From NCBI RefSeq assembly GCF_007992835.1, contig NZ_BKBA01000008.1:496001-560000 (forward strand): a stretch of 64,000 bases of DNA, given 5' to 3'. The first letter of the stretch is position 1, and each line of letters starts with the position of its first letter. This stretch comes from Knoellia locipacati. Lineage in GTDB: Bacteria; Actinomycetota; Actinomycetes; Actinomycetales; Dermatophilaceae. The notes beneath the pieces are model-generated. The model was not told where the DNA came from. It saw nothing but the letters and a program-made list of their open reading frames with translations, and ran no database searches. The translations under genes were made by a program, and so were the position numbers. Positions 1-64,000 of the stretch are shown here, in pieces.

Positions 1-698
1 CACTTGATCGCGCAGGCCGTGATGATGCCCTCGGGCGTGCCGCCGATGCCGAGCAGGAGGTCGATGCCGGTGGTCTCGCGGGCCGCCGAGATCGCGCCGG
101 CGACGTCGCCGTCGGAGATGAGCTTGATCCGGGCACCGCTGTCGCGGACCTCCTGGGCCAGCCTGTCGTGGCGCGGCCGGTCGAGCATGACGACCGTGAC
201 GTCCTCGGGCTGCTGCTTCTTGGCCCTGGCGATCCGGCGGACGTTCTCGGCCGCGGGGAGGCGGATGTCGACGACGTCGGCGACCTCGGGGCCGGCGACG
301 AGCTTGTCCATGTAGAAGACGGCGCTCGGGTCGTACATCGAGCCGCGGTCGCTCACCGCCATGACGGCGATGGCGTTGGGCATGCCCTTGGCCGTGAGCG
401 TCGTGCCGTCGATCGGGTCGACGGCGACGTCGACCTCGGGTCCGGTGCCGTCGCCGACCTTCTCGCCGTTGAAGAGCATCGGGGCGTTGTCCTTCTCGCC
501 CTCGCCGATGACGACCGTGCCGCGCATCTCGACGGTGGAGATGAGCGCGCGCATGGCCTCGACGGCGGCGCCGTCGGCGCGGTTCTTGTCACCCCTGCCG
601 ACCCAGCGTCCGCCTGCCATCGCGGCGGCCTCGGTGACCCGGACGAGCTCGAGCGCGAGGTTGCGGTCGGGGACGTTCGCGGACGGGGCGTCGGGCAT
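1..698 (-). CDS. glpX: Class II fructose-1,6-bisphosphatase GlpX (3' end cut by window edge)
   Basis: It hydrolyses fructose 1,6-bisphosphate to fructose 6-phosphate in gluconeogenesis, in the cytoplasm. About 232 N-terminal residues are visible of a family length near 330-340. The metal/phosphate-binding GEGEKD (about residues 65-70) and DPIDGTT (about 94-100) motifs are intact, which marks the GlpX type rather than the Fbp type. The reading frame stays open to base 1, so the C-terminus lies outside the window. The ATG at 698 is the first start behind an AAGGAAG stretch. The gene is divergent from the DUF4245 gene across about 160 bases. GlpX is commonly the main FBPase of actinobacteria, so it is probably essential for growth on gluconeogenic carbon (inference). 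Confidence 0.93.
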
Positions 699-860
699 GA
701 GGAACCTGTCTTCCTTGACGGGGCGCGGCGCGCGCGCACCGGGCGGGCCCGGGACGCTGGGTGCGCGAGAGGTGCTCTTCGGGGGTGCGTGATCCTGCGG
801 CCCAAACTCTATCGCCGACCCGATATGGGGAAACCGACGGTCATCAGCGACCATGGAGGG

Positions 861-1412
861 GTGAGCCAGACGCCGACCAAGAGCCGCTACTCCATGGGGT
901 CCACCCCCAACATGGTGCGTTCCCTCGTCGTCATCGGCGCACTCATGGCGATCATCTGGTTCATGGTTCCCCGCGTCAACACCCTCGGTGGCCCCGTTGT
1001 CGACGTGCACGGCACGGCCCTCGAGGTGAAGCAGCAGAGCGGGTGGCCCATCGTCGAGGCGGTCGACCTGCCCGACGACTGGAAGACGACGAGCGCCCGC
1101 TACGTCAAGGGCACCGACGGCCTCATGACCTGGCACGCCGGCTACCAGGCGCCGTCGGGCAACTACGTCGCGGTCGAGCAGACCAAGGATGCGACCCGCA
1201 CGTGGGTCGAGGCCCAGACCAACCGGGCCCGTCGCGTCGGTGAGCTCCAGGCAGCCGGTCTCACGTGGGTCAAGTACGAACGCGGCGCCAAGGTCCAGAA
1301 CAGCCTGGTCAACCGCCGCACCGAGCCCGGTGAGCTCACGACCCTGCTCACCGGCACCGGGTCCTTCGACGAGATGGTGTTCGTCGCCGAGCACCTCGGC
1401 CCGGTCAAGTGA
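861..1412 (+). CDS. DUF4245 family membrane-anchored protein
   Basis: A protein of about 183 residues with one N-terminal membrane segment (a [14 protein letters not shown]-type stretch) followed by an extracytoplasmic domain of roughly 140 residues. This matches the DUF4245 family, which in actinobacteria usually sits beside glpX, as it does here. The function is unknown. The GTG at 861 starts a [14 protein letters not shown]-type N-terminus typical of the family. An in-frame ATG at 825 would add 12 residues, and neither start has a well-spaced ribosome-binding site. The gene converges on xseB with 9 bases between them. Family assignment is confident; the exact start is not. Confidence 0.8.
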
Positions 1413-1421
1413 GCCGCACGC

Positions 1422-1694
1422 TCACTCGCTGAGCTTGGCCTCGGCCTCGTCGAGCCACTGCGCGCAGTGCGCGGCGAGGACCTCGCCCCGCTGCCACAGC
1501 CCCATGCTGTCCTCGAGGCCGACCTGGCCGTTCTCGAGGCGGGCCACGATGTCGACGAGCTCGTCTCGCGCGGCCTCGTAGCTCATCTGCGCGACGTCGG
1601 CGTTGGCGTCGTCGGCCGCCGGGGCGGCGTCGTCGGCAGCGGGGGCGGCGCCCTCGGTATCGACCGTCTCGGGCTGCGGGGTGTCCTTGGCCAT
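1422..1694 (-). CDS. xseB: Exodeoxyribonuclease VII small subunit
   Basis: It is the small subunit of exonuclease VII, which degrades single-stranded DNA to acid-soluble oligonucleotides. It is a 90-residue protein. The C-terminal 60 residues carry the conserved coiled-coil core (YEAARDELVDIVARLENG, then LEDSMGLWQRG). The first 35 residues are an Ala/Asp/Pro-rich low-complexity extension with a PAADDA repeat, longer than in enterobacterial XseB. The ATG at 1694 lies 10 bases after the xseA stop, so the two subunits are almost certainly co-transcribed. Confidence 0.92.
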   Translation of the reverse strand: MAKDTPQPETVDTEGAAPAADDAAPAADDANADVAQMSYEAARDELVDIVARLENGQVGLEDSMGLWQRGEVLAAHCAQWLDEAEAKLSE

Positions 1695-1704
1695 GGCGAA
1701 GACC

Positions 1705-2949
1705 TTAACCCTCGGTCCGGACGCCGAAGTCGCCGCGAGCCACGGTGACGTGGAGCAGCTCGTCGACCTCGAGCACGGTGGGGTCGTGCACGACGGCCCC
1801 GTCGATGCGTTGGACGATCGCGTAGCCGCGGTCGAGCGTCGACTGCGGTGACAGGGTGCGGACCTGGGCCCGCAGGTGGCCGACCCCGTCCTGGTGGCGG
1901 TGGACCTGCGCCTCGATGCGGTGGCGCGCTCGCGACCGCAGGGCCACGACGACCTCGCGCTGCACGCGCAGGAAGGCGCCGGGGTCGGCCAGCACCGGCC
2001 GCGACCGCAGCTCCACGAGGCGTCGCCGCTCGTGGTGGAGGCGTCCCTCGACGGCACGCCGTGACCGGGACCGGGCCGCGTCCACGGCCTGGTGCTCCCG
2101 CTCGGCGTCCGGGACGATCGCCTTGGCCGCGTCGGTCGGGGTGGACGCGCGGTGGTCGGCGACGAGGTCGAGCAGCGGGGTGTCGACGTCGTGCCCGATG
2201 GCGCTGACGATCGGTGTGCGCGCGGCCGCGACCGCACGCAGCATCGCCTCGTTGCTGAACGGCAGGAGGTCCTCGACGTTGCCCCCGCCACGCGCGATGA
2301 CGATGACGTCGACATCCGGTATGCCGTCCAGCTCGCCGAGCGCCTGGGTCACTTCGGTGACCGCGGTGGCGCCCTGCACGGCGACCTGGCGGATCTCGAA
2401 GCGCGCCGTCGGCCACCGGCGTCGGGAGTTCTCGACGACGTCCTTCTCGGCCGCGCTCGCCCGGCCGCAGATGAGGCCGATGCGGCGGGGGAGGAAGGGC
2501 AGGGGCCGCTTGCGGTCGGCGTCGAAGAGGCCCTCGCTCGCGAGGTTGCGCTTGAGGTACTCGATCCGAGCCAGCAGCTCGCCGACACCGACGGGCCGGA
2601 TCTGTCGCCCGTCCATGGTGAGGGTGCCGCGCTGGGTCCAGAACGACGGCTTGGCCTGGACGACGACCCGCGCGCCCTCGGTGACCGGGGCGGCCATCGC
2701 GTCGAGGGCGTTGACGTGGATGGAGACCGAGAGCGACATGTCGACGTCCGCGTCGCGCAGCGTGAGGTAGGCCGTGCGCGCACCCGGTCGTCGGTTGAGC
2801 TGGATGACCTGGCCCTCGACCCAGACGACCGACATCTTCTCGACGTAGTCGGCGATCTTCATCGAGAGCAGCCGGACCGGCCACGGCGCCTCGGCGGTCG
2901 TGTCGGCCGCCCGCTCGGGGAGGGTCGGTCGCTGCGCGGGTTCGCTCAC
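1705..2949 (-). CDS. xseA: Exodeoxyribonuclease VII large subunit
   Basis: It is the catalytic subunit of exonuclease VII (414 residues). An N-terminal OB-fold (about residues 25-130, with YVEKMSVVWVEGQV) is followed by the catalytic domain containing the RGGGNVEDL and GHDVDTPL motifs, then a C-terminal coiled coil with the family-typical TLDRGYAIV near the end. The GTG at 2949 was chosen because a TAGAGT -10 box ends 6 bases upstream, implying a leaderless mRNA. A GTG at 2955 is in frame and would overlap that box. The gene is followed directly by xseB. Confidence 0.93.
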   Translation of the reverse strand: MSEPAQRPTLPERAADTTAEAPWPVRLLSMKIADYVEKMSVVWVEGQVIQLNRRPGARTAYLTLRDADVDMSLSVSIHVNALDAMAAPVTEGARVVVQAKPSFWTQRGTLTMDGRQIRPVGVGELLARIEYLKRNLASEGLFDADRKRPLPFLPRRIGLICGRASAAEKDVVENSRRRWPTARFEIRQVAVQGATAVTEVTQALGELDGIPDVDVIVIARGGGNVEDLLPFSNEAMLRAVAAARTPIVSAIGHDVDTPLLDLVADHRASTPTDAAKAIVPDAEREHQAVDAARSRSRRAVEGRLHHERRRLVELRSRPVLADPGAFLRVQREVVVALRSRARHRIEAQVHRHQDGVGHLRAQVRTLSPQSTLDRGYAIVQRIDGAVVHDPTVLEVDELLHVTVARGDFGVRTEG

Positions 2950-3018
2950 GCGCACACTCTAGGAGTGGGCGGTGTCAGCACCCGGCCCACCGCCCTTCTC
3001 GGACAGCCGGCCCGGCGC

Positions 3019-3966
3019 TCACTCGACCGAGTACCTGGACCAGGTGAAGAGCACGCCGTCGCCGAACGTCCCGGCGGCCCGGCCGAGGCCCTGGACGGCG
3101 GTGGTGGGGCCGCTCAGTGAGCCGACGGCATACAGGTGGTTGGCCCCGGTGTCGCGGTCGATGCCCGCGAGGAGCGTGCCGTGCCGTCCGCACGGTTCGG
3201 CGACCATGGCCTCGAAGCCCTGCCACGAGCGCGCCCGCACCTGCTGCACCACCGGCGCCATCGGGGTCGTGGTGGGGATCCGGACGCTGTAGAGCGCCCC
3301 GCCCGTGGTGTTCATGAGCAACGTGTCCGAGGCCGCGCCGTGCTGGACCACGACCATCGACCTCACCGACCGGAAGCCGGGGCTGCCCTGCCTGGCGGTC
3401 CAGCCGGTGCCGGACCGCCGCCAGCGGGAGAGCACGCCGTCCTTGCCCAGGGCGTAGAGGTGGGTCGTCTCCGGCGGCTCGAACGCGTAGCCGGTGACCT
3501 CCATGGCCCGCATGGCGCTCCACCCGCCGCCCATGCGGGTGAGTCGTGGTTCGCCCGGGTCCGGGGTCCCGCTGTCCGTCGTCTGGTACTCCGCGCGGAA
3601 GAGCACGTCGCCCAGGACGACCCACTGGAACACCCGGTAGCGCGCGGGGTCCGCGGACGGCCAGGTGTTGGCACGGGTGGCCATCGTCGTGGCGCCGTCG
3701 GGATACAGGTCCCGCATGGCGGTCGTCGGCGCGAAGCCCGTCGGCGGCGAGGTGCCGAGCAGGACACGGTTGAGGTGGTCACCCGAGGCGTTGATCGCTC
3801 CGACGGCGACGCCGCACCGTCCGGCGGTCGTCCTCGTGGTCGTCGTCGTCGTCGTCGGTGCGGCTGCCGCCGCCGCTGGGGTCGCGCCGGATGACGCGAC
3901 CAGGGCTGCGACCACGACGGCGACGGCAGCGGCGGCCGCCCCGGACCTGTGCACGCGCTTCGACAT
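3019..3966 (-). CDS. Secreted protein, possible beta-propeller (hypothetical)
   Basis: A 315-residue protein with a clear Sec signal peptide: basic MSKRVHRS, then a long Ala/Val hydrophobic run ending in an Ala-rich cleavage zone near residue 30. A Thr-rich linker follows. The mature part repeats segments such as [31 protein letters not shown] and [11 protein letters not shown], spaced about 45-60 residues apart. That suggests a tachylectin/PQQ-like beta-propeller; this is an inference from repeat shape, not a family match. The ATG at 3966 is preceded by AGGAGGAG at good spacing. The gene is divergent from ispH. No function is claimed. Confidence 0.72.
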
Positions 3967-4063
3967 CGGCTCCTCCTGTGGCCACCGCATCCCGATCCGG
4001 TCGACGGTACTCGCGCCGGACGGCATACAGGGGGTGTTCAGGTCCGCCCGTACGATGGGAGGC

Positions 4064-5089
4064 ATGACCGCCACGACTGACCAGGCCACCAAGCGCGTCC
4101 TCCTGGCCGCGCCCCGCGGCTACTGCGCCGGGGTCGACCGGGCCGTCGTCACGGTCGAGAAGGCGCTCGACCTCTACGGCGCCCCGGTCTACGTCCGCAA
4201 GGAGATCGTCCACAACAAGCACGTCGTGACGACCCTGGAGAAGCGCGGCGCGATCTTCGTCGAGGAGACCGACGAGGTCCCCGAGGGCGCGACCGTGATC
4301 TTCTCCGCGCACGGCGTCGCCCCGGTCGTCCACGAGGAGGCCAAGGCGCTGGGTCTCAAGACGATCGACGCCACCTGCCCCCTCGTCACCAAGGTCCACC
4401 GCGAGGCCGTGCGCTTCGCCAGCGACGACTACGACATCCTCCTCATCGGCCACGAGGGCCACGAGGAGGTCGTCGGCACCGCCGGTGAGGCGCCCGAGCA
4501 CATCACCCTCGTCGACGGGCCCGACGACGTCGACAACGTCACCGTCCGCGACCCCGACAAGGTCGTGTGGCTCTCGCAGACCACGCTCTCGGTCGACGAG
4601 ACCATGGAGACGGTGCGCCGCCTGCGCGAGAAGTTCCCGCAGCTGCAGGACCCGCCCAGCGACGACATCTGCTACGCCACCCAGAACCGCCAGCTCGCGG
4701 TCAAGCACATGGCCCCCGACTGCGACCTCATGATCGTCGTCGGCTCGCGCAACTCCTCGAACTCCGTGCGCCTCGTCGAGGTGGCGCTCGAGCACGGCTC
4801 CAAGGCCGGCCACCTCGTCGACTACGCCGAGGAGATCGACGAGACCTGGCTCGACGGCGTGCGCACGGTCGGCGTCACCTCCGGTGCCTCCGTGCCCGAG
4901 ATCCTCGTGCGCGGTGTCCTCGACTACCTCTCGTCTCGGGGCTTCGAGGACGTGCGCCCCGTCGTCGCCGCCGAGGAGTCGCTGATGTTCTCGCTGCCCA
5001 ACGAGATCCGTCGCGACCTCAAGGCCGCGGGCCTGTCCGACAAGATGCGCCACGACGGCTCGTTCGCCGAGGCCGGTTCGCTGCACTGA
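4064..5089 (+). CDS. ispH: 4-hydroxy-3-methylbut-2-enyl diphosphate reductase IspH
   Basis: It catalyses the last step of the MEP isoprenoid pathway, reducing HMBPP to IPP and DMAPP with a [4Fe-4S] cluster. The 341-residue protein has the three cluster cysteines in their usual contexts ([33 protein letters not shown]) and the substrate contacts SAHGVAP and GSRNSSNS. The ATG at 4064 has GGGAGG just upstream and also a TACGAT -10 box 7 bases away, so it could be read leaderless. An ATG 9 bases earlier is possible. The gene also corresponds to the mycobacterial lytB2 position in the conserved gene order. Confidence 0.96.
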
Positions 5090-5115
5090 CGACGCGGACC
5101 GAGCGAGGGTATGCC

Positions 5116-5763
5116 GTGAGCGCACCCGAGCCGGTCGTCCTCGCCTACCCGTTCACGGGGCTGTGGCGGGTGGAGAACTCGCCGGCGAGGCGGGTTCCCA
5201 GCCACGGCACGTAGGCGTTCGGCGTCTCGCACGCCATCGATTTCGTCGCGGTCGACGAGCGAGGGCTGTCGGCACCGCACACGTGGCGCTCCTGACTGGG
5301 CCTCGAGGCGCCCACGGGCTTCGTCGGGTTCGGCTCTCCCGTGCTCGCGCCGGTCGGCGGGACGGTCGTGGCCGTCCACGACACGGAGCCCGACCACGAG
5401 GCCCGGCGCTCGCGCGTGCGGCTCGTGGGCTACGCGCTGGGGCAGGCCGGACGGGCTCGACGCGGCATCGTCGGGCTCGCCGGCAACCACGTCGGCATCG
5501 CGCTGGCCGACGCCGGGCCGTACGTCCTGCTCGCCCACCTGCGGCAGGGCTCGGCGCTCGTGTCGGTCGGCGAGATCGTCGCCGTCGGTCAGCAGGTGGG
5601 GGAGTGCGGCAACAGCGGCAACAGCACCGAGCCCCACGTGCACGTCCAGGTGAGCGACTCGCTCGACGGCATCGGGGCACGCGGGTTGCCCTTGGTGTTC
5701 CGCGGTGACGACGGCGTTCTCCGCGTGCCGGACGAGGGTGAGGTCGTCAGGGTCGGGGGGTGA
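5116..5763 (+). pseudogene. M23-type peptidase-like gene broken by two in-frame stops
   Basis: One continuous frame from a GTG at 5116 to a TGA at 5761-5763 reads as an M23/LytM-like protein, but it is interrupted by TAG at 5212-5214 and TGA at 5293-5295. Before the first stop it reads AYPFTGLWRVENSPARRVPSHGT; between the stops FGVSHAIDFVAVDERG; after them FGSPVLAPVGGTVVAVHD and, near the end, GNSTEPHVHVQVSD with the HxH pattern of the family. All three parts are colinear in one frame, so single-base substitutions (for example GAG to TAG and CGA to TGA) are the simplest cause. A GTG at 5341 could still start the C-terminal 140 residues, which would lack the N-terminal part of the metal site. 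Confidence 0.85.
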
Positions 5764-5768
5764 CGGCC

Positions 5769-6491
5769 TCAGATGGCGCAGCCGTCCGGCCCGCAGGCCG
5801 CGTCGTCCGATCCCTGTGCGCCGGTGGCGCCGGGGGCGCTGACCATCGTCAGCGGGTGCGCCTCACCCCAGGCCTGGTCGAGCACCTGGGTGAAGAGCTC
5901 GGTGGGCTGGGCGCCGCTCACGCCGTACTTCTCGTCGACGACGAAGAAGGGCACACCCGAGATGCCGTAGCGCTGGGCCTGGGCGATGTCGTCCTGCACG
6001 GACCGGGCGTAGGTCCCGTCCGCGAGGGACGTGCGGATCTCGTCGGCGTCGAGCCCGACGGACTCCCCGATGCGGACGAGGGTCTCCACGTCGCCGATGT
6101 CCTCGCCGTGCTCGAAGTGGGCGGACAGCAGGGCCTCCTTGGCCGCGTCCTGGTGGCCGTGGTGGACGGCGAGGTGGATGAGCTCGTGCCCGCGCAGGCT
6201 GTTGGCGACGACGAGCGAGTCGAAGTCGTAGGCGAGCCCCTCGCCGGCGGCCACCTGCGCCACGTGACCGAACATCTGCTCCACCTGCTCGCGCGCCATG
6301 CCCTTGCGGGTCGCGAGGTAGTCGAGCTCGGTGCCGTCGTAGTGCTCGGGCAGCGACGGGTCGAGCTGGTAGCTGTGCCATGTCACCTCCACCGACTCGC
6401 GGTGGGGGAACTGCGCGAGGGCGCTCTCGAAGCGGCGCTTGCCGATGTAGCACCAGGGGCAGGCGATGTCGGACCAGATGTCAACCTTCAT
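5769..6491 (-). CDS. DsbA-family (FrnE-like) thiol oxidoreductase
   Basis: A 240-residue cytoplasmic thioredoxin-fold protein with the DSBA-like arrangement. The active-site CPWC comes at residues 11-14 after a KVDIWSDIA strand, a helical insertion follows, and the cis-Pro segment SGVPFFVV lies near residue 185. This is the FrnE/2-hydroxychromene-2-carboxylate isomerase branch of the superfamily, thought to act in disulfide handling under oxidative stress. The C-terminus ends in CGPDGC, an extra cysteine pair outside the fold that could be a resolving or metal-binding pair (inference). No signal peptide is present. An in-frame ATG at 6506 would add five residues. It follows rmuC in the minus-strand order and converges with the pseudogene. 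Confidence 0.88.
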   Translation of the reverse strand: MKVDIWSDIACPWCYIGKRRFESALAQFPHRESVEVTWHSYQLDPSLPEHYDGTELDYLATRKGMAREQVEQMFGHVAQVAAGEGLAYDFDSLVVANSLRGHELIHLAVHHGHQDAAKEALLSAHFEHGEDIGDVETLVRIGESVGLDADEIRTSLADGTYARSVQDDIAQAQRYGISGVPFFVVDEKYGVSGAQPTELFTQVLDQAWGEAHPLTMVSAPGATGAQGSDDAACGPDGCAI

Positions 6492-6531
6492 GAACGGTTG
6501 AACCATCAAGGAACGCGGGATGTTCCGGGCC

Positions 6532-7722
6532 CTAGCCGGCGCGGGTGCCGGTCCCGTCGGTCGCTGCGGGCGGGTCGAGCAGCAGCTCGGCGCGACGATC
6601 CTCGGCGCCCACGACCTCGAGCAGCTCGACGGCGGTGAGCACCCGGGGCCCGGTCTCGACCGGGCCGAGGTCGGGGAGGTCGTCGGTGACGAGCTCGAGC
6701 TCCTGCATGCGCCGCGCGGTGACGAACACCCGGGACTCGAGCGCGCCGACGAACTGGTTGTAGCTCTCGACGGTGGCGTGCAGCGAGCGGCCCATCTTGG
6801 CGGCGTGGGTGCCGAGGGTGGCGAGACGTCGGTAGAGCTCCTGGCCCAGGGCGAGCAGCTCACGGGCGCTCGTCGAGAGCGAGTCCTGCTGCCACCCGAA
6901 CGCGACGGTGCGCAGCAGCGCGAGCAGCGCACCCGGGCCCACGAGCACGACCTTGTCGGCCATGGCGCGCTCGTGCAGCCCGGGGTCGGCGGCGAGGGCC
7001 GCGGCGAGCATCGCGTCGCTCGGGACGAAGCAGACGACCATCTCGGGGGTGGCGTCGAACGCCGACCAGTAGTCCTTGGCGGCGAGCCCGTGGACGTGCT
7101 GGCGCAGCGCCCGGGCGTGGTCACGCAGGAGCTCGGCGCGCTCGTCGTCGGGCAGCTCCTCGGTCTGGGCGTCGAGGAACGCCGCCATCGGGGCCTTGGC
7201 GTCGATGACGAGCGCGCGGTCACCGGGCAGGCGCACGACGACGTCGGGCCTCACCTCCCGGTCGTGGCGGCTGCGGGCCCGGACCTGCTCCTCGAAGTCG
7301 CAGCGGGCGAGCATGCCCGACGCCTCCAGCACGCGACGCAGCTGGACCTCGCCCCACGAGCCACGCACCGACGACGAGCGCAGCGACCCGGCGAGGGACT
7401 GGGTCTGGCGGCCGAGCTGCTGGGCCTCGGACTCCACCCGGCCCATGACCGCGCGGATCGCGCCGAACTGCTCGACCCGGTCGCGCTCGAGCACGCCGAC
7501 CTGGCGCTCCACCCGCCCGAGGGCGTCGCGCAGGGGAGCAAGGAGCGAGGCCGTCTCGAGGTCCTCGGCGAGCGAGGCCTCGAGGTCGAGCACCCGCTCG
7601 CGCAGCAGGTCGCGCTCGGTCGCCACGGAGGCCGCGCGGACGGCATACGCCTGCTTGAGGAGCAGGTATGCCGTCAGCGCACCGAGAAGGATGCCGCCCA
7701 CCAACGCGATCCACGGGTTCAT
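6532..7722 (-). CDS. rmuC: DNA recombination protein RmuC
   Basis: A 396-residue RmuC homologue, a family linked to limiting DNA inversion and rearrangement, with a predicted restriction-endonuclease-like fold. There is an N-terminal membrane helix (ALVGGILLGALTAYLLL), a coiled coil over about residues 30-110, then the conserved core SVRGSWGEVQLRRVLE, RPDVVVRLPGDRALVIDAKAP and the MVVCFVPSD strand. The ATG at 7722 is the first start before the membrane helix. It is divergent from the Nudix gene, with 54 bases between the starts. The Asp/Lys pair in VIDAK is the nuclease-like catalytic signature. Confidence 0.92.
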   Translation of the reverse strand: MNPWIALVGGILLGALTAYLLLKQAYAVRAASVATERDLLRERVLDLEASLAEDLETASLLAPLRDALGRVERQVGVLERDRVEQFGAIRAVMGRVESEAQQLGRQTQSLAGSLRSSSVRGSWGEVQLRRVLEASGMLARCDFEEQVRARSRHDREVRPDVVVRLPGDRALVIDAKAPMAAFLDAQTEELPDDERAELLRDHARALRQHVHGLAAKDYWSAFDATPEMVVCFVPSDAMLAAALAADPGLHERAMADKVVLVGPGALLALLRTVAFGWQQDSLSTSARELLALGQELYRRLATLGTHAAKMGRSLHATVESYNQFVGALESRVFVTARRMQELELVTDDLPDLGPVETGPRVLTAVELLEVVGAEDRRAELLLDPPAATDGTGTRAG

Positions 7723-7776
7723 GGGCGACACCGTGCCACGCGGCGCCGACAGCGGGCCGCAGGCTAGCCTCGGCAC

Positions 7777-8271
7777 ATGGCTGACAGTGGGCGTTCGTTC
7801 ATCCACGTCCTCAACGAACGGCTGCCGCGCAAGCGCAACATCGCCCAGGGGCTCCTTCGCAACGAGGACGGCGAGGTCCTGCTGTGCGAGCTCACCTACA
7901 AGTCGGAGTGGGACCTGCCCGGTGGGGTCGTCGACCCCCGGGAGTCGCCGGCAGCCTGCGTCGTCCGGGAGATCAGCGAGGAGCTCGGTGTGAGCGTCGG
8001 GATCGACGCACTGGTCACCGTCAACTGGCTGCCGCCGTGGCGTGGCTGGGACGACGCCGTGCTCTTCCTCTACGACCTCGGCACGGTGCCGCGCTCGTTC
8101 ACGGACGACCTCACCCTGCTCAAGCGCGAGCTCAAGGCCGTGCACTGGGTGGCCCCGGAGGACGTCGCGGCGCACGTGGCGCCCTACAACGTGCGGATGC
8201 TGCAGCAGGTCCTGCAGGGCGAGCACGCGGCATACATGGAGAACAGCGAGATCCCCGGCGGGCTCGCGTGA
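7777..8271 (+). CDS. Nudix hydrolase
   Basis: A 164-residue Nudix-fold pyrophosphohydrolase. The Nudix box is complete: GGVVDPRESPAACVVRE followed by ISEELGV, near residues 48-70. The substrate cannot be read from sequence; housecleaning of damaged or excess nucleoside diphosphate derivatives is typical. The ATG at 7777 has a TAGCCT -10 box 6 bases upstream and no ribosome-binding site, so the mRNA is probably leaderless. Its stop overlaps the GTG of the next membrane-protein gene (GTGA), which indicates translational coupling. Confidence 0.88.
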   Translation: MADSGRSFIHVLNERLPRKRNIAQGLLRNEDGEVLLCELTYKSEWDLPGGVVDPRESPAACVVREISEELGVSVGIDALVTVNWLPPWRGWDDAVLFLYDLGTVPRSFTDDLTLLKRELKAVHWVAPEDVAAHVAPYNVRMLQQVLQGEHAAYMENSEIPGGLA

Positions 8272-8492
8272 GGGCGAGCGCCTTCTTCGGTGTGCTGGGC
8301 GCGATGCTCGTCGGTGCGTTCCTCCTCGTGTGGGTGGTCGTGTGCCTCGCCGCGCTCGTCTTCGCCCTCGTCGAGCGCAACGGCTCGGCCGCAGGGACCT
8401 ACGCGCTCCTGCTCGCCGCAGGTCTCGCCGCGAGCCTCCTCGCGGGCTGGGCGTCGCGCCGGGTGGCACGGGCACGCGCCGCGCGCCACTAG
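8268..8492 (+). CDS. Small two-helix membrane protein
   Basis: A 74-residue protein starting at a GTG that overlaps the Nudix stop by 4 bases. Two hydrophobic segments (about residues 5-30 and 42-62) are separated by a short polar loop (ERNGSAAG), and the C-terminus is Arg-rich, so both termini are probably cytoplasmic. I do not recognise a family. Overlap with the Nudix gene and high third-position G+C support real coding. Its stop TAG at 8490-8492 is part of a TAGACT box that may be the -10 of ychF. Confidence 0.6.
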   Translation: MRASAFFGVLGAMLVGAFLLVWVVVCLAALVFALVERNGSAAGTYALLLAAGLAASLLAGWASRRVARARAARH

Positions 8493-8504
8493 ACTCTTGT
8501 CCCC

Positions 8505-9590
8505 GTGGCACTCACCATCGGAATCGTCGGGCTCCCCAACGTCGGCAAGTCGACGATGTTCAACGCCCTGACCAAGAACAACGTCCTCGCCGCGAACTAC
8601 CCGTTCGCGACCATCGAGCCCAACGTCGGCGTCGTCCCGCTGCCGGACTCGCGTCTCGAGCGGCTCGCGGAGATCCACGGGTCCGAGAAGATCCTGCCCG
8701 CGACCGTGTCGTTCGTCGACATCGCCGGCATCGTGCGCGGCGCCTCGGAGGGTGAGGGCCTCGGCAACAAGTTCCTCGCCAACATCCGTGAGGCCGACGC
8801 GATCTGCCAGGTCGTGCGCGCGTTCGAGGACGGCGACGTCGTCCACGTCGACGGCAAGGTCTCGCCGGAGTCGGACATCGAGACGATCCACACCGAGCTC
8901 ATCCTCGCCGACCTCCAGACCCTCGAGAAGGCCGTCGTGCGCCTCGAGAAGGAGGCCCGGATCAAGAAGGAGTCCAAGCCGCTCCTCGAGAACGCGCTCG
9001 CCGCCCAGAAGGTCCTCGAGGAGGGCAAGACGCTGTATGCCGCGGGCGCGGCTGCCGGTGTCGACCTCGACGGGGCGCGTGGGCTGGGTCTGCTCACCAC
9101 CAAGCCGTTCATCTACGTGTTCAACCTCGACGAGGACCAGCTGACCGACGCGGACCTGCAGTCGTCGCTGCGCGCGCTCGTCGCGCCTGCTGACGCGGTG
9201 TTCCTCAACGCCAAGCTCGAGATGGACCTCATGGACATGTCGCCCGAGGACGCGCAGGAGATGCTCGAGGGGTTCGGCGCCACCGAGTCCGGCCTCGACC
9301 AGCTCGCGCGCACCGGTTTCCACACCCTCGGGCTGCAGACCTACCTCACCGCAGGTCCCAAGGAGTCGCGCGCCTGGACCATCGGGCAGGGCTGGACCGC
9401 GCCGCAGGCCGCCGGTGTCATCCACACCGACTTCCAGCGCGGATTCATCAAGGCCGAGATCGTCTCCTTCGAGGACCTCGACTCGGCGGGGACGATGGCC
9501 GTGGCCAAGGCGGCGGGCAAGGTTCGTATGGAGGGCAAGGACTACGTCATGCAGGACGGCGACGTCGTGGAGTTCCGCTTCAACGTCTGA
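8505..9590 (+). CDS. ychF: Redox-regulated ATPase/GTPase YchF (Obg family)
   Basis: A ribosome-associated P-loop NTPase of the Obg/HflX class that hydrolyses ATP in preference to GTP in studied members. The 361 residues carry G1 GLPNVGKST (residues 9-17), the [10 protein letters not shown] switch region, a coiled-coil insertion with [18 protein letters not shown], and the C-terminal TGS domain ending [14 protein letters not shown]. Full length. The GTG start at 8505 lies 9 bases after TAGACT, giving a leaderless or nearly leaderless transcript. A strong hairpin follows the stop at 9611. Confidence 0.96.
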
Positions 9591-9610
9591 CCTGCCGGTC
9601 CGTCTCGACG

Positions 9611-9654
9611 AGGTCCCACGGATCGCGGCATAGAGGTCGCGATCCGTGGGACCT
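9611..9654. terminator. Perfect 17-bp inverted repeat, terminator after ychF
   Basis: The arm AGGTCCCACGGATCGCG (9611-9627) is perfectly complementary to 9638-9654 across a 10-base loop. The right arm is followed by TTGTCTCGTT, only weakly T-rich, as usual for high-G+C intrinsic terminators. It lies 20 bases after ychF and also faces the minus-strand gene ending at 9776, so it may work in both directions. Confidence 0.8.
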
Positions 9655-9775
9655 TGTCTCGTTCAGTCGGCGAGCAGGGACCCGGCGGTGATGAGCTGGT
9701 ACCCCCCACGGGCCACCGTCTCGGCGTCGCCGGCCATCCCGCCCGCACCGCCGGACGGCATACGGGAGTCCCTCG

Positions 9776-9994
9776 TCAGCGGTTGCGTGGGTGGTTCCTC
9801 GCCGTGCGCTCGTTGCCGTGCCGGTAGTTGCCGGTGACCCGCGCCATGAGCTCCTGGTCGTCGCCCGACTCCGCGTCCTCGACGAAGTCCGTGGCGCGAC
9901 GCCCACGCAGCACCGTCGCCACCTGCCCGTGGTGCGTGATGACGACGCTGCCGTCCTTGCGCTCGGACCACTCGAAGCCGGAAGGGGTGCCCAC
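9776..9994 (-). CDS. Small conserved-looking hypothetical protein
   Basis: About 72 residues with a compact segment DGSVVITHHGQVATVLRG followed by an acidic stretch and a basic C-terminal tail (GNYRHGNERTARNHPRNR). I think I have seen similar short proteins in related actinobacteria but cannot name a family. The GTG at 9994 was chosen because AACCTT lies 7 bases upstream as a possible leaderless -10. A TTG at 10003 or an ATG at 10093 are in-frame alternatives. It is divergent from the DUF3311 gene. Function unknown. Confidence 0.55.
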   Translation of the reverse strand: MGTPSGFEWSERKDGSVVITHHGQVATVLRGRRATDFVEDAESGDDQELMARVTGNYRHGNERTARNHPRNR

Positions 9995-10162
9995 GAGACG
10001 CAAGGTTCGCAGGACGGCATACGGGCATGCAACGGGGTTTGGGCTCCGAACTCGACACGAATCGAGGCGGCGCGTCCGTGTGACCTGGAGCACTCCGACC
10101 CCTAATGTTGCGCGGTGGTGCGCTCAACGGTGCCCGCATCCGAGACGAAAGAGGTTGTTCTC

Positions 10163-10546
10163 GTGGACGAACACGAGGTCGTGGACCATGACACGGTCCC
10201 ACCCGCCAACAAGGGGCTGCTCGCTGCGGCCGGGGTGCTGCTGGCCATCCCGATCGTCGCGCTGATGTGGGTCAGCTCCTACAGCAAGATCGAGCCGAAG
10301 CTCTGGGGCTTCCCGTTCTTCATCTGGTACCAGTTCCTCTGGGTCTTCCTCTGCTCCGCGATGACCTGGACCGCCTACAAGCTCGTCCTCAAGGCGCGCC
10401 CGCACCGCCCGATGGGCGAGGCACAGCGACGCCCGCACCGCCCGCACGGCGGGCGTGGCCACCGTGGCGCAGCGACGATCGGTGACTCCACCGACGCCGA
10501 CCTGCACGACGGACAGCCCTTCGACGCCGATGGAGGCCAGCGATGA
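10163..10546 (+). CDS. DUF3311 protein, small partner of the symporter
   Basis: A 127-residue membrane protein with two helices. The first contains LLAAAGVLLAIPIVALMWV; the conserved DUF3311 signature (YSKIEPKLWGFPFFIWYQFLWVFL) runs into the second. The tail is His/Arg-rich. DUF3311 proteins are regularly encoded immediately before sodium:solute symporters and are thought to be accessory subunits. Here the stop overlaps the symporter ATG by 4 bases. The GTG at 10163 was chosen over the GTG at 10115 because AAAGAGG precedes it at 8-base spacing. Confidence 0.82.
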   Translation: MDEHEVVDHDTVPPANKGLLAAAGVLLAIPIVALMWVSSYSKIEPKLWGFPFFIWYQFLWVFLCSAMTWTAYKLVLKARPHRPMGEAQRRPHRPHGGRGHRGAATIGDSTDADLHDGQPFDADGGQR

Positions 10547-12192
10547 GCAACGTCAACTGGACCGCCCTGGTCATCCTCGTGCTGCTCTTCGGCACGGTGA
10601 CGATCATGGGCTTCATGGCCACGCGGTGGCGCCGCCCGACGAGCATGGAGTCGCTCGACGAGTGGGGCCTCGGCGGTCGCTCGTTCGGCACGTGGATCAC
10701 GTGGTTCCTCCTCGGAGGTGACCTCTACACGGCATACACGTTCGTCGCCGTCCCGGCCGCGATGTTCGCGACGGGTGCCGTCGCGGGCTTCTTCGCCGTG
10801 CCCTACACGATCGTGCTCTACCCGATCATCTTCATCTTCATGGCGCGTCTGTGGTCGGTGAGCCACCGCCACGGCTACGTCACGCCGGCCGACTTCGTCA
10901 AGGGTCGCTACGGCAGCCGTCCGCTGTCGCTCGCGGTCGCCCTCACCGGCTTCCTCGCGACGATGCCCTACATCGCGCTCCAGCTCGTCGGCATCCAGGC
11001 CGTGCTCGAGGTCGTCGGGCTCGGCGGCGGGGACAACCTCCTCGCCAAGGACGCGCCGCTGTTCATCGCCTTCGCCCTGCTCGCGGCCTACACCTACAGC
11101 AGCGGCCTTCGCGCGCCCGCCGTGATCGCTTTCGTCAAGGACACGCTCATCTACCTCGTCATCATCGTCGCGATCATCTACCTGCCCTCCAAGGTCGGTG
11201 GCTGGGACGCGATCTTCAGCGCGGCCCAGGAGAAGATGGCCAAGCCGAGTGCGGCCGACCCGGCCAAGCCGACCGGCGCCTTCATCCCCGGCAGCCAGCA
11301 GATGTGGGCCTACGCGACCCTGGGCCTCGGCTCGGCGCTCGCGCTCTTCATGTACCCCCACTCGATCACCGCGAGCCTGTCGGCGAGCGGCCGCAACGTC
11401 ATCCGGCGCAACGCGGCGATCCTGCCGGCGTACTCGTTCGTGCTCGGCCTCCTCGCCCTCCTCGGGTGGGTGGCCATCGCGGCCGGCACCAAGCCGATCG
11501 GCCTCGACGGCAAGCCCAACGCGCAGCTCGTCATCCCGCAGCTGTTCGAGGACATGTTCCCGAGCTGGTTCGCCGGCGTGGCGTTCGCGGCGATCGCCAT
11601 CGGTGCGCTCGTGCCGGCGGCGATCATGTCGATCGCGGCGGCCAACACGTTCACCCGCAACATCTACAAGGAGTGGCTCAAGCCGGGCGCGACCCCCAAG
11701 CAGGAGGCCAAGGTCTCCAAGCTCGTCTCGCTCGTCGTCAAGGCGTTCGCGCTGGTCTTCGTGCTGCTGCTCGACAAGCAGAACGCGATCAACTTCCAGC
11801 TCCTCGGTGGCATCTGGATCCTCCAGACGTTCCCGACGATCGTCTTCGGCCTCTACACCCGCTGGTTCCACCGCTGGGGCCTGCTCGCGGGCTGGGCGGT
11901 GGGCATGGTCTACGGGACGTACACGGCATACAACGTCATCAACCCCGTGACCAAGGGCCACTTCGGCGGCTCGCTCAGCATGATCCCGGGGCTGGCGCAG
12001 CTGGGCTACATCGCGATGACGGCGTTCGTCATCAACGCCGTCATCGCCGTCGTCGTCAGCCTCGCCCTCAACCTCCTCAAGGTGCCGAACGGCGCCGACG
12101 AGACCATCAAGGGCGACTACTTCGCCGACGCGGGCGACCCGCGCGTCGAGAAGCTCGACGTCGGCGTCCACGAGACCACGGCCAGCCCGTGA
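10543..12192 (+). CDS. Sodium:solute symporter family permease (monocarboxylate-type)
   Basis: A 549-residue polytopic protein with about 13 hydrophobic segments of the SSS/LeuT fold. It probably couples sodium or proton entry to uptake of an organic acid. Conserved family segments include the first helix, GLGGRSFGTWITWFLLGGD and SHRHGYVTPADFVKGRYGS. The linkage to DUF3311 is typical of the MctP/acetate-lactate-pyruvate branch, so a monocarboxylate is the best guess; the substrate cannot be read from sequence. The ATG overlaps the upstream stop (ATGA), so subunit synthesis is coupled. A hairpin follows at 12218. Confidence 0.88.
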   Translation: MSNVNWTALVILVLLFGTVTIMGFMATRWRRPTSMESLDEWGLGGRSFGTWITWFLLGGDLYTAYTFVAVPAAMFATGAVAGFFAVPYTIVLYPIIFIFMARLWSVSHRHGYVTPADFVKGRYGSRPLSLAVALTGFLATMPYIALQLVGIQAVLEVVGLGGGDNLLAKDAPLFIAFALLAAYTYSSGLRAPAVIAFVKDTLIYLVIIVAIIYLPSKVGGWDAIFSAAQEKMAKPSAADPAKPTGAFIPGSQQMWAYATLGLGSALALFMYPHSITASLSASGRNVIRRNAAILPAYSFVLGLLALLGWVAIAAGTKPIGLDGKPNAQLVIPQLFEDMFPSWFAGVAFAAIAIGALVPAAIMSIAAANTFTRNIYKEWLKPGATPKQEAKVSKLVSLVVKAFALVFVLLLDKQNAINFQLLGGIWILQTFPTIVFGLYTRWFHRWGLLAGWAVGMVYGTYTAYNVINPVTKGHFGGSLSMIPGLAQLGYIAMTAFVINAVIAVVVSLALNLLKVPNGADETIKGDYFADAGDPRVEKLDVGVHETTASP

Positions 12193-12217
12193 CCTGACCG
12201 GACCCGTCCACGACGAG

Positions 12218-12245
12218 GGGCGTCACCGCACACGCGGTGGCGCCC
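12218..12245 (+). terminator. Hairpin after the symporter operon
   Basis: GGGCGTCACCGC (12218-12229) pairs with GCGGTGGCGCCC (12234-12245) across an ACAC loop. The single mismatch is a U-G wobble in plus-strand RNA, so the stem is complete only in that orientation. CTTCG follows. Its position between the symporter stop and the malQ promoter fits an intrinsic terminator. Confidence 0.75.
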
Positions 12246-12283
12246 TTCGCCGGTCCGGGGTGGTGGGCAGGCAGGATGGGCGC

Positions 12284-14422
12284 GTGACCTCCACCGCGCC
12301 GTCCGCCGCCCTCGTCGAGCTCGCGCACGCCCATGGCGTCGCGACCGACTTCCACGACTGGCTCGGTGCGCACACGGTCATCTCGGAGACGACGCTGCGC
12401 ACGATCCTGGGCGCGCTCGGTGTCGACGCCGGCTCGGAGGAGGCGGTCGCGGCCTCGCTCGCGGACGCCGAGAACCGTCCGTGGCGGCGCACCCTTCCCG
12501 CAACCGTCGTATGCCGTGAGGGCTGGACCCCGTGGGTCCTCGCCCACGTGCCCCACGGGGGAGCGGTGCGCCTCACCGTCGAGCTCGAGGACGGTGGCAC
12601 GCGGGAGGTCGCGCAGGTTGATCGCTGGGTCGACCCGCGCGTCGTCGACGGGCGCGAGATCGGCGAGGCGACGTTCGAGCTGCCTGGCGACCTCCCCACC
12701 GGGTGGCACCGGATCGTCGCCCACCTCGACCAGGCGCCGGTGGCGGAGGGGACCGAGACGGCGACCCTCGTCGTCACGCCGCAACGCCTCGAGCTGCCCG
12801 AGGTCGTGCGCCACGGCGGCGTCACCGGACTCATGACGCAGATCTACCAGGTTCGCTCGGCGCAGTCCTGGGGCGTCGGTGACCTCGGTGACCTCGGTGA
12901 GCTCGCCTCGTGGGCCGCGACCGACCTCGGCGCCGAGTTCGTGCTCGTCAACCCGCTGCACGCAGCCGAGCCGATCGCGCCGATGGAGGCGTCGCCCTAC
13001 CTCCCGACGACGCGTCGCTTCGTCAACCCGCTCTACCTGCGGATCTCCGACATCCCCGAGACGGTGCGGCTCGACGACGCCGACCGGGCCCGGGTCGACG
13101 CCATCGCCGAGTCCGTCCGCGCGCTCGACACCTCCGACACGATCGACCGCGACGCCGCCTGGGCGGCGAAACGTGAGGCGCTCGGACTCGTCCACGCCCT
13201 CGGGCTCGAGGGGCGTCGGGCCCGTGACTTCGAGCGCTTCCGGGAGCGCGAGGGCGACGGCCTCACGACGTTCGCCACGTGGTGCGCGCTCGCGGAGCGG
13301 CACGGACTGCCGTGGACCCAGTGGCCGGTCGAGCTGCACGACCCGCACTCCCCGGCCGTCGCCGAGTTCGCGGAGGCGCAGCACGACCTCGTGCAGTTCC
13401 ACATGTGGCTGCAGTGGCTGCTCGACCGCCAGCTCGGCGAGGTGCAGCGCGAGGCGAAGGACGCCGGCATGTCGCTCGGCGTCGTCCACGACCTCGCCGT
13501 CGGTGTCCACCCCCACGGGGCCGACTCGTGGGGGCTCGCCGGCGCCCTCGCCACGGGCGTCACCGTCGGAGCACCGCCGGACCAGTTCAACCAGCTCGGC
13601 CAGAACTGGTCGCAGCCGCCGTGGCACCCAGAGCGCCTCGCCGAGCTCGGCTACTCACCGTTCCGCGACATGGTCCGCACCGTCCTGCGTGACTCCGGCG
13701 GCATCCGCGTCGACCACGTCATCGGTCTCTTCCGGCTCTGGTGGATCCCGCAGGGCGAGGGCCTCACGCCCGCCGACGGCACCTACGTCACCTACGACCA
13801 CGAGGCCCTCATCGGGATCCTCTGTCTCGAGGCCCAGCGCGCCGGCGCCGTCGTCATCGGCGAGGACCTCGGCGTCGTCCCGGCCAACGCCCGCGACTAC
13901 CTCCACGAGCGAGGCGTCCTCGGCACGAGCATCATGTGGTTCGAGAACACCGACGACGCCCCCACCCCGCCCGAGGACTACCGCGAGCTGTGCCTGTCGT
14001 CGGTGACGACACACGACCTCCCGCCGACGGCCGGCTTCCTCGCCCTCGAGCACGTCGCGATCCGACAGCGGCTGGGGCTGCTCACCCGCCCGGTCGAGGA
14101 GGAGCGCGCCCACGAGGAGCAGTCCATCGCCAAGGTCCGCGACGCCCTCGTCGCCCGCGGCTGGCTCGAGCCCGGCGCCGGTCCGTCCTCCGTGGTCGAG
14201 GCGATGCACCGCTGGATCGGCCACACCCCGAGCGTGCTGCGCGCCGTCTCGCTCTCGGACGTCGTCGGCGACCGCCGCGCCATCAACCAGCCGGGCACCG
14301 AGGACGAGTACCCCAACTGGCGCCTGCCGCTCGCAGGCCCCGACGGCCAGCCGCTCTCGCTCGAGGACGCCATGCAGTCGGCGCTCGCCGAGCCCCTGTT
14401 CCGCGCCACCGACGGCGACTGA
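12284..14422 (+). CDS. malQ: 4-alpha-glucanotransferase (amylomaltase)
   Basis: A GH77 enzyme that transfers alpha-1,4-glucan segments between maltodextrins in glycogen and maltodextrin metabolism. The 712 residues include an actinobacterial N-terminal extension of roughly 170 residues before the catalytic barrel (starting near YQVRSAQSWGVGDLGDL). Catalytic motifs are visible: GGIRVDHVIGLFRLW with the nucleophile Asp, VVIGEDLGVVP with the acid/base Glu, and TTHDLPPTAGF with the third Asp. The GTG at 12284 lies 6 bases after a CAGGAT box, consistent with a leaderless start; a GTG at 12260 would overlap that box. The repeat cluster begins 29 bases after the stop. Confidence 0.95.
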   Translation: MTSTAPSAALVELAHAHGVATDFHDWLGAHTVISETTLRTILGALGVDAGSEEAVAASLADAENRPWRRTLPATVVCREGWTPWVLAHVPHGGAVRLTVELEDGGTREVAQVDRWVDPRVVDGREIGEATFELPGDLPTGWHRIVAHLDQAPVAEGTETATLVVTPQRLELPEVVRHGGVTGLMTQIYQVRSAQSWGVGDLGDLGELASWAATDLGAEFVLVNPLHAAEPIAPMEASPYLPTTRRFVNPLYLRISDIPETVRLDDADRARVDAIAESVRALDTSDTIDRDAAWAAKREALGLVHALGLEGRRARDFERFREREGDGLTTFATWCALAERHGLPWTQWPVELHDPHSPAVAEFAEAQHDLVQFHMWLQWLLDRQLGEVQREAKDAGMSLGVVHDLAVGVHPHGADSWGLAGALATGVTVGAPPDQFNQLGQNWSQPPWHPERLAELGYSPFRDMVRTVLRDSGGIRVDHVIGLFRLWWIPQGEGLTPADGTYVTYDHEALIGILCLEAQRAGAVVIGEDLGVVPANARDYLHERGVLGTSIMWFENTDDAPTPPEDYRELCLSSVTTHDLPPTAGFLALEHVAIRQRLGLLTRPVEEERAHEEQSIAKVRDALVARGWLEPGAGPSSVVEAMHRWIGHTPSVLRAVSLSDVVGDRRAINQPGTEDEYPNWRLPLAGPDGQPLSLEDAMQSALAEPLFRATDGD

Positions 14423-14451
14423 GCGCCGCTCCACGCAGGACCTCGCGTCGG

Positions 14452-14544
14452 GTCGCCCCTCGCGTCCCGCGGGCTGGCGTCGCCCCTCGCGTCCGCGGGC
14501 TGGGGTCGCCCCTCGCGTCCGCGGGCTGGGGTCGCCCCTCGCGT
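14452..14544. repeat. Tandem 26-bp repeat, about 3.5 copies
   Basis: The unit GTCGCCCCTCGCGTCCGCGG plus GCTGGG is repeated at 14452 (27 bases, one extra C), 14479 and 14505, with a partial fourth copy at 14531-14544. The copies are nearly identical. It sits between the convergent malQ and glutamine amidotransferase genes and runs into the hairpin repeat at 14535. Confidence 0.9.
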
Positions 14545-14622
14545 CACGCGGAACGCGAGGGGCACAGGCGCGTGGAGCCGGGGGTTCACCAGCGCGTCAC
14601 GCGGAACGCGAGGGGCACAGGC
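14535..14622. repeat. Hairpin and 30-bp direct repeat between convergent genes
   Basis: CCCCTCGCGT (14535-14544) and ACGCGAGGGG (14553-14562) form a 10-bp stem that could terminate malQ. The segment 14541-14570 (GCGTCACGCGGAACGCGAGG plus 10 bases) is repeated exactly at 14593-14622. The second copy contains the stop codon and last codons of the minus-strand amidotransferase gene, so a non-coding repeat has become coding sequence there. Confidence 0.85.
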
Positions 14623-15319
14623 GAACGACCGCTGCGAAGGCGTCGGCGACGGCATACCCGGTGGTGCGGTTGGCCTCGCGTCGGGACTCCATCTGCGCGA
14701 GCCAGGTCGCGGGGGAGTCGGGGGCCTCGTGGGGCTCGGGTCGGAAGTCGGTCATCCAACCCTCGAAGATCTCCGGCGTCGTCTCCGGGTGGAACTGGAC
14801 ACCCCAGGCGCGAGGGCCGAAACGGGCGGCCTGCACGGAGCCGTCGGGTGCGGTCGCGAGGCGTTCGGCGCCGTCGGGGAGCCGGCTCACGACGTCGCCG
14901 TTGTAGTGCACGACGTCACGCCCCGACAGGCCGCCGAGGAGCGGGTCCGCGTCGCCGTCAGCGGTGAGGGACAGCGGAAACAGCCCGCTCGTGCGGCCGC
15001 GCGGGTTGAGCACGACCTCGCCGCCGAGGGCGGACACCATGAGCTGGTGGCCCAGGCAGACGCCGAGCGTCGGCACGCCCTGCGCCACGGCTGCGCGCAG
15101 CAGCGCCTTGGTCGGCGCGAGCCAGGGGTACGTCTCGTCCTCGTCGGCGTTCATCGCGCCACCGAGGACGACGAGCGCGTCGTGCTCGAGCCGGGTCGGG
15201 ACGGTCTCGAACAGGTCGCCGCGCACGGTGTCGGCGGTGATGCCGAGCTGGGTCCAGCGCTCGGTGAGCCAACCGCCGGGTGCCTCGGGCTCGTGCTGGA
15301 CGACGAGGAACCTCGTCAT
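14597..15319 (-). CDS. Type 1 glutamine amidotransferase
   Basis: A 240-residue class I glutamine amidotransferase domain protein, similar to GMP-synthase-like GATases of unknown acceptor. The nucleophile elbow GVCLGHQL (Cys near residue 86) and WGVQFHPE with the catalytic His are intact, and a Glu follows two residues later. The last residues (VRLCPSRSA) are encoded by the second copy of the 30-bp repeat, so the native C-terminus has probably been replaced or extended. The ATG at 15319 overlaps the stop of the upstream transporter gene by one base (TGATG), giving a co-transcribed minus-strand trio with the VIT-like and PCD genes. Confidence 0.88.
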   Translation of the reverse strand: MTRFLVVQHEPEAPGGWLTERWTQLGITADTVRGDLFETVPTRLEHDALVVLGGAMNADEDETYPWLAPTKALLRAAVAQGVPTLGVCLGHQLMVSALGGEVVLNPRGRTSGLFPLSLTADGDADPLLGGLSGRDVVHYNGDVVSRLPDGAERLATAPDGSVQAARFGPRAWGVQFHPETTPEIFEGWMTDFRPEPHEAPDSPATWLAQMESRREANRTTGYAVADAFAAVVRLCPSRSA

Positions 15320-16041
15320 CAGACCTGCGTGCCCACGAGCGAGCCGATGGCATAGGTGACGGCCATGGCCAGGATGCCGCCGAAGACGTTGCGGCGCACC
15401 GCCGGTGGGATCGGGGCGCCACCGAGCCGGGCGCTCGCCCAACCGGTGAGGAACAGTGCGACGACGACCGCGGCGACGGTGACGGGAACCCGGGCGGAGA
15501 CGCCCGAGAGCACGATCGCGACGAGCGGGATGAGGGCGCCGATGGTGAACGCGATGAACGAGGCCCAGGCGGCGTGCCACGGCTTGGTCAGGGCCTCCGG
15601 GTCGATGCCCAGCTCGGTCTCGGCGTGGGCGGCCAGGGCGTCGTGGGCGGTGAGCTGGACCGCGACCTCCTGCGCCAGCTCCGTGCTGAGCCCCTTGGCC
15701 TCGTAGAGCTCGGCCAGCTCCTGGAGCTCGGCCTCGGGCTCCTCGCGCAGCTCACGCCGCTCCTTGGCGAGCAGGGCGATCTCGGCGTCGCGCTGGGTGC
15801 TCACCGAGACGTACTCGCCGACGGCCATGCTCATGGCGCCGGCGGCGAGACCCGCGAGCCCGGCGGTGAGGATCGCGCCGCGGTCGCTCGTCGCGGCGGC
15901 GACGCCGATGACGAGGCCGGCGGTCGAGACGATGCCGTCGCCGGCGCCGAGGACGCCGGCGCGCAGCCAGTTGAGGCGTGCGCCGAAGGACTGGTCGTGG
16001 GGCTCGTCGTGCTCGACGAGGACCTCTGCGGGCTCAGCCAT
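15319..16041 (-). CDS. VIT1/CCC1 family iron/manganese transporter
   Basis: A 240-residue membrane protein of the VIT1/CCC1 family, which exports or sequesters Fe(II)/Mn(II). It has about five helices, two before and three after a long charged cytoplasmic segment (Glu/Lys/Gln-rich, about residues 90-150) that acts as the metal-binding region in characterised members. Family motifs include RAGVLGAGDGIVSTAGL near residue 27 and SMAVGEYVSVSTQ. It overlaps the upstream PCD gene by 8 bases and the downstream amidotransferase by one. No metal-regulatory site was recognised. Confidence 0.9.
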   Translation of the reverse strand: MAEPAEVLVEHDEPHDQSFGARLNWLRAGVLGAGDGIVSTAGLVIGVAAATSDRGAILTAGLAGLAAGAMSMAVGEYVSVSTQRDAEIALLAKERRELREEPEAELQELAELYEAKGLSTELAQEVAVQLTAHDALAAHAETELGIDPEALTKPWHAAWASFIAFTIGALIPLVAIVLSGVSARVPVTVAAVVVALFLTGWASARLGGAPIPPAVRRNVFGGILAMAVTYAIGSLVGTQV

Positions 16042-16342
16042 CGATGACGACCCCGTGACGACGGGCGATCTCGATGATCCGGTGGGCCTGCTCGATGTCG
16101 AGCTGGGTGAGACCACCGGCGTCGTGCGTGGTGAGCAGCCACGAGGTGGTGCGCCACCGGATGTCGATGTCCGGGTGGTGGTTCATCTCCTCGGCGACCT
16201 CGGCGGCCTCGCCGACGATCGCGATAGCAGCAGGGAAGTCCGGGGCCTCGATGGTTGCGACGATGGCGTCGCCCTCGCGGGTCCACAGGGGGAGGTCGGC
16301 GAGCTGGCGCTCGATCTCCTCGTCGGTCAGCTGACGGCTCAT
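16034..16342 (-). CDS. 4a-hydroxytetrahydrobiopterin dehydratase (PCD/DCoH)
   Basis: A 102-residue pterin-4a-carbinolamine dehydratase that recycles the pterin cofactor of aromatic hydroxylases. The [EDKH]-x3-H-[HP]-P-D signature is present as EEMNHHPDIDIRW near residues 50-62, and the later GGLTQLD segment matches the family. The ATG at 16342 has CAGGCT 6 bases upstream, consistent with leaderless transcription. It is the first gene of the trio with the VIT-like and amidotransferase genes. No phenylalanine hydroxylase is in the window, so the physiological partner is not shown. Confidence 0.9.
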   Translation of the reverse strand: MSRQLTDEEIERQLADLPLWTREGDAIVATIEAPDFPAAIAIVGEAAEVAEEMNHHPDIDIRWRTTSWLLTTHDAGGLTQLDIEQAHRIIEIARRHGVVIDG

Positions 16343-16430
16343 GGTCCCAGCCTGTCCCTCGCGGCGGCGACCGTCCAGCAAGGCGCGCCTACCCGAAGCG
16401 ACGGGTGCGGGGTGGCCGCGCCCCGAGAGG

Positions 16431-16456
16431 ACGGCATACGGGCTCTCGTATGCCGT
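16431..16456. repeat. Inverted pair of the CGGCATAC/GTATGCCG octamer
   Basis: ACGGCATACG (16431-16440) and CGTATGCCGT (16447-16456) form a perfect 10-bp inverted repeat around GGCTCT. Elsewhere in the window the motif is mostly single. It abuts the terminator hairpin of the peptide-transporter operon. Confidence 0.85.
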
Positions 16457-16490
16457 GAGGCCGGCTCCGCGGATGCGGAACCGACCTCAC
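16455..16490 (-). terminator. Terminator of the peptide ABC transporter operon
   Basis: The arms at 16455-16470 and 16475-16490 form a 16-bp stem with a 4-base loop. Two positions pair as G-U only in minus-strand RNA, which fits termination of the minus-strand operon ending at 16509. Confidence 0.8.
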
Positions 16491-16508
16491 CGGGCGAGCG
16501 GCGCCTGC

Positions 16509-17701
16509 TCAGAGGGCCTCGGAGATCGACGCCGGGCCCATGAGGGACGCGTCGCCGTCGAGGAGGTCGCTGAGGTCGGTCGCCTGCGGGGCCACCTCGT
16601 GCGGGGTGATCTCGCCGGCCTCGATCTGCTCGGTCCAGTGGCACGCCACGCGGTGGCTCTGGCCGACGCCGGGGATCTCGGGGACGCGGAGCACCGGGCG
16701 CTCGGTGTCGCACTTGGTCTCCTGGCGCCACGGGCACCGCGTGTGGAACCGGCAGCCCGTCGGCGGGTGCGACGGCGAGGGCAGGTCGCCGGTGAGCAGG
16801 ATCTGCTCGCGGCGGTCCTCGATGACCGGGTCCGGCACCGGCACCGCGGACATGAGCGCCCGGGTGTAGGGGTGCAGGGGAGCGGCATAGAGGTCGTCGG
16901 CCTCCGCCTCCTCGGCGAGCGCCCCGAGGTACATGACGCCGATCCGGTCGCTGATGTGGCGGACGACGGCGAGGTCGTGCGCCACGACGAGGTAGGTCAG
17001 TCCGAACTCATCCTGGAGGTCCTCGAGGAGGTTGATGACCTGCGCCTGCACCGACACGTCGAGGGCAGACACCGGCTCGTCCGCGACGATGAGCTTGGGG
17101 TTGACCGACAGCGCGCGGGCGATGCCGATGCGCTGTCGCTGGCCACCCGAGAACTCGTGCGGATACTTCGCCAACGCGGCCTCGGGGAGTCCCACCGCGT
17201 TGAGCAGCTCGACGAGCCGCGGCCGCGCCTCCTTGGCGTTCTTGGCAATGCCGTGCGCCTTCATGCCCTCGAAGAGCAGGGACTCGACCGACTGGCGTGG
17301 GTCGAGGCTCGACAGCGGGTCCTGGAAGACCATCTGGATGTCCTGGCGCTTCTTGCGCAGCTCCTCGCCCTTGAGGGTCGCGATGTCGACCCCGTCGAAG
17401 ACCACCGACCCGTCGGTCGGCGGCTCGAGGTTGAGGATCGCGCGACCGAGCGTGGACTTGCCACACCCGGACTCGCCGACGAGGCCGTAGGTCTCACCCC
17501 GACGGATCTGCAGGTCGACGCCGTCCACGGCGTAGACGTGGCCGATCGTCTTGTCGAAGATCACGCCCCGCTTGATCGGGAAGTGCACCTTGACGCCCTT
17601 GGCGTCGACGAGGACGTCACTGCCGTCGTATGCCGTGCGCTCCGTCTCCGCGGGAGCCGTCGCCTTCTCGTCCGGCTGCGTGGGCTCGCTGGTCGGGTCG
17701 G

Positions 17702-17705
<4 letters not shown>
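16509..17705 (-). CDS. Peptide-type ABC transporter ATP-binding protein (DppF/OppF)
   Basis: The second ATPase of a peptide/nickel-type importer (398 residues). A 40-residue Pro/Glu/Thr-rich N-terminus precedes the ABC domain with Walker A GESGCGKST, Q-loop MVFQDPLSSLDP, signature SGGQRQR and Walker B LIVADEPVSALD. It ends in the oligopeptide-ABC C-terminal domain with the Cys-rich GCRFHTRCPW. This last element is diagnostic of DppD/DppF-type ATPases and often binds an Fe-S cluster. The ATG overlaps the dppD stop by 4 bases. It is the last gene of the operon, followed by a terminator. Confidence 0.92.
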
Positions 17706-18775
<1,070 letters not shown>

Positions 18776-18782
18776 GCGCGGA

Positions 18783-19808
18783 TCACCTCCGGCTCTTGGG
18801 GTCGAGGGCCTCGCGCAGCGACTCGCCCATGAGGGTGAAGCCGAGCGCGACGACGATGATGCACGCCGCCGGGTAGAAGGCGAGGTGCGGGTAGTCCTGG
18901 ATGAGGCCTTGGGCAGCGCCGAGCATCTGGCCCCACTCGGGCTGGCGGTCGTCGGGGTTGCCGAGCCCGAGGAACGACAGCGCAGCGGCGTCGATGATCG
19001 AGGTCGCGAGGACCAGGGTCGACTGGACGATGACCGGCCCGAGCGAGTTGGGCAGCATGTGCCGGAACACGATGGAGCTCTGCTTCACACCGAGGGCCCG
19101 TGCGGCCAGCACGTGGTCGCTGCCGCGTTGCGCGAGCATGGACCCGCGCAGGAGCCGGGCGAAGATCGGCACCTGCACGGTCGCGATGGCGATGATGACC
19201 GTCCACTGCGACGGCTTCGGGGCGAGGGCAGCGATCGACACGGCGAGCAGCAGCGACGGCACCGAGAGCATGACGTCGACGACGCGCATGACGAGCGAGT
19301 CGACCCAGCCGCCGAAGGCGCCGGCGAGGGTGCCGAGCGCGATGCCGCCGGTGAGGCCGAAGAGCGTCGCGAAGACGCCGACGATGAGCGTCTGCCGGGC
19401 GCCGACGATGAGCCGCGACAGCAGGTCGCGCCCGAACTCGTCCGAACCCAGCGGCGACCCGGACATGGGCCCGGGGATGTTGCCGGGGGTGAGGTTCTCG
19501 AGCAGCTGGGGCAGACGTTTGCTCGCGTCGTGCGGGGCGATCAGGGGCGCGAAGAGCGCGAGCAGGACGAAGACCACGGTGATGGCAGCGCCGATGAGGA
19601 AGACCGGGTTGCGGCGCAGGCGGCTCCAGGCGCTCGCGATGAGCGAGACGCCACCGGTGTCCTTGACCTTGCCGGCCGCACCGACGTGGACGTCCTTGAC
19701 GGCGGTGGCCGTTGCACCGGAGCCGCCGGCGGTCTGCGCCAAGGAGTCGATGCGGTCCTTCTTCGCGTTCGGGCGTGGATCCATGGGGGAGGGGGTCATC
19801 GCGGTCAC
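18783..19808 (-). CDS. Peptide-type ABC transporter permease (DppC/OppC)
   Basis: A 341-residue inner-membrane permease with an N-terminal cytoplasmic extension of about 65 residues, the OppC_N first helix (NPVFLIGAAITVVFVLLALFAP) and a six-helix BPD_transp_1 core. The EAA loop is visible as DHVLAARALGVKQSSIVFRHMLPN, and GSDEFGRDLLSR precedes the core. The GTG at 19808 overlaps the dppB stop (GTGA). An ATG 9 bases later has GAGGTGA at good distance and may be the real start. Confidence 0.9.
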   Translation of the reverse strand: MTAMTPSPMDPRPNAKKDRIDSLAQTAGGSGATATAVKDVHVGAAGKVKDTGGVSLIASAWSRLRRNPVFLIGAAITVVFVLLALFAPLIAPHDASKRLPQLLENLTPGNIPGPMSGSPLGSDEFGRDLLSRLIVGARQTLIVGVFATLFGLTGGIALGTLAGAFGGWVDSLVMRVVDVMLSVPSLLLAVSIAALAPKPSQWTVIIAIATVQVPIFARLLRGSMLAQRGSDHVLAARALGVKQSSIVFRHMLPNSLGPVIVQSTLVLATSIIDAAALSFLGLGNPDDRQPEWGQMLGAAQGLIQDYPHLAFYPAACIIVVALGFTLMGESLREALDPKSRR

Positions 19809-20815
19809 CTCGTCCGGACTCGGGGGTCAATGACGGCATACATGATGTCGACCAGCAGGTTGACCAGCACATAGATGGCAGCGGCCGCGAGGATGAGAAC
19901 CTGCAGCACGGGGTAGTCCCGGCGTTCGAACGACAGGGCCAGGGCCTCGCCCAGTCCACCGAACGAGAACACACGCTCGGTGAGGACCGCCCCGGCGAGC
20001 AGGGCGCCGATCTGGAGCCCGATCGTCGTCGTCACCGGGAGCATCGCGTTCCGCAGGATGTGGCGACCGCGGATGACCCGGTTGGTGAGGCCCTTGGACT
20101 CGGCGGTGCGGATGTAGTCCTCGTCGAGGACGTCGAGCACTGAGGCGCGGGTGATCCGGAAGATCACCGCGAACGGGATGCTCGCGAGGGCGATCGAGGG
20201 CAGGACGAGGTGCTTGAGCGCGTCCCACGACGCGTCGAACTCACGGGTGATCAGGCCGTCGATGACGAAGAAGCCGGTGACCCGGGTCGCGTCGACGTCG
20301 CCGGACTGGCGACCGGAGACGGGCAGCCAGCCGAGCTTGATCGCGAAGACGTACTTGAGCAGGAACGCGAGGAAGAAGACCGGGATCGCGATCCCCACGA
20401 GCGAGAAGATCACCGACGCGTTGTCGAGGAGGCTCGCGCGGCGGCGGGCGGCGAAGTAGCCGAGCGGGATGCCCAGCGCGATCGCGATGAGCATCGCGAA
20501 GAAGCTCAGCTCGATCGTCGCGGGGAGCCGCTGGAAGAAGATGGTCAGCGCGTCGGTGCCGGGGAGCACGCTGGTCGAGGGGCCGAAGTCGCCCTGGAGC
20601 ACGCGACCGACGAACTTGCCGTACTGGACCCAGATCGGCTGGTCCAGACCGAACTGCGCCTCCATGGCGGCGCGGGACTGCGGGGTGGCGCGCTCACCGA
20701 GGATCGCCGAGACGGTCCCTCCGGGTAGGGAGCGCAGCCACAGGAACAACAACAACGACAGGACGACGAGCACGCCGACCATCTGCACCAGGCGTCTGAC
20801 GATGAACCTCAGCAC
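19805..20815 (-). CDS. Peptide-type ABC transporter permease (DppB/OppB)
   Basis: A 336-residue permease with the OppB N-terminal helix (QMVGVLVVLSLLLFLWLRSLPGG), a periplasmic loop with the family-typical GLDQPIWVQYGKFVGRVLQGD, and the transport core with the EAA loop YIRTAESKGLTNRVIRGRHILRN. The GTG start is preceded by a perfect AAGGAGG. A 17-bp hairpin lies between this gene and the upstream binding-protein gene, so permease and ATPase expression is probably lower than that of the binding protein. Confidence 0.92.
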   Translation of the reverse strand: MLRFIVRRLVQMVGVLVVLSLLLFLWLRSLPGGTVSAILGERATPQSRAAMEAQFGLDQPIWVQYGKFVGRVLQGDFGPSTSVLPGTDALTIFFQRLPATIELSFFAMLIAIALGIPLGYFAARRRASLLDNASVIFSLVGIAIPVFFLAFLLKYVFAIKLGWLPVSGRQSGDVDATRVTGFFVIDGLITREFDASWDALKHLVLPSIALASIPFAVIFRITRASVLDVLDEDYIRTAESKGLTNRVIRGRHILRNAMLPVTTTIGLQIGALLAGAVLTERVFSFGGLGEALALSFERRDYPVLQVLILAAAAIYVLVNLLVDIMYAVIDPRVRTR

Positions 20816-20838
20816 GAGTTCCTCCTTGCATCATGGCG

Positions 20839-20876
20839 GTGGCCGCCCCGGCGATCCTTCGCCGGGACGGCCACCT
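20839..20876 (-). terminator. Attenuating hairpin between binding-protein and permease genes
   Basis: The arm at 20839-20855 pairs over 17 bp with 20860-20876 around a TCCT loop. The one non-Watson-Crick position is a G-U wobble in minus-strand RNA. It lies inside the operon, 26 bases after the binding-protein stop. Partial termination or 3'-end protection here would give excess binding protein over permease, as in many ABC operons. Confidence 0.78.
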
Positions 20877-20902
20877 CCGTCAACGGTTGAGAGCGGTCAG
20901 GC

Positions 20903-22573
20903 TCACTTGCCGCCGACGGTCACACCACTGAACTCCTCCGCGGTGAGCGGCGAGGCGACGATGCCCTCGACGCCCTCACCGACGACGAGCGCCGGCGGGG
21001 AGTGGCTGATCGCCAGAGCCGGGAGGTACTCCTCCTGGATCTGCTGGTTGAGCTTCTCGTACGCCTTGTCGCGCTCGGTCTCGTCGACGATCGAGTCCGC
21101 CTTGGCGAGGTCGGCGACGAGGGTCGGGCCGAAGGACTGCTTCGCGAGACCGAAGTTGTTGGCGTCCATGTTGCCGAAGAAGGTGCCGATGAAGTTGGCC
21201 GCCGAGTCGTAGTCGCCGGTCCACCCGAGGAGGAACGCGTCGAAGGCGTTGGCGTCGACACCGTCGAGGTAGCCACCGTTCCACGGCTTGGTGACCGTGT
21301 TGACCTTGATGCCGGCGGCCTCGAGGTCACCCGCCATCGCCTGGTAGAGCTTCTGCGGGTTGGGCATGTACGGACGCGACACCTCGGAGGGGTACGCGAA
21401 CGTGAGCGTGAGGCCACCTGCTGCGGTGATGGCTGCCTTGGCCGCTGCCGGGTCGTACTTCACGGCCTCGAGCGACTTGTTGTAGCCGCTCACGGTGTCG
21501 GGCATCATCTGGGTCGCGACCTTGGCGCCCTCGGGGAGCTGGGTCTTGACGAGCTCGTCGCGGTTGAGGGCCTGGTAGATGGCCTTGCGGACCTTGATGT
21601 CGGTGAGTTTCGGGTTCTTGGTGGGGTTGAGGCCCATGTAGAACACGTTGAAGGGCTTGCGGACCTCGACCTTGTTGCCTGCGGACTCCAGGCCCTTCCA
21701 GTCAGCGGGGTTCGGCAGGTCGTAGCCGTTGATGCTCTTGGCCTCGAGCTCCTGACGACGGGTGCTCTCGTCGGGGATGATCTTGAAGACGACCTTGGCG
21801 TTCTTGGCCTTGTCGCCCCAGTAGTCGTCGTTGCGCACGAGCGTGACCGTCTTGTTGGCCTCGTCGTACTTGTCGAGCTTGTAGGGGCCCGTGCCGACCG
21901 CAGCCTTGGAGTAGGCGGGGTAGGTGAAGCCCTCGCCCTGGGCGACGACGTCGTTGGCCTTGCCCGCGTCCATCGCCTTGGGCGACTGCATCGAGAGGGC
22001 GTCCAGCGAGAGGAAGGTCGGGAACCCGGAGGTCGGGCGCGTGACGGAGAGGACCACCGTCTTCTCGTCCTTGACCTCGCAGCCCTTGTAGAGGGACTCC
22101 GCGGCCTTGGCCTTGAACGCACCGAAGGTCGTCGCCCAGTACTCGGCGGCGACCTGGCCGGCCGGGTTCTGGTCGAACATGCGGGTGAAGTTCTTGCACA
22201 CGGCGTCGGCGTTGAACGGCTCGCCGTCGGTGAACTTCACGCCCTCACGCAGGGTGAAGGTCCAGTTGGTGCCGGAGGCGTCCGGCTCCCACTTCTCGGC
22301 GAGCTCGGGCTCGACCTCGGCGCTTCCGGCCTTGATGCCGACGAGACCCTCGAACATCTGGCGGGTCACGCGGAAGGTCTCGCCGTCGGTGGCGTAGAAG
22401 GGGTCCATCACCTTGGGAGCGCCGGCGGCGCCGAAGGTGAACGTGGACGTGCCGCCCCCGGAGGAGCCGGAGTCCGACCCGGAGTCGTCACGGTCGGACT
22501 GGGCGCAGGCCGTCAGGGCCAGCGCTGCAACCGTCAGCACGGCGAACGGCGTCGCCTTGCGCTTGAACGTCAT
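20903..22573 (-). CDS. Peptide-type ABC transporter substrate-binding lipoprotein
   Basis: A 556-residue SBP_bac_5 family protein that captures the ligand outside the membrane. It has a lipoprotein signal (MTFKRKATPFAVLTVAALALTAC, lipid-bound Cys near residue 23), then a Ser/Gly/Asp linker. Conserved core segments include WTFTLREGVKFTDGEPFNADAV, GTGPYKL and LGWTGDYDSAANFIGTFFG. Peptides are the usual ligand, but the sequence does not fix it. The ATG at 22573 has GAGG 5 bases upstream. It heads the operon; the 193-base gap to the divergent Nudix gene must hold its promoter. Confidence 0.92.
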   Translation of the reverse strand: MTFKRKATPFAVLTVAALALTACAQSDRDDSGSDSGSSGGGTSTFTFGAAGAPKVMDPFYATDGETFRVTRQMFEGLVGIKAGSAEVEPELAEKWEPDASGTNWTFTLREGVKFTDGEPFNADAVCKNFTRMFDQNPAGQVAAEYWATTFGAFKAKAAESLYKGCEVKDEKTVVLSVTRPTSGFPTFLSLDALSMQSPKAMDAGKANDVVAQGEGFTYPAYSKAAVGTGPYKLDKYDEANKTVTLVRNDDYWGDKAKNAKVVFKIIPDESTRRQELEAKSINGYDLPNPADWKGLESAGNKVEVRKPFNVFYMGLNPTKNPKLTDIKVRKAIYQALNRDELVKTQLPEGAKVATQMMPDTVSGYNKSLEAVKYDPAAAKAAITAAGGLTLTFAYPSEVSRPYMPNPQKLYQAMAGDLEAAGIKVNTVTKPWNGGYLDGVDANAFDAFLLGWTGDYDSAANFIGTFFGNMDANNFGLAKQSFGPTLVADLAKADSIVDETERDKAYEKLNQQIQEEYLPALAISHSPPALVVGEGVEGIVASPLTAEEFSGVTVGGK

Positions 22574-22766
22574 CGATACCTCGCTTGGATGTGCGAACCT
22601 CGGAGCCACGGTTGGCCCCCGGAGGGTGGTGCGACCAGGCAGTCGGGCACGGGTGTCGTGCTTCGCTGCTACGGACGGGTTGACCCTAGCGACATTCATC
22701 GCCGTCTCGACCGCACACTGGATTTGTTTATCGGAGTGAGACCCGGGACCGGGAAGGATTCGCGGC

Positions 22767-23222
22767 ATGCCCCTGGACGAGCCGAACGACCCCGTCGAGG
22801 TCGTCGCCGCCGCCCTCGTCGACGACCTCGCGGAGCCGACCCGGCTGCTCGCCGCGAGACGGACCGAACCACCGGCGCTCGCGGGTGGCTGGGAGCTCCC
22901 CGGCGGCAAGGTGGACCCGGGGGAGGAGGCGGTCGAGGCGCTGCACCGCGAGCTCCGCGAGGAGCTCGGTGTCGAGGTCGCCGTCGGCGACCGGGTGGAC
23001 GGCCCGCTGGCGCGCGGACGCTGGCCGCTGGGCACGGCATACGCGATGACCGTGCACCTCGCGGTGGTGACCGAGGGCACCCCCGAGCCCATCGAGGACC
23101 ACGACGCGCTGCGCTGGCTCACGGCGGAGGACCTGTATGCCGTGCCGTGGCTCCCGGGCGACCTCCCGATCGTCGACGCGCTGGCCGCGCGCATGGCGGT
23201 TCCCCGCCGTTTTCGTCCCTGA
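22767..23222 (+). CDS. Nudix hydrolase, MutT-like
   Basis: A 151-residue protein with the complete Nudix box GGKVDPGEEAVEALHRELREELGV (about residues 49-72) and the MutT-type ending where the nucleotide base sits (ALRWLTAEDLYAVPWLPGD). Likely a (deoxy)nucleoside triphosphate pyrophosphatase. Its place before typA corresponds to mutT2 in mycobacteria (from memory). The ATG is preceded by AAGGATT, which could serve either as a weak ribosome-binding site or as a leaderless -10. Confidence 0.88.
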   Translation: MPLDEPNDPVEVVAAALVDDLAEPTRLLAARRTEPPALAGGWELPGGKVDPGEEAVEALHRELREELGVEVAVGDRVDGPLARGRWPLGTAYAMTVHLAVVTEGTPEPIEDHDALRWLTAEDLYAVPWLPGDLPIVDALAARMAVPRRFRP

Positions 23223-23247
23223 GCGAAATCCTGAGAGAATGGGCATC

Positions 23248-25149
23248 ATGCCCATCACTACACGCGACGACATCAGAAACGTCGCGATCGTCGCGCACGT
23301 CGACCACGGAAAGACCACGCTGGTCGACAAGATGCTCTGGGAGGCCGGCGCCTTCGAGGCCCGAGCCACCGTCGAGTCCACCGGCGAACGCGTCATGGAC
23401 TCCGGTGACCTGGAGCGTGAGAAGGGGATCACGATCCTCGCCAAGAACACCGCGGTGCACTACGCGGGCAAGGCGGCGGCCGACGCCGGTCTCACCGACG
23501 GCCTGACGATCAACATCATCGACACCCCCGGTCACGCCGACTTCGGTGGCGAGGTCGAGCGCGGCCTGTCCATGGTCGACGGCGTCGTCCTCCTCGTCGA
23601 CGCGTCCGAGGGCCCGCTGCCCCAGACGCGCTTCGTCCTGCGCAAGGCGCTCGCCGCCAAGATGCCGGTGATCCTCTGCATCAACAAGGTCGACCGCCCC
23701 GACTCCCGCATCCAGGAGGTCGTCGACGAGGTCTACGAGCTCTTCATGGACCTCGAGGCGACCGAGGACCAGATCGAGTTCCCCATCGTCTACGCCTCCG
23801 CCAAGAACGGCCGCGCCTCGATGGAGCGCCCGGACAACGGTGGCCTGCCCGACGGTGAGGACCTCACCGCCCTCTTCCAGACGATCATCGACACCATCCC
23901 CGCGCCGACCTACGACACCGAGGCGCCCCTGCAGGCGCACGTCACCAACCTCGACGCGTCGAACTTCCTGGGTCGTCTCGCCCTGCTCCGCGTCTTCAAC
24001 GGCGAGATCAAGAAGGGCCAGCAGGTGGCGTGGTGCAAGCACGACGGCACCATCGAGCGCGTCAAGATCACCGAGCTGCTCATGACCGAGGCCCTCGAGC
24101 GCAAGCCGCTCGAGGAGGGCAAGTCGGCCCGCCCCGGTGACATCATCGCCATCGCCGGCATCCCCGACATCATGATCGGCGACACCATCGCCGACGCCGA
24201 GAACCCCGTCGCGCTCCCGATCATCACCGTCGACGAGCCCGCCATCTCGATGACCATCGGCACCAACACCAGCCCGATGGTCGGCAAGGTCCGCGGCTCC
24301 AAGGTCACGGCCCGCATGGTCAAGGACCGCCTCGACAAGGAGCTCGTCGGCAACGTCTCGCTCCGCGTCCTGCCCACCGAGCGCCCCGACGCCTGGGAGG
24401 TCCAGGGACGTGGCGAGCTCGCGCTGGCCATCCTCGTCGAGCAGATGAAGCGTGAGGGCTTCGAACTCACCGTCGGCAAGCCGCAGGTGGTCACGCAGCA
24501 GATCGACGGCAAGCTCCACGAGCCCGTCGAGCGCCTCACGATCGACACCCCGGACGAGTACCTCGGTGCCATCACCCAGCTCCTCGCCGCGCGCAAGGGC
24601 CGCATGGAGCAGATGACCAACCACGGCACCGGCTGGGTCCGCATGGAGTTCCTCGTCCCCTCGCGTGGCCTCATCGGCTTCCGCACGCAGTTCCTCACCG
24701 ACACCCGTGGCGCCGGCATCGCGCACCACGTCTTCGAGGACTACGAGCCGTGGTTCGGCACCATCACGACCCGCACCTCGGGGTCGCTCGTCGCCGACCG
24801 CACCGGCCCGGTCACCGCCTACTCGATGGTCAACCTCCAGGAGCGCGGCACGCTGTTCGTCGAGCCGTCGACCGAGGTCTACGAGGGCATGATCGTCGGC
24901 GAGAACTCGCGCGCCGACGACATGGACGTCAACATCACCAAGGAGAAGAAGCTCACCAACGTGCGCGCCTCCTCCGCCGACAACTTCGAGAAGGTCGTCC
25001 CGCCGCGGCGCCTGACCCTCGAGCAGGCCCTGGAGTTCTGCCGTGAGGACGAGTGTGTCGAGGTGACCCCGGAGGCCGTGCGCATCCGCAAGGTCGAGCT
25101 CGACCAGACCGTGCGTGGCCGTTCGGCCTCGCGGGCCCGCAAGAACTGA
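23248..25149 (+). CDS. typA: Translational GTPase TypA/BipA
   Basis: A 633-residue ribosome-binding GTPase of the EF-G family involved in stress adaptation and 50S assembly. G1 AHVDHGKTTL (residues 16-25), switch RGITI-equivalent EREKGITI, G3 DTPGHADFGGEV and G4 NKVDRPD are intact, followed by the beta-barrel, the two alpha/beta domains and the TypA-specific C-terminal domain ending in a basic tail. The ATG at 23248 is 7 bases after GAGAAT, so the mRNA may be leaderless; an ATG 9 bases earlier is possible. Full length. Confidence 0.97.
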   Translation: MPITTRDDIRNVAIVAHVDHGKTTLVDKMLWEAGAFEARATVESTGERVMDSGDLEREKGITILAKNTAVHYAGKAAADAGLTDGLTINIIDTPGHADFGGEVERGLSMVDGVVLLVDASEGPLPQTRFVLRKALAAKMPVILCINKVDRPDSRIQEVVDEVYELFMDLEATEDQIEFPIVYASAKNGRASMERPDNGGLPDGEDLTALFQTIIDTIPAPTYDTEAPLQAHVTNLDASNFLGRLALLRVFNGEIKKGQQVAWCKHDGTIERVKITELLMTEALERKPLEEGKSARPGDIIAIAGIPDIMIGDTIADAENPVALPIITVDEPAISMTIGTNTSPMVGKVRGSKVTARMVKDRLDKELVGNVSLRVLPTERPDAWEVQGRGELALAILVEQMKREGFELTVGKPQVVTQQIDGKLHEPVERLTIDTPDEYLGAITQLLAARKGRMEQMTNHGTGWVRMEFLVPSRGLIGFRTQFLTDTRGAGIAHHVFEDYEPWFGTITTRTSGSLVADRTGPVTAYSMVNLQERGTLFVEPSTEVYEGMIVGENSRADDMDVNITKEKKLTNVRASSADNFEKVVPPRRLTLEQALEFCREDECVEVTPEAVRIRKVELDQTVRGRSASRARKN

Positions 25150-25192
25150 GGCGTCGCACCGGCGACGTCCCCACCCAGGAAGTACCCCGCGC

Positions 25193-27007
25193 GTGAACAC
25201 CCGTAGCAGCCGGCACCGCCCACGACAGCAGCGCAGCAACCGCGTCTGGGCGATGCTGGCTGCTCTCGTGGTCGTGCTCGTGTCCGGCATGGCCGGGTGC
25301 AGCGTCATGGGTGGCGACGGTGACGGCGACTCGCAGACGCCGCAGGTCGCTGCGGCCCACGACCGCGTCGACGAGCGCGGCGGCACGCTCAAGGCGCTCT
25401 CGCTCGGCCCGGTCCTGAGCTGGGACCCGCAGCGGATCAGCGCCCGCGACGACGCCGCGTTCGCCGGTCGGACCTTCCTGCGGACGCTCACCGCCTACCA
25501 GCCGAGCACCGACCCCCGCAACCAGTCGCGGATCGTCGGCGACCTCGCGACCGACGCGGGCACGCCCAACAAGGACCTCACCGCGTGGTCGTTCACGCTG
25601 CGCGAGGGCATCGCCTGGGAGGACGGCTCGCCCGTCACCTGTGAGGACGTCCGCTACGGCATCTCGCGCACCTTTGCGTCGAGCGTCATCACGGGCGGCT
25701 CCACCGACGCGCTCGCCGTCCTCGCCGTCCCGAAGCTCCCGGACGGCAAGCCGGTGTATGCCGGCCCCTACGCGACCGGTGCCACTGCGGCAGCCGGCCT
25801 CGCGGCATACGACAAGGTCGTGGCCTGCAAGGGCTCGACGATCACCTTCACGCTCAGCTCGCCGGTGAGCGACTTCAACGAGATGGTGAGCCAGCCGGCG
25901 TTCGCCCCGGTGAAGAAGTCCGCCGACAAGGGCAAGGACGGCACCTACGAGGTGTTCTCCAACGGCCCCTACAAGCTCGCGTCCCCGTGGCGGGCCTCGA
26001 CCGGCGGCTCGTGGGAGCGCAACCCGCACTGGAAGGCCTCGACCGACGAGGTGCGCCGGGCCTACCCGGACCGCATCGACTACCAGGAGGGCATCGAGAC
26101 CCAGACGGTGGCGCAGCAGATCATGGCCGACGGCGACAACTCCCGTGAGGCCGTCTCGCTCGGCTCCGCGCCCCCCGCCATCCAGCAGCACATCGTCACG
26201 GTCGACGCGCTCAAGGAGCGCTCGGTCACCGCCGCCACGGGTCTCGTCGACTACCTCGCCCCCAACCTCACCAGCCCGATCTTCGCCAAGGTGCAGGCGC
26301 GTCAGGCCCTCGCCGTCGCGACCAACCGCGAGGCCTACGTCACCGCTCTCGGCGGTGCGACGACGGGCCGGCCCACGAGCACCCTCATCCCGCAGTCGCT
26401 CCCGGCGCACCACGACGAGGACCCGCTCGCCGCGGGCAACCGTGGGGACGCCGACCGCGCCAAGGTCCTGCTCGGCCAGGCCGGCCTCAGCCTCCCCGTG
26501 CCGCTGCGGGTCGTCTACCGGTCGAGCCCCGTGGCCGACAAGGCAATGGCCGCGCTCGTCGCCGGGTGGACCGAGGCCGGCTTCGCGCCGACGCTCACCC
26601 CGCTCAAGGACGACTACTTCGCCACCATCGGGCAGCGCTCGGCCGCCAAGAGCTACGACGTGTTCTGGTCGAACTGGGCGCCGGCATGGGCCTCGGCCAG
26701 CACGATCCTGCCGGCCCTGTTCGACAGCTCGATGAACATCTCCGCGGCCGGACCGGGGCGCGACTACGGCTACTTCACGTCCACCGCCACCAACGCCGAG
26801 ATCCAGGTCATCGGCGCGATGGCCGACCGGACCAAGCGCGAGGAGGCGTGGGCCGCGCTCGACGTCAAGCTGCTCGAGCAGGGGGCCTACATCGGCCTTG
26901 CCGAGCGACGCGCGCTCTACATCGCCGGCAGCGACGTGAGGAACCTGTCGGCCAACGAGGTCATCGGCGGTGTCGTGGAACTCGCCGACATCGCGGTCCG
27001 CCAGTGA
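25193..27007 (+). CDS. LpqW-like lipoprotein (SBP_bac_5 fold, no permease nearby)
   Basis: A 604-residue predicted lipoprotein: basic N-terminus, hydrophobic stretch and lipobox MAGC with Cys near residue 36. The fold is that of oligopeptide-binding proteins (WSFTLREGIAWEDGSPVTCEDV, FSNGPYKLAS, DVFWSNWAPAWASAS). No permease or ATPase gene accompanies it. It lies directly after typA and overlaps mshB by 4 bases, which is the position of lpqW in mycobacteria. LpqW has this fold but regulates phosphatidylinositol mannoside and lipoarabinomannan synthesis rather than transport. Assignment is by fold plus position. The GTG at 25193 follows AGGAAG at long spacing. Confidence 0.72.
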   Translation: MNTRSSRHRPRQQRSNRVWAMLAALVVVLVSGMAGCSVMGGDGDGDSQTPQVAAAHDRVDERGGTLKALSLGPVLSWDPQRISARDDAAFAGRTFLRTLTAYQPSTDPRNQSRIVGDLATDAGTPNKDLTAWSFTLREGIAWEDGSPVTCEDVRYGISRTFASSVITGGSTDALAVLAVPKLPDGKPVYAGPYATGATAAAGLAAYDKVVACKGSTITFTLSSPVSDFNEMVSQPAFAPVKKSADKGKDGTYEVFSNGPYKLASPWRASTGGSWERNPHWKASTDEVRRAYPDRIDYQEGIETQTVAQQIMADGDNSREAVSLGSAPPAIQQHIVTVDALKERSVTAATGLVDYLAPNLTSPIFAKVQARQALAVATNREAYVTALGGATTGRPTSTLIPQSLPAHHDEDPLAAGNRGDADRAKVLLGQAGLSLPVPLRVVYRSSPVADKAMAALVAGWTEAGFAPTLTPLKDDYFATIGQRSAAKSYDVFWSNWAPAWASASTILPALFDSSMNISAAGPGRDYGYFTSTATNAEIQVIGAMADRTKREEAWAALDVKLLEQGAYIGLAERRALYIAGSDVRNLSANEVIGGVVELADIAVRQ

Positions 27008-27894
27008 CGCGACTGCTCTTCGTGCACGCGCACCCCGACGACGAGACGCTCGCGACCGGGGTGGCGATCCTGCACCACGTCGAGCGGGGCGACGACGTCC
27101 ACGTCCTCACCTGCACGCTGGGCGAGGAGGGCGAGGTCATCCCGTCCGGGCTCGCCCACCTCGAGGGCGCCGAGGGTGACCCGCTCGCCGAGCACCGTCG
27201 CGGTGAGCTCGCCGGCGCCGTGGACGCACTCGGCGTGACCTCGCACCTGCTGGGCGCGACGGCGCACGGTGGGCACACGGCATACCGGGACTCCGGCATG
27301 GTCGGCTCGGCCGCGTTCGCGCACCCTCGTGCCTTCGCCGGCGCCGAGCTCGCCGAGGTCGCGGCGCTCGTGCGGTCGACGATCGAGGAGATCGACCCCG
27401 ACGTCGTCGTGACCTACGACCCGCAGGGTGGATACGGCCACCCCGACCACATCCGCGTCCACGAGGCAGTCCGTGCGGCCTTGGCGCAGATGCCCTCTGC
27501 GCCAATGCTTTTCGTCACGCTGACCCCGAGGTCGTGGGTGGGCGAGGACCGGGTCTGGCTCGCCTCCCACCTGCCTGCCGGCAGCCCGTATGCCGTCCCC
27601 TCACCGACCGACCCCATCGCGCCCTCCGTCGTCGACGACGCCCTCGTGACGCACGCCGTCATCGACCCCTCGGTGGTGGGGCGGCAGCAGGAGGCCCTGC
27701 GCTCGCACGCCACCCAGGTGGTCGTCGGCGACGGCTGGTTCGCCCTGTCCAACGACGTGGCCTCTCGGCTGTCGGGCCGCGAGGGCTACGCCGTGATGGA
27801 CCCGTCGACCGGTGAGGTCCTGCCAGGCGGTGCTGCTGGCTCCGCTGCGGGCGGCGACATCGCGCGCCCCGGTCTGCTCGGAGCCCGGCTGTGA
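27004..27894 (+). CDS. mshB: GlcNAc-inositol deacetylase MshB (mycothiol synthesis)
   Basis: It removes the acetyl group from 1-D-myo-inosityl-2-acetamido-2-deoxy-glucopyranoside, the second dedicated step of mycothiol synthesis. The 296-residue PIG-L/LmbE-fold protein has the zinc motif HAHPDDE (His10, Asp13), the GEEGEVIP loop and the second zinc-ligand region GYGHPDHIRVH. Length and motifs fit MshB better than general PIG-L enzymes; compare the shorter paralogue at 61243. The GTG overlaps the upstream lipoprotein stop (GTGA), and its stop overlaps the next GTG in the same way. Confidence 0.9.
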   Translation: MTRLLFVHAHPDDETLATGVAILHHVERGDDVHVLTCTLGEEGEVIPSGLAHLEGAEGDPLAEHRRGELAGAVDALGVTSHLLGATAHGGHTAYRDSGMVGSAAFAHPRAFAGAELAEVAALVRSTIEEIDPDVVVTYDPQGGYGHPDHIRVHEAVRAALAQMPSAPMLFVTLTPRSWVGEDRVWLASHLPAGSPYAVPSPTDPIAPSVVDDALVTHAVIDPSVVGRQQEALRSHATQVVVGDGWFALSNDVASRLSGREGYAVMDPSTGEVLPGGAAGSAAGGDIARPGLLGARL

Positions 27895-28400
27895 CGACGG
27901 GGGAGGGGGCGGCGCCGGAGGTCGACACCGACCTCTACCGCCACGTCGTGGGGCGTCTCGCCAAGGGGGTCTCGGTCGTCACGACCACGGCGTCCGGCCA
28001 CCACCACGCCCTCACGGCCGACTCCGTCACGAGCGTCTCGCTGGACCCGGTGCTCCTGCTCGTGTGCGTCGAGACCGACGCCCGCTTCCACGACGCGGTG
28101 ATCGAGTGCGGTGCCTTCGGCGTGAGCGTCCTCGCCGCCGACCAGCGGGCCACGGCCGCGTGGTTCGCCACGCCCGGGCGTCCCCTGCCGGGGCAGATGG
28201 ACCGCGCGCCCCACACGCTCACCCCGTCGGGCATCCCGCTGCTCGACGGAGCCCTGTCGACGCTGGAGTGCACGGTGCGGGACGTTCACCCCGCCGGCGA
28301 CCACAGCATCATCGTGGGGGAGGTCCGCGACGCCCGCCTTGGCGGGGATCCGAAGGCCGCCCTCGTACACTTCCGCGGACAGTACTCCGCGCTCCCGTGA
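27891..28400 (+). CDS. Flavin reductase family protein
   Basis: A 169-residue split-barrel FMN-binding protein of the flavin reductase/HpaC type, which reduces free FMN or FAD for a partner monooxygenase. The typical entry FRHV-like LYRHVVGRLAKGVSVVTT, the ADSVTSVSLDPVLLLVCV segment and the late HFRGQYSAL tail match the family. It is translationally coupled to mshB (4-base overlap), an association I cannot explain functionally. No obvious partner oxygenase is in the window. Confidence 0.85.
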   Translation: MTTGEGAAPEVDTDLYRHVVGRLAKGVSVVTTTASGHHHALTADSVTSVSLDPVLLLVCVETDARFHDAVIECGAFGVSVLAADQRATAAWFATPGRPLPGQMDRAPHTLTPSGIPLLDGALSTLECTVRDVHPAGDHSIIVGEVRDARLGGDPKAALVHFRGQYSALP

Positions 28401-28437
28401 CCGACGACGCAGCACATCCACACCACCGAGGACAGTC

Positions 28438-30153
28438 ATGACCAGCGAATTCGACCCGCACCCGGGCCAGGCACGACGCAAGCGCGTCGCCGTGGCCTCG
28501 ATCCTCGGGGCGTTCGTGCTGCTCATCGGCGGCTACGTCGGGGCCGCGGCCTGGACGAGTGGGCGTGCCCCCAGCGACACCACTGTCGGCGGGGTCCAGG
28601 TCGGTGGCCTGCAGCCGGCGGCGGCCCGGGCCGCGCTGGCCAAGGGCGTCGAGAAGCGCGCTGCCACGCCGGTCACCCTCACGGCGGGCGGCAAGGACGC
28701 CACGTTCACCCCGGCGGAGGCCGGGCTCGAGGTCGACCTCGACGCCTCGGTCGCCGACCTCACCGGCTTCAGCCTCAACCCGGTCAAGGTCGTCCGCCAC
28801 CTCACCGGCGGCTCCGACCGCCCCCTCCAGACCAAGGTCGACGACGCCAGGCTCAAGGCTGCGGTGACCAAGGCCGCCTCGGAGCTGGCCGTCGCGCCCA
28901 AGGAGGGCTCGATCTCGGTCGCCGGTGGCAAGGTCGCCGTCGTCCAGCCCGTCACGGGCCAGGAGGTCGAGGTCGACCCGACCGTCGAGACCATCGCCTC
29001 GGCGTGGCCGCGCTCGGCCCCGTTCGTCGCCCCCATCAAGGAGAGCGCGCCCAAGGTCACGGGCGAGGAGCTCGACCGCGTCAAGACCGAGTTCGCCGAC
29101 AAGGCGATGTCGGGCCCGGTCGCCGTCAAGGCCGGTGACAAGACCTTCGACATCCCCGCAGCCGTGCTCGCCCCGGCCATCTCGTTCCCCGCGGACGCCG
29201 AGGGCAAGATCACCCCCAAGCTCGACGACAAGCTCCTCGTCGCCGCCGTGTCCGCGGCCGCCAAGAAGGCCGGCGCCGTCGTCGACGCCAAGGACGCCTC
29301 GGTGACCTTCTCCAACGGCCAGCCCGCCGTGGTGCCCTCGCGCACGGGTGTGGCGCTCGACGCGACCAAGATCGTCGAGCCGATCACGACCGCGCTCACC
29401 TCCGAGGAGCGCGCCGCGATCCTGCCCGTCACCGTGTCGCAGCCGAAGTTCACGACGGCCCAGGCCAAGGCCACGCTCCCCAAGGGGCAGATCTCGACGT
29501 TCACGACCTATTTCGCCGCCAACGGTGGCGGTCGCGTCAACAACATCCGGGTCGCGGCCCGCACGCTCAACGGCACCTACGTCCCGCCGGGCGGCACCTT
29601 CAGCCTCAACGGCGTCCTCGGTCGGCGCACGCCCGACAAGGGCTACGTCAAGGGCGGCGTCATCTCCGAGGGACGGCTCAGCGAGAACTACGGTGGCGGC
29701 ATCTCGCAGGTCTCCACCACCTTGTTCAACGCCGCGTTCTTCGCCGGGGTGGAGTTCAAGGAGTACATGGCCCACGGGTTCTACATCTCGCGCTACCCCG
29801 AGGGTCGCGAGGCGACGATCTCCTACCCGTACCCCGACAACCGCTGGGTCAACACCACCGACGGCGGCATCTACATCCGCGCCAGCTCGACCGGTGGCCA
29901 GATCACGGTGTCGTTCTACGGCACGAAGAAGTGGGACATCGCGGCGACCAAGAGCCCGCGACGCAACATCGTCGCGCCCAAGAAGATCACCGACCCCTCG
30001 CCGGCCTGCATCACGCAGGCGCCGACGCCGGGCTTCGACGTCACGGTGACGCGGATCTTCCGCCAGGCGGGCAAGACCGTGCGGACGCAGGCGTTCAACA
30101 CCCACTACAACCCCGAGGACGACGTCACCTGCACGCACCCGCAGGCGAAGTAG
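28438..30153 (+). CDS. VanW family protein with N-terminal membrane anchor
   Basis: A 571-residue envelope protein. A cytoplasmic stretch and one membrane helix (ASILGAFVLLIGGYVGAAAW, about residues 20-40) come first. Putative peptidoglycan-binding YoaR-type repeats follow, and the VanW domain (about residues 350-500) contains FSLNGVLGRRTPDKGYVKGGVI and the conserved GGGISQVSTTLFNAAFFAG. The C-terminus has two cysteines that may pair. The role in cell-wall biology is inferred; VanW itself has no established reaction. The ATG has GAGGA 6 bases upstream. It converges on the GNAT gene with a 6-base gap and no obvious terminator. Confidence 0.88.
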   Translation: MTSEFDPHPGQARRKRVAVASILGAFVLLIGGYVGAAAWTSGRAPSDTTVGGVQVGGLQPAAARAALAKGVEKRAATPVTLTAGGKDATFTPAEAGLEVDLDASVADLTGFSLNPVKVVRHLTGGSDRPLQTKVDDARLKAAVTKAASELAVAPKEGSISVAGGKVAVVQPVTGQEVEVDPTVETIASAWPRSAPFVAPIKESAPKVTGEELDRVKTEFADKAMSGPVAVKAGDKTFDIPAAVLAPAISFPADAEGKITPKLDDKLLVAAVSAAAKKAGAVVDAKDASVTFSNGQPAVVPSRTGVALDATKIVEPITTALTSEERAAILPVTVSQPKFTTAQAKATLPKGQISTFTTYFAANGGGRVNNIRVAARTLNGTYVPPGGTFSLNGVLGRRTPDKGYVKGGVISEGRLSENYGGGISQVSTTLFNAAFFAGVEFKEYMAHGFYISRYPEGREATISYPYPDNRWVNTTDGGIYIRASSTGGQITVSFYGTKKWDIAATKSPRRNIVAPKKITDPSPACITQAPTPGFDVTVTRIFRQAGKTVRTQAFNTHYNPEDDVTCTHPQAK

Positions 30154-30159
30154 CCCTGC

Positions 30160-31206
30160 TCAGCGGCTCGGCGACGTGAGGTAGACGTAGGTCGAGTGCC
30201 GCTCGAACCCCAGCCGCTCGTAGAGCGCGATGGCGGTCTCGTTGTCGGCCTCCACCTGCAGGTGGATGAGCCGTATGCCGTCCGCCCGCGCCACCTCGGC
30301 CAGCCGGGTGGTGACCCGGGTCGCCAGACCGCGTCCGCGCAGGGTCGGGTCGGTCCAGACGGCGGCGAGCCCGGCCCAGCCCCCGGCCACCGCCAGGCGC
30401 CCGATGGCCACCGGGCGCGGGTCACGGGAGCCGGGCGTGCTGAGCCCGACCTGCTGGGCCAGCCCGCCACCGGCCCTGATGGCGGCGAAGTGCTGCACCG
30501 GGCTCCCCGCGAGCACCTGCGCGGCCACGTCGCCCACCATCGTCCTGGTCTGCGCATAGGCGTCGAGCCAGGCCTCGTCGAGGTCCTCGCTGACGTCGAC
30601 GCCCACCCCGCCGGGGCTCGCGGCCGCCACGGTGTCGGTCGACGCGGTGAGGTTGAGGGTCCGGTCGCCGCTGGTCCAGCCGCGCGCCAGCAGCTCGGCG
30701 CCGAGCGGGTCCTCGCCCGGTTCGAAACCGACCGGCCCGGCGAGGGACACGCGGGCAGGGAGGCCGCGAGCGGCATACCAGGCCTCGATCCTGTCGACCG
30801 CCTCGGCGAGCGGGACGCCCGGCTCGCCCACGGGCAGAACCGAGTTGCCCCGCTGGGTGAACCCCTGCGAGGCGCGCAGCTCCCAGTCGCCGAGGCTCTC
30901 GCGCTCGATGGCGCCCCACGCCGGCCCCATGACCCGCTGGAGGTCGGCGACCGAGAGGGCCAGGTGGGCGGCCCCGCGGCGGCTCGGGCGCGGCGGCACC
31001 TCCTTGGCGGCGACGATGCGGTCGCGGGCGATGGTGACGTCGCCGTGGCGCGTCGCGACGACGACCTCGGTCGCGGTGCGGGAGACGAGGGTGCCGACGC
31101 TGTCGGTCATCGACGGGCCGTCGGAGGGCGCCTCGCCGCGGGGGAGGAGGCGCGATCTGACGACGACGCGCGCGCCGATACGGACGGCGTCGAGAGGGGC
31201 GGGCAC
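30160..31206 (-). CDS. GNAT acetyltransferase with N-terminal SH3-like domain
   Basis: A 348-residue protein with an N-terminal SH3-like region (about residues 5-70: GARVVVRSRLLP, then VGTLVSRTATEVVVATRHG) and a C-terminal GNAT fold. The acetyl-CoA loop is DPTLRGRGLATRV, and the last strand pair contains LIHLQVEADNETAIALYERLGF. The layout resembles mycobacterial Rv0428c-like acetyltransferases; the acceptor is unknown. The GTG at 31206 was chosen over the ATG at 31215 because TAGTAT (31219-31214) lies exactly 7 bases upstream, making a leaderless start. That box overlaps the -10 of the divergent fdxA. Confidence 0.82.
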   Translation of the reverse strand: MPAPLDAVRIGARVVVRSRLLPRGEAPSDGPSMTDSVGTLVSRTATEVVVATRHGDVTIARDRIVAAKEVPPRPSRRGAAHLALSVADLQRVMGPAWGAIERESLGDWELRASQGFTQRGNSVLPVGEPGVPLAEAVDRIEAWYAARGLPARVSLAGPVGFEPGEDPLGAELLARGWTSGDRTLNLTASTDTVAAASPGGVGVDVSEDLDEAWLDAYAQTRTMVGDVAAQVLAGSPVQHFAAIRAGGGLAQQVGLSTPGSRDPRPVAIGRLAVAGGWAGLAAVWTDPTLRGRGLATRVTTRLAEVARADGIRLIHLQVEADNETAIALYERLGFERHSTYVYLTSPSR

Positions 31207-31213
31207 GAGCGGC

Positions 31214-31220
31214 ATACTAT
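31214..31220. promoter_or_regulatory. Shared back-to-back -10 box of GNAT gene and fdxA
   Basis: ATACTAT reads TACTAT on the plus strand (31215-31220, 6 bases before the fdxA ATG) and TAGTAT on the minus strand (31219-31214, 7 bases before the GNAT GTG). Both spacings suit transcription starting at the start codon itself. The two start codons are only 20 bases apart, so polymerase cannot occupy both at once. Confidence 0.7.
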
Positions 31221-31226
31221 GGCCGC

Positions 31227-31553
31227 ATGACGTACGTGATCGCGCAGCCTTGTGTCGACCTCAAGGACAAGGCCTGCATCGAGGAGTGTCCTGTCGACTG
31301 CATCTACGAGGGTGAGCGGTCGCTCTACATCCACCCCGACGAGTGCGTCGACTGCGGCGCCTGCGAGCCGGTGTGCCCCGTCGAGGCCATCTACTACGAG
31401 GACGACACCCCCGAGCAGTGGGCCGACTACTACAAGGCCAACGTCGAGTTCTTCGACGACCTCGGCAGCCCCGGCGGTGCGGCCAAGATGGGCCTCATCC
31501 CCAAGGACCACCCGCTCATCGCGGCGCTGCCCCCGCAGGAACACGACGAGTGA
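31227..31553 (+). CDS. fdxA: 7Fe ferredoxin
   Basis: A 108-residue seven-iron ferredoxin, a soluble electron carrier. Cys9, Cys17 and Cys50 are placed to bind the [3Fe-4S] cluster, and Cys21, Cys40, Cys43 and Cys46 the [4Fe-4S] cluster. Cys25 is the non-ligand cysteine seen in Azotobacter-type ferredoxins. It corresponds by position to mycobacterial fdxC. The ATG at 31227 is 6 bases after TACTAT with no ribosome-binding site, so it is leaderless. The stop overlaps the dapC GTG (GTGA). Confidence 0.95.
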   Translation: MTYVIAQPCVDLKDKACIEECPVDCIYEGERSLYIHPDECVDCGACEPVCPVEAIYYEDDTPEQWADYYKANVEFFDDLGSPGGAAKMGLIPKDHPLIAALPPQEHDE

Positions 31554-32692
31554 GCCTCGCGCTCCCCGACTTTCCCTGGGACTCGCTCGCTCCGGTCAAG
31601 GAGCGGGCGAGTTCCGTCGCCACACCGGACGGTCTCGGACTCGTCGACCTCTCGGTGGGCACCCCGGTCGACCCGACCCCCGAGGTCGTCCAGGAGGCGC
31701 TGCGCTCGGCGTCGGACGCAGGCGGCTACCCCCAGACGTGGGGGACGCCCGCGCTGCGCGAGGCCGTCGCCCAGTGGTTCGCCACGAGGCGCGGGGTCCC
31801 CGACCTCGACCCGGCCGGTGTGCTGCCGACGATCGGCAGCAAGGAGCTCGTGGCGTGGCTGCCGACCCTGCTCGGGCTCGGCCCCGGTGACATCGTCGGC
31901 TTCCCGTCGGCGGCCTACCCGACCTACGACGTCGGTGCGCGGCTCGCCGGTGCGACCCCGAAGGTCGTCGACGGCCTCGCCGCCCTGGGCCCGCTGACGC
32001 CGTCCACGACGCCGAAGCTGTTGTGGCTCAACAGTCCTGGCAACCCGACGGGTCAGGTCCTCGGCGTCGAGCACCTCGCCAAGGTCGTCGCCTGGGCGCG
32101 CCGCAACGGTGTCGTCGTGGCGAGTGACGAGTGCTACGCCGAGCTCGACTGGCGCACCGAGCGTGGCTCCGAGACGTCCCCGACGACGCCCTCGATCCTC
32201 GACCCGCGGGTCACCGGCGGCTCGCACGAGGGGCTGCTCTGCGTCTACTCGCTGTCCAAGCAGTCCAACCTCGCCGGCTACCGCGCGGCGTTCGTCGCCG
32301 GCGACCCGGCGCTCGTCGGCCGGCTCCTCGAGGTGCGCAAGCACGCGGGGATGATCGTGCCGTGGCCCGTCCAGGTCGCCCTCACGGCCGCCCTCGGGGA
32401 CCCCGCACACGTCGAGGCGCAGAAGGCCGTCTACGCCGCCAGGCGCGCGACGCTGCTCGAGGGCGTGCGCGCCTTCGGGCTCGACGTCACGCACAGCGAC
32501 GCCGGTCTCTACCTGTGGGCGACCGCGGGCGAGGACGCCTGGACCACGCTCGGCCGGCTGGCGGAGCGCGGCATCCTCGCCGCCCCCGGGACCTTCTACG
32601 GTGCCGCCGGTGCGCAGCACGTCCGGATCGCGCTCACCGCCTCCGACGAGCACATCTCCGCTGCCGCCGCCCGGCTGTCCGCCGGGTCCTGA
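31550..32692 (+). CDS. dapC: Succinyldiaminopimelate aminotransferase DapC
   Basis: A PLP-dependent class I/II aminotransferase of 380 residues converting N-succinyl-2-amino-6-oxopimelate to N-succinyl-diaminopimelate in lysine/peptidoglycan synthesis. Visible motifs: LWLNSPGNPTGQV, SDECYAEL with the PLP Asp/Tyr, and YSLSKQSNLAGYRAAF with the Schiff-base Lys. The assignment within the aminotransferase family rests on the fdxA-dapC neighbourhood and the presence of dapD and dapE 6-7 kb away. It is coupled to fdxA by a 4-base overlap. Confidence 0.88.
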   Translation: MSLALPDFPWDSLAPVKERASSVATPDGLGLVDLSVGTPVDPTPEVVQEALRSASDAGGYPQTWGTPALREAVAQWFATRRGVPDLDPAGVLPTIGSKELVAWLPTLLGLGPGDIVGFPSAAYPTYDVGARLAGATPKVVDGLAALGPLTPSTTPKLLWLNSPGNPTGQVLGVEHLAKVVAWARRNGVVVASDECYAELDWRTERGSETSPTTPSILDPRVTGGSHEGLLCVYSLSKQSNLAGYRAAFVAGDPALVGRLLEVRKHAGMIVPWPVQVALTAALGDPAHVEAQKAVYAARRATLLEGVRAFGLDVTHSDAGLYLWATAGEDAWTTLGRLAERGILAAPGTFYGAAGAQHVRIALTASDEHISAAAARLSAGS

Positions 32693-32729
32693 TCGCGAAC
32701 GCGCTTTTCGTCGTCGTGAGCCTCTGAGG

Positions 32730-32735
32730 TAGCGT
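32730..32735 (+). promoter_or_regulatory. Probable -10 box of gltA
   Basis: TAGCGT at 32730-32735 with TTCGTC 17 bases upstream gives a plausible housekeeping promoter. Transcription would begin near 32742 and leave a leader of about 50 bases before the citrate synthase ATG, unlike the many leaderless genes around it. Confidence 0.5.
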
Positions 32736-32795
32736 CACTCGTGCGCGAGCGGCGCCCACTGCGAGCTCGCCCGAGACGTGAGGATTGAAGAGACG

Positions 32796-34091
32796 ATGAG
32801 CACCGACGCAGCCGCTGCGACGTTCCAGGTCCGTGACCGGGAGCTGAGCTTCCCCCTCGTGAAGGCCACCGAGGGCAACAACGGATACGACATCTCCGCC
32901 CTGCTCAAGGAGACCGGCGACACCACCCTCGACATCGGGTTCGTCAACACCGCCTCGTGCAACAGCGCGATCACCTACATCGACGGTGACGCGGGCATCC
33001 TGCGCTACCGCGGCTACCCGATCGAGCAGCTCGCCGAGAAGTCGAACTTCCTCGAGGTGTCCTACCTGCTCGTCTACGGCGAGCTCCCCACCGCGTCCGA
33101 GCTCGAGGACTTCACCTCGCGGGTGCGCCAGCACACGATGCTCCACGAGGACCTCAAGGCGTTCTTCAACGGCTTCCCGCGCGACGCGCACCCGATGCCC
33201 GTCCTGTCGTCGGCGGTGTCCGCGCTCGGCACGTTCTACCAGGACAGCCTCGACCCGTTCGACAAGGAGCACGTCGAGATCTCGACGATCCGCCTCCTCG
33301 CCAAGCTGCCGACGATCGCGGCCTACGCCTACAAGAAGAGCATCGGCCAGCCGTTCCTCTACCCGGACAACGAGCTCTCCCTCCAGGAGAACTTCCTCCG
33401 GATGACGTTCGGTGTCCCGGCGACGGACTACGACATCGACCCCGACATGGTCACGGCGCTCGACCAGCTCCTCATCCTCCACGCCGACCACGAGCAGAAC
33501 TGCTCGACGTCGACCGTGCGTCTCGTCGGCTCGGCCCACGCCAACCTTTTCAACTCCGTCTCCGCAGGCATCCACGCCCTCTCCGGGCCGCTGCACGGTG
33601 GCGCGAACTCGGCGGTCCTCGAGATGCTCGACGGCATCCTCAAGGACGGCGGCGACGTCGACACCTTCGTCAAGAAGGTCAAGAACAAGGAGGACGGGGT
33701 CAAGCTCATGGGCTTCGGCCACCGCGTCTACAAGAACTACGACCCGCGCGCCGCGATCATCAAGAAGACGACCGACACCATCCTCAACAAGGACGGGGTC
33801 CGCGACCCGCTGCTCGACATCGCCCTCCAGCTCGAGCAGCGCGCCCTCGAGGACGACTACTTCATCGAGCGCAAGCTCTACCCGAACGTCGACTTCTACA
33901 CCGGTCTCATCTACAAGGCGATGGGCTTCCCGACCAAGATGTTCACGGTCCTGTTCGCCCTCGGCCGCCTCCCCGGCTGGATCGCCCAGTGGCGCGAGAT
34001 GATCGAGGACCCCGACACCAAGATCGGCCGTCCCCGCCAGATCTACACGGGCGAGACCGAGCGCGAGTACCGCGCGATCAGCGGTCGCTGA
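32796..34091 (+). CDS. gltA: Citrate synthase
   Basis: It condenses oxaloacetate and acetyl-CoA to citrate at TCA-cycle entry. The 431-residue type I (hexameric, GltA-like) enzyme has the catalytic contexts SAHANLFNSVSAG and GPLHGGANSAV (His), GFGHRVYKNYDPRA (His/Arg), and a Cys/Asn-rich N-terminal domain (VNTASCNSAITYIDGDAGILRYRGYP) typical of the longer form. The ATG at 32796 is preceded by GAAGAGA; an ATG at 32778 is less likely. A bidirectional hairpin follows. Confidence 0.96.
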   Translation: MSTDAAAATFQVRDRELSFPLVKATEGNNGYDISALLKETGDTTLDIGFVNTASCNSAITYIDGDAGILRYRGYPIEQLAEKSNFLEVSYLLVYGELPTASELEDFTSRVRQHTMLHEDLKAFFNGFPRDAHPMPVLSSAVSALGTFYQDSLDPFDKEHVEISTIRLLAKLPTIAAYAYKKSIGQPFLYPDNELSLQENFLRMTFGVPATDYDIDPDMVTALDQLLILHADHEQNCSTSTVRLVGSAHANLFNSVSAGIHALSGPLHGGANSAVLEMLDGILKDGGDVDTFVKKVKNKEDGVKLMGFGHRVYKNYDPRAAIIKKTTDTILNKDGVRDPLLDIALQLEQRALEDDYFIERKLYPNVDFYTGLIYKAMGFPTKMFTVLFALGRLPGWIAQWREMIEDPDTKIGRPRQIYTGETEREYRAISGR

Positions 34092-34124
34092 CGCGCGACG
34101 CCCGCCGGCTGCCCGGCATACGCA

Positions 34125-34161
34125 AGAGCCCCCGACACCCGCGATGCGGGACGGGGGCTCT
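34125..34161. terminator. Bidirectional terminator between gltA and the MMPL gene
   Basis: AGAGCCCCCG (34125-34134) pairs with CGGGGGCTCT at 34152-34161, and an inner CCCGC/GCGGG stem extends it around a GAT loop. It is placed between convergent genes. Confidence 0.85.
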
Positions 34162-34178
34162 CGCGTGTGCGAGCCCGC

Positions 34179-36515
34179 TCAGGCGTGCCGGCTCCCGGCG
34201 GTCTCGAGCTCGTGCTCCCCGCCGAGGTCGGACGCGGCCGGCCGGCCCGGACGGCCCAGCTTCTCGCCCTCGACGTCGACGTCGGGCAGGATCCGGTCGA
34301 CCCAGCGCGGCAGCCACCAGGCCTTGTCGCCCATGAGGTACATGAGCGCCGGGATGAGGGTCATCCGCACGATGACGGCGTCGAAGAACACCGCGGCCGC
34401 GAGGGCGAACCCGATCGACTGGATGAGCGGCTCGTCCTGCAGCATGAACGCGGCGAACACCGAGATCATGATGGCCGCGGCCGCGGCCACGACCCGGGCG
34501 CCGTGGCGGAACCCGTCGACGACGGCCTCGCGGGCGGTGTCGCCGTGGACGAACGCCTCACGCATGCGCGTCACGAGGAAGACCTGGTAGTCCATCGCCA
34601 GCCCGAACACGATGCCGATGACGAGGATCGGCATGAAGCTCATGAGCGGTGCCGGCTCGAAGAGCCCGCCCACGCCCTCCTGAAAGACGAGGATCGTCGT
34701 GCCGAGCGTGGCGAGCACCGACAGCAGGAAGCCCAGCGTGGCCGTGAGCGGCACGAGCACCGAGCGGAAGACCACCATGAGCAGGAGGAACGCCAGCCCG
34801 ACGACGACCGCGAGGTAGGGGAGCAGGGCGCCCTGGAGCTTCTCGGAGACGTCGGTCTGGATGGCGGTGAGGCCGGTGACGCCGACCGTCGTGCCGGTGT
34901 TGGCCTCGATCTCGGCGCTCGACCCGCGGAGGTCCTCGAGGAGGGTGAGCGTGGCCTCGTCGTCCGGCCCGCTCCTGGGGGTGATGAGGACCTGCGCCCC
35001 GGTGCCGGCCTCGTTCGTGCCGACGACCTGCGCGTTGGCGACGTCGCCCTGCCCCGCGGCCCAGGCGACGACCTCGCCGTATGCCGCGGAGCGCTCGGCG
35101 GGGTCGCTCACCTTCCGTGCGTCGACGACGAGGACGAGCGGGCCCTGGCGGCCGGGCCCGAAGGCCTCGGTCATGAGGTCGGCCGCCTTGCGCTGCGTCG
35201 TCTCGCTCGGGGCCGTCGAGTCGGAGGGCAGGGCGAGGTGGAGGTCCTTCATCGGGACGGCGAGCGCACCGAGCACGACGACGGCCACGGCGGCGACGAG
35301 GGCCGGTGCGCGGCCGACGAGCCGGCTCCAGCGGACGCCGTTGCCCACGGTCTCGCCTTCGTCGGACGTCTCGCGTCGCACGCGACCGGCGAAGGCCTTG
35401 CCCTTGAGCATGCCGAGGATGGCCGGGGTGAGCGTCAGCGCGATGAGGACGGCGACGAGCACGGTCGCGGCCGCCGCGAGGCCCATCGTCGTGAGGAACG
35501 GGATCCTCACGAGCGAGAGGGCGGAGAGCGCGATGATGACGGTGAGCCCGGCGAAGACCACGGCCGACCCCGCGGTGCCGAGCGCGCGCGCGGCCGCCTC
35601 CGCGCGGTCGTCGGTGTGCCGGAGCTCGCTGCGGTAGCGGCTGAGGATGAACAGCGCGTAGTCGATGCCGACGGCGAGGCCGAGCATCGTCGCGAGGGTC
35701 GGCGTCATCGTGCCGAGCTCCCAGAACGCCGTGGCACCGACGACGAGCAGCGAGCCGATGCCGACGCCGATGAGGGCCGTGACGATGGGTAGGCCGGCCG
35801 CGACGAGCGACCCGAAGGTGAGGACGAGAACGAGCGCGGCGATGGCGATGCCGATGAGCTCGGACGTGCCGCCCGGCGGCGCGAAGCTCTGCATGCCGGC
35901 ACCGTTGACCTCGGCGGTGAGACCGGCATCGCGCGCCGTGTCGAGGGCGGCCAGGACGGCGTCCTGCGTCCCCGGCTCGACGTCGGTGACGCTGTCGACG
36001 TCGAAGCTCCACGTCATGGTCCCGATGCGTCCGTCGGCGCTCAGCGGTGACAGTGCCGCGGCGTTGGCCTCGGCTTGGTCGACCGGCTGGCCCTGCTCCT
36101 GCGCGGCCGCGACCAGCTGCTGGCGCTGGCCCTCGGCGGCGGTCACCGGGCTGACGAGCTGGGCGCCGGCCGGGCTGTCGGCGGCGGGCATCTGGGGGAC
36201 GTCGCGCAGGCGGGCGATGAGGTCCTCGACCTTGGCCGCGTTCGCCGGGTCGGACAGCCGCTGCCCCTCGGGCGCGGCGACGACGACGGTGGCCGTGGCC
36301 TGGTCGAACGCGTCACCCGCGTTCGGGAAGAGCTCCTGCTGGAGGTCCTGGGCCTGCTCCGACGGGATGCCGGGGATCGAGAACGAGTCGACCATGGGCT
36401 TCGAGATGCTCGCCGCCACACCGCCGACGGCGACGAGCGCGACGAGCCAGGCCGCGATGAAGTACGGCCAGCGGCGGTATGCCGTCCGGCCCAGTCGATA
36501 GAGGTACGTCGCCAT
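34179..36515 (-). CDS. MMPL/RND family transporter
   Basis: A 778-residue RND-superfamily membrane protein, the MMPL type that moves lipids or hydrophobic compounds outward using the proton gradient. The internal duplication is clear: helix 1, a large periplasmic loop (about residues 40-210) and five helices containing the proton-relay-like LGLAVGIDYALFILSRYR. A second half follows with VIGIVFGLAMDYQVFLVTRMRE. The C-terminal tail is hydrophilic. Substrate unknown. It follows tetR on the same strand with a 75-base gap, so it is the likely target of that regulator. Confidence 0.92.
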   Translation of the reverse strand: MATYLYRLGRTAYRRWPYFIAAWLVALVAVGGVAASISKPMVDSFSIPGIPSEQAQDLQQELFPNAGDAFDQATATVVVAAPEGQRLSDPANAAKVEDLIARLRDVPQMPAADSPAGAQLVSPVTAAEGQRQQLVAAAQEQGQPVDQAEANAAALSPLSADGRIGTMTWSFDVDSVTDVEPGTQDAVLAALDTARDAGLTAEVNGAGMQSFAPPGGTSELIGIAIAALVLVLTFGSLVAAGLPIVTALIGVGIGSLLVVGATAFWELGTMTPTLATMLGLAVGIDYALFILSRYRSELRHTDDRAEAAARALGTAGSAVVFAGLTVIIALSALSLVRIPFLTTMGLAAAATVLVAVLIALTLTPAILGMLKGKAFAGRVRRETSDEGETVGNGVRWSRLVGRAPALVAAVAVVVLGALAVPMKDLHLALPSDSTAPSETTQRKAADLMTEAFGPGRQGPLVLVVDARKVSDPAERSAAYGEVVAWAAGQGDVANAQVVGTNEAGTGAQVLITPRSGPDDEATLTLLEDLRGSSAEIEANTGTTVGVTGLTAIQTDVSEKLQGALLPYLAVVVGLAFLLLMVVFRSVLVPLTATLGFLLSVLATLGTTILVFQEGVGGLFEPAPLMSFMPILVIGIVFGLAMDYQVFLVTRMREAFVHGDTAREAVVDGFRHGARVVAAAAAIMISVFAAFMLQDEPLIQSIGFALAAAVFFDAVIVRMTLIPALMYLMGDKAWWLPRWVDRILPDVDVEGEKLGRPGRPAASDLGGEHELETAGSRHA

Positions 36516-36590
36516 GACGGAGCTGCTCCTTGGTGGAGTGGGGGAGGTGGGGTGCGGGCGTCGGCGACCGCGAGTGGTGCGGGGGTGGAC

Positions 36591-37184
36591 TCAGCGCAGC
36601 AGGCGGGTGGCCTCGTCGACACCAGCCAGGAAGTCGGTGGGGAAGTCGATGTCCTCGTCGGCGAGGAAGCGGGCGAGGCTGTCGTGGAAGATGCCGGCGA
36701 TGATCGCGACGGCCACCCGCGCCCGCGGATGCCCGGCGGGCAGCCCCTCGCGCTCCTCGGCGGCGACCCGCACGTCGCTCACGAGCGCGTCGAAGCGCTC
36801 CTTGGCGACGGCGATGAGCCGGGGGTTGCGCTCGAAGAGGGCGTGGACGCGGTGCCAGTCGGCGCGGTCGGGGTCCTCGCGGGTGTAGGTGCTCACGACG
36901 AGGGCGGCGAGGTCCTCGAGGAGCCGGCCACCGTTGGCGTCAGTGGTGCCCCCCGCGACGAAGGTGCGGAGGACGTCGGTGTCGAGGGCGGCCGGGACGC
37001 CGAGGACGGCGGCCTCCTTGCCGGGGAAGTAGTTGAACAGCGTGCGGCGCGAGACGCCGGCCCGCTCTGCGAGGTCGTCGAGGGTGAAGCCGTCGAAGCC
37101 GTGCTCGATGGCGAGGTCCTGAGCGCAGCGCGTGATGACGCGTGAGGTCTGCTCACGTCGGGAGATTGCACTCTGGGCCACCAT
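36591..37184 (-). CDS. TetR family transcriptional regulator
   Basis: A 197-residue TetR repressor. The N-terminal helix-turn-helix is typical (GFTLDDLAERAGVSRRTLFNYFPGKE, about residues 30-55); the C-terminal ligand domain is not assignable. The ATG at 37184 lies inside a cluster of GTGCAA/TTGCAC half-sites, and a CAAACT box 6 bases upstream may be a leaderless -10 lying within the palindrome. This is the expected geometry for autorepression. It is followed by the MMPL gene, which suggests an efflux unit induced by an unknown ligand. Confidence 0.9.
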   Translation of the reverse strand: MVAQSAISRREQTSRVITRCAQDLAIEHGFDGFTLDDLAERAGVSRRTLFNYFPGKEAAVLGVPAALDTDVLRTFVAGGTTDANGGRLLEDLAALVVSTYTREDPDRADWHRVHALFERNPRLIAVAKERFDALVSDVRVAAEEREGLPAGHPRARVAVAIIAGIFHDSLARFLADEDIDFPTDFLAGVDEATRLLR

Positions 37185-37185
37185 G

Positions 37186-37220
37186 GTGCAAGTTTGCACT
37201 CCAACAGGGATGAGTGCAAA
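37186..37220. promoter_or_regulatory. Operator palindromes of the TetR regulator
   Basis: GTGCAAGTTTGCAC (37186-37199) has perfect GTGCAA/TTGCAC arms around GT. TTTGCACT (37193-37200) is also inverted to AGTGCAAA (37213-37220) across 12 bases, and another half-site ATTGCACT lies at 37175-37182 inside the first codons of tetR. The box CAAACT that could drive tetR lies within the first palindrome, so binding would block initiation. Confidence 0.72.
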
Positions 37221-37243
37221 TCGGCCGCGGCAGCCCAGCCTGC

Positions 37244-37368
37244 GACCACAATCGACCAATTGGTCACGTCTGGTCATGCCTGCCGCGGACCGAAATCGAC
37301 CAAGAGGTCACGTCTGGTCATGCCTTCCGCGGACCGAAATCGACCTATTGGTCACGTTTTGTCATGAG
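37244..37368. repeat. Three tandem copies of a 44-bp repeat
   Basis: The core AATCGACCAATTGGTCACGT recurs at 37250, 37294 and 37338 with exact 44-base spacing. Flanking GACCGAA, TGGTCATGCC and CCGCGG are also shared. Each copy holds a GACC-N4-GGTC dyad, perfect over 12 bases (GACCAATTGGTC) in the first. The region lies between the tetR operator and the end of the lysozyme-like protein gene. It has no coding potential that I trust. Confidence 0.88.
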
Positions 37369-37399
37369 GGAGACGACCCCGGTCGTCGGCGCGTGTCGC

Positions 37400-38287
37400 T
37401 CAGGCGAGGTGGAGCACGACCTCCTGCGCGGCGGCGGGCGTCTCGGCCTGCTGCCACTCCCACGCCGACGAGTCACGGCTCCGGCTCCACGACCGGTCAC
37501 CGATGGTGACGCCGGTGATGCCGGTGTCGACCGCCTTGGCGACCGACCACGACGCGACCGACCAGGCGATCTGGTCGCTCGGGGCACTGACCGTGAGCGT
37601 GCCGCCGGCGCCGCCGCTGGCCTTGAGCTTGTACTCGGCGTCGAGGAGTCGGCCGATGAGGGCGACGTCGGCCTCGCCCTCGGGGGCGTCGAGCCGGCAG
37701 CCGACACCGCGTGGCGAGTGCCCGGCCAGGCTCGAGGCGAGGATCCGGCCCTCCTGCTCGTGGTCGGCGTAGGCCTCGGGGTAGGCACTGCGCTGGACCT
37801 TCTGGGCCACGACGGTGATCGTGCCGGTCTCCCAGCCGTCGACCTTGACGAGGGCGTCGTAGAACTTGTTGGTCGTGTACTCGGGGTCGAGGATCTGCTC
37901 GACGGTGCCCCAGCCCTGGGAGGGCCGCTGCTGGAAGAGCCCGACCGAGTCACGGTCGCCGTAGCGGATGTTGCGGAGCTTGGACTCCTGGATCGCGGTG
38001 GCCAGCGCGATCGTCGCCGCACGCGCCGGCAGCCCACGTCGCAGCGCGATGGCGGTGATCGTCGCGGCGTTGCTCATCTGCTCGGGGTCGAAGTCCACCG
38101 AGCTGCCGGCGGCGGTGGCCTGGCACCGCGGCCCCAACACGCTGTGGAACAGCGTGCGTCCACCCAGCCACGCTCCCAGTCCGACGAGCGCGACGAGGGC
38201 GAGCACGAGCCCGCGCGCGACCCACCGGGCGGGCCCGCGACGCGGGCGCTCCTCGGCGAGGGGAAAGGCGCGGCGGCTCGGCCCCAT
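37400..38287 (-). CDS. Membrane-anchored lysozyme-like/transglycosylase-like protein
   Basis: A 295-residue protein with an N-terminal membrane helix (GLVLALVALVGLGAWLGG) and an extracytoplasmic domain. The segment ATIALATAIQESKLRNIRYGDRDSVGLFQQRP resembles the helix-plus-Glu region of lysozyme-like/SLT proteins, with the Glu in QES as candidate catalytic acid. Homologues are conserved in actinobacteria and often labelled hypothetical. The role in peptidoglycan turnover is inference. The ATG overlaps the dapD stop by one base (TGATG), linking it to diaminopimelate synthesis, the wall cross-link precursor. Confidence 0.72.
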   Translation of the reverse strand: MGPSRRAFPLAEERPRRGPARWVARGLVLALVALVGLGAWLGGRTLFHSVLGPRCQATAAGSSVDFDPEQMSNAATITAIALRRGLPARAATIALATAIQESKLRNIRYGDRDSVGLFQQRPSQGWGTVEQILDPEYTTNKFYDALVKVDGWETGTITVVAQKVQRSAYPEAYADHEQEGRILASSLAGHSPRGVGCRLDAPEGEADVALIGRLLDAEYKLKASGGAGGTLTVSAPSDQIAWSVASWSVAKAVDTGITGVTIGDRSWSRSRDSSAWEWQQAETPAAAQEVVLHLA

Positions 38288-39210
38288 CAGTCGTTGGCGT
38301 GGAGCACGGAGTTGAGGACGATGCCGTGGCCGTCACGCGGACGGGCCTCGACGGTGCCAGTGACCGAGTTGCGCAGGAAGAGCAGGTTGGACTGGCCCGA
38401 GAGCTCGCTCGCCTTGGTCACGGTCCCGTCGGGCAGCGTGACCTTGGTGCCCGCGGTGACGTAGAGCCCGGCCTCGATGACGCAGTCGTCGCCCAGCGCG
38501 ATCCCCAGACCCGACTCCGCGCCGAGCAGGCACCGCTCGCCGATCGACACGCGCTCGGTGCCGCCTCCGGAGAGGGTGCCCATCGTCGAGGCGCCTCCAC
38601 CGATGTCGGAGCCGTCGCCGACGACGACCCCCTGGGAGATGCGGCCCTCGACCATCGAGCTGCCCAGGGTGCCGGCGTTGAAGTTGACGAAGCCCTCGTG
38701 CATCACGGTGGTGCCGCTGGCGAGGTGGGCGCCGAGACGGACGCGGTCGGCGTCGGCGATGCGCACGCCGGAGGGCACGACGTAGTCGGTCATCCGCGGG
38801 AACTTGTCGATCCCGAACACCTGCACCGGGCCACGCGCGAGGAGGGCGAGGCGGGTGGTCTCGAAGCCCTCGACGGCACAGGGTCCGTGGTTGGTCCACA
38901 CGACGTTGGTCAGGGCGCCGAAGAGCCCGTCGAGGGAGACCGAGTTGGGCGTGACGAGCCGGTGGGACAACAGGTGGAGCCTCAGCCACGCGTCGGCCGC
39001 GTCGGCGGGGGCAGCGTCGAGGTCGGCCTCGACGAGACGCACCTCACGCGTGACCCCACGAGCCTCGTCGGCCACGGCGAGCGCGGAGAGTCCGGCGGGC
39101 TCCTCGGCGTCGCCGGCCCCACCCAGGGTCGGCGACGGGAACCACGCGTCGAGGACGGCGTCGCCGTGCAGGGTGAGGAGGCCGTAGCCGTGTGCCGCGC
39201 GCGAAGTCAT
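38287..39210 (-). CDS. dapD: Tetrahydrodipicolinate N-succinyltransferase DapD
   Basis: It transfers succinyl from succinyl-CoA to tetrahydrodipicolinate in lysine/DAP synthesis. The 307-residue protein is the actinobacterial group of DapD: an alpha/beta N-terminal domain, then a left-handed beta-helix of hexapeptide repeats (about residues 160-260, with [24 protein letters not shown] and [23 protein letters not shown]). The ATG at 39210 was chosen because TAGGCT lies 7 bases upstream (leaderless). It is divergent from dapE, which acts two steps later in the same branch. Confidence 0.93.
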
Positions 39211-39217
39211 GCCCGCA

Positions 39218-39331
39218 AGCCTAGATGTCGCGCCTGAGGGGAGCTCACAGCCTCCGGTGCCCGTCGTGTTCACGCAGGTCGACGCCGGTCGACCCGGCGC
39301 GTCGGGCGCCTGCGCGGTGCGTCGGTAGGGT
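39218..39331. promoter_or_regulatory. Divergent leaderless promoters of dapD and dapE
   Basis: The minus-strand TAGGCT (39223-39218) lies 7 bases from the dapD ATG, and the plus-strand TAGGGT (39326-39331) lies 7 bases from the dapE ATG. The roughly 100 bases between the boxes hold both upstream promoter regions. No clear operator palindrome was recognised. Confidence 0.6.
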
Positions 39332-39338
39332 TCGCCGT

Positions 39339-40421
39339 ATGCCGCTCGACCTCACCTCAGACGTTGTCACCCTCACCGCCGCCCTCTGCGACATCGAGTC
39401 GGTGAGCCAGGACGAAGCCGCCATCGCGGACGCCGTCGAGGCCGCCCTCACGCCGCTGGAGCACCTCACCGTGACCCGCATCGGCAACACGGTCGTCGCC
39501 CGCACCGAGCAGGGTCTCGGCGAGCGCGTGGTCCTCGCCGGCCACATCGACACCGTCCCGCTCACCGACCCGCCGAACCTCCCCACCCGCCGGCTGCCCG
39601 GGGGCGAGGGTGAGGGCGAGGTCCTCTGGGGCCGTGGCACCGTCGACATGAAGGGCGGCGTCGCCGTCCAGCTGCGGCTCGCCGCAACGGTTGCGGCCCC
39701 GAGCCGCGACGTGACCTACGTCTTCTACGAGGGCGAGGAGATCGAGAGCGAGTTCAACGGGCTGCTGCACGTCCAGCAGCAGGCGCCCGAGCTCATCGAG
39801 GACGCCGACTTCGCGGTGCTGCTCGAGCCCACCGGCGCCATCGTCGAGGGCGGGTGCAAGGGCACCATGCGGATCGACATCACGACCAAGGGCGCAGCCG
39901 CGCACTCGGCCCGGCCGTGGAACGGCCACAACGCGATCCACGACGCGGCCGACATCCTGGCGCGGCTCACGGCATACGAGACGAGGACCGTCGTCGTCGA
40001 CGGGCTCGAGTACCGCGAGGCACTCAACGCGGTGAGCATCAGTGGCGGCATCGCCGGCAACGTCATCCCCGACCGCTGCACGGTGAGCGTCAACTACCGC
40101 TACGCGCCCGACCGCAACGAGGAGGAGGCTGTCGCGCACATGCACGAGGTCTTCGACGGGCTGACCTTCGAGGTCACCGACAACGCCGGGGGAGCGAGGC
40201 CGGGTCTCGACCTGCCCGCCGCGAAGGCGTTCGTCGAGGCGCTCGGTGTCGACGTCATCGCCAAGCAGGGCTGGACCGACGTCGCCCGCTTCCAGGCGAT
40301 GGGCGTGCCCGCCGTGAACTTCGGTCCGGGTGACCCCAACCTCGCCCACCACGACGAGGAGCGCTGCCCGGTCGACCAGCTCGTGTCGGCGGAGGCCGCG
40401 ATGCTCAGGTGGCTCGCCTAG
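39339..40421 (+). CDS. dapE: Succinyl-diaminopimelate desuccinylase DapE
   Basis: An M20-family zinc amidohydrolase (360 residues) that releases LL-diaminopimelate. Metal/catalytic contexts are intact: [32 protein letters not shown] with the catalytic Glu pair, and a late [15 protein letters not shown] with the last His ligand. The actinobacterial dapE type rather than a peptidase is supported by the divergent dapD. The ATG at 39339 has TAGGGT 7 bases upstream. Its TAG stop (40419-40421) is the first half of the next gene's -10 box. Confidence 0.94.
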
Positions 40422-40430
40422 GTTGGTGCC

Positions 40431-41261
40431 GTGAGCGACGCAACCACCGACGCAGCGACCGACGAGCCGGCCGACGGGCAGGAGCCCTGGGACGTGACGC
40501 AGGACTACTTCCAGGGTCCGGTCGTCATGCGCCGCTCCCGCGTGCCGCACGAGACCACCGACCAGCGGCTGCTCGACAGCCGCGGGCCGGCCGACTGGGT
40601 CCACGCCGACCCGTGGCGGGTCATGCGCATCCAGTCCGAGTTCGTCGAGGGTTTCGGCGCGCTGGCCGAGCTCGGCCCGGCCGTGAGCGTCTTCGGTTCG
40701 GCCCGCACCAGCCCCGACGACCCGACCTACGCCCTCGGTGAGCGCCTCGGCGCCGGGCTCGTGGGTGCGGGCTACGCCGTCATCACCGGTGGCGGCCCGG
40801 GCGCGATGGAGGCGGCCAACAAGGGTGCCTGCCAGGCCGGTGGGACGTCGGTCGGCCTGGGCATCGAGCTGCCCTTCGAGACCGGCCTCAACGAGTACGT
40901 CGACCTCGGCGTGAACTTCCGCTACTTCTTCGCCCGCAAGACGATGTTCGTCAAGTACGCCCAGGGCTTCGTCGTCCTCCCCGGCGGCTTCGGCACGCTC
41001 GACGAGGTGTTCGAGGCGATCACGCTCGTCCAGACGCAGAAGGTCACGTCGTTCCCGATCGTCCTCATGGGCTCGGCCTACTGGCAGGGCCTGCTCGACT
41101 GGCTGCGCGGCTCGGCGCTCGCGGCCGGCACGATCAGCGCGACGGACCTCGACCTCATCACCGTCACCGACGACGTCGACGAGGCCATCGCGATCATCGT
41201 CGAGTCCGACCGGGCGCTGTCGGCCGAGCCGCCCGAGGGCACGGGCACCCACGCGGAGTGA
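40431..41261 (+). CDS. LOG family protein (nucleoside 5'-monophosphate phosphoribohydrolase type)
   Basis: A 276-residue Rossmann-like protein of the LYSINE DECARBOXYLASE-like/LOG family, which hydrolyses AMP or cytokinin nucleotides to base and ribose 5-phosphate. The diagnostic motifs are VITGGGPGAMEAANKGA and VVLPGGFGTLDEVFEA. The first 75 residues form a family-specific N-terminal extension (WDVTQDYFQGP). It is TIGR00730-like, not a true decarboxylase. The GTG at 40431 is 6 bases after TAGGTT, so it is leaderless. Its position beside dapE matches mycobacteria (Rv1205). Confidence 0.88.
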   Translation: MSDATTDAATDEPADGQEPWDVTQDYFQGPVVMRRSRVPHETTDQRLLDSRGPADWVHADPWRVMRIQSEFVEGFGALAELGPAVSVFGSARTSPDDPTYALGERLGAGLVGAGYAVITGGGPGAMEAANKGACQAGGTSVGLGIELPFETGLNEYVDLGVNFRYFFARKTMFVKYAQGFVVLPGGFGTLDEVFEAITLVQTQKVTSFPIVLMGSAYWQGLLDWLRGSALAAGTISATDLDLITVTDDVDEAIAIIVESDRALSAEPPEGTGTHAE

Positions 41262-41324
41262 CCTCCCCGGAGATCCCCACGCCGGGTGAGCCACGTGGCG
41301 TGGGGCCCGCCTAGGATCGGCGAC

Positions 41325-41639
41325 GTGGAATGGGTCGCGCTCGCACTGCTCGCCGCCGCCGTCGTCACGGTGACGGTGCTCGTCGCGACGGGCAGGTTGC
41401 AGCCGGCCCTGCTCAGCGAACCGACCCGGACGGTCCCACCCCTCGAGCTGCCGGACGCTCCCACGAGCTCCGACGTCGACCGGCTCAGCCTGGGCACCAC
41501 CGTCTACGGCTACGCCGCCGACGACGTGGACGCCGCGCTCGACGGCCGACGCCAGCGGCTCGCCGACCAGGAGCAGGCGCTCGCCGACCAGGAGCAGGCA
41601 CTCGCGAACCGGGACGGTCATGTTCACCCTCACGCGTGA
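41325..41639 (+). CDS. Small membrane protein with DivIVA-like motif
   Basis: A 104-residue protein with an N-terminal membrane helix (EWVALALLAAAVVTVTVLVA), a Pro-rich linker, then TTVYGYAADDVDAALD followed by two ADQEQAL repeats that start a short coiled coil. The GY-x2-D-x-VD-x-AL pattern is that of the DivIVA/Wag31 N-terminal domain, and the same position in mycobacteria holds a DivIVA-domain protein (Rv1209, from memory). The GTG at 41325 is 7 bases after TAGGAT (leaderless). It overlaps the next gene by 20 bases. The role, perhaps polar localisation, is inference. Confidence 0.7.
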   Translation: MEWVALALLAAAVVTVTVLVATGRLQPALLSEPTRTVPPLELPDAPTSSDVDRLSLGTTVYGYAADDVDAALDGRRQRLADQEQALADQEQALANRDGHVHPHA

Positions 41640-42042
41640 GAGCCGGCTGTCGCCGGACGAGCTCTGGGCACGGGTCGCGGCCCTCGCCGACCACGCCGAC
41701 ACCGTCCCCCTGACGACGACGCTCGCCGACCCGGGCGAGCCCGGGGTCGGCTGGCACTTCACCGTGCGCACCGCCGTGGGCCGCCTCCACTTCGACGACC
41801 CGATGGTCGTCGAGGTGTGGGAGGCGCCCCGCCGCTGGCGGATCCGCAAGACCGGGCCGCTTCGTGGGTGGGCCGAGGCGGTCGTCACGCCGTATGCCGG
41901 TGGGTCCCGTCTCACGTGGACCGAGGAGCTGTGGTTCAGCGGTGTCCCCGGGCTGCGCCGGGTGACGCGTCCGGTGGCCGACGTCGCCGGTCGCGTCGTC
42001 TTCGGTCGGGTCGTCGACCGCCTCGTCGGGGGAGCGCCGTGA
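41620..42042 (+). CDS. SRPBCC (START-like) domain protein
   Basis: A 140-residue helix-grip protein: N-terminal strand and helix (FTLTRESRLSPDELWARVA), middle strands ending in DPMVVEVWEAPRRWRIRK, GGSRLTWTEELWF, and the long C-terminal helix VTRPVADVAGRVVFGRVVDRLV. Such folds bind hydrophobic ligands, but none can be named. It is sandwiched between two membrane-protein genes with overlaps of 20 and 4 bases, which argues for co-translation with them. Confidence 0.78.
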   Translation: MFTLTRESRLSPDELWARVAALADHADTVPLTTTLADPGEPGVGWHFTVRTAVGRLHFDDPMVVEVWEAPRRWRIRKTGPLRGWAEAVVTPYAGGSRLTWTEELWFSGVPGLRRVTRPVADVAGRVVFGRVVDRLVGGAP

Positions 42043-44123
42043 CCTGGGCTCTGCTCCTGAGCCTGCCCGTCATCGCCTGCGCCGCCGCGATCGCCGGGGT
42101 GTTCGCCCGCCGAGAGGTCGTCGATCGACCCGGTGAGGACCCCTTCCGGATGCAGCTCGTCGGCTACCCCACGGACCGGGTCGACGAGGCCCTCGCGCGG
42201 CTCGACGCGCAGATCGCCGCCAACGACGCCCTGCTCGCAGGTGGGCCGCACGACGGAGCCGCGCGGCCGGCATACGCGACGTCGTCCCCCGCCGTCGCTT
42301 CCTCCACAGCTGCACCCGTTGCGTCCGCAACGGTGGCGACCCCCGCGACCACATCTGCGGACGCAGGCCGCGAAGGTGGCGTCGGCTGGGGGATGGTCGA
42401 CCTCGTCGTCGTCGCTGTCTACGTCGGCACCGCACTGCACGTCCTGTCCAACCTCGTCGGCAGGATGTCCTCGGGCTACCTCTCGCAGGGCGTCCAGGAC
42501 CACCAGGCGTTCGAGTGGTACTTCGGTGCGTCGGCCCACAACGTCGCCACCCTGTCGAACCCGCTCTTCAGCGACCGGCAGAACTTCCCCGACGGCGTCA
42601 ACCTCATGGCCAACGCCGCCGTGACCGGGCTCGGCATCCCGCTGGCGCCGCTCACCCTCGTGCTCGGCGCCCACGTCACGTTCTTCGTCGTGGAGCTGCT
42701 CGGCCTGGCCGGCACCGCCGCGGCCTGGTACTGGTTCATGCGACGGCGTGGGCTCGTCCGCCCCGCGGCAGCCGTCGGTGGCTGGGTCACCGGCTTCGCG
42801 CCGGCGATGGTGTCCCACGCCAACGGCCACCCCAACTTCGTCGCGCTGTTCCTCATCCCGGTGATCCTCGACCGCCTCCTCCGGCTCGCCGAGGGCAGGC
42901 GCCGGGTGCGCGACGGCATCGTCCTCGGCCTGCTCGTCAGCTGGCAGATCTTCATCGGCGAGGAGCCGCTCCTCCTCGCGGCGATGGGGATGCTCGTCGT
43001 CGGGATCGTCCTGCTCGCCCACCGTCGCCTCGACGTGGCGCGGATGCTCCCCGGCGTCGCCGTGGGCGCCGGGCTCTCCCTGCTGCTCGTCGCCGTACCG
43101 CTCTGGTGGCAGTTCACGGGGCGGCAGAGCTACACCTCGATCTACCACCTGCCCGGTGGCAACGACCTCGCCGCCCTGTGGGGACGAGCCACCCGGACCA
43201 TCGGCACCGACCCCTGGTCGTCGGCCGCGCTGTCGATGAACCGCACCGAGGAGAACGCCTTCTTCGGCGTCCCGCTCTGGGTGCTTGCCGGGGCCATCGC
43301 CCTGGTCCTCGTGCGACGGCCCGTCGTGCGGGCGCTCGCCGTCCTCGCCGTCGCCGCCTCCTGGCTCTCGCTGGGAGAGGAGGTGGTCCTGCGCGGCCGG
43401 CCCACCGGCATACCGGCTCCGTGGGCCCTGTTCGACGAGCTCCCGGTGCTCGAGAACGTCCTGCCGACGCGGTTCGCGATGATCGCGATCCCCGCGCTCG
43501 CCGGGCTGCTCGCCATCGGCATCGACGCCGCCTTCCGGGCCTCCCCGCTGGGGGCGGACGACGCGGTCGAAGCCGAGCTGCCCTCGTGGCACCCCCGTGT
43601 CGGCGGGTGGGTCGTCACCGCGGCCGCCGCCGTGGCGCTGCTCCCGATCCTGCCGACCCCGCTGCAGGTCGACCCGCGGCCCGTCGTGCCGACCTTCTTC
43701 ACCGGCGACGCGTGGCGCGACTGGAGCCACGGAGGGTCGATCCTCGCGGTCCCGCCGACCGACATCGTCGACGCGCGCGCCTTCGACTGGCAGCTCGCCG
43801 CGGACACGCTGGCCTTCCCCATCGTCGAGGGCTACTTCGTCGGGCCGAACGGCCAGGCCGACCGCGGGGGACAGTACGGCGCCACCCGCCGCCCCCTGTC
43901 GCTGTGGCTCTACGACGTCAACGCCGCCAACGTCGCCACGCCCGCGACCGAGGCCCAGCGCGTGCAGTTCCTCGCGGACCTCGGCGCCTGGCGCACCGAC
44001 ACCGTCGTGCTGCCGATGCGCGACCAGACCGCCGCCCTCCGGGACTCGCTCGTCACGGTGCTCGGCGAGCCCCAGCAGGTCGAGGACGTCTACGTCTGGG
44101 ACGTGCGAGGGCTGAGGACGTGA
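42039..44123 (+). CDS. Polytopic GT-C-like membrane protein with fused N-terminal DivIVA-like module
   Basis: A 694-residue protein. Residues 1-22 form a membrane helix. Residues about 30-65 contain FRMQLVGYPTDRVDEALARLDAQIAANDALLA, a DivIVA-like hook plus coiled coil like that of the gene at 41325. A Ser/Ala/Thr/Pro linker runs to about residue 110. The rest holds about 10 membrane helices and periplasmic loops, with HQAFEWYFG in the first loop and SHANGHPN later. The layout is that of GT-C glycosyltransferases or polyprenyl-sugar-dependent enzymes, but no named family was recognised. It is coupled to neighbours on both sides by GTGA overlaps. Confidence 0.72.
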   Translation: MTWALLLSLPVIACAAAIAGVFARREVVDRPGEDPFRMQLVGYPTDRVDEALARLDAQIAANDALLAGGPHDGAARPAYATSSPAVASSTAAPVASATVATPATTSADAGREGGVGWGMVDLVVVAVYVGTALHVLSNLVGRMSSGYLSQGVQDHQAFEWYFGASAHNVATLSNPLFSDRQNFPDGVNLMANAAVTGLGIPLAPLTLVLGAHVTFFVVELLGLAGTAAAWYWFMRRRGLVRPAAAVGGWVTGFAPAMVSHANGHPNFVALFLIPVILDRLLRLAEGRRRVRDGIVLGLLVSWQIFIGEEPLLLAAMGMLVVGIVLLAHRRLDVARMLPGVAVGAGLSLLLVAVPLWWQFTGRQSYTSIYHLPGGNDLAALWGRATRTIGTDPWSSAALSMNRTEENAFFGVPLWVLAGAIALVLVRRPVVRALAVLAVAASWLSLGEEVVLRGRPTGIPAPWALFDELPVLENVLPTRFAMIAIPALAGLLAIGIDAAFRASPLGADDAVEAELPSWHPRVGGWVVTAAAAVALLPILPTPLQVDPRPVVPTFFTGDAWRDWSHGGSILAVPPTDIVDARAFDWQLAADTLAFPIVEGYFVGPNGQADRGGQYGATRRPLSLWLYDVNAANVATPATEAQRVQFLADLGAWRTDTVVLPMRDQTAALRDSLVTVLGEPQQVEDVYVWDVRGLRT

Positions 44124-45424
44124 CGACGACGACGGAGTCGACCGGGCCGGCGACGGCGCGATCCTCCATGTCGGTCCTCACCGTCGCTGGTCGGCGTCGC
44201 CTCGGCAGGGTCGCCCTGACCCACCCGGTGCGCTCGGTCCTCCTCGTCTACGTCGTCTCGCGGATCGTCGCGCTGGTGGCGATGTGGGTGGCGGCCACGT
44301 GGTTCCAGAACCCGGCCGGCGTGGGCCACCTCGCGCCCAACGTCGGCGACCTCATCTCCCTCTGGGACGCCGAGTGGTACGAAACCATTGCGACACAGGG
44401 CTATCCGGTCCCACTCCCCGCCGACCCCGACACGGGGAAGCTCACCTACAGCGCCTGGGCGTTCTATCCGCTCTTCCCGTTCCTCGTGAAGGGCCTCATG
44501 GCGCTGGGGCTGCCGTTCACCGTCGCCGCCGTCGGCCTCAACGTCGTGCTCGGCGGGCTCGGCGCCGTCCTCATCTGGGCGATCTTCCGTCACGGCCTGC
44601 ACGCGCAGCCGCAGCCGGGCCGCGAGCGGCTCGCGCTCGTCGCCGCGAGCCTCTGGTGCTTCTATCCGGCGACCGGCGTCATGCTCAAGCCCTACACCGA
44701 GCCCCTCGCCGTCGTCCTCGTCGCGGCCTCGCTGCTCTATCTCATGAGACGCCGGTATGCCGTCGTCGCAGCCCTCGCTGTCCCGCTCGGCTTCACCCGG
44801 GGCGTGGCCGCGGCGATCGGGTGCGCGGCACTCATCCACCTCGTCGTCCGCATCCGCGAGGAGCGGGAGGCAGGCGTCGCGCCACTGCGGGGTGCTCGGT
44901 GGGCGGCCGCGCTCATGCTCGTCGTCACCGGGCTGTCGGGCATCGCCTGGCCGGTCATCGTCGGCATGGTGAGCGGCATCCCGACGGCGTTCTTCGACGT
45001 GCAGGAGGCGTGGGGCCAGAAGCCCGCCTCGGGTCCCTTCATCCTCTGGATCCAGTGGGCGTGGGAGGCGCGCGGCCTCGCGGGGGTCCTCGTGCTCGTC
45101 GCGCTCGCCGGCACCTACATCGCCCTCATCCTCGGACGCCACGGGCGGTGGCTCCCGGTCGAGGTGCGCGCCTGGGCGGTGGCCTACCCCGTCTACCTCT
45201 TCGCGGTGGTGCGCCCGATCACGAGCATGTGGCGCTTCCTCCTCCTCGACTTCCCGATCGCGGCCCTGCTCGCGAGCGTCGCCATGAGGACGTCGACGGG
45301 CGAGCGCATCGTCACCCACTGGCGTCGACGGGTGGCCGTGCTGCTCGTCCCCGTGGGTCTCGGACTGGTCTGGTGGACATGTGCCCTGCTCACGTACACG
45401 CCGTGGGGCTCGCGCCCTCCGTGA
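44120..45424 (+). CDS. PIG-V-like GT-C mannosyltransferase
   Basis: A 434-residue polytopic membrane protein with about 9-10 helices. The first extracytoplasmic loop has LISLWDAEWYETIATQGYP, the acidic WD-x-x-WY motif of PIG-V/GT76-like mannosyltransferases that use polyprenyl-phosphate-mannose. LKPYTEPLAVVLVAASLLYL and GFTRGVAAAIG later also fit. A role in mannosylating lipoglycans or proteins outside the membrane is likely, but the acceptor is unknown. The GTG overlaps the previous stop. It ends the operon; a leadered promoter for DUF3117 follows. Confidence 0.82.
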   Translation: MTTTTESTGPATARSSMSVLTVAGRRRLGRVALTHPVRSVLLVYVVSRIVALVAMWVAATWFQNPAGVGHLAPNVGDLISLWDAEWYETIATQGYPVPLPADPDTGKLTYSAWAFYPLFPFLVKGLMALGLPFTVAAVGLNVVLGGLGAVLIWAIFRHGLHAQPQPGRERLALVAASLWCFYPATGVMLKPYTEPLAVVLVAASLLYLMRRRYAVVAALAVPLGFTRGVAAAIGCAALIHLVVRIREEREAGVAPLRGARWAAALMLVVTGLSGIAWPVIVGMVSGIPTAFFDVQEAWGQKPASGPFILWIQWAWEARGLAGVLVLVALAGTYIALILGRHGRWLPVEVRAWAVAYPVYLFAVVRPITSMWRFLLLDFPIAALLASVAMRTSTGERIVTHWRRRVAVLLVPVGLGLVWWTCALLTYTPWGSRPP

Positions 45425-45552
45425 CGCGTGCGGGGGACCCGATTTCGTCACGCCTGCGGGACCGGGGATAATGGACGCGAGACCGGTGCGCCAACACCGG
45501 GACGCGAACACGTGACGCATGACCATGCGCTACGCCGACGAAGGGAACACCC

Positions 45553-45729
45553 ATGGCGGCAATGAAGCCCAGGACGGGCGACGGCCCTCTCGAGGTCACC
45601 AAGGAGGGGCGCGGCATCGTGCTGCGCATGCCTCTGGAGGGTGGTGGCCGTCTCGTCGTCGAGATGACTCCGGACGAGGTGCGTGCGCTGGGTCAGGCGA
45701 TCGACGACTGCGAGGCGCTGAAGAAGTGA
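45553..45729 (+). CDS. DUF3117 family small protein
   Basis: A 58-residue protein starting MAAMKPRTGDGPLEVTKEGRG and continuing with RMPLEGGGRLVVEMTPDEVRALGQAI. DUF3117 is a short actinobacterial family of unknown function, and the mycobacterial counterpart lies in the same place (Rv1211, from memory). The ATG has AAGGGA at suitable spacing. A GATAAT box at 45467-45472 with TTCGTC 17 bases upstream gives a strong-looking promoter and an unusually long leader of about 75 bases. A 16-bp stem terminator follows, so it is probably a highly expressed single-gene unit. Confidence 0.88.
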   Translation: MAAMKPRTGDGPLEVTKEGRGIVLRMPLEGGGRLVVEMTPDEVRALGQAIDDCEALKK

Positions 45730-45748
45730 CCGTCCGCCGTTGACGTGA

Positions 45749-45785
45749 CGAGAGGGCCCCCACCGACGTGGTGGGGGCCCTCTCG
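45749..45785 (+). terminator. Strong terminator after DUF3117
   Basis: CGAGAGGGCCCCCACC (45749-45764) pairs perfectly over 16 bp with 45770-45785 around a GACGT loop. It ends 7 bases before the -10 box of pepA. Confidence 0.88.
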
Positions 45786-45805
45786 CCGTCGGTAGGGTCG
45801 AGGCC

Positions 45806-47320
45806 GTGCCAGCCGAAGACCTCCTTGCCCCCACCGTCCCCTCCTGGTCCGCGAGCGACGGACCCCTCGTCGACGTCCTCGCCGACCGTGACCCGGGCGA
45901 CCTCGCGCTCGTCGCAGGACTCCTCGCCGGGGACGAGCCGTGGGACACCCGCACGCGCGAGTCGCTCGAGAGCGCGGGCTTCGACCCCGACGCGCTCGTG
46001 GAGACCCACGAGCCGGGCGGCTCGGCCGGTGCCTCCACCCTCGTCCGTATGCCGCGTGGCGAGCAGGCTGCGCGCGTCCTCGTGCTCGTCGGGCTGGGCT
46101 CGGGGTCGCCGGCCGACCTGCGGGCGGCGGGAGCCGCTGCGGGCCGCGCCGTCCGTGGCCGCGCCGAGGTCGTCGTCGTGGCGCCGTCGTCGGACGAGAC
46201 CGGCCACGCCGCACTCGTCGAGGGCGCGGTCCTCGGCGGTTGGGCCCCGGCCCGCTTCACCGACGGTGGGTGGACGGCGGGAGCCGAGGTCGCCGGCAAG
46301 GTCGTGCTCGTCGGCGCCGAGGCCGACGTGGTCGAGCGGTCCGTGCGCCGGGCGGGGGCCACGCTCGTCGCGCGCAACCTCGCCAACACCCCCTCGAACA
46401 TCAAGAACCCGGCCTGGATGGCCCGGCAGGCACGCACGGCCGCGTCACGCTCGGGCCTCGAGACGCGGGTCTGGGACGACGCCGCGCTGCGCAAGGGCGG
46501 CTTCGGCGGCCTGCTCGCCGTGGGTGGCGGGTCGGCCACCCCGCCCCGGCTCGTCCAGCTCGGCTACACGCCGGAGGGTGCGGACGCGAGCACCCCGCAC
46601 GTCGTCCTCGTCGGCAAGGGCATCACCTTCGACTCCGGTGGCCTGCAGGTCAAGCCCCCGGAGGGCATGCTCGCCATGAAGACCGACATGTCGGGTTCGG
46701 CGATCGTCCTGGCCGTCCTCGCCGCCTGCCGAGACCTCCAGGTGCCCGTCCGCGTGACCGGCCTGCTGGCGCTCGCCGAGAACATGGTCGACGGCGCGGC
46801 ATACCGTCCGGGTGACGTGGTGACCCACTTCGGAGGGCGCACGGCCGAGATCGGCAACACCGACGCGGAGGGGCGGATCGTCCTCGCCGACGCTCTCGCC
46901 TACGCCGATGCCGAGCTCGACCCCGACGTCGTCGTCGACATCGCGACCCTCACCGGAGCGGCCCGGGTCGCCCTCGCCCGGAGCATGGCGCCGGTCTACG
47001 CCACCGACGACGAGCTGTCGTCCCAGCTCCGCGACGCCGGTGAGACAGCAGGTGAGACGCTGTGGCCCTTCCCGCTGGTCGCCGCCTACCGTCAGGCACT
47101 GGAGAGCGACGTGGCCGACATCAGCCACATCGCCCCCTCAGTCGGAGGTGGGTCCATCACCGCGGCACTGTTCCTGCGCGAGTTCGTGGGGGAGCGCCGG
47201 TGGGCACACCTCGACATCGCCGGTCCAGGCCGGTCCGATGTCGACTCCGGAGTCCACGGCAAGGGTGGGACGGGGTTCGGCGCCCGCCTGCTGCTGCGAT
47301 GGTTGGAAGGTCTGCGATGA
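45806..47320 (+). CDS. pepA: Leucyl aminopeptidase (M17)
   Basis: A 504-residue cytosolic zinc/manganese aminopeptidase that removes N-terminal residues in peptide turnover. The C-terminal catalytic domain has VGKGITFDSGGLQVKP with Lys/Asp ligands, KTDMSGSA, the family signature NTDAEGRIVLADAL and LTGAARVALA. The N-terminal domain is the usual variable macro-like domain. The GTG at 45806 has TAGGGT 7 bases upstream and no ribosome-binding site (leaderless). Its stop overlaps the next ATG (ATGA). Confidence 0.95.
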   Translation: MPAEDLLAPTVPSWSASDGPLVDVLADRDPGDLALVAGLLAGDEPWDTRTRESLESAGFDPDALVETHEPGGSAGASTLVRMPRGEQAARVLVLVGLGSGSPADLRAAGAAAGRAVRGRAEVVVVAPSSDETGHAALVEGAVLGGWAPARFTDGGWTAGAEVAGKVVLVGAEADVVERSVRRAGATLVARNLANTPSNIKNPAWMARQARTAASRSGLETRVWDDAALRKGGFGGLLAVGGGSATPPRLVQLGYTPEGADASTPHVVLVGKGITFDSGGLQVKPPEGMLAMKTDMSGSAIVLAVLAACRDLQVPVRVTGLLALAENMVDGAAYRPGDVVTHFGGRTAEIGNTDAEGRIVLADALAYADAELDPDVVVDIATLTGAARVALARSMAPVYATDDELSSQLRDAGETAGETLWPFPLVAAYRQALESDVADISHIAPSVGGGSITAALFLREFVGERRWAHLDIAGPGRSDVDSGVHGKGGTGFGARLLLRWLEGLR

Positions 47321-47682
47321 ACGCCGGATACGGACTGGCTGTGCGCTGGTCGCTCGAGAACGCCCCCGAGGACGCCCCCGACCGTCTGCGCGAGTACGTC
47401 GTCGGCACCTCGATCGCGAAGTTCATGTTCCTCGACGGCCTCGCCTTCAAGGTGTGGCGCATGCGTGAGGGCGAGTGGTTCGAGGGGACCTACGTCTTCG
47501 ACAGCGAGCAGGAGCGCAAGGTCTTCCGCGAGGACTTCGAGGCGACCGCCGCCGAGTCCAAGGGCTCCGAGCTCATCGGCTCCTCACCCATCAGCATCGA
47601 GGACTTCGAGGTCGTCGCGATCGCCGAGGGCCCGGCGGGCTTCCGGCGTGGTGCCGGCCCGCACGTCGACGCCCACGCCTAG
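47317..47682 (+). CDS. Conserved hypothetical protein coupled to pepA
   Basis: A 121-residue protein with features of a small alpha+beta domain: LAVRWSLENAPEDAPDRLREYVVGTSIAKFM, then LDGLAFKVWRMREGEWFEGTYVF and a C-terminal strand DFEVVAIAEGPAGF. The pattern (ligand-sized pocket, charged helix, WFEGTYVF) resembles YdhR-type or other dimeric alpha/beta-barrel proteins, but I do not claim membership. The 4-base overlap with pepA implies co-translation. It converges with the O-methyltransferase gene across two inverted repeats. Confidence 0.72.
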   Translation: MNAGYGLAVRWSLENAPEDAPDRLREYVVGTSIAKFMFLDGLAFKVWRMREGEWFEGTYVFDSEQERKVFREDFEATAAESKGSELIGSSPISIEDFEVVAIAEGPAGFRRGAGPHVDAHA

Positions 47683-47715
47683 CCGACGAGAGCTGGGGGC
47701 GGGCGCACCTCGCGG

Positions 47716-47795
47716 CTCGACCCGACTTCCTCTCGCTCGACCCCGGAAGCCAACTCGGGTCGAGGTCAGCATTATCGGGTGACCCGATAATGCTG
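47716..47795. repeat. Two consecutive inverted repeats between convergent genes
   Basis: CTCGACCCGA (47716-47725) is inverted at 47755-47764. Directly after it, CAGCATTATCGGGT (47767-47780) and its perfect complement (47782-47795) flank a single G. The second element is markedly AT-richer than its surroundings. With so short a centre it looks like a protein-binding palindrome, although a 12-bp stem with a 5-base loop could also terminate transcription both ways. Confidence 0.75.
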
Positions 47796-47804
47796 GCGGC
47801 GGGG

Positions 47805-48440
47805 TCAGCGCTTGACGGCGACGAAGAGGCCGTCGCTCACGGGGAGCAGGCTCGGCACGAGCTCGTCGTTGTCGCGCAGGGACTTGCCGAGGTCGCGCAG
47901 CGTCGTCGTGTCGGCGTCGCGGGCCGCGGGGTCGGCGACCTTGTCGTGCCAGAGCATGTTGTCGAGGGCGAGCACGCCGCCGCTGCGCAGCAGCCGGATC
48001 CCGTGCTCGACGTATGCCGGGTAGCTCGCCTTGTCGGCGTCGATGACGACCATGTCGTAGGCGCCGTCGGTCATGCGCGGCAGCACCTCGGTCGCACGAC
48101 CGGTGATGACGCGGGTGCGCTGCGTCGGGTAGCCGGCGCCGGCGTAGGCCTCACGGGCGGCGCGCTGGTGCTCCGGGGAGATATCGATCGTCGTGAGGAC
48201 GCCGTCGTCGGGCATCCCGGCGAGCACCCACAGGCCGGACGTGCCGGCACCGGTGCCGATCTCGATGACGTGCTTGGCGCGGATGGCCGCCGCGAGCATG
48301 CGCAGCGTCGCGCCGGCACCCGTCCCGACCGGCGAGGCCGCGTCGAACGCGAGGCCGCGGGCGCGGGCCTGCTCCATGGCCTCGGGCTCGGGGACGAAGT
48401 CCTCCGCGTAGGTCCAGCTCGCCGGCTTGAGGGTGCTCAT
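47805..48440 (-). CDS. O-methyltransferase (SAM-dependent)
   Basis: A 211-residue class I methyltransferase of the Methyltransf_3/CCoAOMT-like group. The SAM site is KHVIEIGTGAGTSGLWVL (about residues 56-73), followed by LTTIDISPEH and the divalent-metal segment DMVVIDADKASYPAYVEHG. The acceptor is probably a small catechol-like or other hydroxylated molecule, but unknown. The ATG is 8 bases after TAGGGT (leaderless). Divergent placement from sigE is the same as Rv1220c/sigE in mycobacteria (from memory). Confidence 0.9.
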   Translation of the reverse strand: MSTLKPASWTYAEDFVPEPEAMEQARARGLAFDAASPVGTGAGATLRMLAAAIRAKHVIEIGTGAGTSGLWVLAGMPDDGVLTTIDISPEHQRAAREAYAGAGYPTQRTRVITGRATEVLPRMTDGAYDMVVIDADKASYPAYVEHGIRLLRSGGVLALDNMLWHDKVADPAARDADTTTLRDLGKSLRDNDELVPSLLPVSDGLFVAVKR

Positions 48441-48504
48441 GACCCGGAACCCTACTCGTGGGTGGAGCCGTCCACGGACTCACAGCCGCCGTACAGGATC
48501 CTCC

Positions 48505-48530
48505 GGAACATTTCCCGGCTCCGGGACGTA
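48505..48530 (+). promoter_or_regulatory. SigE-type promoter upstream of sigE
   Basis: GGAAC (48505-48509) and CGTA (48527-48530) are separated by 17 bases, matching the GGAAC-N16/18-CGTT form of ECF SigE-dependent promoters. Transcription would begin near 48538, about 40 bases before the sigE ATG at 48578. This predicts autoregulation of the sigma factor. Confidence 0.68.
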
Positions 48531-48577
48531 GACATCGGTGTATGGACAGCCACGGGGCAACCGAGCAGGGGACGACG

Positions 48578-49186
48578 ATGACCACCGACGCAGGTGCGGC
48601 CACGGGGGAGTGGACGCCGCCGACCTGGGAGCAGATCGTCGAGGAGCACTCCGCCCGCGTCTACCGGCTGGCCTACCGCCTCACCGGCAACGTGCACGAC
48701 GCCGAGGACCTCACGCAGGACGTCTTCATCCGCGTCTTCCGCTCGCTGCACACCTTCCGCCCCGGCACGTTCGAGGGCTGGCTGCACCGCATCACGACCA
48801 ACGTCTTCCTCGACAAGATGCGTCGCAAGCAGCGCATCCGCTTCGACGCGCTCTCCGACGAGTCGGCGGCCCGCCTCCCCAGCCGTGAGCTCGGCCCGGA
48901 GCAGAGCTACGCCGACACGCACTTCGACGACGACGTCCAGCGGGCGCTCGACTCCCTGGCACCCGACTTCCGGGCCGCGGTCGTGCTCTGCGACATCGAG
49001 GGGCTCTCCTACGAGGAGATCGCCGCGACCCTCGACGTCAAGCTCGGCACCGTCCGCTCCCGCATCCACCGTGGCCGCGCCCAGCTGCGCGAGGCCCTCG
49101 CACACCGGGCTCCCGAGGTCCGCCAGGCCGCCGCCGGCTCCTCGATGCGTCCGGGCCTGCTGACCCCCGCCCGGGGGGCCGTGTGA
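48578..49186 (+). CDS. sigE: ECF sigma factor SigE
   Basis: A 202-residue extracytoplasmic-function sigma factor controlling the envelope stress response. Region 2 runs over [23 protein letters not shown] and the -10-reading [20 protein letters not shown]; region 4 contains [23 protein letters not shown]. It lacks a regulatory C-terminal domain, fitting control by the anti-sigma factor encoded next. The ATG at 48578 has AGGGGA 5 bases upstream; an ATG at 48542 is in frame but has no such site and lies near the predicted transcription start. The stop overlaps rseA (GTGTGA). Confidence 0.94.
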
Positions 49187-49752
49187 TCCCGTTCTCGCGC
49201 TCCGTGCGCTGCCGCCTCGACGAGGTGCCCGACTACGTGTCGGGGCACCTCTCGGAGCAGCGTGCCGCCGCGTGGGACCGTCACCTCATCTCGTGCGTCA
49301 ACTGCCAGCATGCCGTCGCCGGTGAGCGTCGCCTGCAGTCGCTCCTGGCGTCGGGGTGCCCCTCGATGCCCGGCAGCCTCCACGCCCAGCTCGTCGCGCT
49401 CGCCTCGTCGATGGCCGGACCGGCGGTGCCCCAGACGGCCGAGCGCGCCCCGCTCGAGATGGTGCCTCCGTCGGCGCCCCCGGCCCACCGCAGCCCGCTG
49501 CGGTCCGCCGCCTTCGCCACGGCCGCCGCCGGCGCCACCGCGGCCGTCGCGTGGACCCTGAGCGTCTCCGGGACGGGAGCCCTCACGACGTCGGTCACGC
49601 CGGTGGGTGGCTCGACCCCCGCAGTACGTCCTGCGTCCGGGAGTCCGAGCGCGCCCACCGGCACCACACGCCTGCGCGTCGTCTCGACGGCATGGACGGG
49701 GAGCACCTCCGTGCGCAACCTTGACCTGTGCGAGGCAGAATCTCGGACATGA
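49183..49752 (+). CDS. rseA: Zinc-type anti-sigma factor RseA
   Basis: A 189-residue ZAS-family anti-sigma factor. The zinc motif H-x3-C-x2-C is present as His34, Cys38 and Cys41 (RHLISCVNC) after a sigma-binding helix. One weakly hydrophobic segment ([22 protein letters not shown], about residues 107-128) could anchor it in the membrane, followed by a Pro/Ser/Thr-rich extracellular tail. It holds SigE inactive until redox or envelope signals release it (family knowledge). The GTG at 49183 overlaps the sigE stop. A leaderless -10 for htrA lies in its last codons. Confidence 0.88.
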
Positions 49753-51173
49753 CCGAGGACAGCCCCCACCGCCCGGACGGCGAGCAGCCCGGCGTCGACC
49801 CGCAGCACACCACCGAGGTCGAGATCGACCGGACCCAGGCGTTCGGCCCGGCTCCCGGTCAGCCGCCGCTCCTCCCGCCGCAGGAGCCGGAGGCCCCCTC
49901 GTGGTGGACGGACGCCGGCTCGGCGCCTGCCGCCCAGCAGGCTGCGCCCGCGCCGGGTGGGCACGCACAGGGTGGGCCCACGGCATACGACCCCTACGCG
50001 ACCACGACGACGGCCAACCCGTATGCCGTGTCGTCGACTCCTCGTCCCTCGACCTCGCGCGGTGGTCCCGGCTGGCTCGGTGTGTTCCTCATCGCCGGCC
50101 TCGCCGCGCTGCTCGCGGGTCTCGGCGGCGGGCTCCTCGGTGGCTGGGTCGGCTCGACCGACCGCTTCGACGGCCTCGACCTCGGTCGCGGCTCGGACAA
50201 CGGCTCGGCGCCGCAGCCCGGCGCGGGTGCGACGACCCGTCCCGAGGGAAGCGTCGCCAACATCGCCGCGAACGCCACCCCGAGCGTCGTGACGATCCGC
50301 GTCCAGGCCACCGGCGGCGACGGCACCGGCTCGGGTTGGGTCCTCGACGACAAGGGCCACGTCGTCACCAACAACCACGTCGTCTCCTCGGCGGCCAACG
50401 GCGGCGAGATCACCGTCGTCCTCTCCAACGGCAAGCAGTCCAAGGCCAAGATCGTGGGCCGTGACGTGTCCTACGACCTCGCCGTCCTCAAGGTCGACCG
50501 CACCGACCTGCGGGCACTGCCCCTGGGTGACTCCAGCAAGGTCGTCGTCGGGGACCCGGTCATCGCCGTCGGTGCGCCGCTCGGGCTCGAGTCGACCGTC
50601 ACCACCGGCATCGTCTCGGCCCTCAACCGGCCGGTGACCCCGGGTGAGGCCAACGACCAGTCGTTCATCAACGCCATCCAGACCGACGCGGCGATCAACC
50701 CCGGCAACTCCGGCGGGCCACTGCTCGACATGGACGGCCGCGTCATCGGCATCAACACCGCGATCGCGCGCGTGGCCGGGTCGAGCATCGGCGGACAGAG
50801 CGGCAACATCGGCGTCGGCTTCGCCATCCCGAGCGCGCAGGTCAAGATCACCGTGGACCAGCTCATCCGCACCGGCAAGGCCGAGCACCCGATCATCGGG
50901 GTCGTGCTGGACCGCACCTACCAGGGCGAGGGCGTCAAGATCAGCGAGGACACCGACCAGACGCCGGCCGTGACCCCGGGTGGTCCTGCCGACAAGGCCG
51001 GTCTCGAGGCCGGCGACGTCATCACCGCCTTCGAGGGTCGTCCCATGGGCAACCCCGACGCGCTGGTCGTGGCCATCAGGTCCAAGCCCGTGGGCTCGAC
51101 CGTGTCACTGACGGTGGTGCGCGACGGCAAGCCCCGGGATGTCAAGATGGTCCTCCAGGGCAGGAGCGACTGA
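49749..51173 (+). CDS. htrA: HtrA/DegP serine protease with PDZ domain
   Basis: A 474-residue membrane-anchored protease/chaperone for misfolded envelope proteins. A Pro/Ala/Gly/Gln-rich cytoplasmic N-terminus (about 105 residues) precedes one helix (WLGVFLIAGLAALLAGLGGGLLGG). The trypsin-like domain has His210 (TNNHVV), Asp243 (YDLAVL) and Ser321 (GNSGGPL). A PDZ domain follows (about residues 375-470, GPADKAGLEAGDVI). The ATG overlaps the rseA stop (ATGA), yet CAGAAT lies 7 bases upstream, so a second, leaderless transcript independent of sigE is possible. Confidence 0.94.
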   Translation: MTEDSPHRPDGEQPGVDPQHTTEVEIDRTQAFGPAPGQPPLLPPQEPEAPSWWTDAGSAPAAQQAAPAPGGHAQGGPTAYDPYATTTTANPYAVSSTPRPSTSRGGPGWLGVFLIAGLAALLAGLGGGLLGGWVGSTDRFDGLDLGRGSDNGSAPQPGAGATTRPEGSVANIAANATPSVVTIRVQATGGDGTGSGWVLDDKGHVVTNNHVVSSAANGGEITVVLSNGKQSKAKIVGRDVSYDLAVLKVDRTDLRALPLGDSSKVVVGDPVIAVGAPLGLESTVTTGIVSALNRPVTPGEANDQSFINAIQTDAAINPGNSGGPLLDMDGRVIGINTAIARVAGSSIGGQSGNIGVGFAIPSAQVKITVDQLIRTGKAEHPIIGVVLDRTYQGEGVKISEDTDQTPAVTPGGPADKAGLEAGDVITAFEGRPMGNPDALVVAIRSKPVGSTVSLTVVRDGKPRDVKMVLQGRSD

Positions 51174-51200
51174 CGCGCCCACGGCGCACGAGAGGACCGC

Positions 51201-51602
51201 GTGTTCGGGATCAACGGCTGGGAGATCGTCCTCCTCGCTCTCATCGCTGTCTTCGTCCTCGGGCCGGAGCGGCTCCCCGAGTACGCCCAGAAGCTCGCGC
51301 AGATGATCAAGAAGGCCCGGGTCATGGCCGAGGGCGCCAAGGGGCAGCTCAAGGACCAGCTCGGACCTGACTACGAGGACATCAACTGGCGCCAGTACGA
51401 CCCGCGCCAGTACGACCCCCGGCGGATCGTGCGCGAGGCCCTCATCGAGCCGCTCGAGGACGCCGCGTCGACCCTCAAGTCCGGCGGCACCAACGACGAC
51501 ATCACCGAGGCGCCGGCCGACGGTGGCGAGCCGTGGATCCAGACGGGCCCGACGGGCTGGGACCCGATGCGGCCCACGCCCTACGACGTCGACGCCACCT
51601 GA
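51201..51602 (+). CDS. tatB: Twin-arginine translocase subunit TatB
   Basis: A 133-residue single-span Tat component with the classic N-terminus: short helix (MFGINGWEIVLLALIAVFVLGPERLP), hinge FVLGPERLP and an amphipathic helix (EYAQKLAQMIKKARVMAEGAK). The long acidic/Pro-rich cytoplasmic tail and the Glu near residue 8 support TatB over TatA. It recognises folded Tat substrates; the L,D-transpeptidase at 57454 has a Tat-like signal. The GTG has GAGAGGA upstream. A large hairpin follows. Confidence 0.9.
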   Translation: MFGINGWEIVLLALIAVFVLGPERLPEYAQKLAQMIKKARVMAEGAKGQLKDQLGPDYEDINWRQYDPRQYDPRRIVREALIEPLEDAASTLKSGGTNDDITEAPADGGEPWIQTGPTGWDPMRPTPYDVDAT

Positions 51603-51613
51603 CGCCACGACTG

Positions 51614-51676
51614 CATTGCCCCGCCGGACACGCTTCGTCGGCCGAAGGCCTCTCAGCGTGTCCCGACGGGGCAATG
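51614..51676. terminator. Bidirectional terminator between tatB and mrp
   Basis: CATTGCCCCG at 51614 pairs with CGGGGCAATG ending at 51676, and ACACGCT with AGCGTGT inside it, with one mismatch and one bulge between. It separates convergent genes. Confidence 0.85.
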
Positions 51677-51698
51677 AGTCGGGTGGGAGGACGCGGAG

Positions 51699-52844
51699 TC
51701 AGCGACCTGCCGGCGTGAGGCCGAGCGAACGACCGGCCAGGCCGCGCGAGCGGCTGCCGAGCTCACGCGCGATGCCGCGCAGGGCGACGGCCGCAGCCGA
51801 GGTCGGGTCGCCGAGCACGACCGGGCTGCCCTGGTCGGCACCGATGCGCAGCGCCGTGTCGAGCGGGATCTGGCCGAGGAGCGGCACCGGGGCGCCGATC
51901 GTGCGGGTGAGCGAGTCGGCGACGACCTGGCCGCCACCGGAGCCGAAGATCTCCTGACGGGTGCCGTCGGGCAGCTCGAGCCACGACATGTTCTCGATGA
52001 CCCCGGCGACGCGCTGGTGCGTCTGCACCGCGATCGCGCCGGCGCGCTCGGCCACCTCGGCAGCGGCCTGCTGCGGCGTGGTGACGACGAGGATCTCGGC
52101 GCCCGGGATGAGCTGGGCCACCGAGATGGCGATGTCGCCCGTGCCCGGCGGGAGGTCGAGGAGGAGGATGTCGAGGTCGCCCCAGAAGACGTCGGCGAGG
52201 AACTGCTGGAGCGCCCGGTGGAGCATCGGACCACGCCACACGACGGGCTGGTTGCCGGGCACGAACATGCCGATCGAGATGACCTTCACGTCGTGCGCGA
52301 TGGGCGGCAGGATCATCTCGTCGACCTGGGTCGGCTTGTGCTCGACGCCGAGCATGCGGGGGATCGAGAAGCCGTAGATGTCGGCGTCGACGACGCCCAC
52401 CTTGAGGCCCTGCTCGGCGAGGGCGGCCGCGAGGTTGGCGGTCACCGACGACTTGCCGACACCGCCCTTGCCGGAGGCGACGGCATACACGCGGGTGAGG
52501 CTGCCGGGCTGGGCGAAGGGGATCTCCTTCTCGGCTGCACCGCCTCGCAGGTTGGTGCGCAGCTCGGCGCGCTGCTCCTCGGACATGACACCGAGGGTGA
52601 CGTCGACGGCCGTGACGCCGGGCACCTTCATCAGGGCCGCGGTCGTGTCCCTCGTCAGCGTCTCCTTGAGGGGACAGCCGGCGATCGTCAGCAGGATGGT
52701 CACGGCCACCCGGCCCGCCTCGTCGCACTCGACGGACTCGACCATGCCGAGCTCGGTGACGGGCTTGCGGATCTCGGGGTCGTTGACGGTGGCGAGAGCG
52801 GCGCGCAGGGCCTCGTCGCTCACGGGTGCAGCGGTGTCAGGCAT
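51699..52844 (-). CDS. mrp: Mrp/ApbC-type Fe-S cluster carrier ATPase
   Basis: A 381-residue P-loop protein that carries Fe-S clusters to apo-enzymes. The N-terminal 90 residues form a MIP18-like domain with a single Cys context (IAGCPLKE). The ATPase has the deviant Walker A GKGGVGKSS (near residue 125), VVDADIYGFSIPRMLG and LLDLPPGTGDIAISVAQL. A canonical CxxC is not seen, as in several actinobacterial members. The ATG at 52844 has TAGCAT 6 bases upstream (leaderless). It lies downstream of the DUF1003 gene on the same strand. Confidence 0.92.
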   Translation of the reverse strand: MPDTAAPVSDEALRAALATVNDPEIRKPVTELGMVESVECDEAGRVAVTILLTIAGCPLKETLTRDTTAALMKVPGVTAVDVTLGVMSEEQRAELRTNLRGGAAEKEIPFAQPGSLTRVYAVASGKGGVGKSSVTANLAAALAEQGLKVGVVDADIYGFSIPRMLGVEHKPTQVDEMILPPIAHDVKVISIGMFVPGNQPVVWRGPMLHRALQQFLADVFWGDLDILLLDLPPGTGDIAISVAQLIPGAEILVVTTPQQAAAEVAERAGAIAVQTHQRVAGVIENMSWLELPDGTRQEIFGSGGGQVVADSLTRTIGAPVPLLGQIPLDTALRIGADQGSPVVLGDPTSAAAVALRGIARELGSRSRGLAGRSLGLTPAGR

Positions 52845-52853
52845 TGCTCCATG

Positions 52854-53435
52854 CTAGGTCGCTCGGTGCGATCCGCCCTCATCGGTCCGGGCGTTGAGGG
52901 TGTCTGACGCGTCACGGTCGTCGGGGGCGAGCCGGCCGATGACGAGACCACGCTCCTCGATCTCGTCGAGGAGGTCGCGCAGCTCTCCACGGACGAAGTC
53001 ACGGGTGGCGTTGTCACGCATCGCGATCCGCAGTGCGGCGACCTCGCGGGTGAGGAACTCGGTGTCGGCGAGGTTGCGCTCGTCGCGGGTGCGGTCCTGC
53101 TCGAGCATGACTCGGTCACGGTCGGCCTGCCGGTTCTGAGCGAGGAGGATGAGCGGTGCGGCATACGAGGCCTGGAGGCTGAGCATGAGCGTGAGGAAGA
53201 TGAACGGGTACTCGTCGAAGCGCCAGTCCTGCGGTGCGAGGAGGTTCCACAGCACCCACACGAGCACGAAGAACGTCATGCCGATGAGGAAGTAGGCCGT
53301 CCCCATGTAGCGGGCGAACTTCTCGGACAGGACGCCGAAGGCCTCCTCGGTGAGGGCCTCGGGCCTGCTGATGAACTGGCGCCTCGCCTCGCGTGGCTGG
53401 TCGAGGCGAGGCGCGCGGTCGCGGCGCTCAGCCAT
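52854..53435 (-). CDS. DUF1003 membrane protein
   Basis: A 193-residue protein with two membrane helices ([20 protein letters not shown] and [21 protein letters not shown]) separated by a short loop with DEYPF, followed by a charged C-terminal region ([17 protein letters not shown]). This is the DUF1003 signature. Function unknown; the family is often found beside magnesium transporter-like genes, as here, and the 8-base overlap with the MgtE-N/CBS gene implies they act together. Confidence 0.9.
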
Positions 53436-54729
53436 GCGGGATCACCTCGTGCGACGACGTCGTGACCTCGTGGCGGTCCTCGCGCCAGTCGTCGGGCAGC
53501 AGGTGGTCGAGCACGTCGTCGACGGTGACCGCCCCGACGAGCAGGCCGTTCTCGTCGACGACCGGCAGGGCGACGAGGTCGTAGGTCGCGAGCAGGCGGG
53601 TCACCTGGCCGGTCGTCGCGTCGGTCGTCACGGGCTCGACGTCCTTGTCGAGGATCGTGCCGATCGAGGCGTGCGGGGGCTCACGCAGCAGCCGCTGGAT
53701 GTGGACCATGCCGAGGAACTTGCCGGTCGGGGTCTCGAGCGGCGGGCGGCAGACGAAGACGGTGCAGGCCATCGTCGTGGACAGCTCCTGGCGTCGCACG
53801 ACGGCGAGGGCCTCGGCGATCGAGGCGTCGGGTCCGAGGATGACCGGCTCGGTGGTCATGAGGCCACCGGCGGTGTTCTCGTCGTAGGTGAGCAGGCGGC
53901 GCAGGTCGGCGGCCTCGTCGGGCTCCATGAGCTGGAGCAGCTCCTCCTGGCGGGCCGTGGGCAGCTCGGCGAGGAGGTCGGCGGCGTCGTCGGGCTCCAT
54001 CGCCTCGAGGACGTCGGCGATGCGGTCGTTGCCGAGGCCGGCAATGATCTCGACCTGCTCCTCCTCGGGCAGCTCCTCGAGGACGTCGGCGAGCTGGTCG
54101 TCGGCGAGGGCGGCGGCGACCTCTGCTCGGCGCTTGGCCGGCAGGTCGTGGATGGCCTCGGCGAGGTCGGCCGGCCTGAGGTCCTCGTAGTGCTCGAGCA
54201 GGCGCGCCGCGCTCTGGACGTCGGCCGAGTCGCGCAGGCCCTTGACGTCCTCGACGGGCACGACGAAGGTCTCGCCGCGGCGGCGACCCAGACGCGAGAG
54301 CGAGCCGCGGGCGGAGGCGCGACGGACGAACGCACGGGTCACCGACCAGCTGCGCGCGTGGTTCTGCTCGAGCCCGATGTCCTCGACCGTGGCCTCGACG
54401 ACCTCGCCGCTCTCGTCACGGACCGTGACCCGGCGCTCGATGAGCTCGGCGAGCACGAGGGTCTCGTTGGGGCGCTGCTCGAAGCGGCGCATGTTGACCA
54501 GCCCGGTGGTGATGACCTGACCGCCGTCGACCGAGGTCACACGCGTCATGGGCACGAAGACCCGGCGACGCCCGGGGACCTCGACGACGAGGCCGATGAC
54601 GCGCGGTCTGGTGCGCTGGGCGCTGAAGGTCACGACGACGTCCCGGACGCGACCGACGGGGTCGCCCAAGGGGTCGAAGACGGCGAGCTCGGCCAGTCTG
54701 CCGACGAAGACGCGGGTGCTCGTGCTCAC
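53428..54729 (-). CDS. MgtE-N and CBS domain protein lacking the MgtE channel
   Basis: A 433-residue soluble protein. An N-terminal PRC-barrel-like region (about residues 10-120, with [22 protein letters not shown]) precedes an MgtE_N superhelix ([25 protein letters not shown], then [16 protein letters not shown]) and a CBS pair (about residues 290-420, ending [31 protein letters not shown]). The transmembrane half of MgtE is absent, so it is a sensor/regulator module rather than a channel. The partner may be the DUF1003 protein encoded next (8-base overlap). The GTG is 7 bases after TAACCT (leaderless). Confidence 0.9.
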
Positions 54730-54807
54730 ACCCGACAGGTTAGTCGGGTCGACGGGTGGCGCTGCCGCCCGTCATGCATCGGGGTCCGTCGCGTGTCCCG
54801 GTCCCGG

Positions 54808-55344
54808 TCAGCGGCGCCCTCGTCCGCGCCAGTGCCACGGGCGCCACGTCGCCGTCGTGCCCCGCGCAGGGGTGACGGTGACGCGGCCGTGCTCCGCGGC
54901 ATACGAGCCCGGCGACTCGTCGGGACGGCCGTGCGGGGTGAGGACGTGGATGACGCAGCCCTCCCGCCACCGCGCGACGACGTCGCCGGTCGCGTTGAGG
55001 CGCTCCGCCCGCAGCACCTCGGCGGCCTGCTCCCACTCCGGCGTCGCCGGGTCCAGCTCCCTGGCGCCGGCCCTGAGGGTGAGCAGCCGGGCGCCGCTGT
55101 CCTTGCTCCGGAAGATCACGCCCACCTCGTCGGGCAGGTGTGGCAGCCGTTGCTCACCGATCCCCGAGACGACGTATGCCGCAGGGCCGGCTCCGCGGGG
55201 GTCCTCGTCGTCGTGCCAGACGAACCAGACGGCGTGGGCGCCCTTGTCGGGCACCTCGATCCACATCACGCCGGACTTGCTCGCCGCCTCGGCGAGCAGG
55301 CGCGTCACGTTGACGGGGGAGGGTGTCTCCGGAGAGCCGCTCAC
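54808..55344 (-). CDS. Conserved hypothetical protein
   Basis: A 178-residue protein without signal peptide or membrane helix. It is predicted all soluble, with alternating strands such as [40 protein letters not shown] and [24 protein letters not shown]. Homologues are known in actinobacteria without function, as far as I recall. The GTG at 55344 has GACAGT 7 bases upstream as a possible leaderless -10; the longer GTG at 55368 would add 8 residues. It is divergent from the CitE-fold lyase. Confidence 0.72.
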
Positions 55345-55398
55345 GGCGTGAACTGTCTCATAACGCACGGTGCCCGCGCACTGCTAGCGTCCGGCACC

Positions 55399-56499
55399 AT
55401 GCGCTCACCCAAGGACTTCTTCGGCCCTCTCGCGGTCGGCGCCCCGGCGCCGGTGCGTGAGGTCCCTGCCCGCCCCAGCCGGATGATCCACTTCTTCGAC
55501 CCGAGCAACGAGAAGATGGCCGCGAAGGTCCCGGGGATGGTCGGCACCGTCGACGTCCTCCTCGGCAACCTCGAGGACGCGGTCAAGGCCGACCGCAAGG
55601 AGGCGGCGCGCCAGGGCCTCGTCGACATCGCGAAGGCGACCGACTTCGGTGACAGCACCCAGCTCTGGACGCGCGTCAACAGCCTCGACAGCCCGTGGGT
55701 CCTCGACGACCTCATCACCCTCGTCACCGAGATCGGCGACAAGCTCGACGTCATCATGGTGCCCAAGGTCCAGGGCCCCGAGGACATCCACTACGTCGAC
55801 CGGATCCTCGCCCAGCTCGAGGCCCGCGCCGGCCTCACCCGGCCGATCCTCGTGCACGCGATCCTCGAGACGGCCCGCGGCATGGCCAACGTCGAGGCCA
55901 TCGCCGGCGCCTCCCCGCGCATGCAGGGGATCAGCCTCGGGCCGGCCGACCTCGCCGCCGACCGCCGGATGAAGACCACCCGCGTCGGTGGCGGCCACCC
56001 GGGCTACCTCGTGCGGCAGGACCCGGCGACCGACCTCGGTGAGGGCGTGGACCCGGTCACCGCCGAGCGCACGACCTACCAGCAGGATCTGTGGCACTAC
56101 ACGATCGCCCGCATGGTCGACGCCTGCGCGATGCACGGGATCTTCCCGTACTACGGCCCGTTCGGGGACATCAAGGACGTCGTCGCCTGCGAGGACCAGT
56201 TCCGCAACGCCTTCCTCCTCGGCTGTGTGGGCACGTGGTCGCTGCACCCCGTGCAGGTCGACATCGCCAAGCGCGTTTTCAGCCCGTCCGCCGAGGACGT
56301 GGCCCACGCCCGTCGGGTCAAGGAGGCGATGGGTGACGGCACCGGCGCCGTGATGCTCGACGGCAAGATGGAGGACGACGCCTCGCTCAAGCAGTGCCTC
56401 GTCATCCTCGAGCTCGCGGAGCGCCTCAGTGCGAACGACCCGGAGCTCGCGGACCTGTATGCCGTCGACGCACCTGCCGCCGAAGGTGAGGGGTCCTGA
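55399..56499 (+). CDS. Malyl-CoA/beta-methylmalyl-CoA lyase-like protein (HpcH/HpaI, CitE fold)
   Basis: A 366-residue CoA-ester lyase of the HpcH/HpaI aldolase family. The barrel includes LLGNLEDAV (metal/acid region near residue 55), [39 protein letters not shown] with the metal Glu, and [12 protein letters not shown]. Length and the C-terminal lid resemble Mcl1 rather than CitE. The best reaction guess is cleavage of (3S)-malyl-CoA or beta-methylmalyl-CoA to glyoxylate plus acetyl- or propionyl-CoA. The ATG is 8 bases after TAGCGT. The stop and the next ATG share one base (TGATG). Confidence 0.82.
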
Positions 56500-57371
56500 T
56501 GGGTGGGCAGACGGCATACACGCCTCGTCGTTCGGTCCTCTACATGCCGGGGTCGAACGAGCGGGCCCTCGAGAAGGCCAAGACGCTGCCCGTGGACGCC
56601 CTCATCCTCGACCTCGAGGACGCGGTCGCGCCGGACGCCAAGGAGGGTGCACGCGAGAACGTCTGTGCGGCAGCGGTGTCGGGCGAGTACGGCAACCGTG
56701 AGGTGACGATCCGCGTCAACGGCACCGGCACGCAGTGGCACGACGCCGACCTCGCCGCGGCGGCACAGGCCGGTCCCGCCGGCGTCGTCGTGCCCAAGGT
56801 CGGCTCGGCCGACGAGGTGCGCTCGCTCGTGTCCGCCCTCGAGGCCGCCGGCGCTCCCGAGCACACGAGGCTCTGGGCGATGATCGAGACGCCCGAGGCG
56901 ATCCTCAACGTGCGCGAGATCGCCGCCGCCTCGCCGCGGCTGGCCGTCCTCGTCATGGGGACCAACGACCTCGTCAAGGAGCTGCGGGCCGACCACGTGC
57001 CCGGTCGCGGACCCCTCGTCACCTCGCTCCAGCTGTCGCTGCTCGCCGCGCGCGAGTCGGGGATCGCGATCCTCGACGGCGTCTACAACGACGTCAAGGA
57101 CGCCGAGGGCTTCGAGGCCGAGTGCGTCCAGGGCCGTGACTTCGGCTTCGACGGCAAGACCCTCATCCACCCGGGGCAGGTCGAGGTGTGCAACTCGACC
57201 TTCGCCCCGAGCGAGGCTGCGGTCGCCGATGCGCGCGGCATCCTCGAGGCCTGGGAGGCGGGCGCCGGCAGCGGTGTCGTCACCCACAACGGCCGGATGA
57301 TCGAGAACCTCCACGTCGAGATCGCCGAGCGGGTGATCGCGACCCACGACGTCATCGCGGGTCGGCGGTAG
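56499..57371 (+). CDS. CitE-like protein, possible (3S)-malyl-CoA thioesterase
   Basis: A 290-residue CitE-fold enzyme: RSVLYMPGSNERALEKAK, LILDLEDAVAPDAKE with metal ligands, EVTIRVNGTGTQW, WAMIETPEAILNVREIAA and DFGFDGKTLIHPGQVEVCN. It is shorter than the preceding lyase and lacks its lid. In purple bacteria such a pair is Mcl1 (lyase) and Mcl2 ((3S)-malyl-CoA thioesterase) of the ethylmalonyl-CoA pathway; the tight coupling here suggests the same, but crotonyl-CoA carboxylase/reductase is not in the window. Its TAG stop begins a TAGGAT box for the next gene. Confidence 0.8.
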   Translation: MGGQTAYTPRRSVLYMPGSNERALEKAKTLPVDALILDLEDAVAPDAKEGARENVCAAAVSGEYGNREVTIRVNGTGTQWHDADLAAAAQAGPAGVVVPKVGSADEVRSLVSALEAAGAPEHTRLWAMIETPEAILNVREIAAASPRLAVLVMGTNDLVKELRADHVPGRGPLVTSLQLSLLAARESGIAILDGVYNDVKDAEGFEAECVQGRDFGFDGKTLIHPGQVEVCNSTFAPSEAAVADARGILEAWEAGAGSGVVTHNGRMIENLHVEIAERVIATHDVIAGRR

Positions 57372-57453
57372 GATCCTTCCACTCCCCGCGACGCAACCAC
57401 CTGGGCCTCGCGCGTCTGTGCGGACACGGGAGATACGTGAAAGCAGGGGAACG

Positions 57454-58164
57454 ATGGAGATCACTGGTCACCACGTGTCGCGACGCGCGGCGCTCATGGG
57501 GGGAGCCGGGGCATCCGTGCTGGGTGCCAGCGCCCTCGCCGCCTCGAGCGCGGAGGCGGCGGGTCGCCCCGTCCTCGTGCTCGGGTCCACGGGCAGCGCC
57601 GTCAAGGAGGCGCAGACCCGGCTCCGCGCGCTGGGCTACTGGGTGGGCACGCCCAACGGCTCCTTCGGCCACGTGACGCAGCAGGCGGTCTGGGCCCTGC
57701 AGAAGGCCGCGGGGGCGCGACGCAGCGGCCGCGTCGACCTCAGCGCCTGGGGCCTGCTCGCCCGCGGCGTGAAGCCCCGCCCGCGCTCGACCTCGGGCTC
57801 GCTCATCGAGGTCGACATCAAGCGCCAGCTGCTCATGGTCGTGAGCAACGGCAAGCTCCTCTACACGCTCAACACGAGCACGGGCAGCGGCGAGCGCTAC
57901 TACTCCGGCGGCTCGTGGAAGACGGCGCGCACGCCCACCGGCAGCTACTCGATCTACTACCGCTACCCCGGCGGGTGGCAGAACGGCCGCCTCGGTTCGA
58001 TGTGGCGCCCGACCTACTGGAAGGGCGACTTCGCCATCCACGGCTCGTCGTCGATCCCGCCCTACCCCGCGTCGCACGGCTGCTGCCGCGTGAGCACCCA
58101 GGCGCAGGACATGCTCTGGTCCACGGGCTGGGTCAACATGGGTCGCAAGGTCTGGGTCTACTGA
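57454..58164 (+). CDS. L,D-transpeptidase with peptidoglycan-binding domain
   Basis: A 236-residue secreted YkuD-family enzyme making 3-3 cross-links in peptidoglycan. The N-terminus has a Tat-like signal (SRRAALMGG, then a hydrophobic run to an Ala-rich cleavage site near residue 35). A PG_binding_1 domain covers about residues 40-105 (GSTGSAVKEAQTRLRALGYWVG). The catalytic domain ends in IHGSS and SHGCCRVS, with Cys210 as nucleophile. The ATG at 57454 has AGGGGA upstream; the probable promoter box TAGGAT at 57369 overlaps the upstream stop. It converges on the RIO kinase gene. Confidence 0.92.
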   Translation: MEITGHHVSRRAALMGGAGASVLGASALAASSAEAAGRPVLVLGSTGSAVKEAQTRLRALGYWVGTPNGSFGHVTQQAVWALQKAAGARRSGRVDLSAWGLLARGVKPRPRSTSGSLIEVDIKRQLLMVVSNGKLLYTLNTSTGSGERYYSGGSWKTARTPTGSYSIYYRYPGGWQNGRLGSMWRPTYWKGDFAIHGSSSIPPYPASHGCCRVSTQAQDMLWSTGWVNMGRKVWVY

Positions 58165-58180
58165 CCCGCCCGACGCCGCG

Positions 58181-59032
58181 TCACCACGTCGACCCGGCTG
58201 CCATCGACGCGGCGTCACCGAACACGAGGTCGGCGTCGACGTCGAGCCCACGCCGGACGAACCAGCCGCACATCGTCCGGATGTCGCGCTCGAGGAACTC
58301 GAAGCCGTGCGGGTTGCCGACGACGTCGACGATCTGCGGCCAGTCGATGACGACGAGCCGGTCCTCGTGCAGGAGCACGTTGTAGGGCGACAGGTCACCG
58401 TGCGCCCAGCCCTCCTGCGCGAGGGTGAGGACGACGTGGCGGAACTGCTCGAACAGCTGGGCGAGCAGCGCCGGTGACGGCTTGGTCTGCACGAGCCGCG
58501 GTGCGGCGGTGCGCCCGGTGCCGATGAACTCCATGAGCATCTCGGCCTCGCTGAGCTGCACCGGGTAGGGCACGGGCAGCCCGAGCTCCCACAGCCGGGC
58601 GAGCGCGTCGAACTCGGCCGCCGCCCACTGACCGGCGATCATCGCCCGGCCGAACTCGGTGCGCCGGGCCATGGCGCGCATCTCGCGGCTCTTGCGGAGC
58701 CGGCGGCCCTCGAGGTAGCCGCTGTCCCGGTGGAACAGGCGGTTCTCGCTGCCGCGGTAGCGCTTGGCGGCGAGGAGGCTGTCGACCGCGGGCGCGGTGG
58801 TGCCGTCGGGCAGCCAGCGCCGGAGGAGGTGGACGTCGGCCTCCTTGCCGGTCTTGAGGACGCCGAGGTCCTCCTCGACGGCGCCGAGGGCGGTGATGAC
58901 CCACTCGGGTCGGGGCTTGGGCCCGTGCATGGCGCCGTCCCAGGAGGACCAGCGCTCGCCCTCGGGCGGGGCGTCAGGGCACGTGGTGCTGGCGAACAGC
59001 GGCGACTCGGTCGCAGCGTCGTGAAAGGTCAT
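58181..59032 (-). CDS. RIO-type serine/threonine protein kinase
   Basis: A 283-residue RIO1-like kinase. The phosphate-binding region is LGVLKTGKEADVHLLRRW (short P-loop, Lys), followed by the regulatory NRLFHRDSGYLEGRRLRKSREM. The catalytic loop is WAHGDLSPYNVLLHED with Asp in HGD, and the metal Asp is VVIDWPQIVD. In eukaryotes and archaea RIO kinases act in ribosome maturation; the bacterial role is unclear. The N-terminal 45 residues are lineage-specific. The ATG at 59032 is the start nearest the first conserved strand. It is divergent from the acyl-CoA dehydrogenase gene across 263 bases, where only a CATACT box near 59249 stands out. Confidence 0.9.
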   Translation of the reverse strand: MTFHDAATESPLFASTTCPDAPPEGERWSSWDGAMHGPKPRPEWVITALGAVEEDLGVLKTGKEADVHLLRRWLPDGTTAPAVDSLLAAKRYRGSENRLFHRDSGYLEGRRLRKSREMRAMARRTEFGRAMIAGQWAAAEFDALARLWELGLPVPYPVQLSEAEMLMEFIGTGRTAAPRLVQTKPSPALLAQLFEQFRHVVLTLAQEGWAHGDLSPYNVLLHEDRLVVIDWPQIVDVVGNPHGFEFLERDIRTMCGWFVRRGLDVDADLVFGDAASMAAGSTW

Positions 59033-59295
59033 TCGTGGACTCCGAGGTGTGAAGGATGTGGGCACGGGAACGGCCCAGGACAGTCGTGGACATGTCACGC
59101 CTCCTCGGAGTCGGTGCACGGGCATCGGTATGCCGTGCGGCTGGGTCCCAGCGTGGCACCCCTCCTCGGGTGCGCGCCACCGAATTGTCAGCGCGGGAGG
59201 TGGGAGGACTCACACGGCTGACGGGTGGGAGCGGACTGGGGCGGACGGCATACTCGACAACGTCTGTCCCCCACTCACGAAGGCGGCTTCCACGC

Positions 59296-60510
59296 ATGTC
59301 TCGGCTCCAGCGCACCGAAGGTCTCACCGACGAGCAGAGCGAGCTCATCAAGCTCGTGCGGCAGTTCGTCGAGGAGCAGATCATCCCGGTCGCGCAGGAC
59401 CTCGAGCACGCCGACGAGTACCCCACGGACATCGTCGAGGGCATGAAGGAGATGGGGATCTTCGGGCTGATGATCCCCGAGGAGTACGGCGGGCTGGGGG
59501 AGTCGCTGCTCACCTATGCGCTGTGCGTGGAGGAGATCGCGCGCGGCTGGATGTCGGTGTCCGGCATCATCAACACGCACTTCATCGTGGCCTACATGCT
59601 GCTGCAGCACGGCACCGAGGAGCAGAAGCAGCGCTACCTGCCGCGGATGGCCACGGGTGAGGTGCGGGGCGCGTTCTCGATGTCGGAGCCGGGGCTCGGG
59701 TCCGACGTGGCCGCGATCAAGTCCAAGGCGGTCGCCGGCGAGGGCGAGGGCGAGGACCAGAAGTGGACCGTGAACGCGCAGAAGATGTGGCTCACCAACG
59801 GTGGCTCGTCCAACCTCGTCGCGGTGCTCGTCAAGACCGACCTGGGCGAGAGCGACAGCCCCTACAAGAACATGACGACGTTCCTCGTCGAGAAGGAGCC
59901 GGGCTTCGGGCAGACCGCTCAGGGCGTCACGGTGCCGGGCAAGATCGAGAAGATGGGCTACAAGGGCGTCGACACGACCGAGCTCGTCCTCGAGGGCCAC
60001 GAGACGACGTCCGCGCAGATCCTCGGCGGTGTGCCCGGCAAGGGCTTCTACCAGATGATGGACGGCGTCGAGGTGGGCCGCGTCAACGTCGCGGCCCGGG
60101 CATGTGGGTTGTCCCGCAGGGCTTTCGAGCTCGGCATCGCCTACGCGCAGCAGCGTGAGACCTTCGGCAAGCAGATCGCCCAGCACCAGGCGATCATGTT
60201 CCGCCTCGCCGACATGGCGACCAAGGTCGAGGCCGCGCACCAGATGATGGTCAAGGCGGCGCGCATCAAGGACAAGGGCGAGCGCAACGACCTCGAGGCC
60301 GGCATGGCGAAGTACCTCGCGGCGGAGTACTGCGCCGACGTGGTCGAGCAGAGCTTCCGGATCCACGGCGGGTACGGCTACTCGAAGGAGTACGAGATCG
60401 AGCGCCTCTACCGTGAGGCCCCCATGCTGCTCATCGGCGAGGGCACTGCGGAGATCCAGAAGATGATCATCGGCCGCCGCCTCCTCGAGGAGTACGCACT
60501 CAAGCGGTGA
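59296..60510 (+). CDS. Acyl-CoA dehydrogenase
   Basis: A 404-residue FAD enzyme oxidising acyl-CoA at C2-C3. Family segments are intact: GIFGLMIPEEYGGLG, GAFSMSEPGLGSDVAAIKSKA with the flavin contacts, and FGKQIAQHQAIMFRLADMA. The catalytic base is the Glu in LIGEGTAEIQ, in the same place as in MCAD. Chain specificity cannot be read. Its nearness to the Mcl-like pair would allow a role in ethylmalonyl-CoA carbon flow, but it is shorter than characterised methylsuccinyl-CoA dehydrogenases. The ATG at 59296 has GAAGG upstream. The electron acceptor is presumably ETF. Confidence 0.93.
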   Translation: MSRLQRTEGLTDEQSELIKLVRQFVEEQIIPVAQDLEHADEYPTDIVEGMKEMGIFGLMIPEEYGGLGESLLTYALCVEEIARGWMSVSGIINTHFIVAYMLLQHGTEEQKQRYLPRMATGEVRGAFSMSEPGLGSDVAAIKSKAVAGEGEGEDQKWTVNAQKMWLTNGGSSNLVAVLVKTDLGESDSPYKNMTTFLVEKEPGFGQTAQGVTVPGKIEKMGYKGVDTTELVLEGHETTSAQILGGVPGKGFYQMMDGVEVGRVNVAARACGLSRRAFELGIAYAQQRETFGKQIAQHQAIMFRLADMATKVEAAHQMMVKAARIKDKGERNDLEAGMAKYLAAEYCADVVEQSFRIHGGYGYSKEYEIERLYREAPMLLIGEGTAEIQKMIIGRRLLEEYALKR

Positions 60511-60621
60511 GCTCGTTCCTCGCGCACCTCTCGAGTCGCAGCTCAAGGGCCGAGCACCGCGTTCGTATGCCGGTCAGCGGGCTCCCAGCCTTCATCCAGT
60601 CCGGGGTGCGAAACTAGGGGC

Positions 60622-61206
60622 ATGAGCACCCAACCGACGCGCGGACTGGGTCCGGCAGCGGCCCAGAAGCTGATGTCCCTCGACTACCCGATGTCGCTCG
60701 GGGTCCACGACACCTACGCCTCGGCCCAGAAGGTCGTCGACTACCTGTCCGACCACGAGTTCCCGGTCGAGAACGTCCTCATCGTGGGGACCGACCTCAA
60801 GCAGCTCGAGCGGGTCACGGGTCGGCTCACGCGGGGCCGCATCCTGCTCGGTGGTGTGCTCTCCGGCGCCTGGCTCGGTCTGCTCATCGGCATGATCTTC
60901 GCGCTGTTCGACACGAGCGGGTTCGCGTGGACCTCGGTGCTCATGACCGTCGTCTTCGGCGCCGTGTTCGGAGCGATCTGGGCCTTCGTCGGCTACTCGC
61001 TCACCGGTGGCCAGCGTGACTTCACCTCGGTGACCCAGGTCGTCGCGACGAAGTACGAAGTGCTCACCGAGCACAAGCACGCCGCCCGCGGGCGCGAGCT
61101 CATCGCCCAGATGGACCCGATGGCCGCCGCCCAGGCCGAGGCGCAGCGCCTCCAGGACGCCGCCCGTCGCGCCACGACGACCGAGGGCCCGGCTTCGACG
61201 AACTGA
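60622..61206 (+). CDS. General-stress-type membrane protein (YflT-like domain)
   Basis: A 194-residue protein. An N-terminal alpha/beta domain (about residues 20-60: VHDTYASAQKVVDYLSDHEFPVENVLIVG) resembles the general stress protein 17M/YflT domain. Two membrane helices follow (LGGVLSGAWLGLLIGMIFALF and TSVLMTVVFGAVFGAIWAFVGYSL), then a basic/Ala-rich tail. It corresponds by position to mycobacterial Rv1234 (from memory). GAAACT lies 6 bases before the ATG as a possible leaderless box. Function unknown. Confidence 0.82.
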   Translation: MSTQPTRGLGPAAAQKLMSLDYPMSLGVHDTYASAQKVVDYLSDHEFPVENVLIVGTDLKQLERVTGRLTRGRILLGGVLSGAWLGLLIGMIFALFDTSGFAWTSVLMTVVFGAVFGAIWAFVGYSLTGGQRDFTSVTQVVATKYEVLTEHKHAARGRELIAQMDPMAAAQAEAQRLQDAARRATTTEGPASTN

Positions 61207-61242
61207 GCCTGCCCCACGGGAGCCGGGGCTAGCCTGAACGCC

Positions 61243-61992
61243 ATGGATGCAGCCCCGTTCGACCCTCCGCTGGAGGCGTTCCCCGAGGACTTCACGTCAG
61301 TCCTGTGTGTCGTCGCCCACCCCGACGACATCGAGTACGGCACGGCGGCCGCGGTCGCGAAGTGGACCGAGGCGGGCACGACCGTGACCTACTTCCTGCT
61401 CACCCGCGGTGAGGCAGGGATCGACACGATGGCACCCGACGAGGCCGCCCGCGTGCGTGAGGCCGAGGAGCGGGCCAGTGCCGCCGTCGTCGGCGTGACC
61501 GAGGTGGACTTCGGCAACCACCACGACGGGGTCGTCCAGTACGGCCTGGACCTGCGGCGCGACATCGCCCGCGAGATCCGTCGTCGCCGTCCGGACGTCG
61601 TGGTCACGGGCGACTACGGCGACCGCTTCGTCGCGGGCATGCTCAACCAGGCGGACCACCGTGCGGTGGGGCTGGCCACGGTGGACGCGGTCGCGGACGC
61701 CGGCAACCGGTGGATCTTCCCCGAGCTCGTCGACGAGGGCTTCGAGCCGTGGAGCGTCAAGGTGCTCGCGTTCTCGGGCACCTCACGACCGACGCACTAC
61801 GTCGACGTCTCCGACCGCGTCGCGGTGGCGGTCGCCTCGCTCGAGGAGCACACGGCATACAACTCAGCCCTGCCGGACGACTTCCCCAAGCCGGACCAGC
61901 TCGTGCCGATGATCCTCGAGATGGGCGCCAAGGCGGCACAGGTCGAGGGCGTCACGCACGCCCTCGTCCTCGACGTCGTCAACCGCCGCTGA
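61243..61992 (+). CDS. PIG-L family deacetylase
   Basis: A 249-residue LmbE/PIG-L fold zinc enzyme. The metal motif is VVAHPDDIEYG (His near 27, Asp-Asp), the second part GNHHDGVVQYGLDLRRDI and the third ligand region NQADHRAVGLATVDAV. It is shorter than MshB at 27004, and the mid-region differs, so it is probably a paralogue with another N-acetyl-sugar or mycothiol-conjugate substrate; the Mca amidase is one possibility that sequence alone does not settle. The ATG is 7 bases after TAGCCT (leaderless). It converges on pepP with a 13-base gap. Confidence 0.87.
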   Translation: MDAAPFDPPLEAFPEDFTSVLCVVAHPDDIEYGTAAAVAKWTEAGTTVTYFLLTRGEAGIDTMAPDEAARVREAEERASAAVVGVTEVDFGNHHDGVVQYGLDLRRDIAREIRRRRPDVVVTGDYGDRFVAGMLNQADHRAVGLATVDAVADAGNRWIFPELVDEGFEPWSVKVLAFSGTSRPTHYVDVSDRVAVAVASLEEHTAYNSALPDDFPKPDQLVPMILEMGAKAAQVEGVTHALVLDVVNRR

Positions 61993-62005
61993 GGCCCCCG
62001 CGGGG

Positions 62006-63502
62006 TCAGACGGCGTTCTCCTCGCGGATGTCGGCGATCCACGCCTCGACGTCGGCGCTGCTGCGCGGCATCGCGGCCGAGAGGTTCTCGTTGCCGTCGG
62101 CGGTGATGACGATGTCGTCCTCGATGCGCACGCCGATGCCGCGGAAGCGCTCGGGCACCTTGAGGTCGTCGGCCTTGAAGTACAGCCCGGGCTCGACGGT
62201 GAGGACCATGCCCGGCGCGAGCTCGGCGTCCATGTACTCGGCGCGGGTGGCGAGGGCGCAGTCGTGGACGTCGAGGCCGAGGTGGTGCGAGGTGCCGTGG
62301 ACCATCCAGCGGCGGTGGTACTGTCCGTGCTCGGTGTCGAGGGTGTCCTCGACCGAGACGCCCTCGGGCAGCAGGCCCCAGGCGTGCAGGTGCTCGGCGA
62401 TGACGCGGATGGCGGCGGCGTGGATGTCCGAGAACTTCGCGCCCGGCTTGGCCGCGGCGATCCCGGCCTCCTGCGCGGCGTACACGGCGTCGTAGATCTC
62501 GCGCTGCGCGTCGGTGAAGGTGCCGCTCACGGGGAGGGTGCGGGTGATGTCGGCGGTGAAGAGCGAGTCGACCTCGACACCGGCGTCGAGGAGGACGAGG
62601 TCACCCTCGGCGACGTCACCGGTGTTCTTGATCCAGTGCAGGGTGTTGGCGTGGTCGCCGGACGCGGCGATCGAGTCGTAGCCGACGCCGTTGCCCTGGT
62701 GGCGGGCGTGCAGGCCGAAGATCCCCTCGATCCAGCGCTCGCCGCGACCGAGCTCGGCGGCGGTCTCGAGCTCGGCGATGACCGCCTCGAAGCCGACGTG
62801 CGTGGCTGCGACGGCCTCACGCATCTGCTCGATCTCGTACTCGTCCTTGGTGAGGCGCAGGACGGACAGGGCGTGCGCGAGAGCGTCGTCGTGCTCGGCG
62901 AGCGACTCGCGCTCGGCGCCGTTCTCGACCCGCGACTCGTCGAGCGAGGCGGTGAGCTCGCGGTCGGCGTCGCGGACGACACGCACGGTGACTTGACCGG
63001 CGTCCTTGGCCACGGCCGCCTCGAACTCGTCGATGTGGCGGGCGGTGAGGCCGAGCTCGAGCTCGATGTCGGCCAGGCTGGGGCGGGCGCCGACCCAGAA
63101 CTCGCCGTAGCGGGCGTCGGCGAAGAAGTCGTCGCTGTCGCGCTCGCCGAGCGGGCGGAAGTAGAGGACGGCCTCGTGGCCGTCGTCGGTGGGCTCGAGG
63201 ACGAGGACGGCGTCGGGCTCGCGGTCCGCGCCCAGGCCCGTGAGGTGGGCGAACGCGGTGTGCGGGCGGAAGACGTAGTCGGTGTCGTTGCTGCGCACCT
63301 TGAGGCCACCGGCGGGCACGACGAGCCGGTCACCCGGGAAGGCGGCGCTGACGTCCTCGCGGCGCGTCGCGGCATACGGAGCCGCAGGGGACTGCCCGGT
63401 CGCCTGTGGGCGACGCTCGGCCCAGTCCTCACGGACGAAGCCGCGGAACTCCTCGGTCGTCGGACGCGCGCGGTTCTCTGCCTGCTTCTGCTCTTCGCTC
63501 AC
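62006..63502 (-). CDS. pepP: Xaa-Pro aminopeptidase (aminopeptidase P)
   Basis: An M24B metallopeptidase of 498 residues that releases N-terminal residues before proline. The AMP_N domain covers about residues 45-180 (FPGDRLVVPAGG, YVFRPHTAFAHLTG). The pita-bread catalytic domain has DLVLLDAGVEVDSLFTADITRTLPVSG with two Asp ligands, GTSHHLGLDVHD with His, GMVLTVEPGLYF with Glu and GIGVRIEDDIVIT with the last Glu. The GTG at 63502 has CACCAT 6 bases upstream, overlapping the divergent promoter of the DUF2332 gene. Confidence 0.93.
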   Translation of the reverse strand: MSEEQKQAENRARPTTEEFRGFVREDWAERRPQATGQSPAAPYAATRREDVSAAFPGDRLVVPAGGLKVRSNDTDYVFRPHTAFAHLTGLGADREPDAVLVLEPTDDGHEAVLYFRPLGERDSDDFFADARYGEFWVGARPSLADIELELGLTARHIDEFEAAVAKDAGQVTVRVVRDADRELTASLDESRVENGAERESLAEHDDALAHALSVLRLTKDEYEIEQMREAVAATHVGFEAVIAELETAAELGRGERWIEGIFGLHARHQGNGVGYDSIAASGDHANTLHWIKNTGDVAEGDLVLLDAGVEVDSLFTADITRTLPVSGTFTDAQREIYDAVYAAQEAGIAAAKPGAKFSDIHAAAIRVIAEHLHAWGLLPEGVSVEDTLDTEHGQYHRRWMVHGTSHHLGLDVHDCALATRAEYMDAELAPGMVLTVEPGLYFKADDLKVPERFRGIGVRIEDDIVITADGNENLSAAMPRSSADVEAWIADIREENAV

Positions 63503-63507
63503 GGCTC

Positions 63508-63514
63508 TATGGTG
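63508..63514. promoter_or_regulatory. Overlapping divergent leaderless -10 boxes
   Basis: The plus strand reads TATGGT (63508-63513), 7 bases before the GTG at 63521. The minus strand reads CACCAT (63514-63509), 6 bases before the GTG at 63502. The boxes share five base pairs, so the two promoters must compete. Confidence 0.6.
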
Positions 63515-63520
63515 GCACGC

Positions 63521-64000
63521 GTGAGTGCGTACGACGGAGCCACCGTGGTCGAGCGGATGCGCAGCCACTGGGGCGGCAGCACCGACCACCTCTACGGCGT
63601 GCTCGTGCGTGAGCTCGCCGACGACTGGGACCGCGGCGGTGTCGTGCGCGAGATCCTGCGGGGGCGGGAGGATGCGCCGGCCGGCGACATGGTCCAGCTG
63701 CGGCTGCTCGCCGGCATCCACCGGATCGTGCTGCGTGGCGAGGCGCCCGGGCTGGCCTGCTTCTATCCCTCTGTGGGTGGAACTGCCGACCGGTATGCCG
63801 TGTGGCCGGCGTTGGAGCCTGTCCTGCGTGCGCACGTGGCCGAGCTGCGCGAGGGGCTGGACGTGGCGCCGCAGACCAACGAGGTCGGCCGGTCGGTCGC
63901 GCTGCTCGCCGGACTGTCGGAAGCGGTGCGACGGACCGGTCTGCACCGGGTGCGGCTCCTCGAGCCCGGGGCGTCGGCGGGGCTCAACCTGCTCGTCGAC
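63521..64000 (+). CDS. DUF2332 family protein (3' end cut by window edge)
   Basis: The first 160 residues of a DUF2332 protein: VVERMRSHWGGSTDHLYGVLVRELADDWDRGG, LRLLAGIHRIVLRGEAPGLACFYPSVGG and RVRLLEPGASAGLNLL, the last resembling a methyltransferase-like nucleotide loop. Function unknown. The GTG at 63521 is placed by the TATGGT box 7 bases upstream. The frame remains open to the last base, so the C-terminal part lies outside the window. Confidence 0.85.
   Translation, partial: MSAYDGATVVERMRSHWGGSTDHLYGVLVRELADDWDRGGVVREILRGREDAPAGDMVQLRLLAGIHRIVLRGEAPGLACFYPSVGGTADRYAVWPALEPVLRAHVAELREGLDVAPQTNEVGRSVALLAGLSEAVRRTGLHRVRLLEPGASAGLNLLVD

Follow-up and report, generated by a model that had tools for sequence, protein, structure and literature searches.

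A conserved octamer with clade-wise dialects suggests that Knoellia and some of its relatives may recognise and take up DNA of their own kind

Abundance of the octamer within and between genes

The window, that is, the whole stretch of DNA analysed, comprises 64 kb of Knoellia locipacati (contig NZ_BKBA01000008.1, positions 496,001-560,000; genome 3.59 Mb). The host genome is that of a Knoellia (Dermatophilaceae/Intrasporangiaceae) with 71% G+C. The octamer GTATGCCG, non-palindromic as read from the word itself, occurs in the window as 53 exact copies, 24 forward and 29 reverse, the first starting at 2319 and the last ending at 63800; this agrees with an earlier note, which had claimed about 53 copies in these near-equal orientations. 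Base composition alone leads to 2.2 expected copies, and 100 dinucleotide shuffles of the window gave a mean of 0.65 and a maximum of 3, so that the excess is about 24-fold over composition, close to the 20-fold over about two expected copies previously claimed, and about 80-fold over dinucleotides. TATGC pentamers mostly lie within the word (53 of 58 in the window). In Knoellia a T often follows the word directly, and a subset of the copies carries GCbCACC, a G+C-rich extension, three bases downstream of the core.

By our own gene calls, genes contain 39 copies and the 6.6% of sequence outside them contains 14, which confirms the use both within and between genes described before. Copies in genes are found on the forward strand at 2319..2326, 9035..9042, 12509..12516, 17628..17635, 23135..23142, 27588..27595, 30273..30280, 35079..35086, 36477..36484, 41892..41899, 44755..44762, 46047..46054, 48012..48019, 55174..55181 and 63793..63800, and on the reverse strand at 3126..3133, 4021..4028, 10730..10737, 11924..11931, 14650..14657, 19834..19841, 23035..23042, 27278..27285, 30771..30778, 39970..39977, 42268..42275, 43406..43413, 46797..46804, 52481..52488 (within an Mrp-like ATPase gene), 53159..53166, 54897..54904, 61853..61860 and 63370..63377. 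Intergenic copies lie on the forward strand at 5109..5116, with a GCGCACC extension, at 39337..39344, a gene edge tallied as intergenic, and at 59128..59135 and 60565..60572, and on the reverse strand at 8228..8235, 9756..9763, 10015..10022, 31210..31217 (also a gene edge tallied as intergenic), 34114..34121 and 59246..59253. The remaining copies form the inverted pairs described below.

The coding copies mostly fall on Tyr-Ala or Ala-Tyr pairs, and the rare codons GCA and TAT that the word was said to impose are indeed there: 17 of the 27 TAT codons precede GCC, and 17 of the 48 Ala-Tyr pairs are GCA TAC. Codon usage cannot explain the word, since 300 synonymous shuffles of the coding sequence yielded 1.5 copies, with a maximum of 5, against the 39 observed. 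Furthermore, in 464 kb of Knoellia the excess over the reversed word is equally strong outside genes (74 versus 3) and inside them (212 versus 9), and not confined to coding DNA as the earlier note had supposed a codon-pair effect would be. The density of the word is 1.9-fold higher outside genes; the reversed control (3 outside, 9 inside) shows the same ratio, and the word therefore has no preference for noncoding DNA.

The whole 3.59-Mb genome holds 2,535 copies, or 706 per Mb (1266 forward, 1269 reverse), against 99 of the reversed word (49 forward, 50 reverse), so the excess withstands the genome-wide count proposed as a check, at about 25 times the control. When octamers were ranked by observed over expected counts in local samples, GTATGCCG came first in 28 of 32 word-rich genomes.

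Conservation and arrangement of the copies

At sites aligned with congeners of 83-88% identity, the word was exact in 143 of 196 cells, against 37.6% for control octamers; for intergenic cells the figures were 34 of 37 and 27.9%. The copies at 23035 and 23135 are exact in 6/6 aligned congeners each, and that at 59246 in 7/7. Genome-wide excess, intergenic excess and intergenic conservation bear out the suggestion that the DNA word as such is the target of selection or of some other process. Copies arise by substitution and not by insertion: congener sites lacking the word differ by substitution, with gaps in just 4 of 196 cells. Flank identity is 0.78-0.80 within 30 bp of the word and 0.84-0.85 beyond 300 bp.

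Orientation is non-polar. In a complete congener, sampled as 20 evenly spaced 20-kb stretches and with its origin located from GC skew and contig start alone, the inferred leading strand holds 124 of 233 copies (p=0.36), which upholds the view that the word does not behave as a polar KOPS- or Chi-like signal. Spacing averages 1354 bp across 265 gaps and is near exponential (sd/mean 1.03) rather than regular. Among these 20 samples the two with the fewest copies have 2 and 3, against a mean of 11.65; one contains a TrwC relaxase and catabolic genes and the other a glycosyltransferase/heparinase locus, and in this small test of two annotated stretches the word is scarce in island-like DNA.

Neighbouring copies within 120 bp of each other are inverted in 22 of 23 cases in Knoellia. 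In the window such pairs lie within genes at 7641..7648 (reverse) and 7666..7673 (forward), 25756..25763 (forward) and 25803..25810 (reverse), and 49981..49988 (reverse) and 50021..50028 (forward). Outside genes, the copies at 16432..16439 (reverse) and 16448..16455 (forward) are the arms of a hairpin with a fold of -17.5 kcal/mol, and those at 56457..56464 (forward) and 56512..56519 (reverse), intergenic by our own calls, are exact in 7/8 and 8/8 congeners. The inverted pairs of Knoellia are predicted hairpins at gene ends, six chosen ones folding with z from -4.0 to -9.2, as use of the word in transcription terminators alone would have it; however, in just 18 of 265 pairs are the two neighbours no more than 60 bp apart.

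Dialects in the family and in a second family

GTATGCCG abounds in all nine Knoellia genomes and in 37 of the 60 genomes of the family. Of the remaining 23, seven show genome-wide enrichment of a one-base variant in its place, GGATGCCG (3949 copies in G033, 3816 in G024, 2195 in G051) or GTACGCCG (3903 in G047, 2618 in G055, 2216 in G030), and GGATGCCG is also carried by a second family within the order. Some GTATGCCG-rich family genomes additionally use GTATGACG, whose totals are 1954 in G034 and 1557 in G011. There are, then, clade-wise dialects differing by few bases, and they are the strongest new fact of the analysis, one that a single window could not reveal.

In the sole clade that allowed the comparison, the old sites are lost between dialects: between G046, which uses GTATGCCG, and G033 and G024, which use GGATGCCG, the word is kept at 0/10 and 0/7 aligned sites, with controls at 0.30-0.32. 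Sister genomes with the same word retain 4/6, 5/8, 6/9 and 11/21 sites (controls 0.17-0.40), and few sites are retained, despite a same or overlapping dialect, in G047/G031 (1/6, 1/3) and G009/G051 (0/3, 0/13). Close pairs are inverted in 18 of 24 cases in 23 further word-rich genomes, but other dialects show little or no such bias, with 10/15 in ten family dialect genomes, 15/27 with GTATGNCG in G011/G034 and 7/16 in two f19 genomes.

Candidate readers of the word and known uptake systems

These results suggest that Gram-positive Knoellia and some of its relatives may recognise and take up DNA of their own kind. From its sequence characteristics, we consider it rather likely that GTATGCCG is a DNA uptake sequence in an actinobacterial system with dialects, and among the candidates that the earlier note listed an uptake motif fits best. 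The putative parts of the system are competence, a sequence-specific receptor, biased uptake and drive. A surface receptor of a natural-transformation machine would prefer GTATGCCG, and DNA from the same species or a close one would thereby enter the cell and be incorporated by recombination; this biased uptake, together with recombination, would then, as a molecular drive, add and repair copies wherever they are tolerated. A shift in the preference of the receptor would shift the word genome-wide and so yield dialects, and the inverted pairs of Knoellia would have gained a second role as gene-end hairpins. With some hesitation, we lean towards the broader proposal that the Dermatophilaceae and the second family share an independent Gram-positive uptake-specificity system with dialects GTATGCCG, GGATGCCG, GTACGCCG and GTATGNCG, in which a putative receptor, perhaps on a Tad/Flp pilus, would direct gene exchange towards partners of the same dialect group, as happens in Neisseria.

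Knoellia possesses ComEA, ComEC and Tad/Flp genes, and Flp/Tad pili are reported to be needed for transformation in another actinobacterium, Micrococcus luteus (PMC6370729). ComEC, ComEA and TadA do not track the word, being near universal in the family genomes searched: ComEC was found in 57 of 60, and T2SSE/TadA and ComEA-type HHH_3 in 36 of 36, word-less ones included (the TadA match in G014 is weak). One Tad pilin, seemingly missing from word-less genomes, was rejected as tracking the word when it turned out to be present there, and the word-less G017 and G018 retain both Tad loci. PilM of type IVa pili (PF11104) is absent from all nine Knoellia and, in the 60 family genomes, matched only in G032 and G027. 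These gene distributions speak against the uptake reading, as do the weak or missing inverted-pair bias of other dialects, the few sites retained in G047/G031 and G009/G051 and the lack of an overall excess of one-off words.

A DNA-binding protein abundant inside the cell, such as a nucleoid, segregation or chromosome-organising factor, whose sites are under selection and whose specificity drifts between genera, would account for genome-wide spread in both orientations, conserved sites and one-base shifts, and would have been lost in word-less lineages. We regard it as unlikely: some 700 sites per Mb in coding DNA, at a cost in rare codons, would presumably be a large burden, spacing is near exponential and the word is scarce in the two island-like stretches. 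Furthermore, the position of a site seems unimportant because old sites vanish between dialects in G046/G033/G024, which also argues against such a binder.

Distinctly unlikely, too, is a ratchet in which a methyltransferase with biased repair, or a mutational bias, makes and keeps the word without uptake. To our knowledge, MutS/MutL-type mismatch repair is usually lacking in Actinobacteria, which counts against it. The precedent is HIP1 (GCGATCGC), a genome-wide cyanobacterial octamer described as having lineage variants and losses, as GTATGCCG does, and as tracking methyltransferases (PMC4390886). HIP1 and its octamer variants are, however, palindromic in that account, and the ratchet model given for it predicts that one-off words accumulate. 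No overall excess of these was seen for GTATGCCG, with 294 in sum against about 315 expected under a second-order Markov model that is itself inflated by the word; single words above expectation include CTATGCCG (15 versus 7.2) and GTAGGCCG (30 versus 18.5), and GTATGACG numbers just 7 in G000. Nor does a ratchet predict the inverted close pairs of Knoellia.

Chi words are short, over-represented and different between taxa, and Chi sites resemble GTATGCCG as enriched non-palindromic octamers. That a helicase-nuclease, AdnAB or AddAB included, reads the word as a recombination signal of the Chi kind nevertheless seems very improbable, as the word lacks the strand bias across replichores of the polar Chi and KOPS/FtsK motifs. 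RecC (PF04257), needed for a RecBCD reading, is missing from 9/9 Knoellia; of the 37 word-rich family genomes just 6 have it, against 8 of 12 sampled word-less ones. Codon-pair or terminator usage alone, which the 39 coding copies and the gene-end hairpins might suggest, stands hardly any chance and is refuted as a full explanation by the synonymous shuffles and the intergenic conservation given above.

We know of no DUS or USS reported so far outside the Neisseriaceae and Pasteurellaceae. If the uptake reading is true, it would add to these two families a third case, unrelated to them, found in monoderm Actinobacteria and with a dialect series, implying that uptake words evolve repeatedly; it would also offer a natural experiment on their cause (self-preference, drive or repair), predict gene-exchange partners among these bacteria and possibly aid the transformation of genera with few genetic tools. 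Even if no uptake receptor reads the word, about one copy per 1.4 kb has been placed in these genomes by some protein or process, whose specificity can be traced base by base along a tree.

The neisserial DUS, as described in PMC2397512, PMC7371117 and PMC12616744, parallels GTATGCCG as a short non-palindromic word with thousands of copies at similar spacing (about 1.1-1.5 kb, 1150-1500 in PMC2397512), strongly conserved even where the sequence is otherwise permissive, rare in islands and ICEs, and with dialects by clade. Its inverted pairs act as terminators, a role that the hairpins of Knoellia may share. Divergent flanks are likewise reported for DUS, in a study that controlled for intergenic sites, which our comparison did not. 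The neisserial system reads its DUS via the ComP receptor and a type IVa pilus, whereas Knoellia lacks PilM, belongs to the Actinobacteria and not the Proteobacteria, has 71% G+C, and carries a candidate uptake word that has no CTG core. The Pasteurellacean USS is described as a 9-bp core with weaker flanking segments, in two clade-specific types, and as likewise created by substitution rather than insertion (PMC1626085). The USS of H. influenzae is 65% coding (PMC1626085), compared with 212 of 286 genic copies for Knoellia, in which the flanking extension (GCbCACC) is G+C-rich and receptor and competence are putative. The AT-DUS of Neisseria (PMC7371117) and the Knoellia word with its favoured T share ATGCCGT, probably by chance.

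The octamer and its conservation in Knoellia

The earlier note had counted about 53 copies of the octamer GTATGCCG, or CGGCATAC in its other orientation, in the 64 kb of the window, and the exact number is 53, of which 24 are forward and 29 reverse. When the window was shuffled with its dinucleotides preserved, GTATGCCG occurred 0.65 times on average and at most 3 times, and 53 of the 58 TATGC pentamers in the window lie within the octamer. Genome-wide (G000, 3.587 Mb in 19 contigs) the word occurs 1266 times forward and 1269 times in reverse, and the reversed word, a control with the same letters read backwards, 49 and 50 times. The excess is real and reaches beyond what was first noted: the genomic word is family-wide and forms dialects.

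A codon effect is not the cause of the excess. Shuffling synonymous codons among the window genes (300 shuffles) left a mean of 1.5 copies and a maximum of 5, where the real coding DNA has 39. The other 14 of the 53 window copies lie outside called genes, in 6.6% of the window. In 464 kb of Knoellia DNA, made of the window and 20 evenly spaced samples of 20 kb from the complete congener G003, 286 copies were found, 212 in 391 kb of genes and 74 in 72.5 kb outside, by a simple G+C-by-codon-position scheme that probably calls too much noncoding DNA in G003 (15.6% for samples and window together, 6.6% for the window alone). The reversed word, with 9 copies in genes and 3 outside, matches the 1.9-fold higher density outside genes, so that a preference of the word for noncoding DNA is unsupported and the excess inside genes is like that outside.

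Parts of the window could be aligned with eight congeners, which are 83-88% identical to it there. In these alignments 143 of 196 congener cells hold an exact copy of the octamer, against 37.6% of 69,452 cells for control octamers of the same composition; outside genes the exact cells are 34 of 37, against 27.9% of 3,862. The word is conserved far more than its surroundings, and its flanks are unconserved, with an identity of 0.78-0.80 within 30 bases of the word and 0.84-0.85 beyond 300 bases. TAT codons were kept in 58 of 66 cells within the word and in 23 of 42 elsewhere, GCA codons in 41 of 53 and in 91 of 325, respectively. The synonymous shuffles and the intergenic conservation bear out the proposal of the earlier note that selection or a process acts on the DNA word itself. 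Cells lacking the word differ by substitutions, gaps being present in only 4 of the 196, and among the 46 such coding cells the peptide was changed in 28 and unchanged in 18. The window also contains a conserved Mrp-like ATPase gene (51699-52823), whose closest named relative is from Knoellia sp. Soil729 (92%), which makes Knoellia the most likely source of the window.

Distribution and dialects

In a survey of this genome and 97 relatives, where word-rich means more than 150 copies per Mb, all nine Knoellia and 37 of the 60 genomes of the family (Dermatophilaceae/Intrasporangiaceae) were word-rich; of the remaining family genomes, 18 had fewer than 35 copies per Mb and 5 were intermediate. 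No word-rich genome was found among 38 from 19 other families of the order. Named loci with the word come from Knoellia, Terrabacter, Pedococcus, Humibacillus, Tetrasphaera/Nostocoides, Flexivirga, Ornithinimicrobium and others, and those with 0-2 copies each from Janibacter, Kytococcus, Marihabitans, Kineosphaera and several Phycicoccus. A tree of 54 genomes gave 11 Fitch changes or 12 Dollo losses when word-poor genera were counted as plain losses. This count is obsolete, since among the 23 family genomes with fewer than 150 copies per Mb seven have a one-base dialect enriched genome-wide (G024, G033, G047, G055, G030 and, most weakly, G009 and G031).

A blind octamer search, covering 8-80 kb from each of 54 family genomes (all of the 60 except G037, G040, G041, G043, G053 and G057), showed that several word-poor genera carry a one-base variant instead, and genome-wide counts agree. 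GGATGCCG reaches 3949 copies in G033, 3816 in G024, 2195 in G051 and 1336 in G009, against 260-1027 in other family genomes; G051 is double, with 1217 copies of GTATGCCG as well. GTACGCCG reaches 3903 in G047, 2618 in G055, 2216 in G030 and 1359 in G031, against 39-590 in other family genomes except G026, whose 752 copies are ambiguous since up to 900 are found outside the family (G081). GTATGACG has 1954 copies in G034, 1557 in G011, 319-834 in six more genomes (G012, G019, G041, G013, G025, G042) and mostly fewer than 100 elsewhere, and therefore some genera seem to read GTATGNCG. GAATGCCG in G020 and GTATGCGG in G027 each come from a single 20-kb sample.

Where the dialect switches, between G046 (GTATGCCG) and two GGATGCCG genomes, the word was kept at 0 of 10 (G033) and 0 of 7 (G024) aligned sites, and control octamers at 0.30-0.32. 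Between genomes sharing a word, the sites kept were 4 of 6 (G046 to G028), 5 of 8 (G049 to G039), 6 of 9 (G029 to G058), 11 of 21 (G011 to G034) and 3 of 7 (G033 to G024), with control octamers at 0.17-0.40. There are contrary cases, G047/G031 keeping 1 of 6 and 1 of 3, and G009/G051 0 of 3 and 0 of 13, but on the whole these aligned sites, small in number, suggest that the word matters and not the place.

Beyond the family, GKATGCCG was scanned in 394 genomes of the class. By eye, the highest word-to-control ratio noticed in about 354 genomes belonging to neither f1 nor f19 was 5.5. This value was exceeded by 14 of the 20 f19 genomes, and G095, with 4491 copies of GGATGCCG, reached a ratio of 22. 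Family f19, of the same order, is probably Microbacteriaceae, judging by the family's size in the order.

No word was found in 9 of 12 word-less family genomes sampled over 60-80 kb each (G010, G016, G017, G018, G021, G022, G048, G052, G056), and unrelated words were present in the other three. The word-less sisters G044 and G045, neighbours of Janibacter massiliensis (G056) on the tree, have a different abundant nonamer, CGAAGGGGG, on both strands: it occurs 29 (L175, L266, L267) and 32 (L203, L268, L269) times in 60 kb with 2.7 and 2.2 expected, and could be an uptake word of theirs or a word of another kind. Word-less G014 (L180, L258, L259) has 19, 18 and 10 copies in 60 kb of GGAGNCGGT for three alternatives of the middle base, on both strands, where 0.9-1.9 of each are expected. 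Words around GCATCG show a weaker excess in family f10 of the order, for example with GCATCGGC at 22 against 5.3 (L244, G068) and GACGATGC at 18 against 3.2 expected (L252, G086), and are perhaps another word family.

Spacing, inverted pairs and islands

In the 464 kb of Knoellia DNA the word is spaced at a mean of 1354 bp, with the 265 gaps near exponential. Replichore polarity was rejected: of the 233 copies sampled in G003, 124 are on the leading strand (p=0.36), with the origin assumed at the contig start, a placement consistent with the sign of its weak GC skew. Close neighbouring copies (<=120 bp) are inverted in 22 of 23 pairs; 18 pairs are <=60 bp apart, and 10 of these are intergenic with the words facing each other, 9 of them adjoining the 3' end of a called gene. 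Six hand-picked hairpins have fold energies of -17.5 to -55.5 kcal/mol and z-scores of -4.0 to -9.2. Among 24 close pairs from 23 other word-rich genomes, 18 are inverted; the bias is above all a Knoellia feature, since in the dialect sets it falls to 10 of 15 (ten family dialect genomes), 15 of 27 (G011/G034 with GTATGNCG) and 7 of 16 (two f19 genomes).

The base after the core, at position 9, is preferentially T (0.53). Two extensions also recur at fixed spacing on the downstream side: GTATGCCGnnnGCbCACC was seen 15 times and GTATGCCGnnnnGCCGGC 9 times. Copies that carry this T, GTATGCCGT, have the run ATGCCGT in common with the Neisseria AT-DUS (PMC7371117), which is probably chance, though odd.

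The G003 samples average 11.65 copies; the two poorest of the 20 have 2 and 3 (Poisson 0.0007 and 0.003), and both, the only two annotated, are island-like. L140 (G003:C1:730001-750000), with 2 copies, encodes a 1917-aa TrwC relaxase/helicase/primase beside catabolic genes (acetaldehyde dehydrogenase, HMGL-like aldolase), a content like that of an integrative conjugative element; the other sample has glycosyltransferase and heparinase-like genes.

An uptake-sequence reading and its candidate readers

The uptake sequences of Neisseria (DUS) and Pasteurellaceae (USS) are short words, not palindromic, that occur hundreds to thousands of times. Their copies are strongly conserved yet sit at permissive places, are rare in islands and frequently form inverted pairs serving as terminators; in Neisseria the spacing is about 1.1-1.5 kb. 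The words arise by substitution and fall into clade-wise dialects (PMC2397512, PMC7371117, PMC12616744, PMC1626085). The Knoellia word matches these features at the sequence level; its inverted pairs, putative terminators, do not clearly extend to the other dialects. An uptake-sequence system in Actinobacteria, working like DUS/USS, is the best explanation and one we hold to be somewhat probable, with functional membership putative. We found no report of such a word in Actinobacteria in the open-licence literature searched, the coverage of which is partial.

The word differs from HIP1, which is palindromic and for which the ratchet model predicts one-off words (PMC4390886). The 24 one-base neighbours of the word sum to 294 in the 464 kb, against about 315 expected from a second-order Markov model that the word itself inflates; CTATGCCG (15 against 7.2), GTAGGCCG (30 against 18.5) and GGATGCCG (64 against 44) are singly above expectation. 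Chi of RecBCD is rejected because polarity is absent and RecC is missing in Knoellia. In the family RecC is patchy and, uncorrected for kinship, shows the opposite pattern to the word: 6 of the 37 word-rich genomes have it, against 8 of the 12 word-less ones sampled (G014, G017, G018, G021, G044, G045, G048, G052).

Regarding the reader of a putative uptake word, PilM of the type IVa pilus is present in 18 of the 98 genomes compared and absent from Knoellia; judged by PilM, the putative Knoellia system is without the type IVa pilus system of Neisseria, which was rejected as the reader. ComEC (92 of 98 genomes compared) and both T2SSE/TadA and ComEA-type HHH_3 (58 of 58 searched, including 36 of the 60 family genomes) are so nearly universal that they cannot separate word-rich from word-poor genomes. 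In Knoellia, ComEA and ComEC are adjacent and Tad/Flp loci are also present, and Tad/Flp pili are needed for transformation in the actinobacterium Micrococcus luteus (PMC6370729). Word-less genera also have ComEA, ComEC and Tad/Flp, so gene presence does not pinpoint the reader.

Tad loci were compared gene by gene in 20 stretches (L216-L235) from 11 genomes. A TadE-like pilin apparently lost in word-less G017 and G018 was found in translated gaps, where the gene caller had missed it, and was dropped as a candidate. The T2SSE/TadA match of word-less G014 is only weak. Each of the nine genomes with two stretches taken has two separate Tad/Flp-like loci, one of which encodes Flp followed by three pilin-like small proteins.
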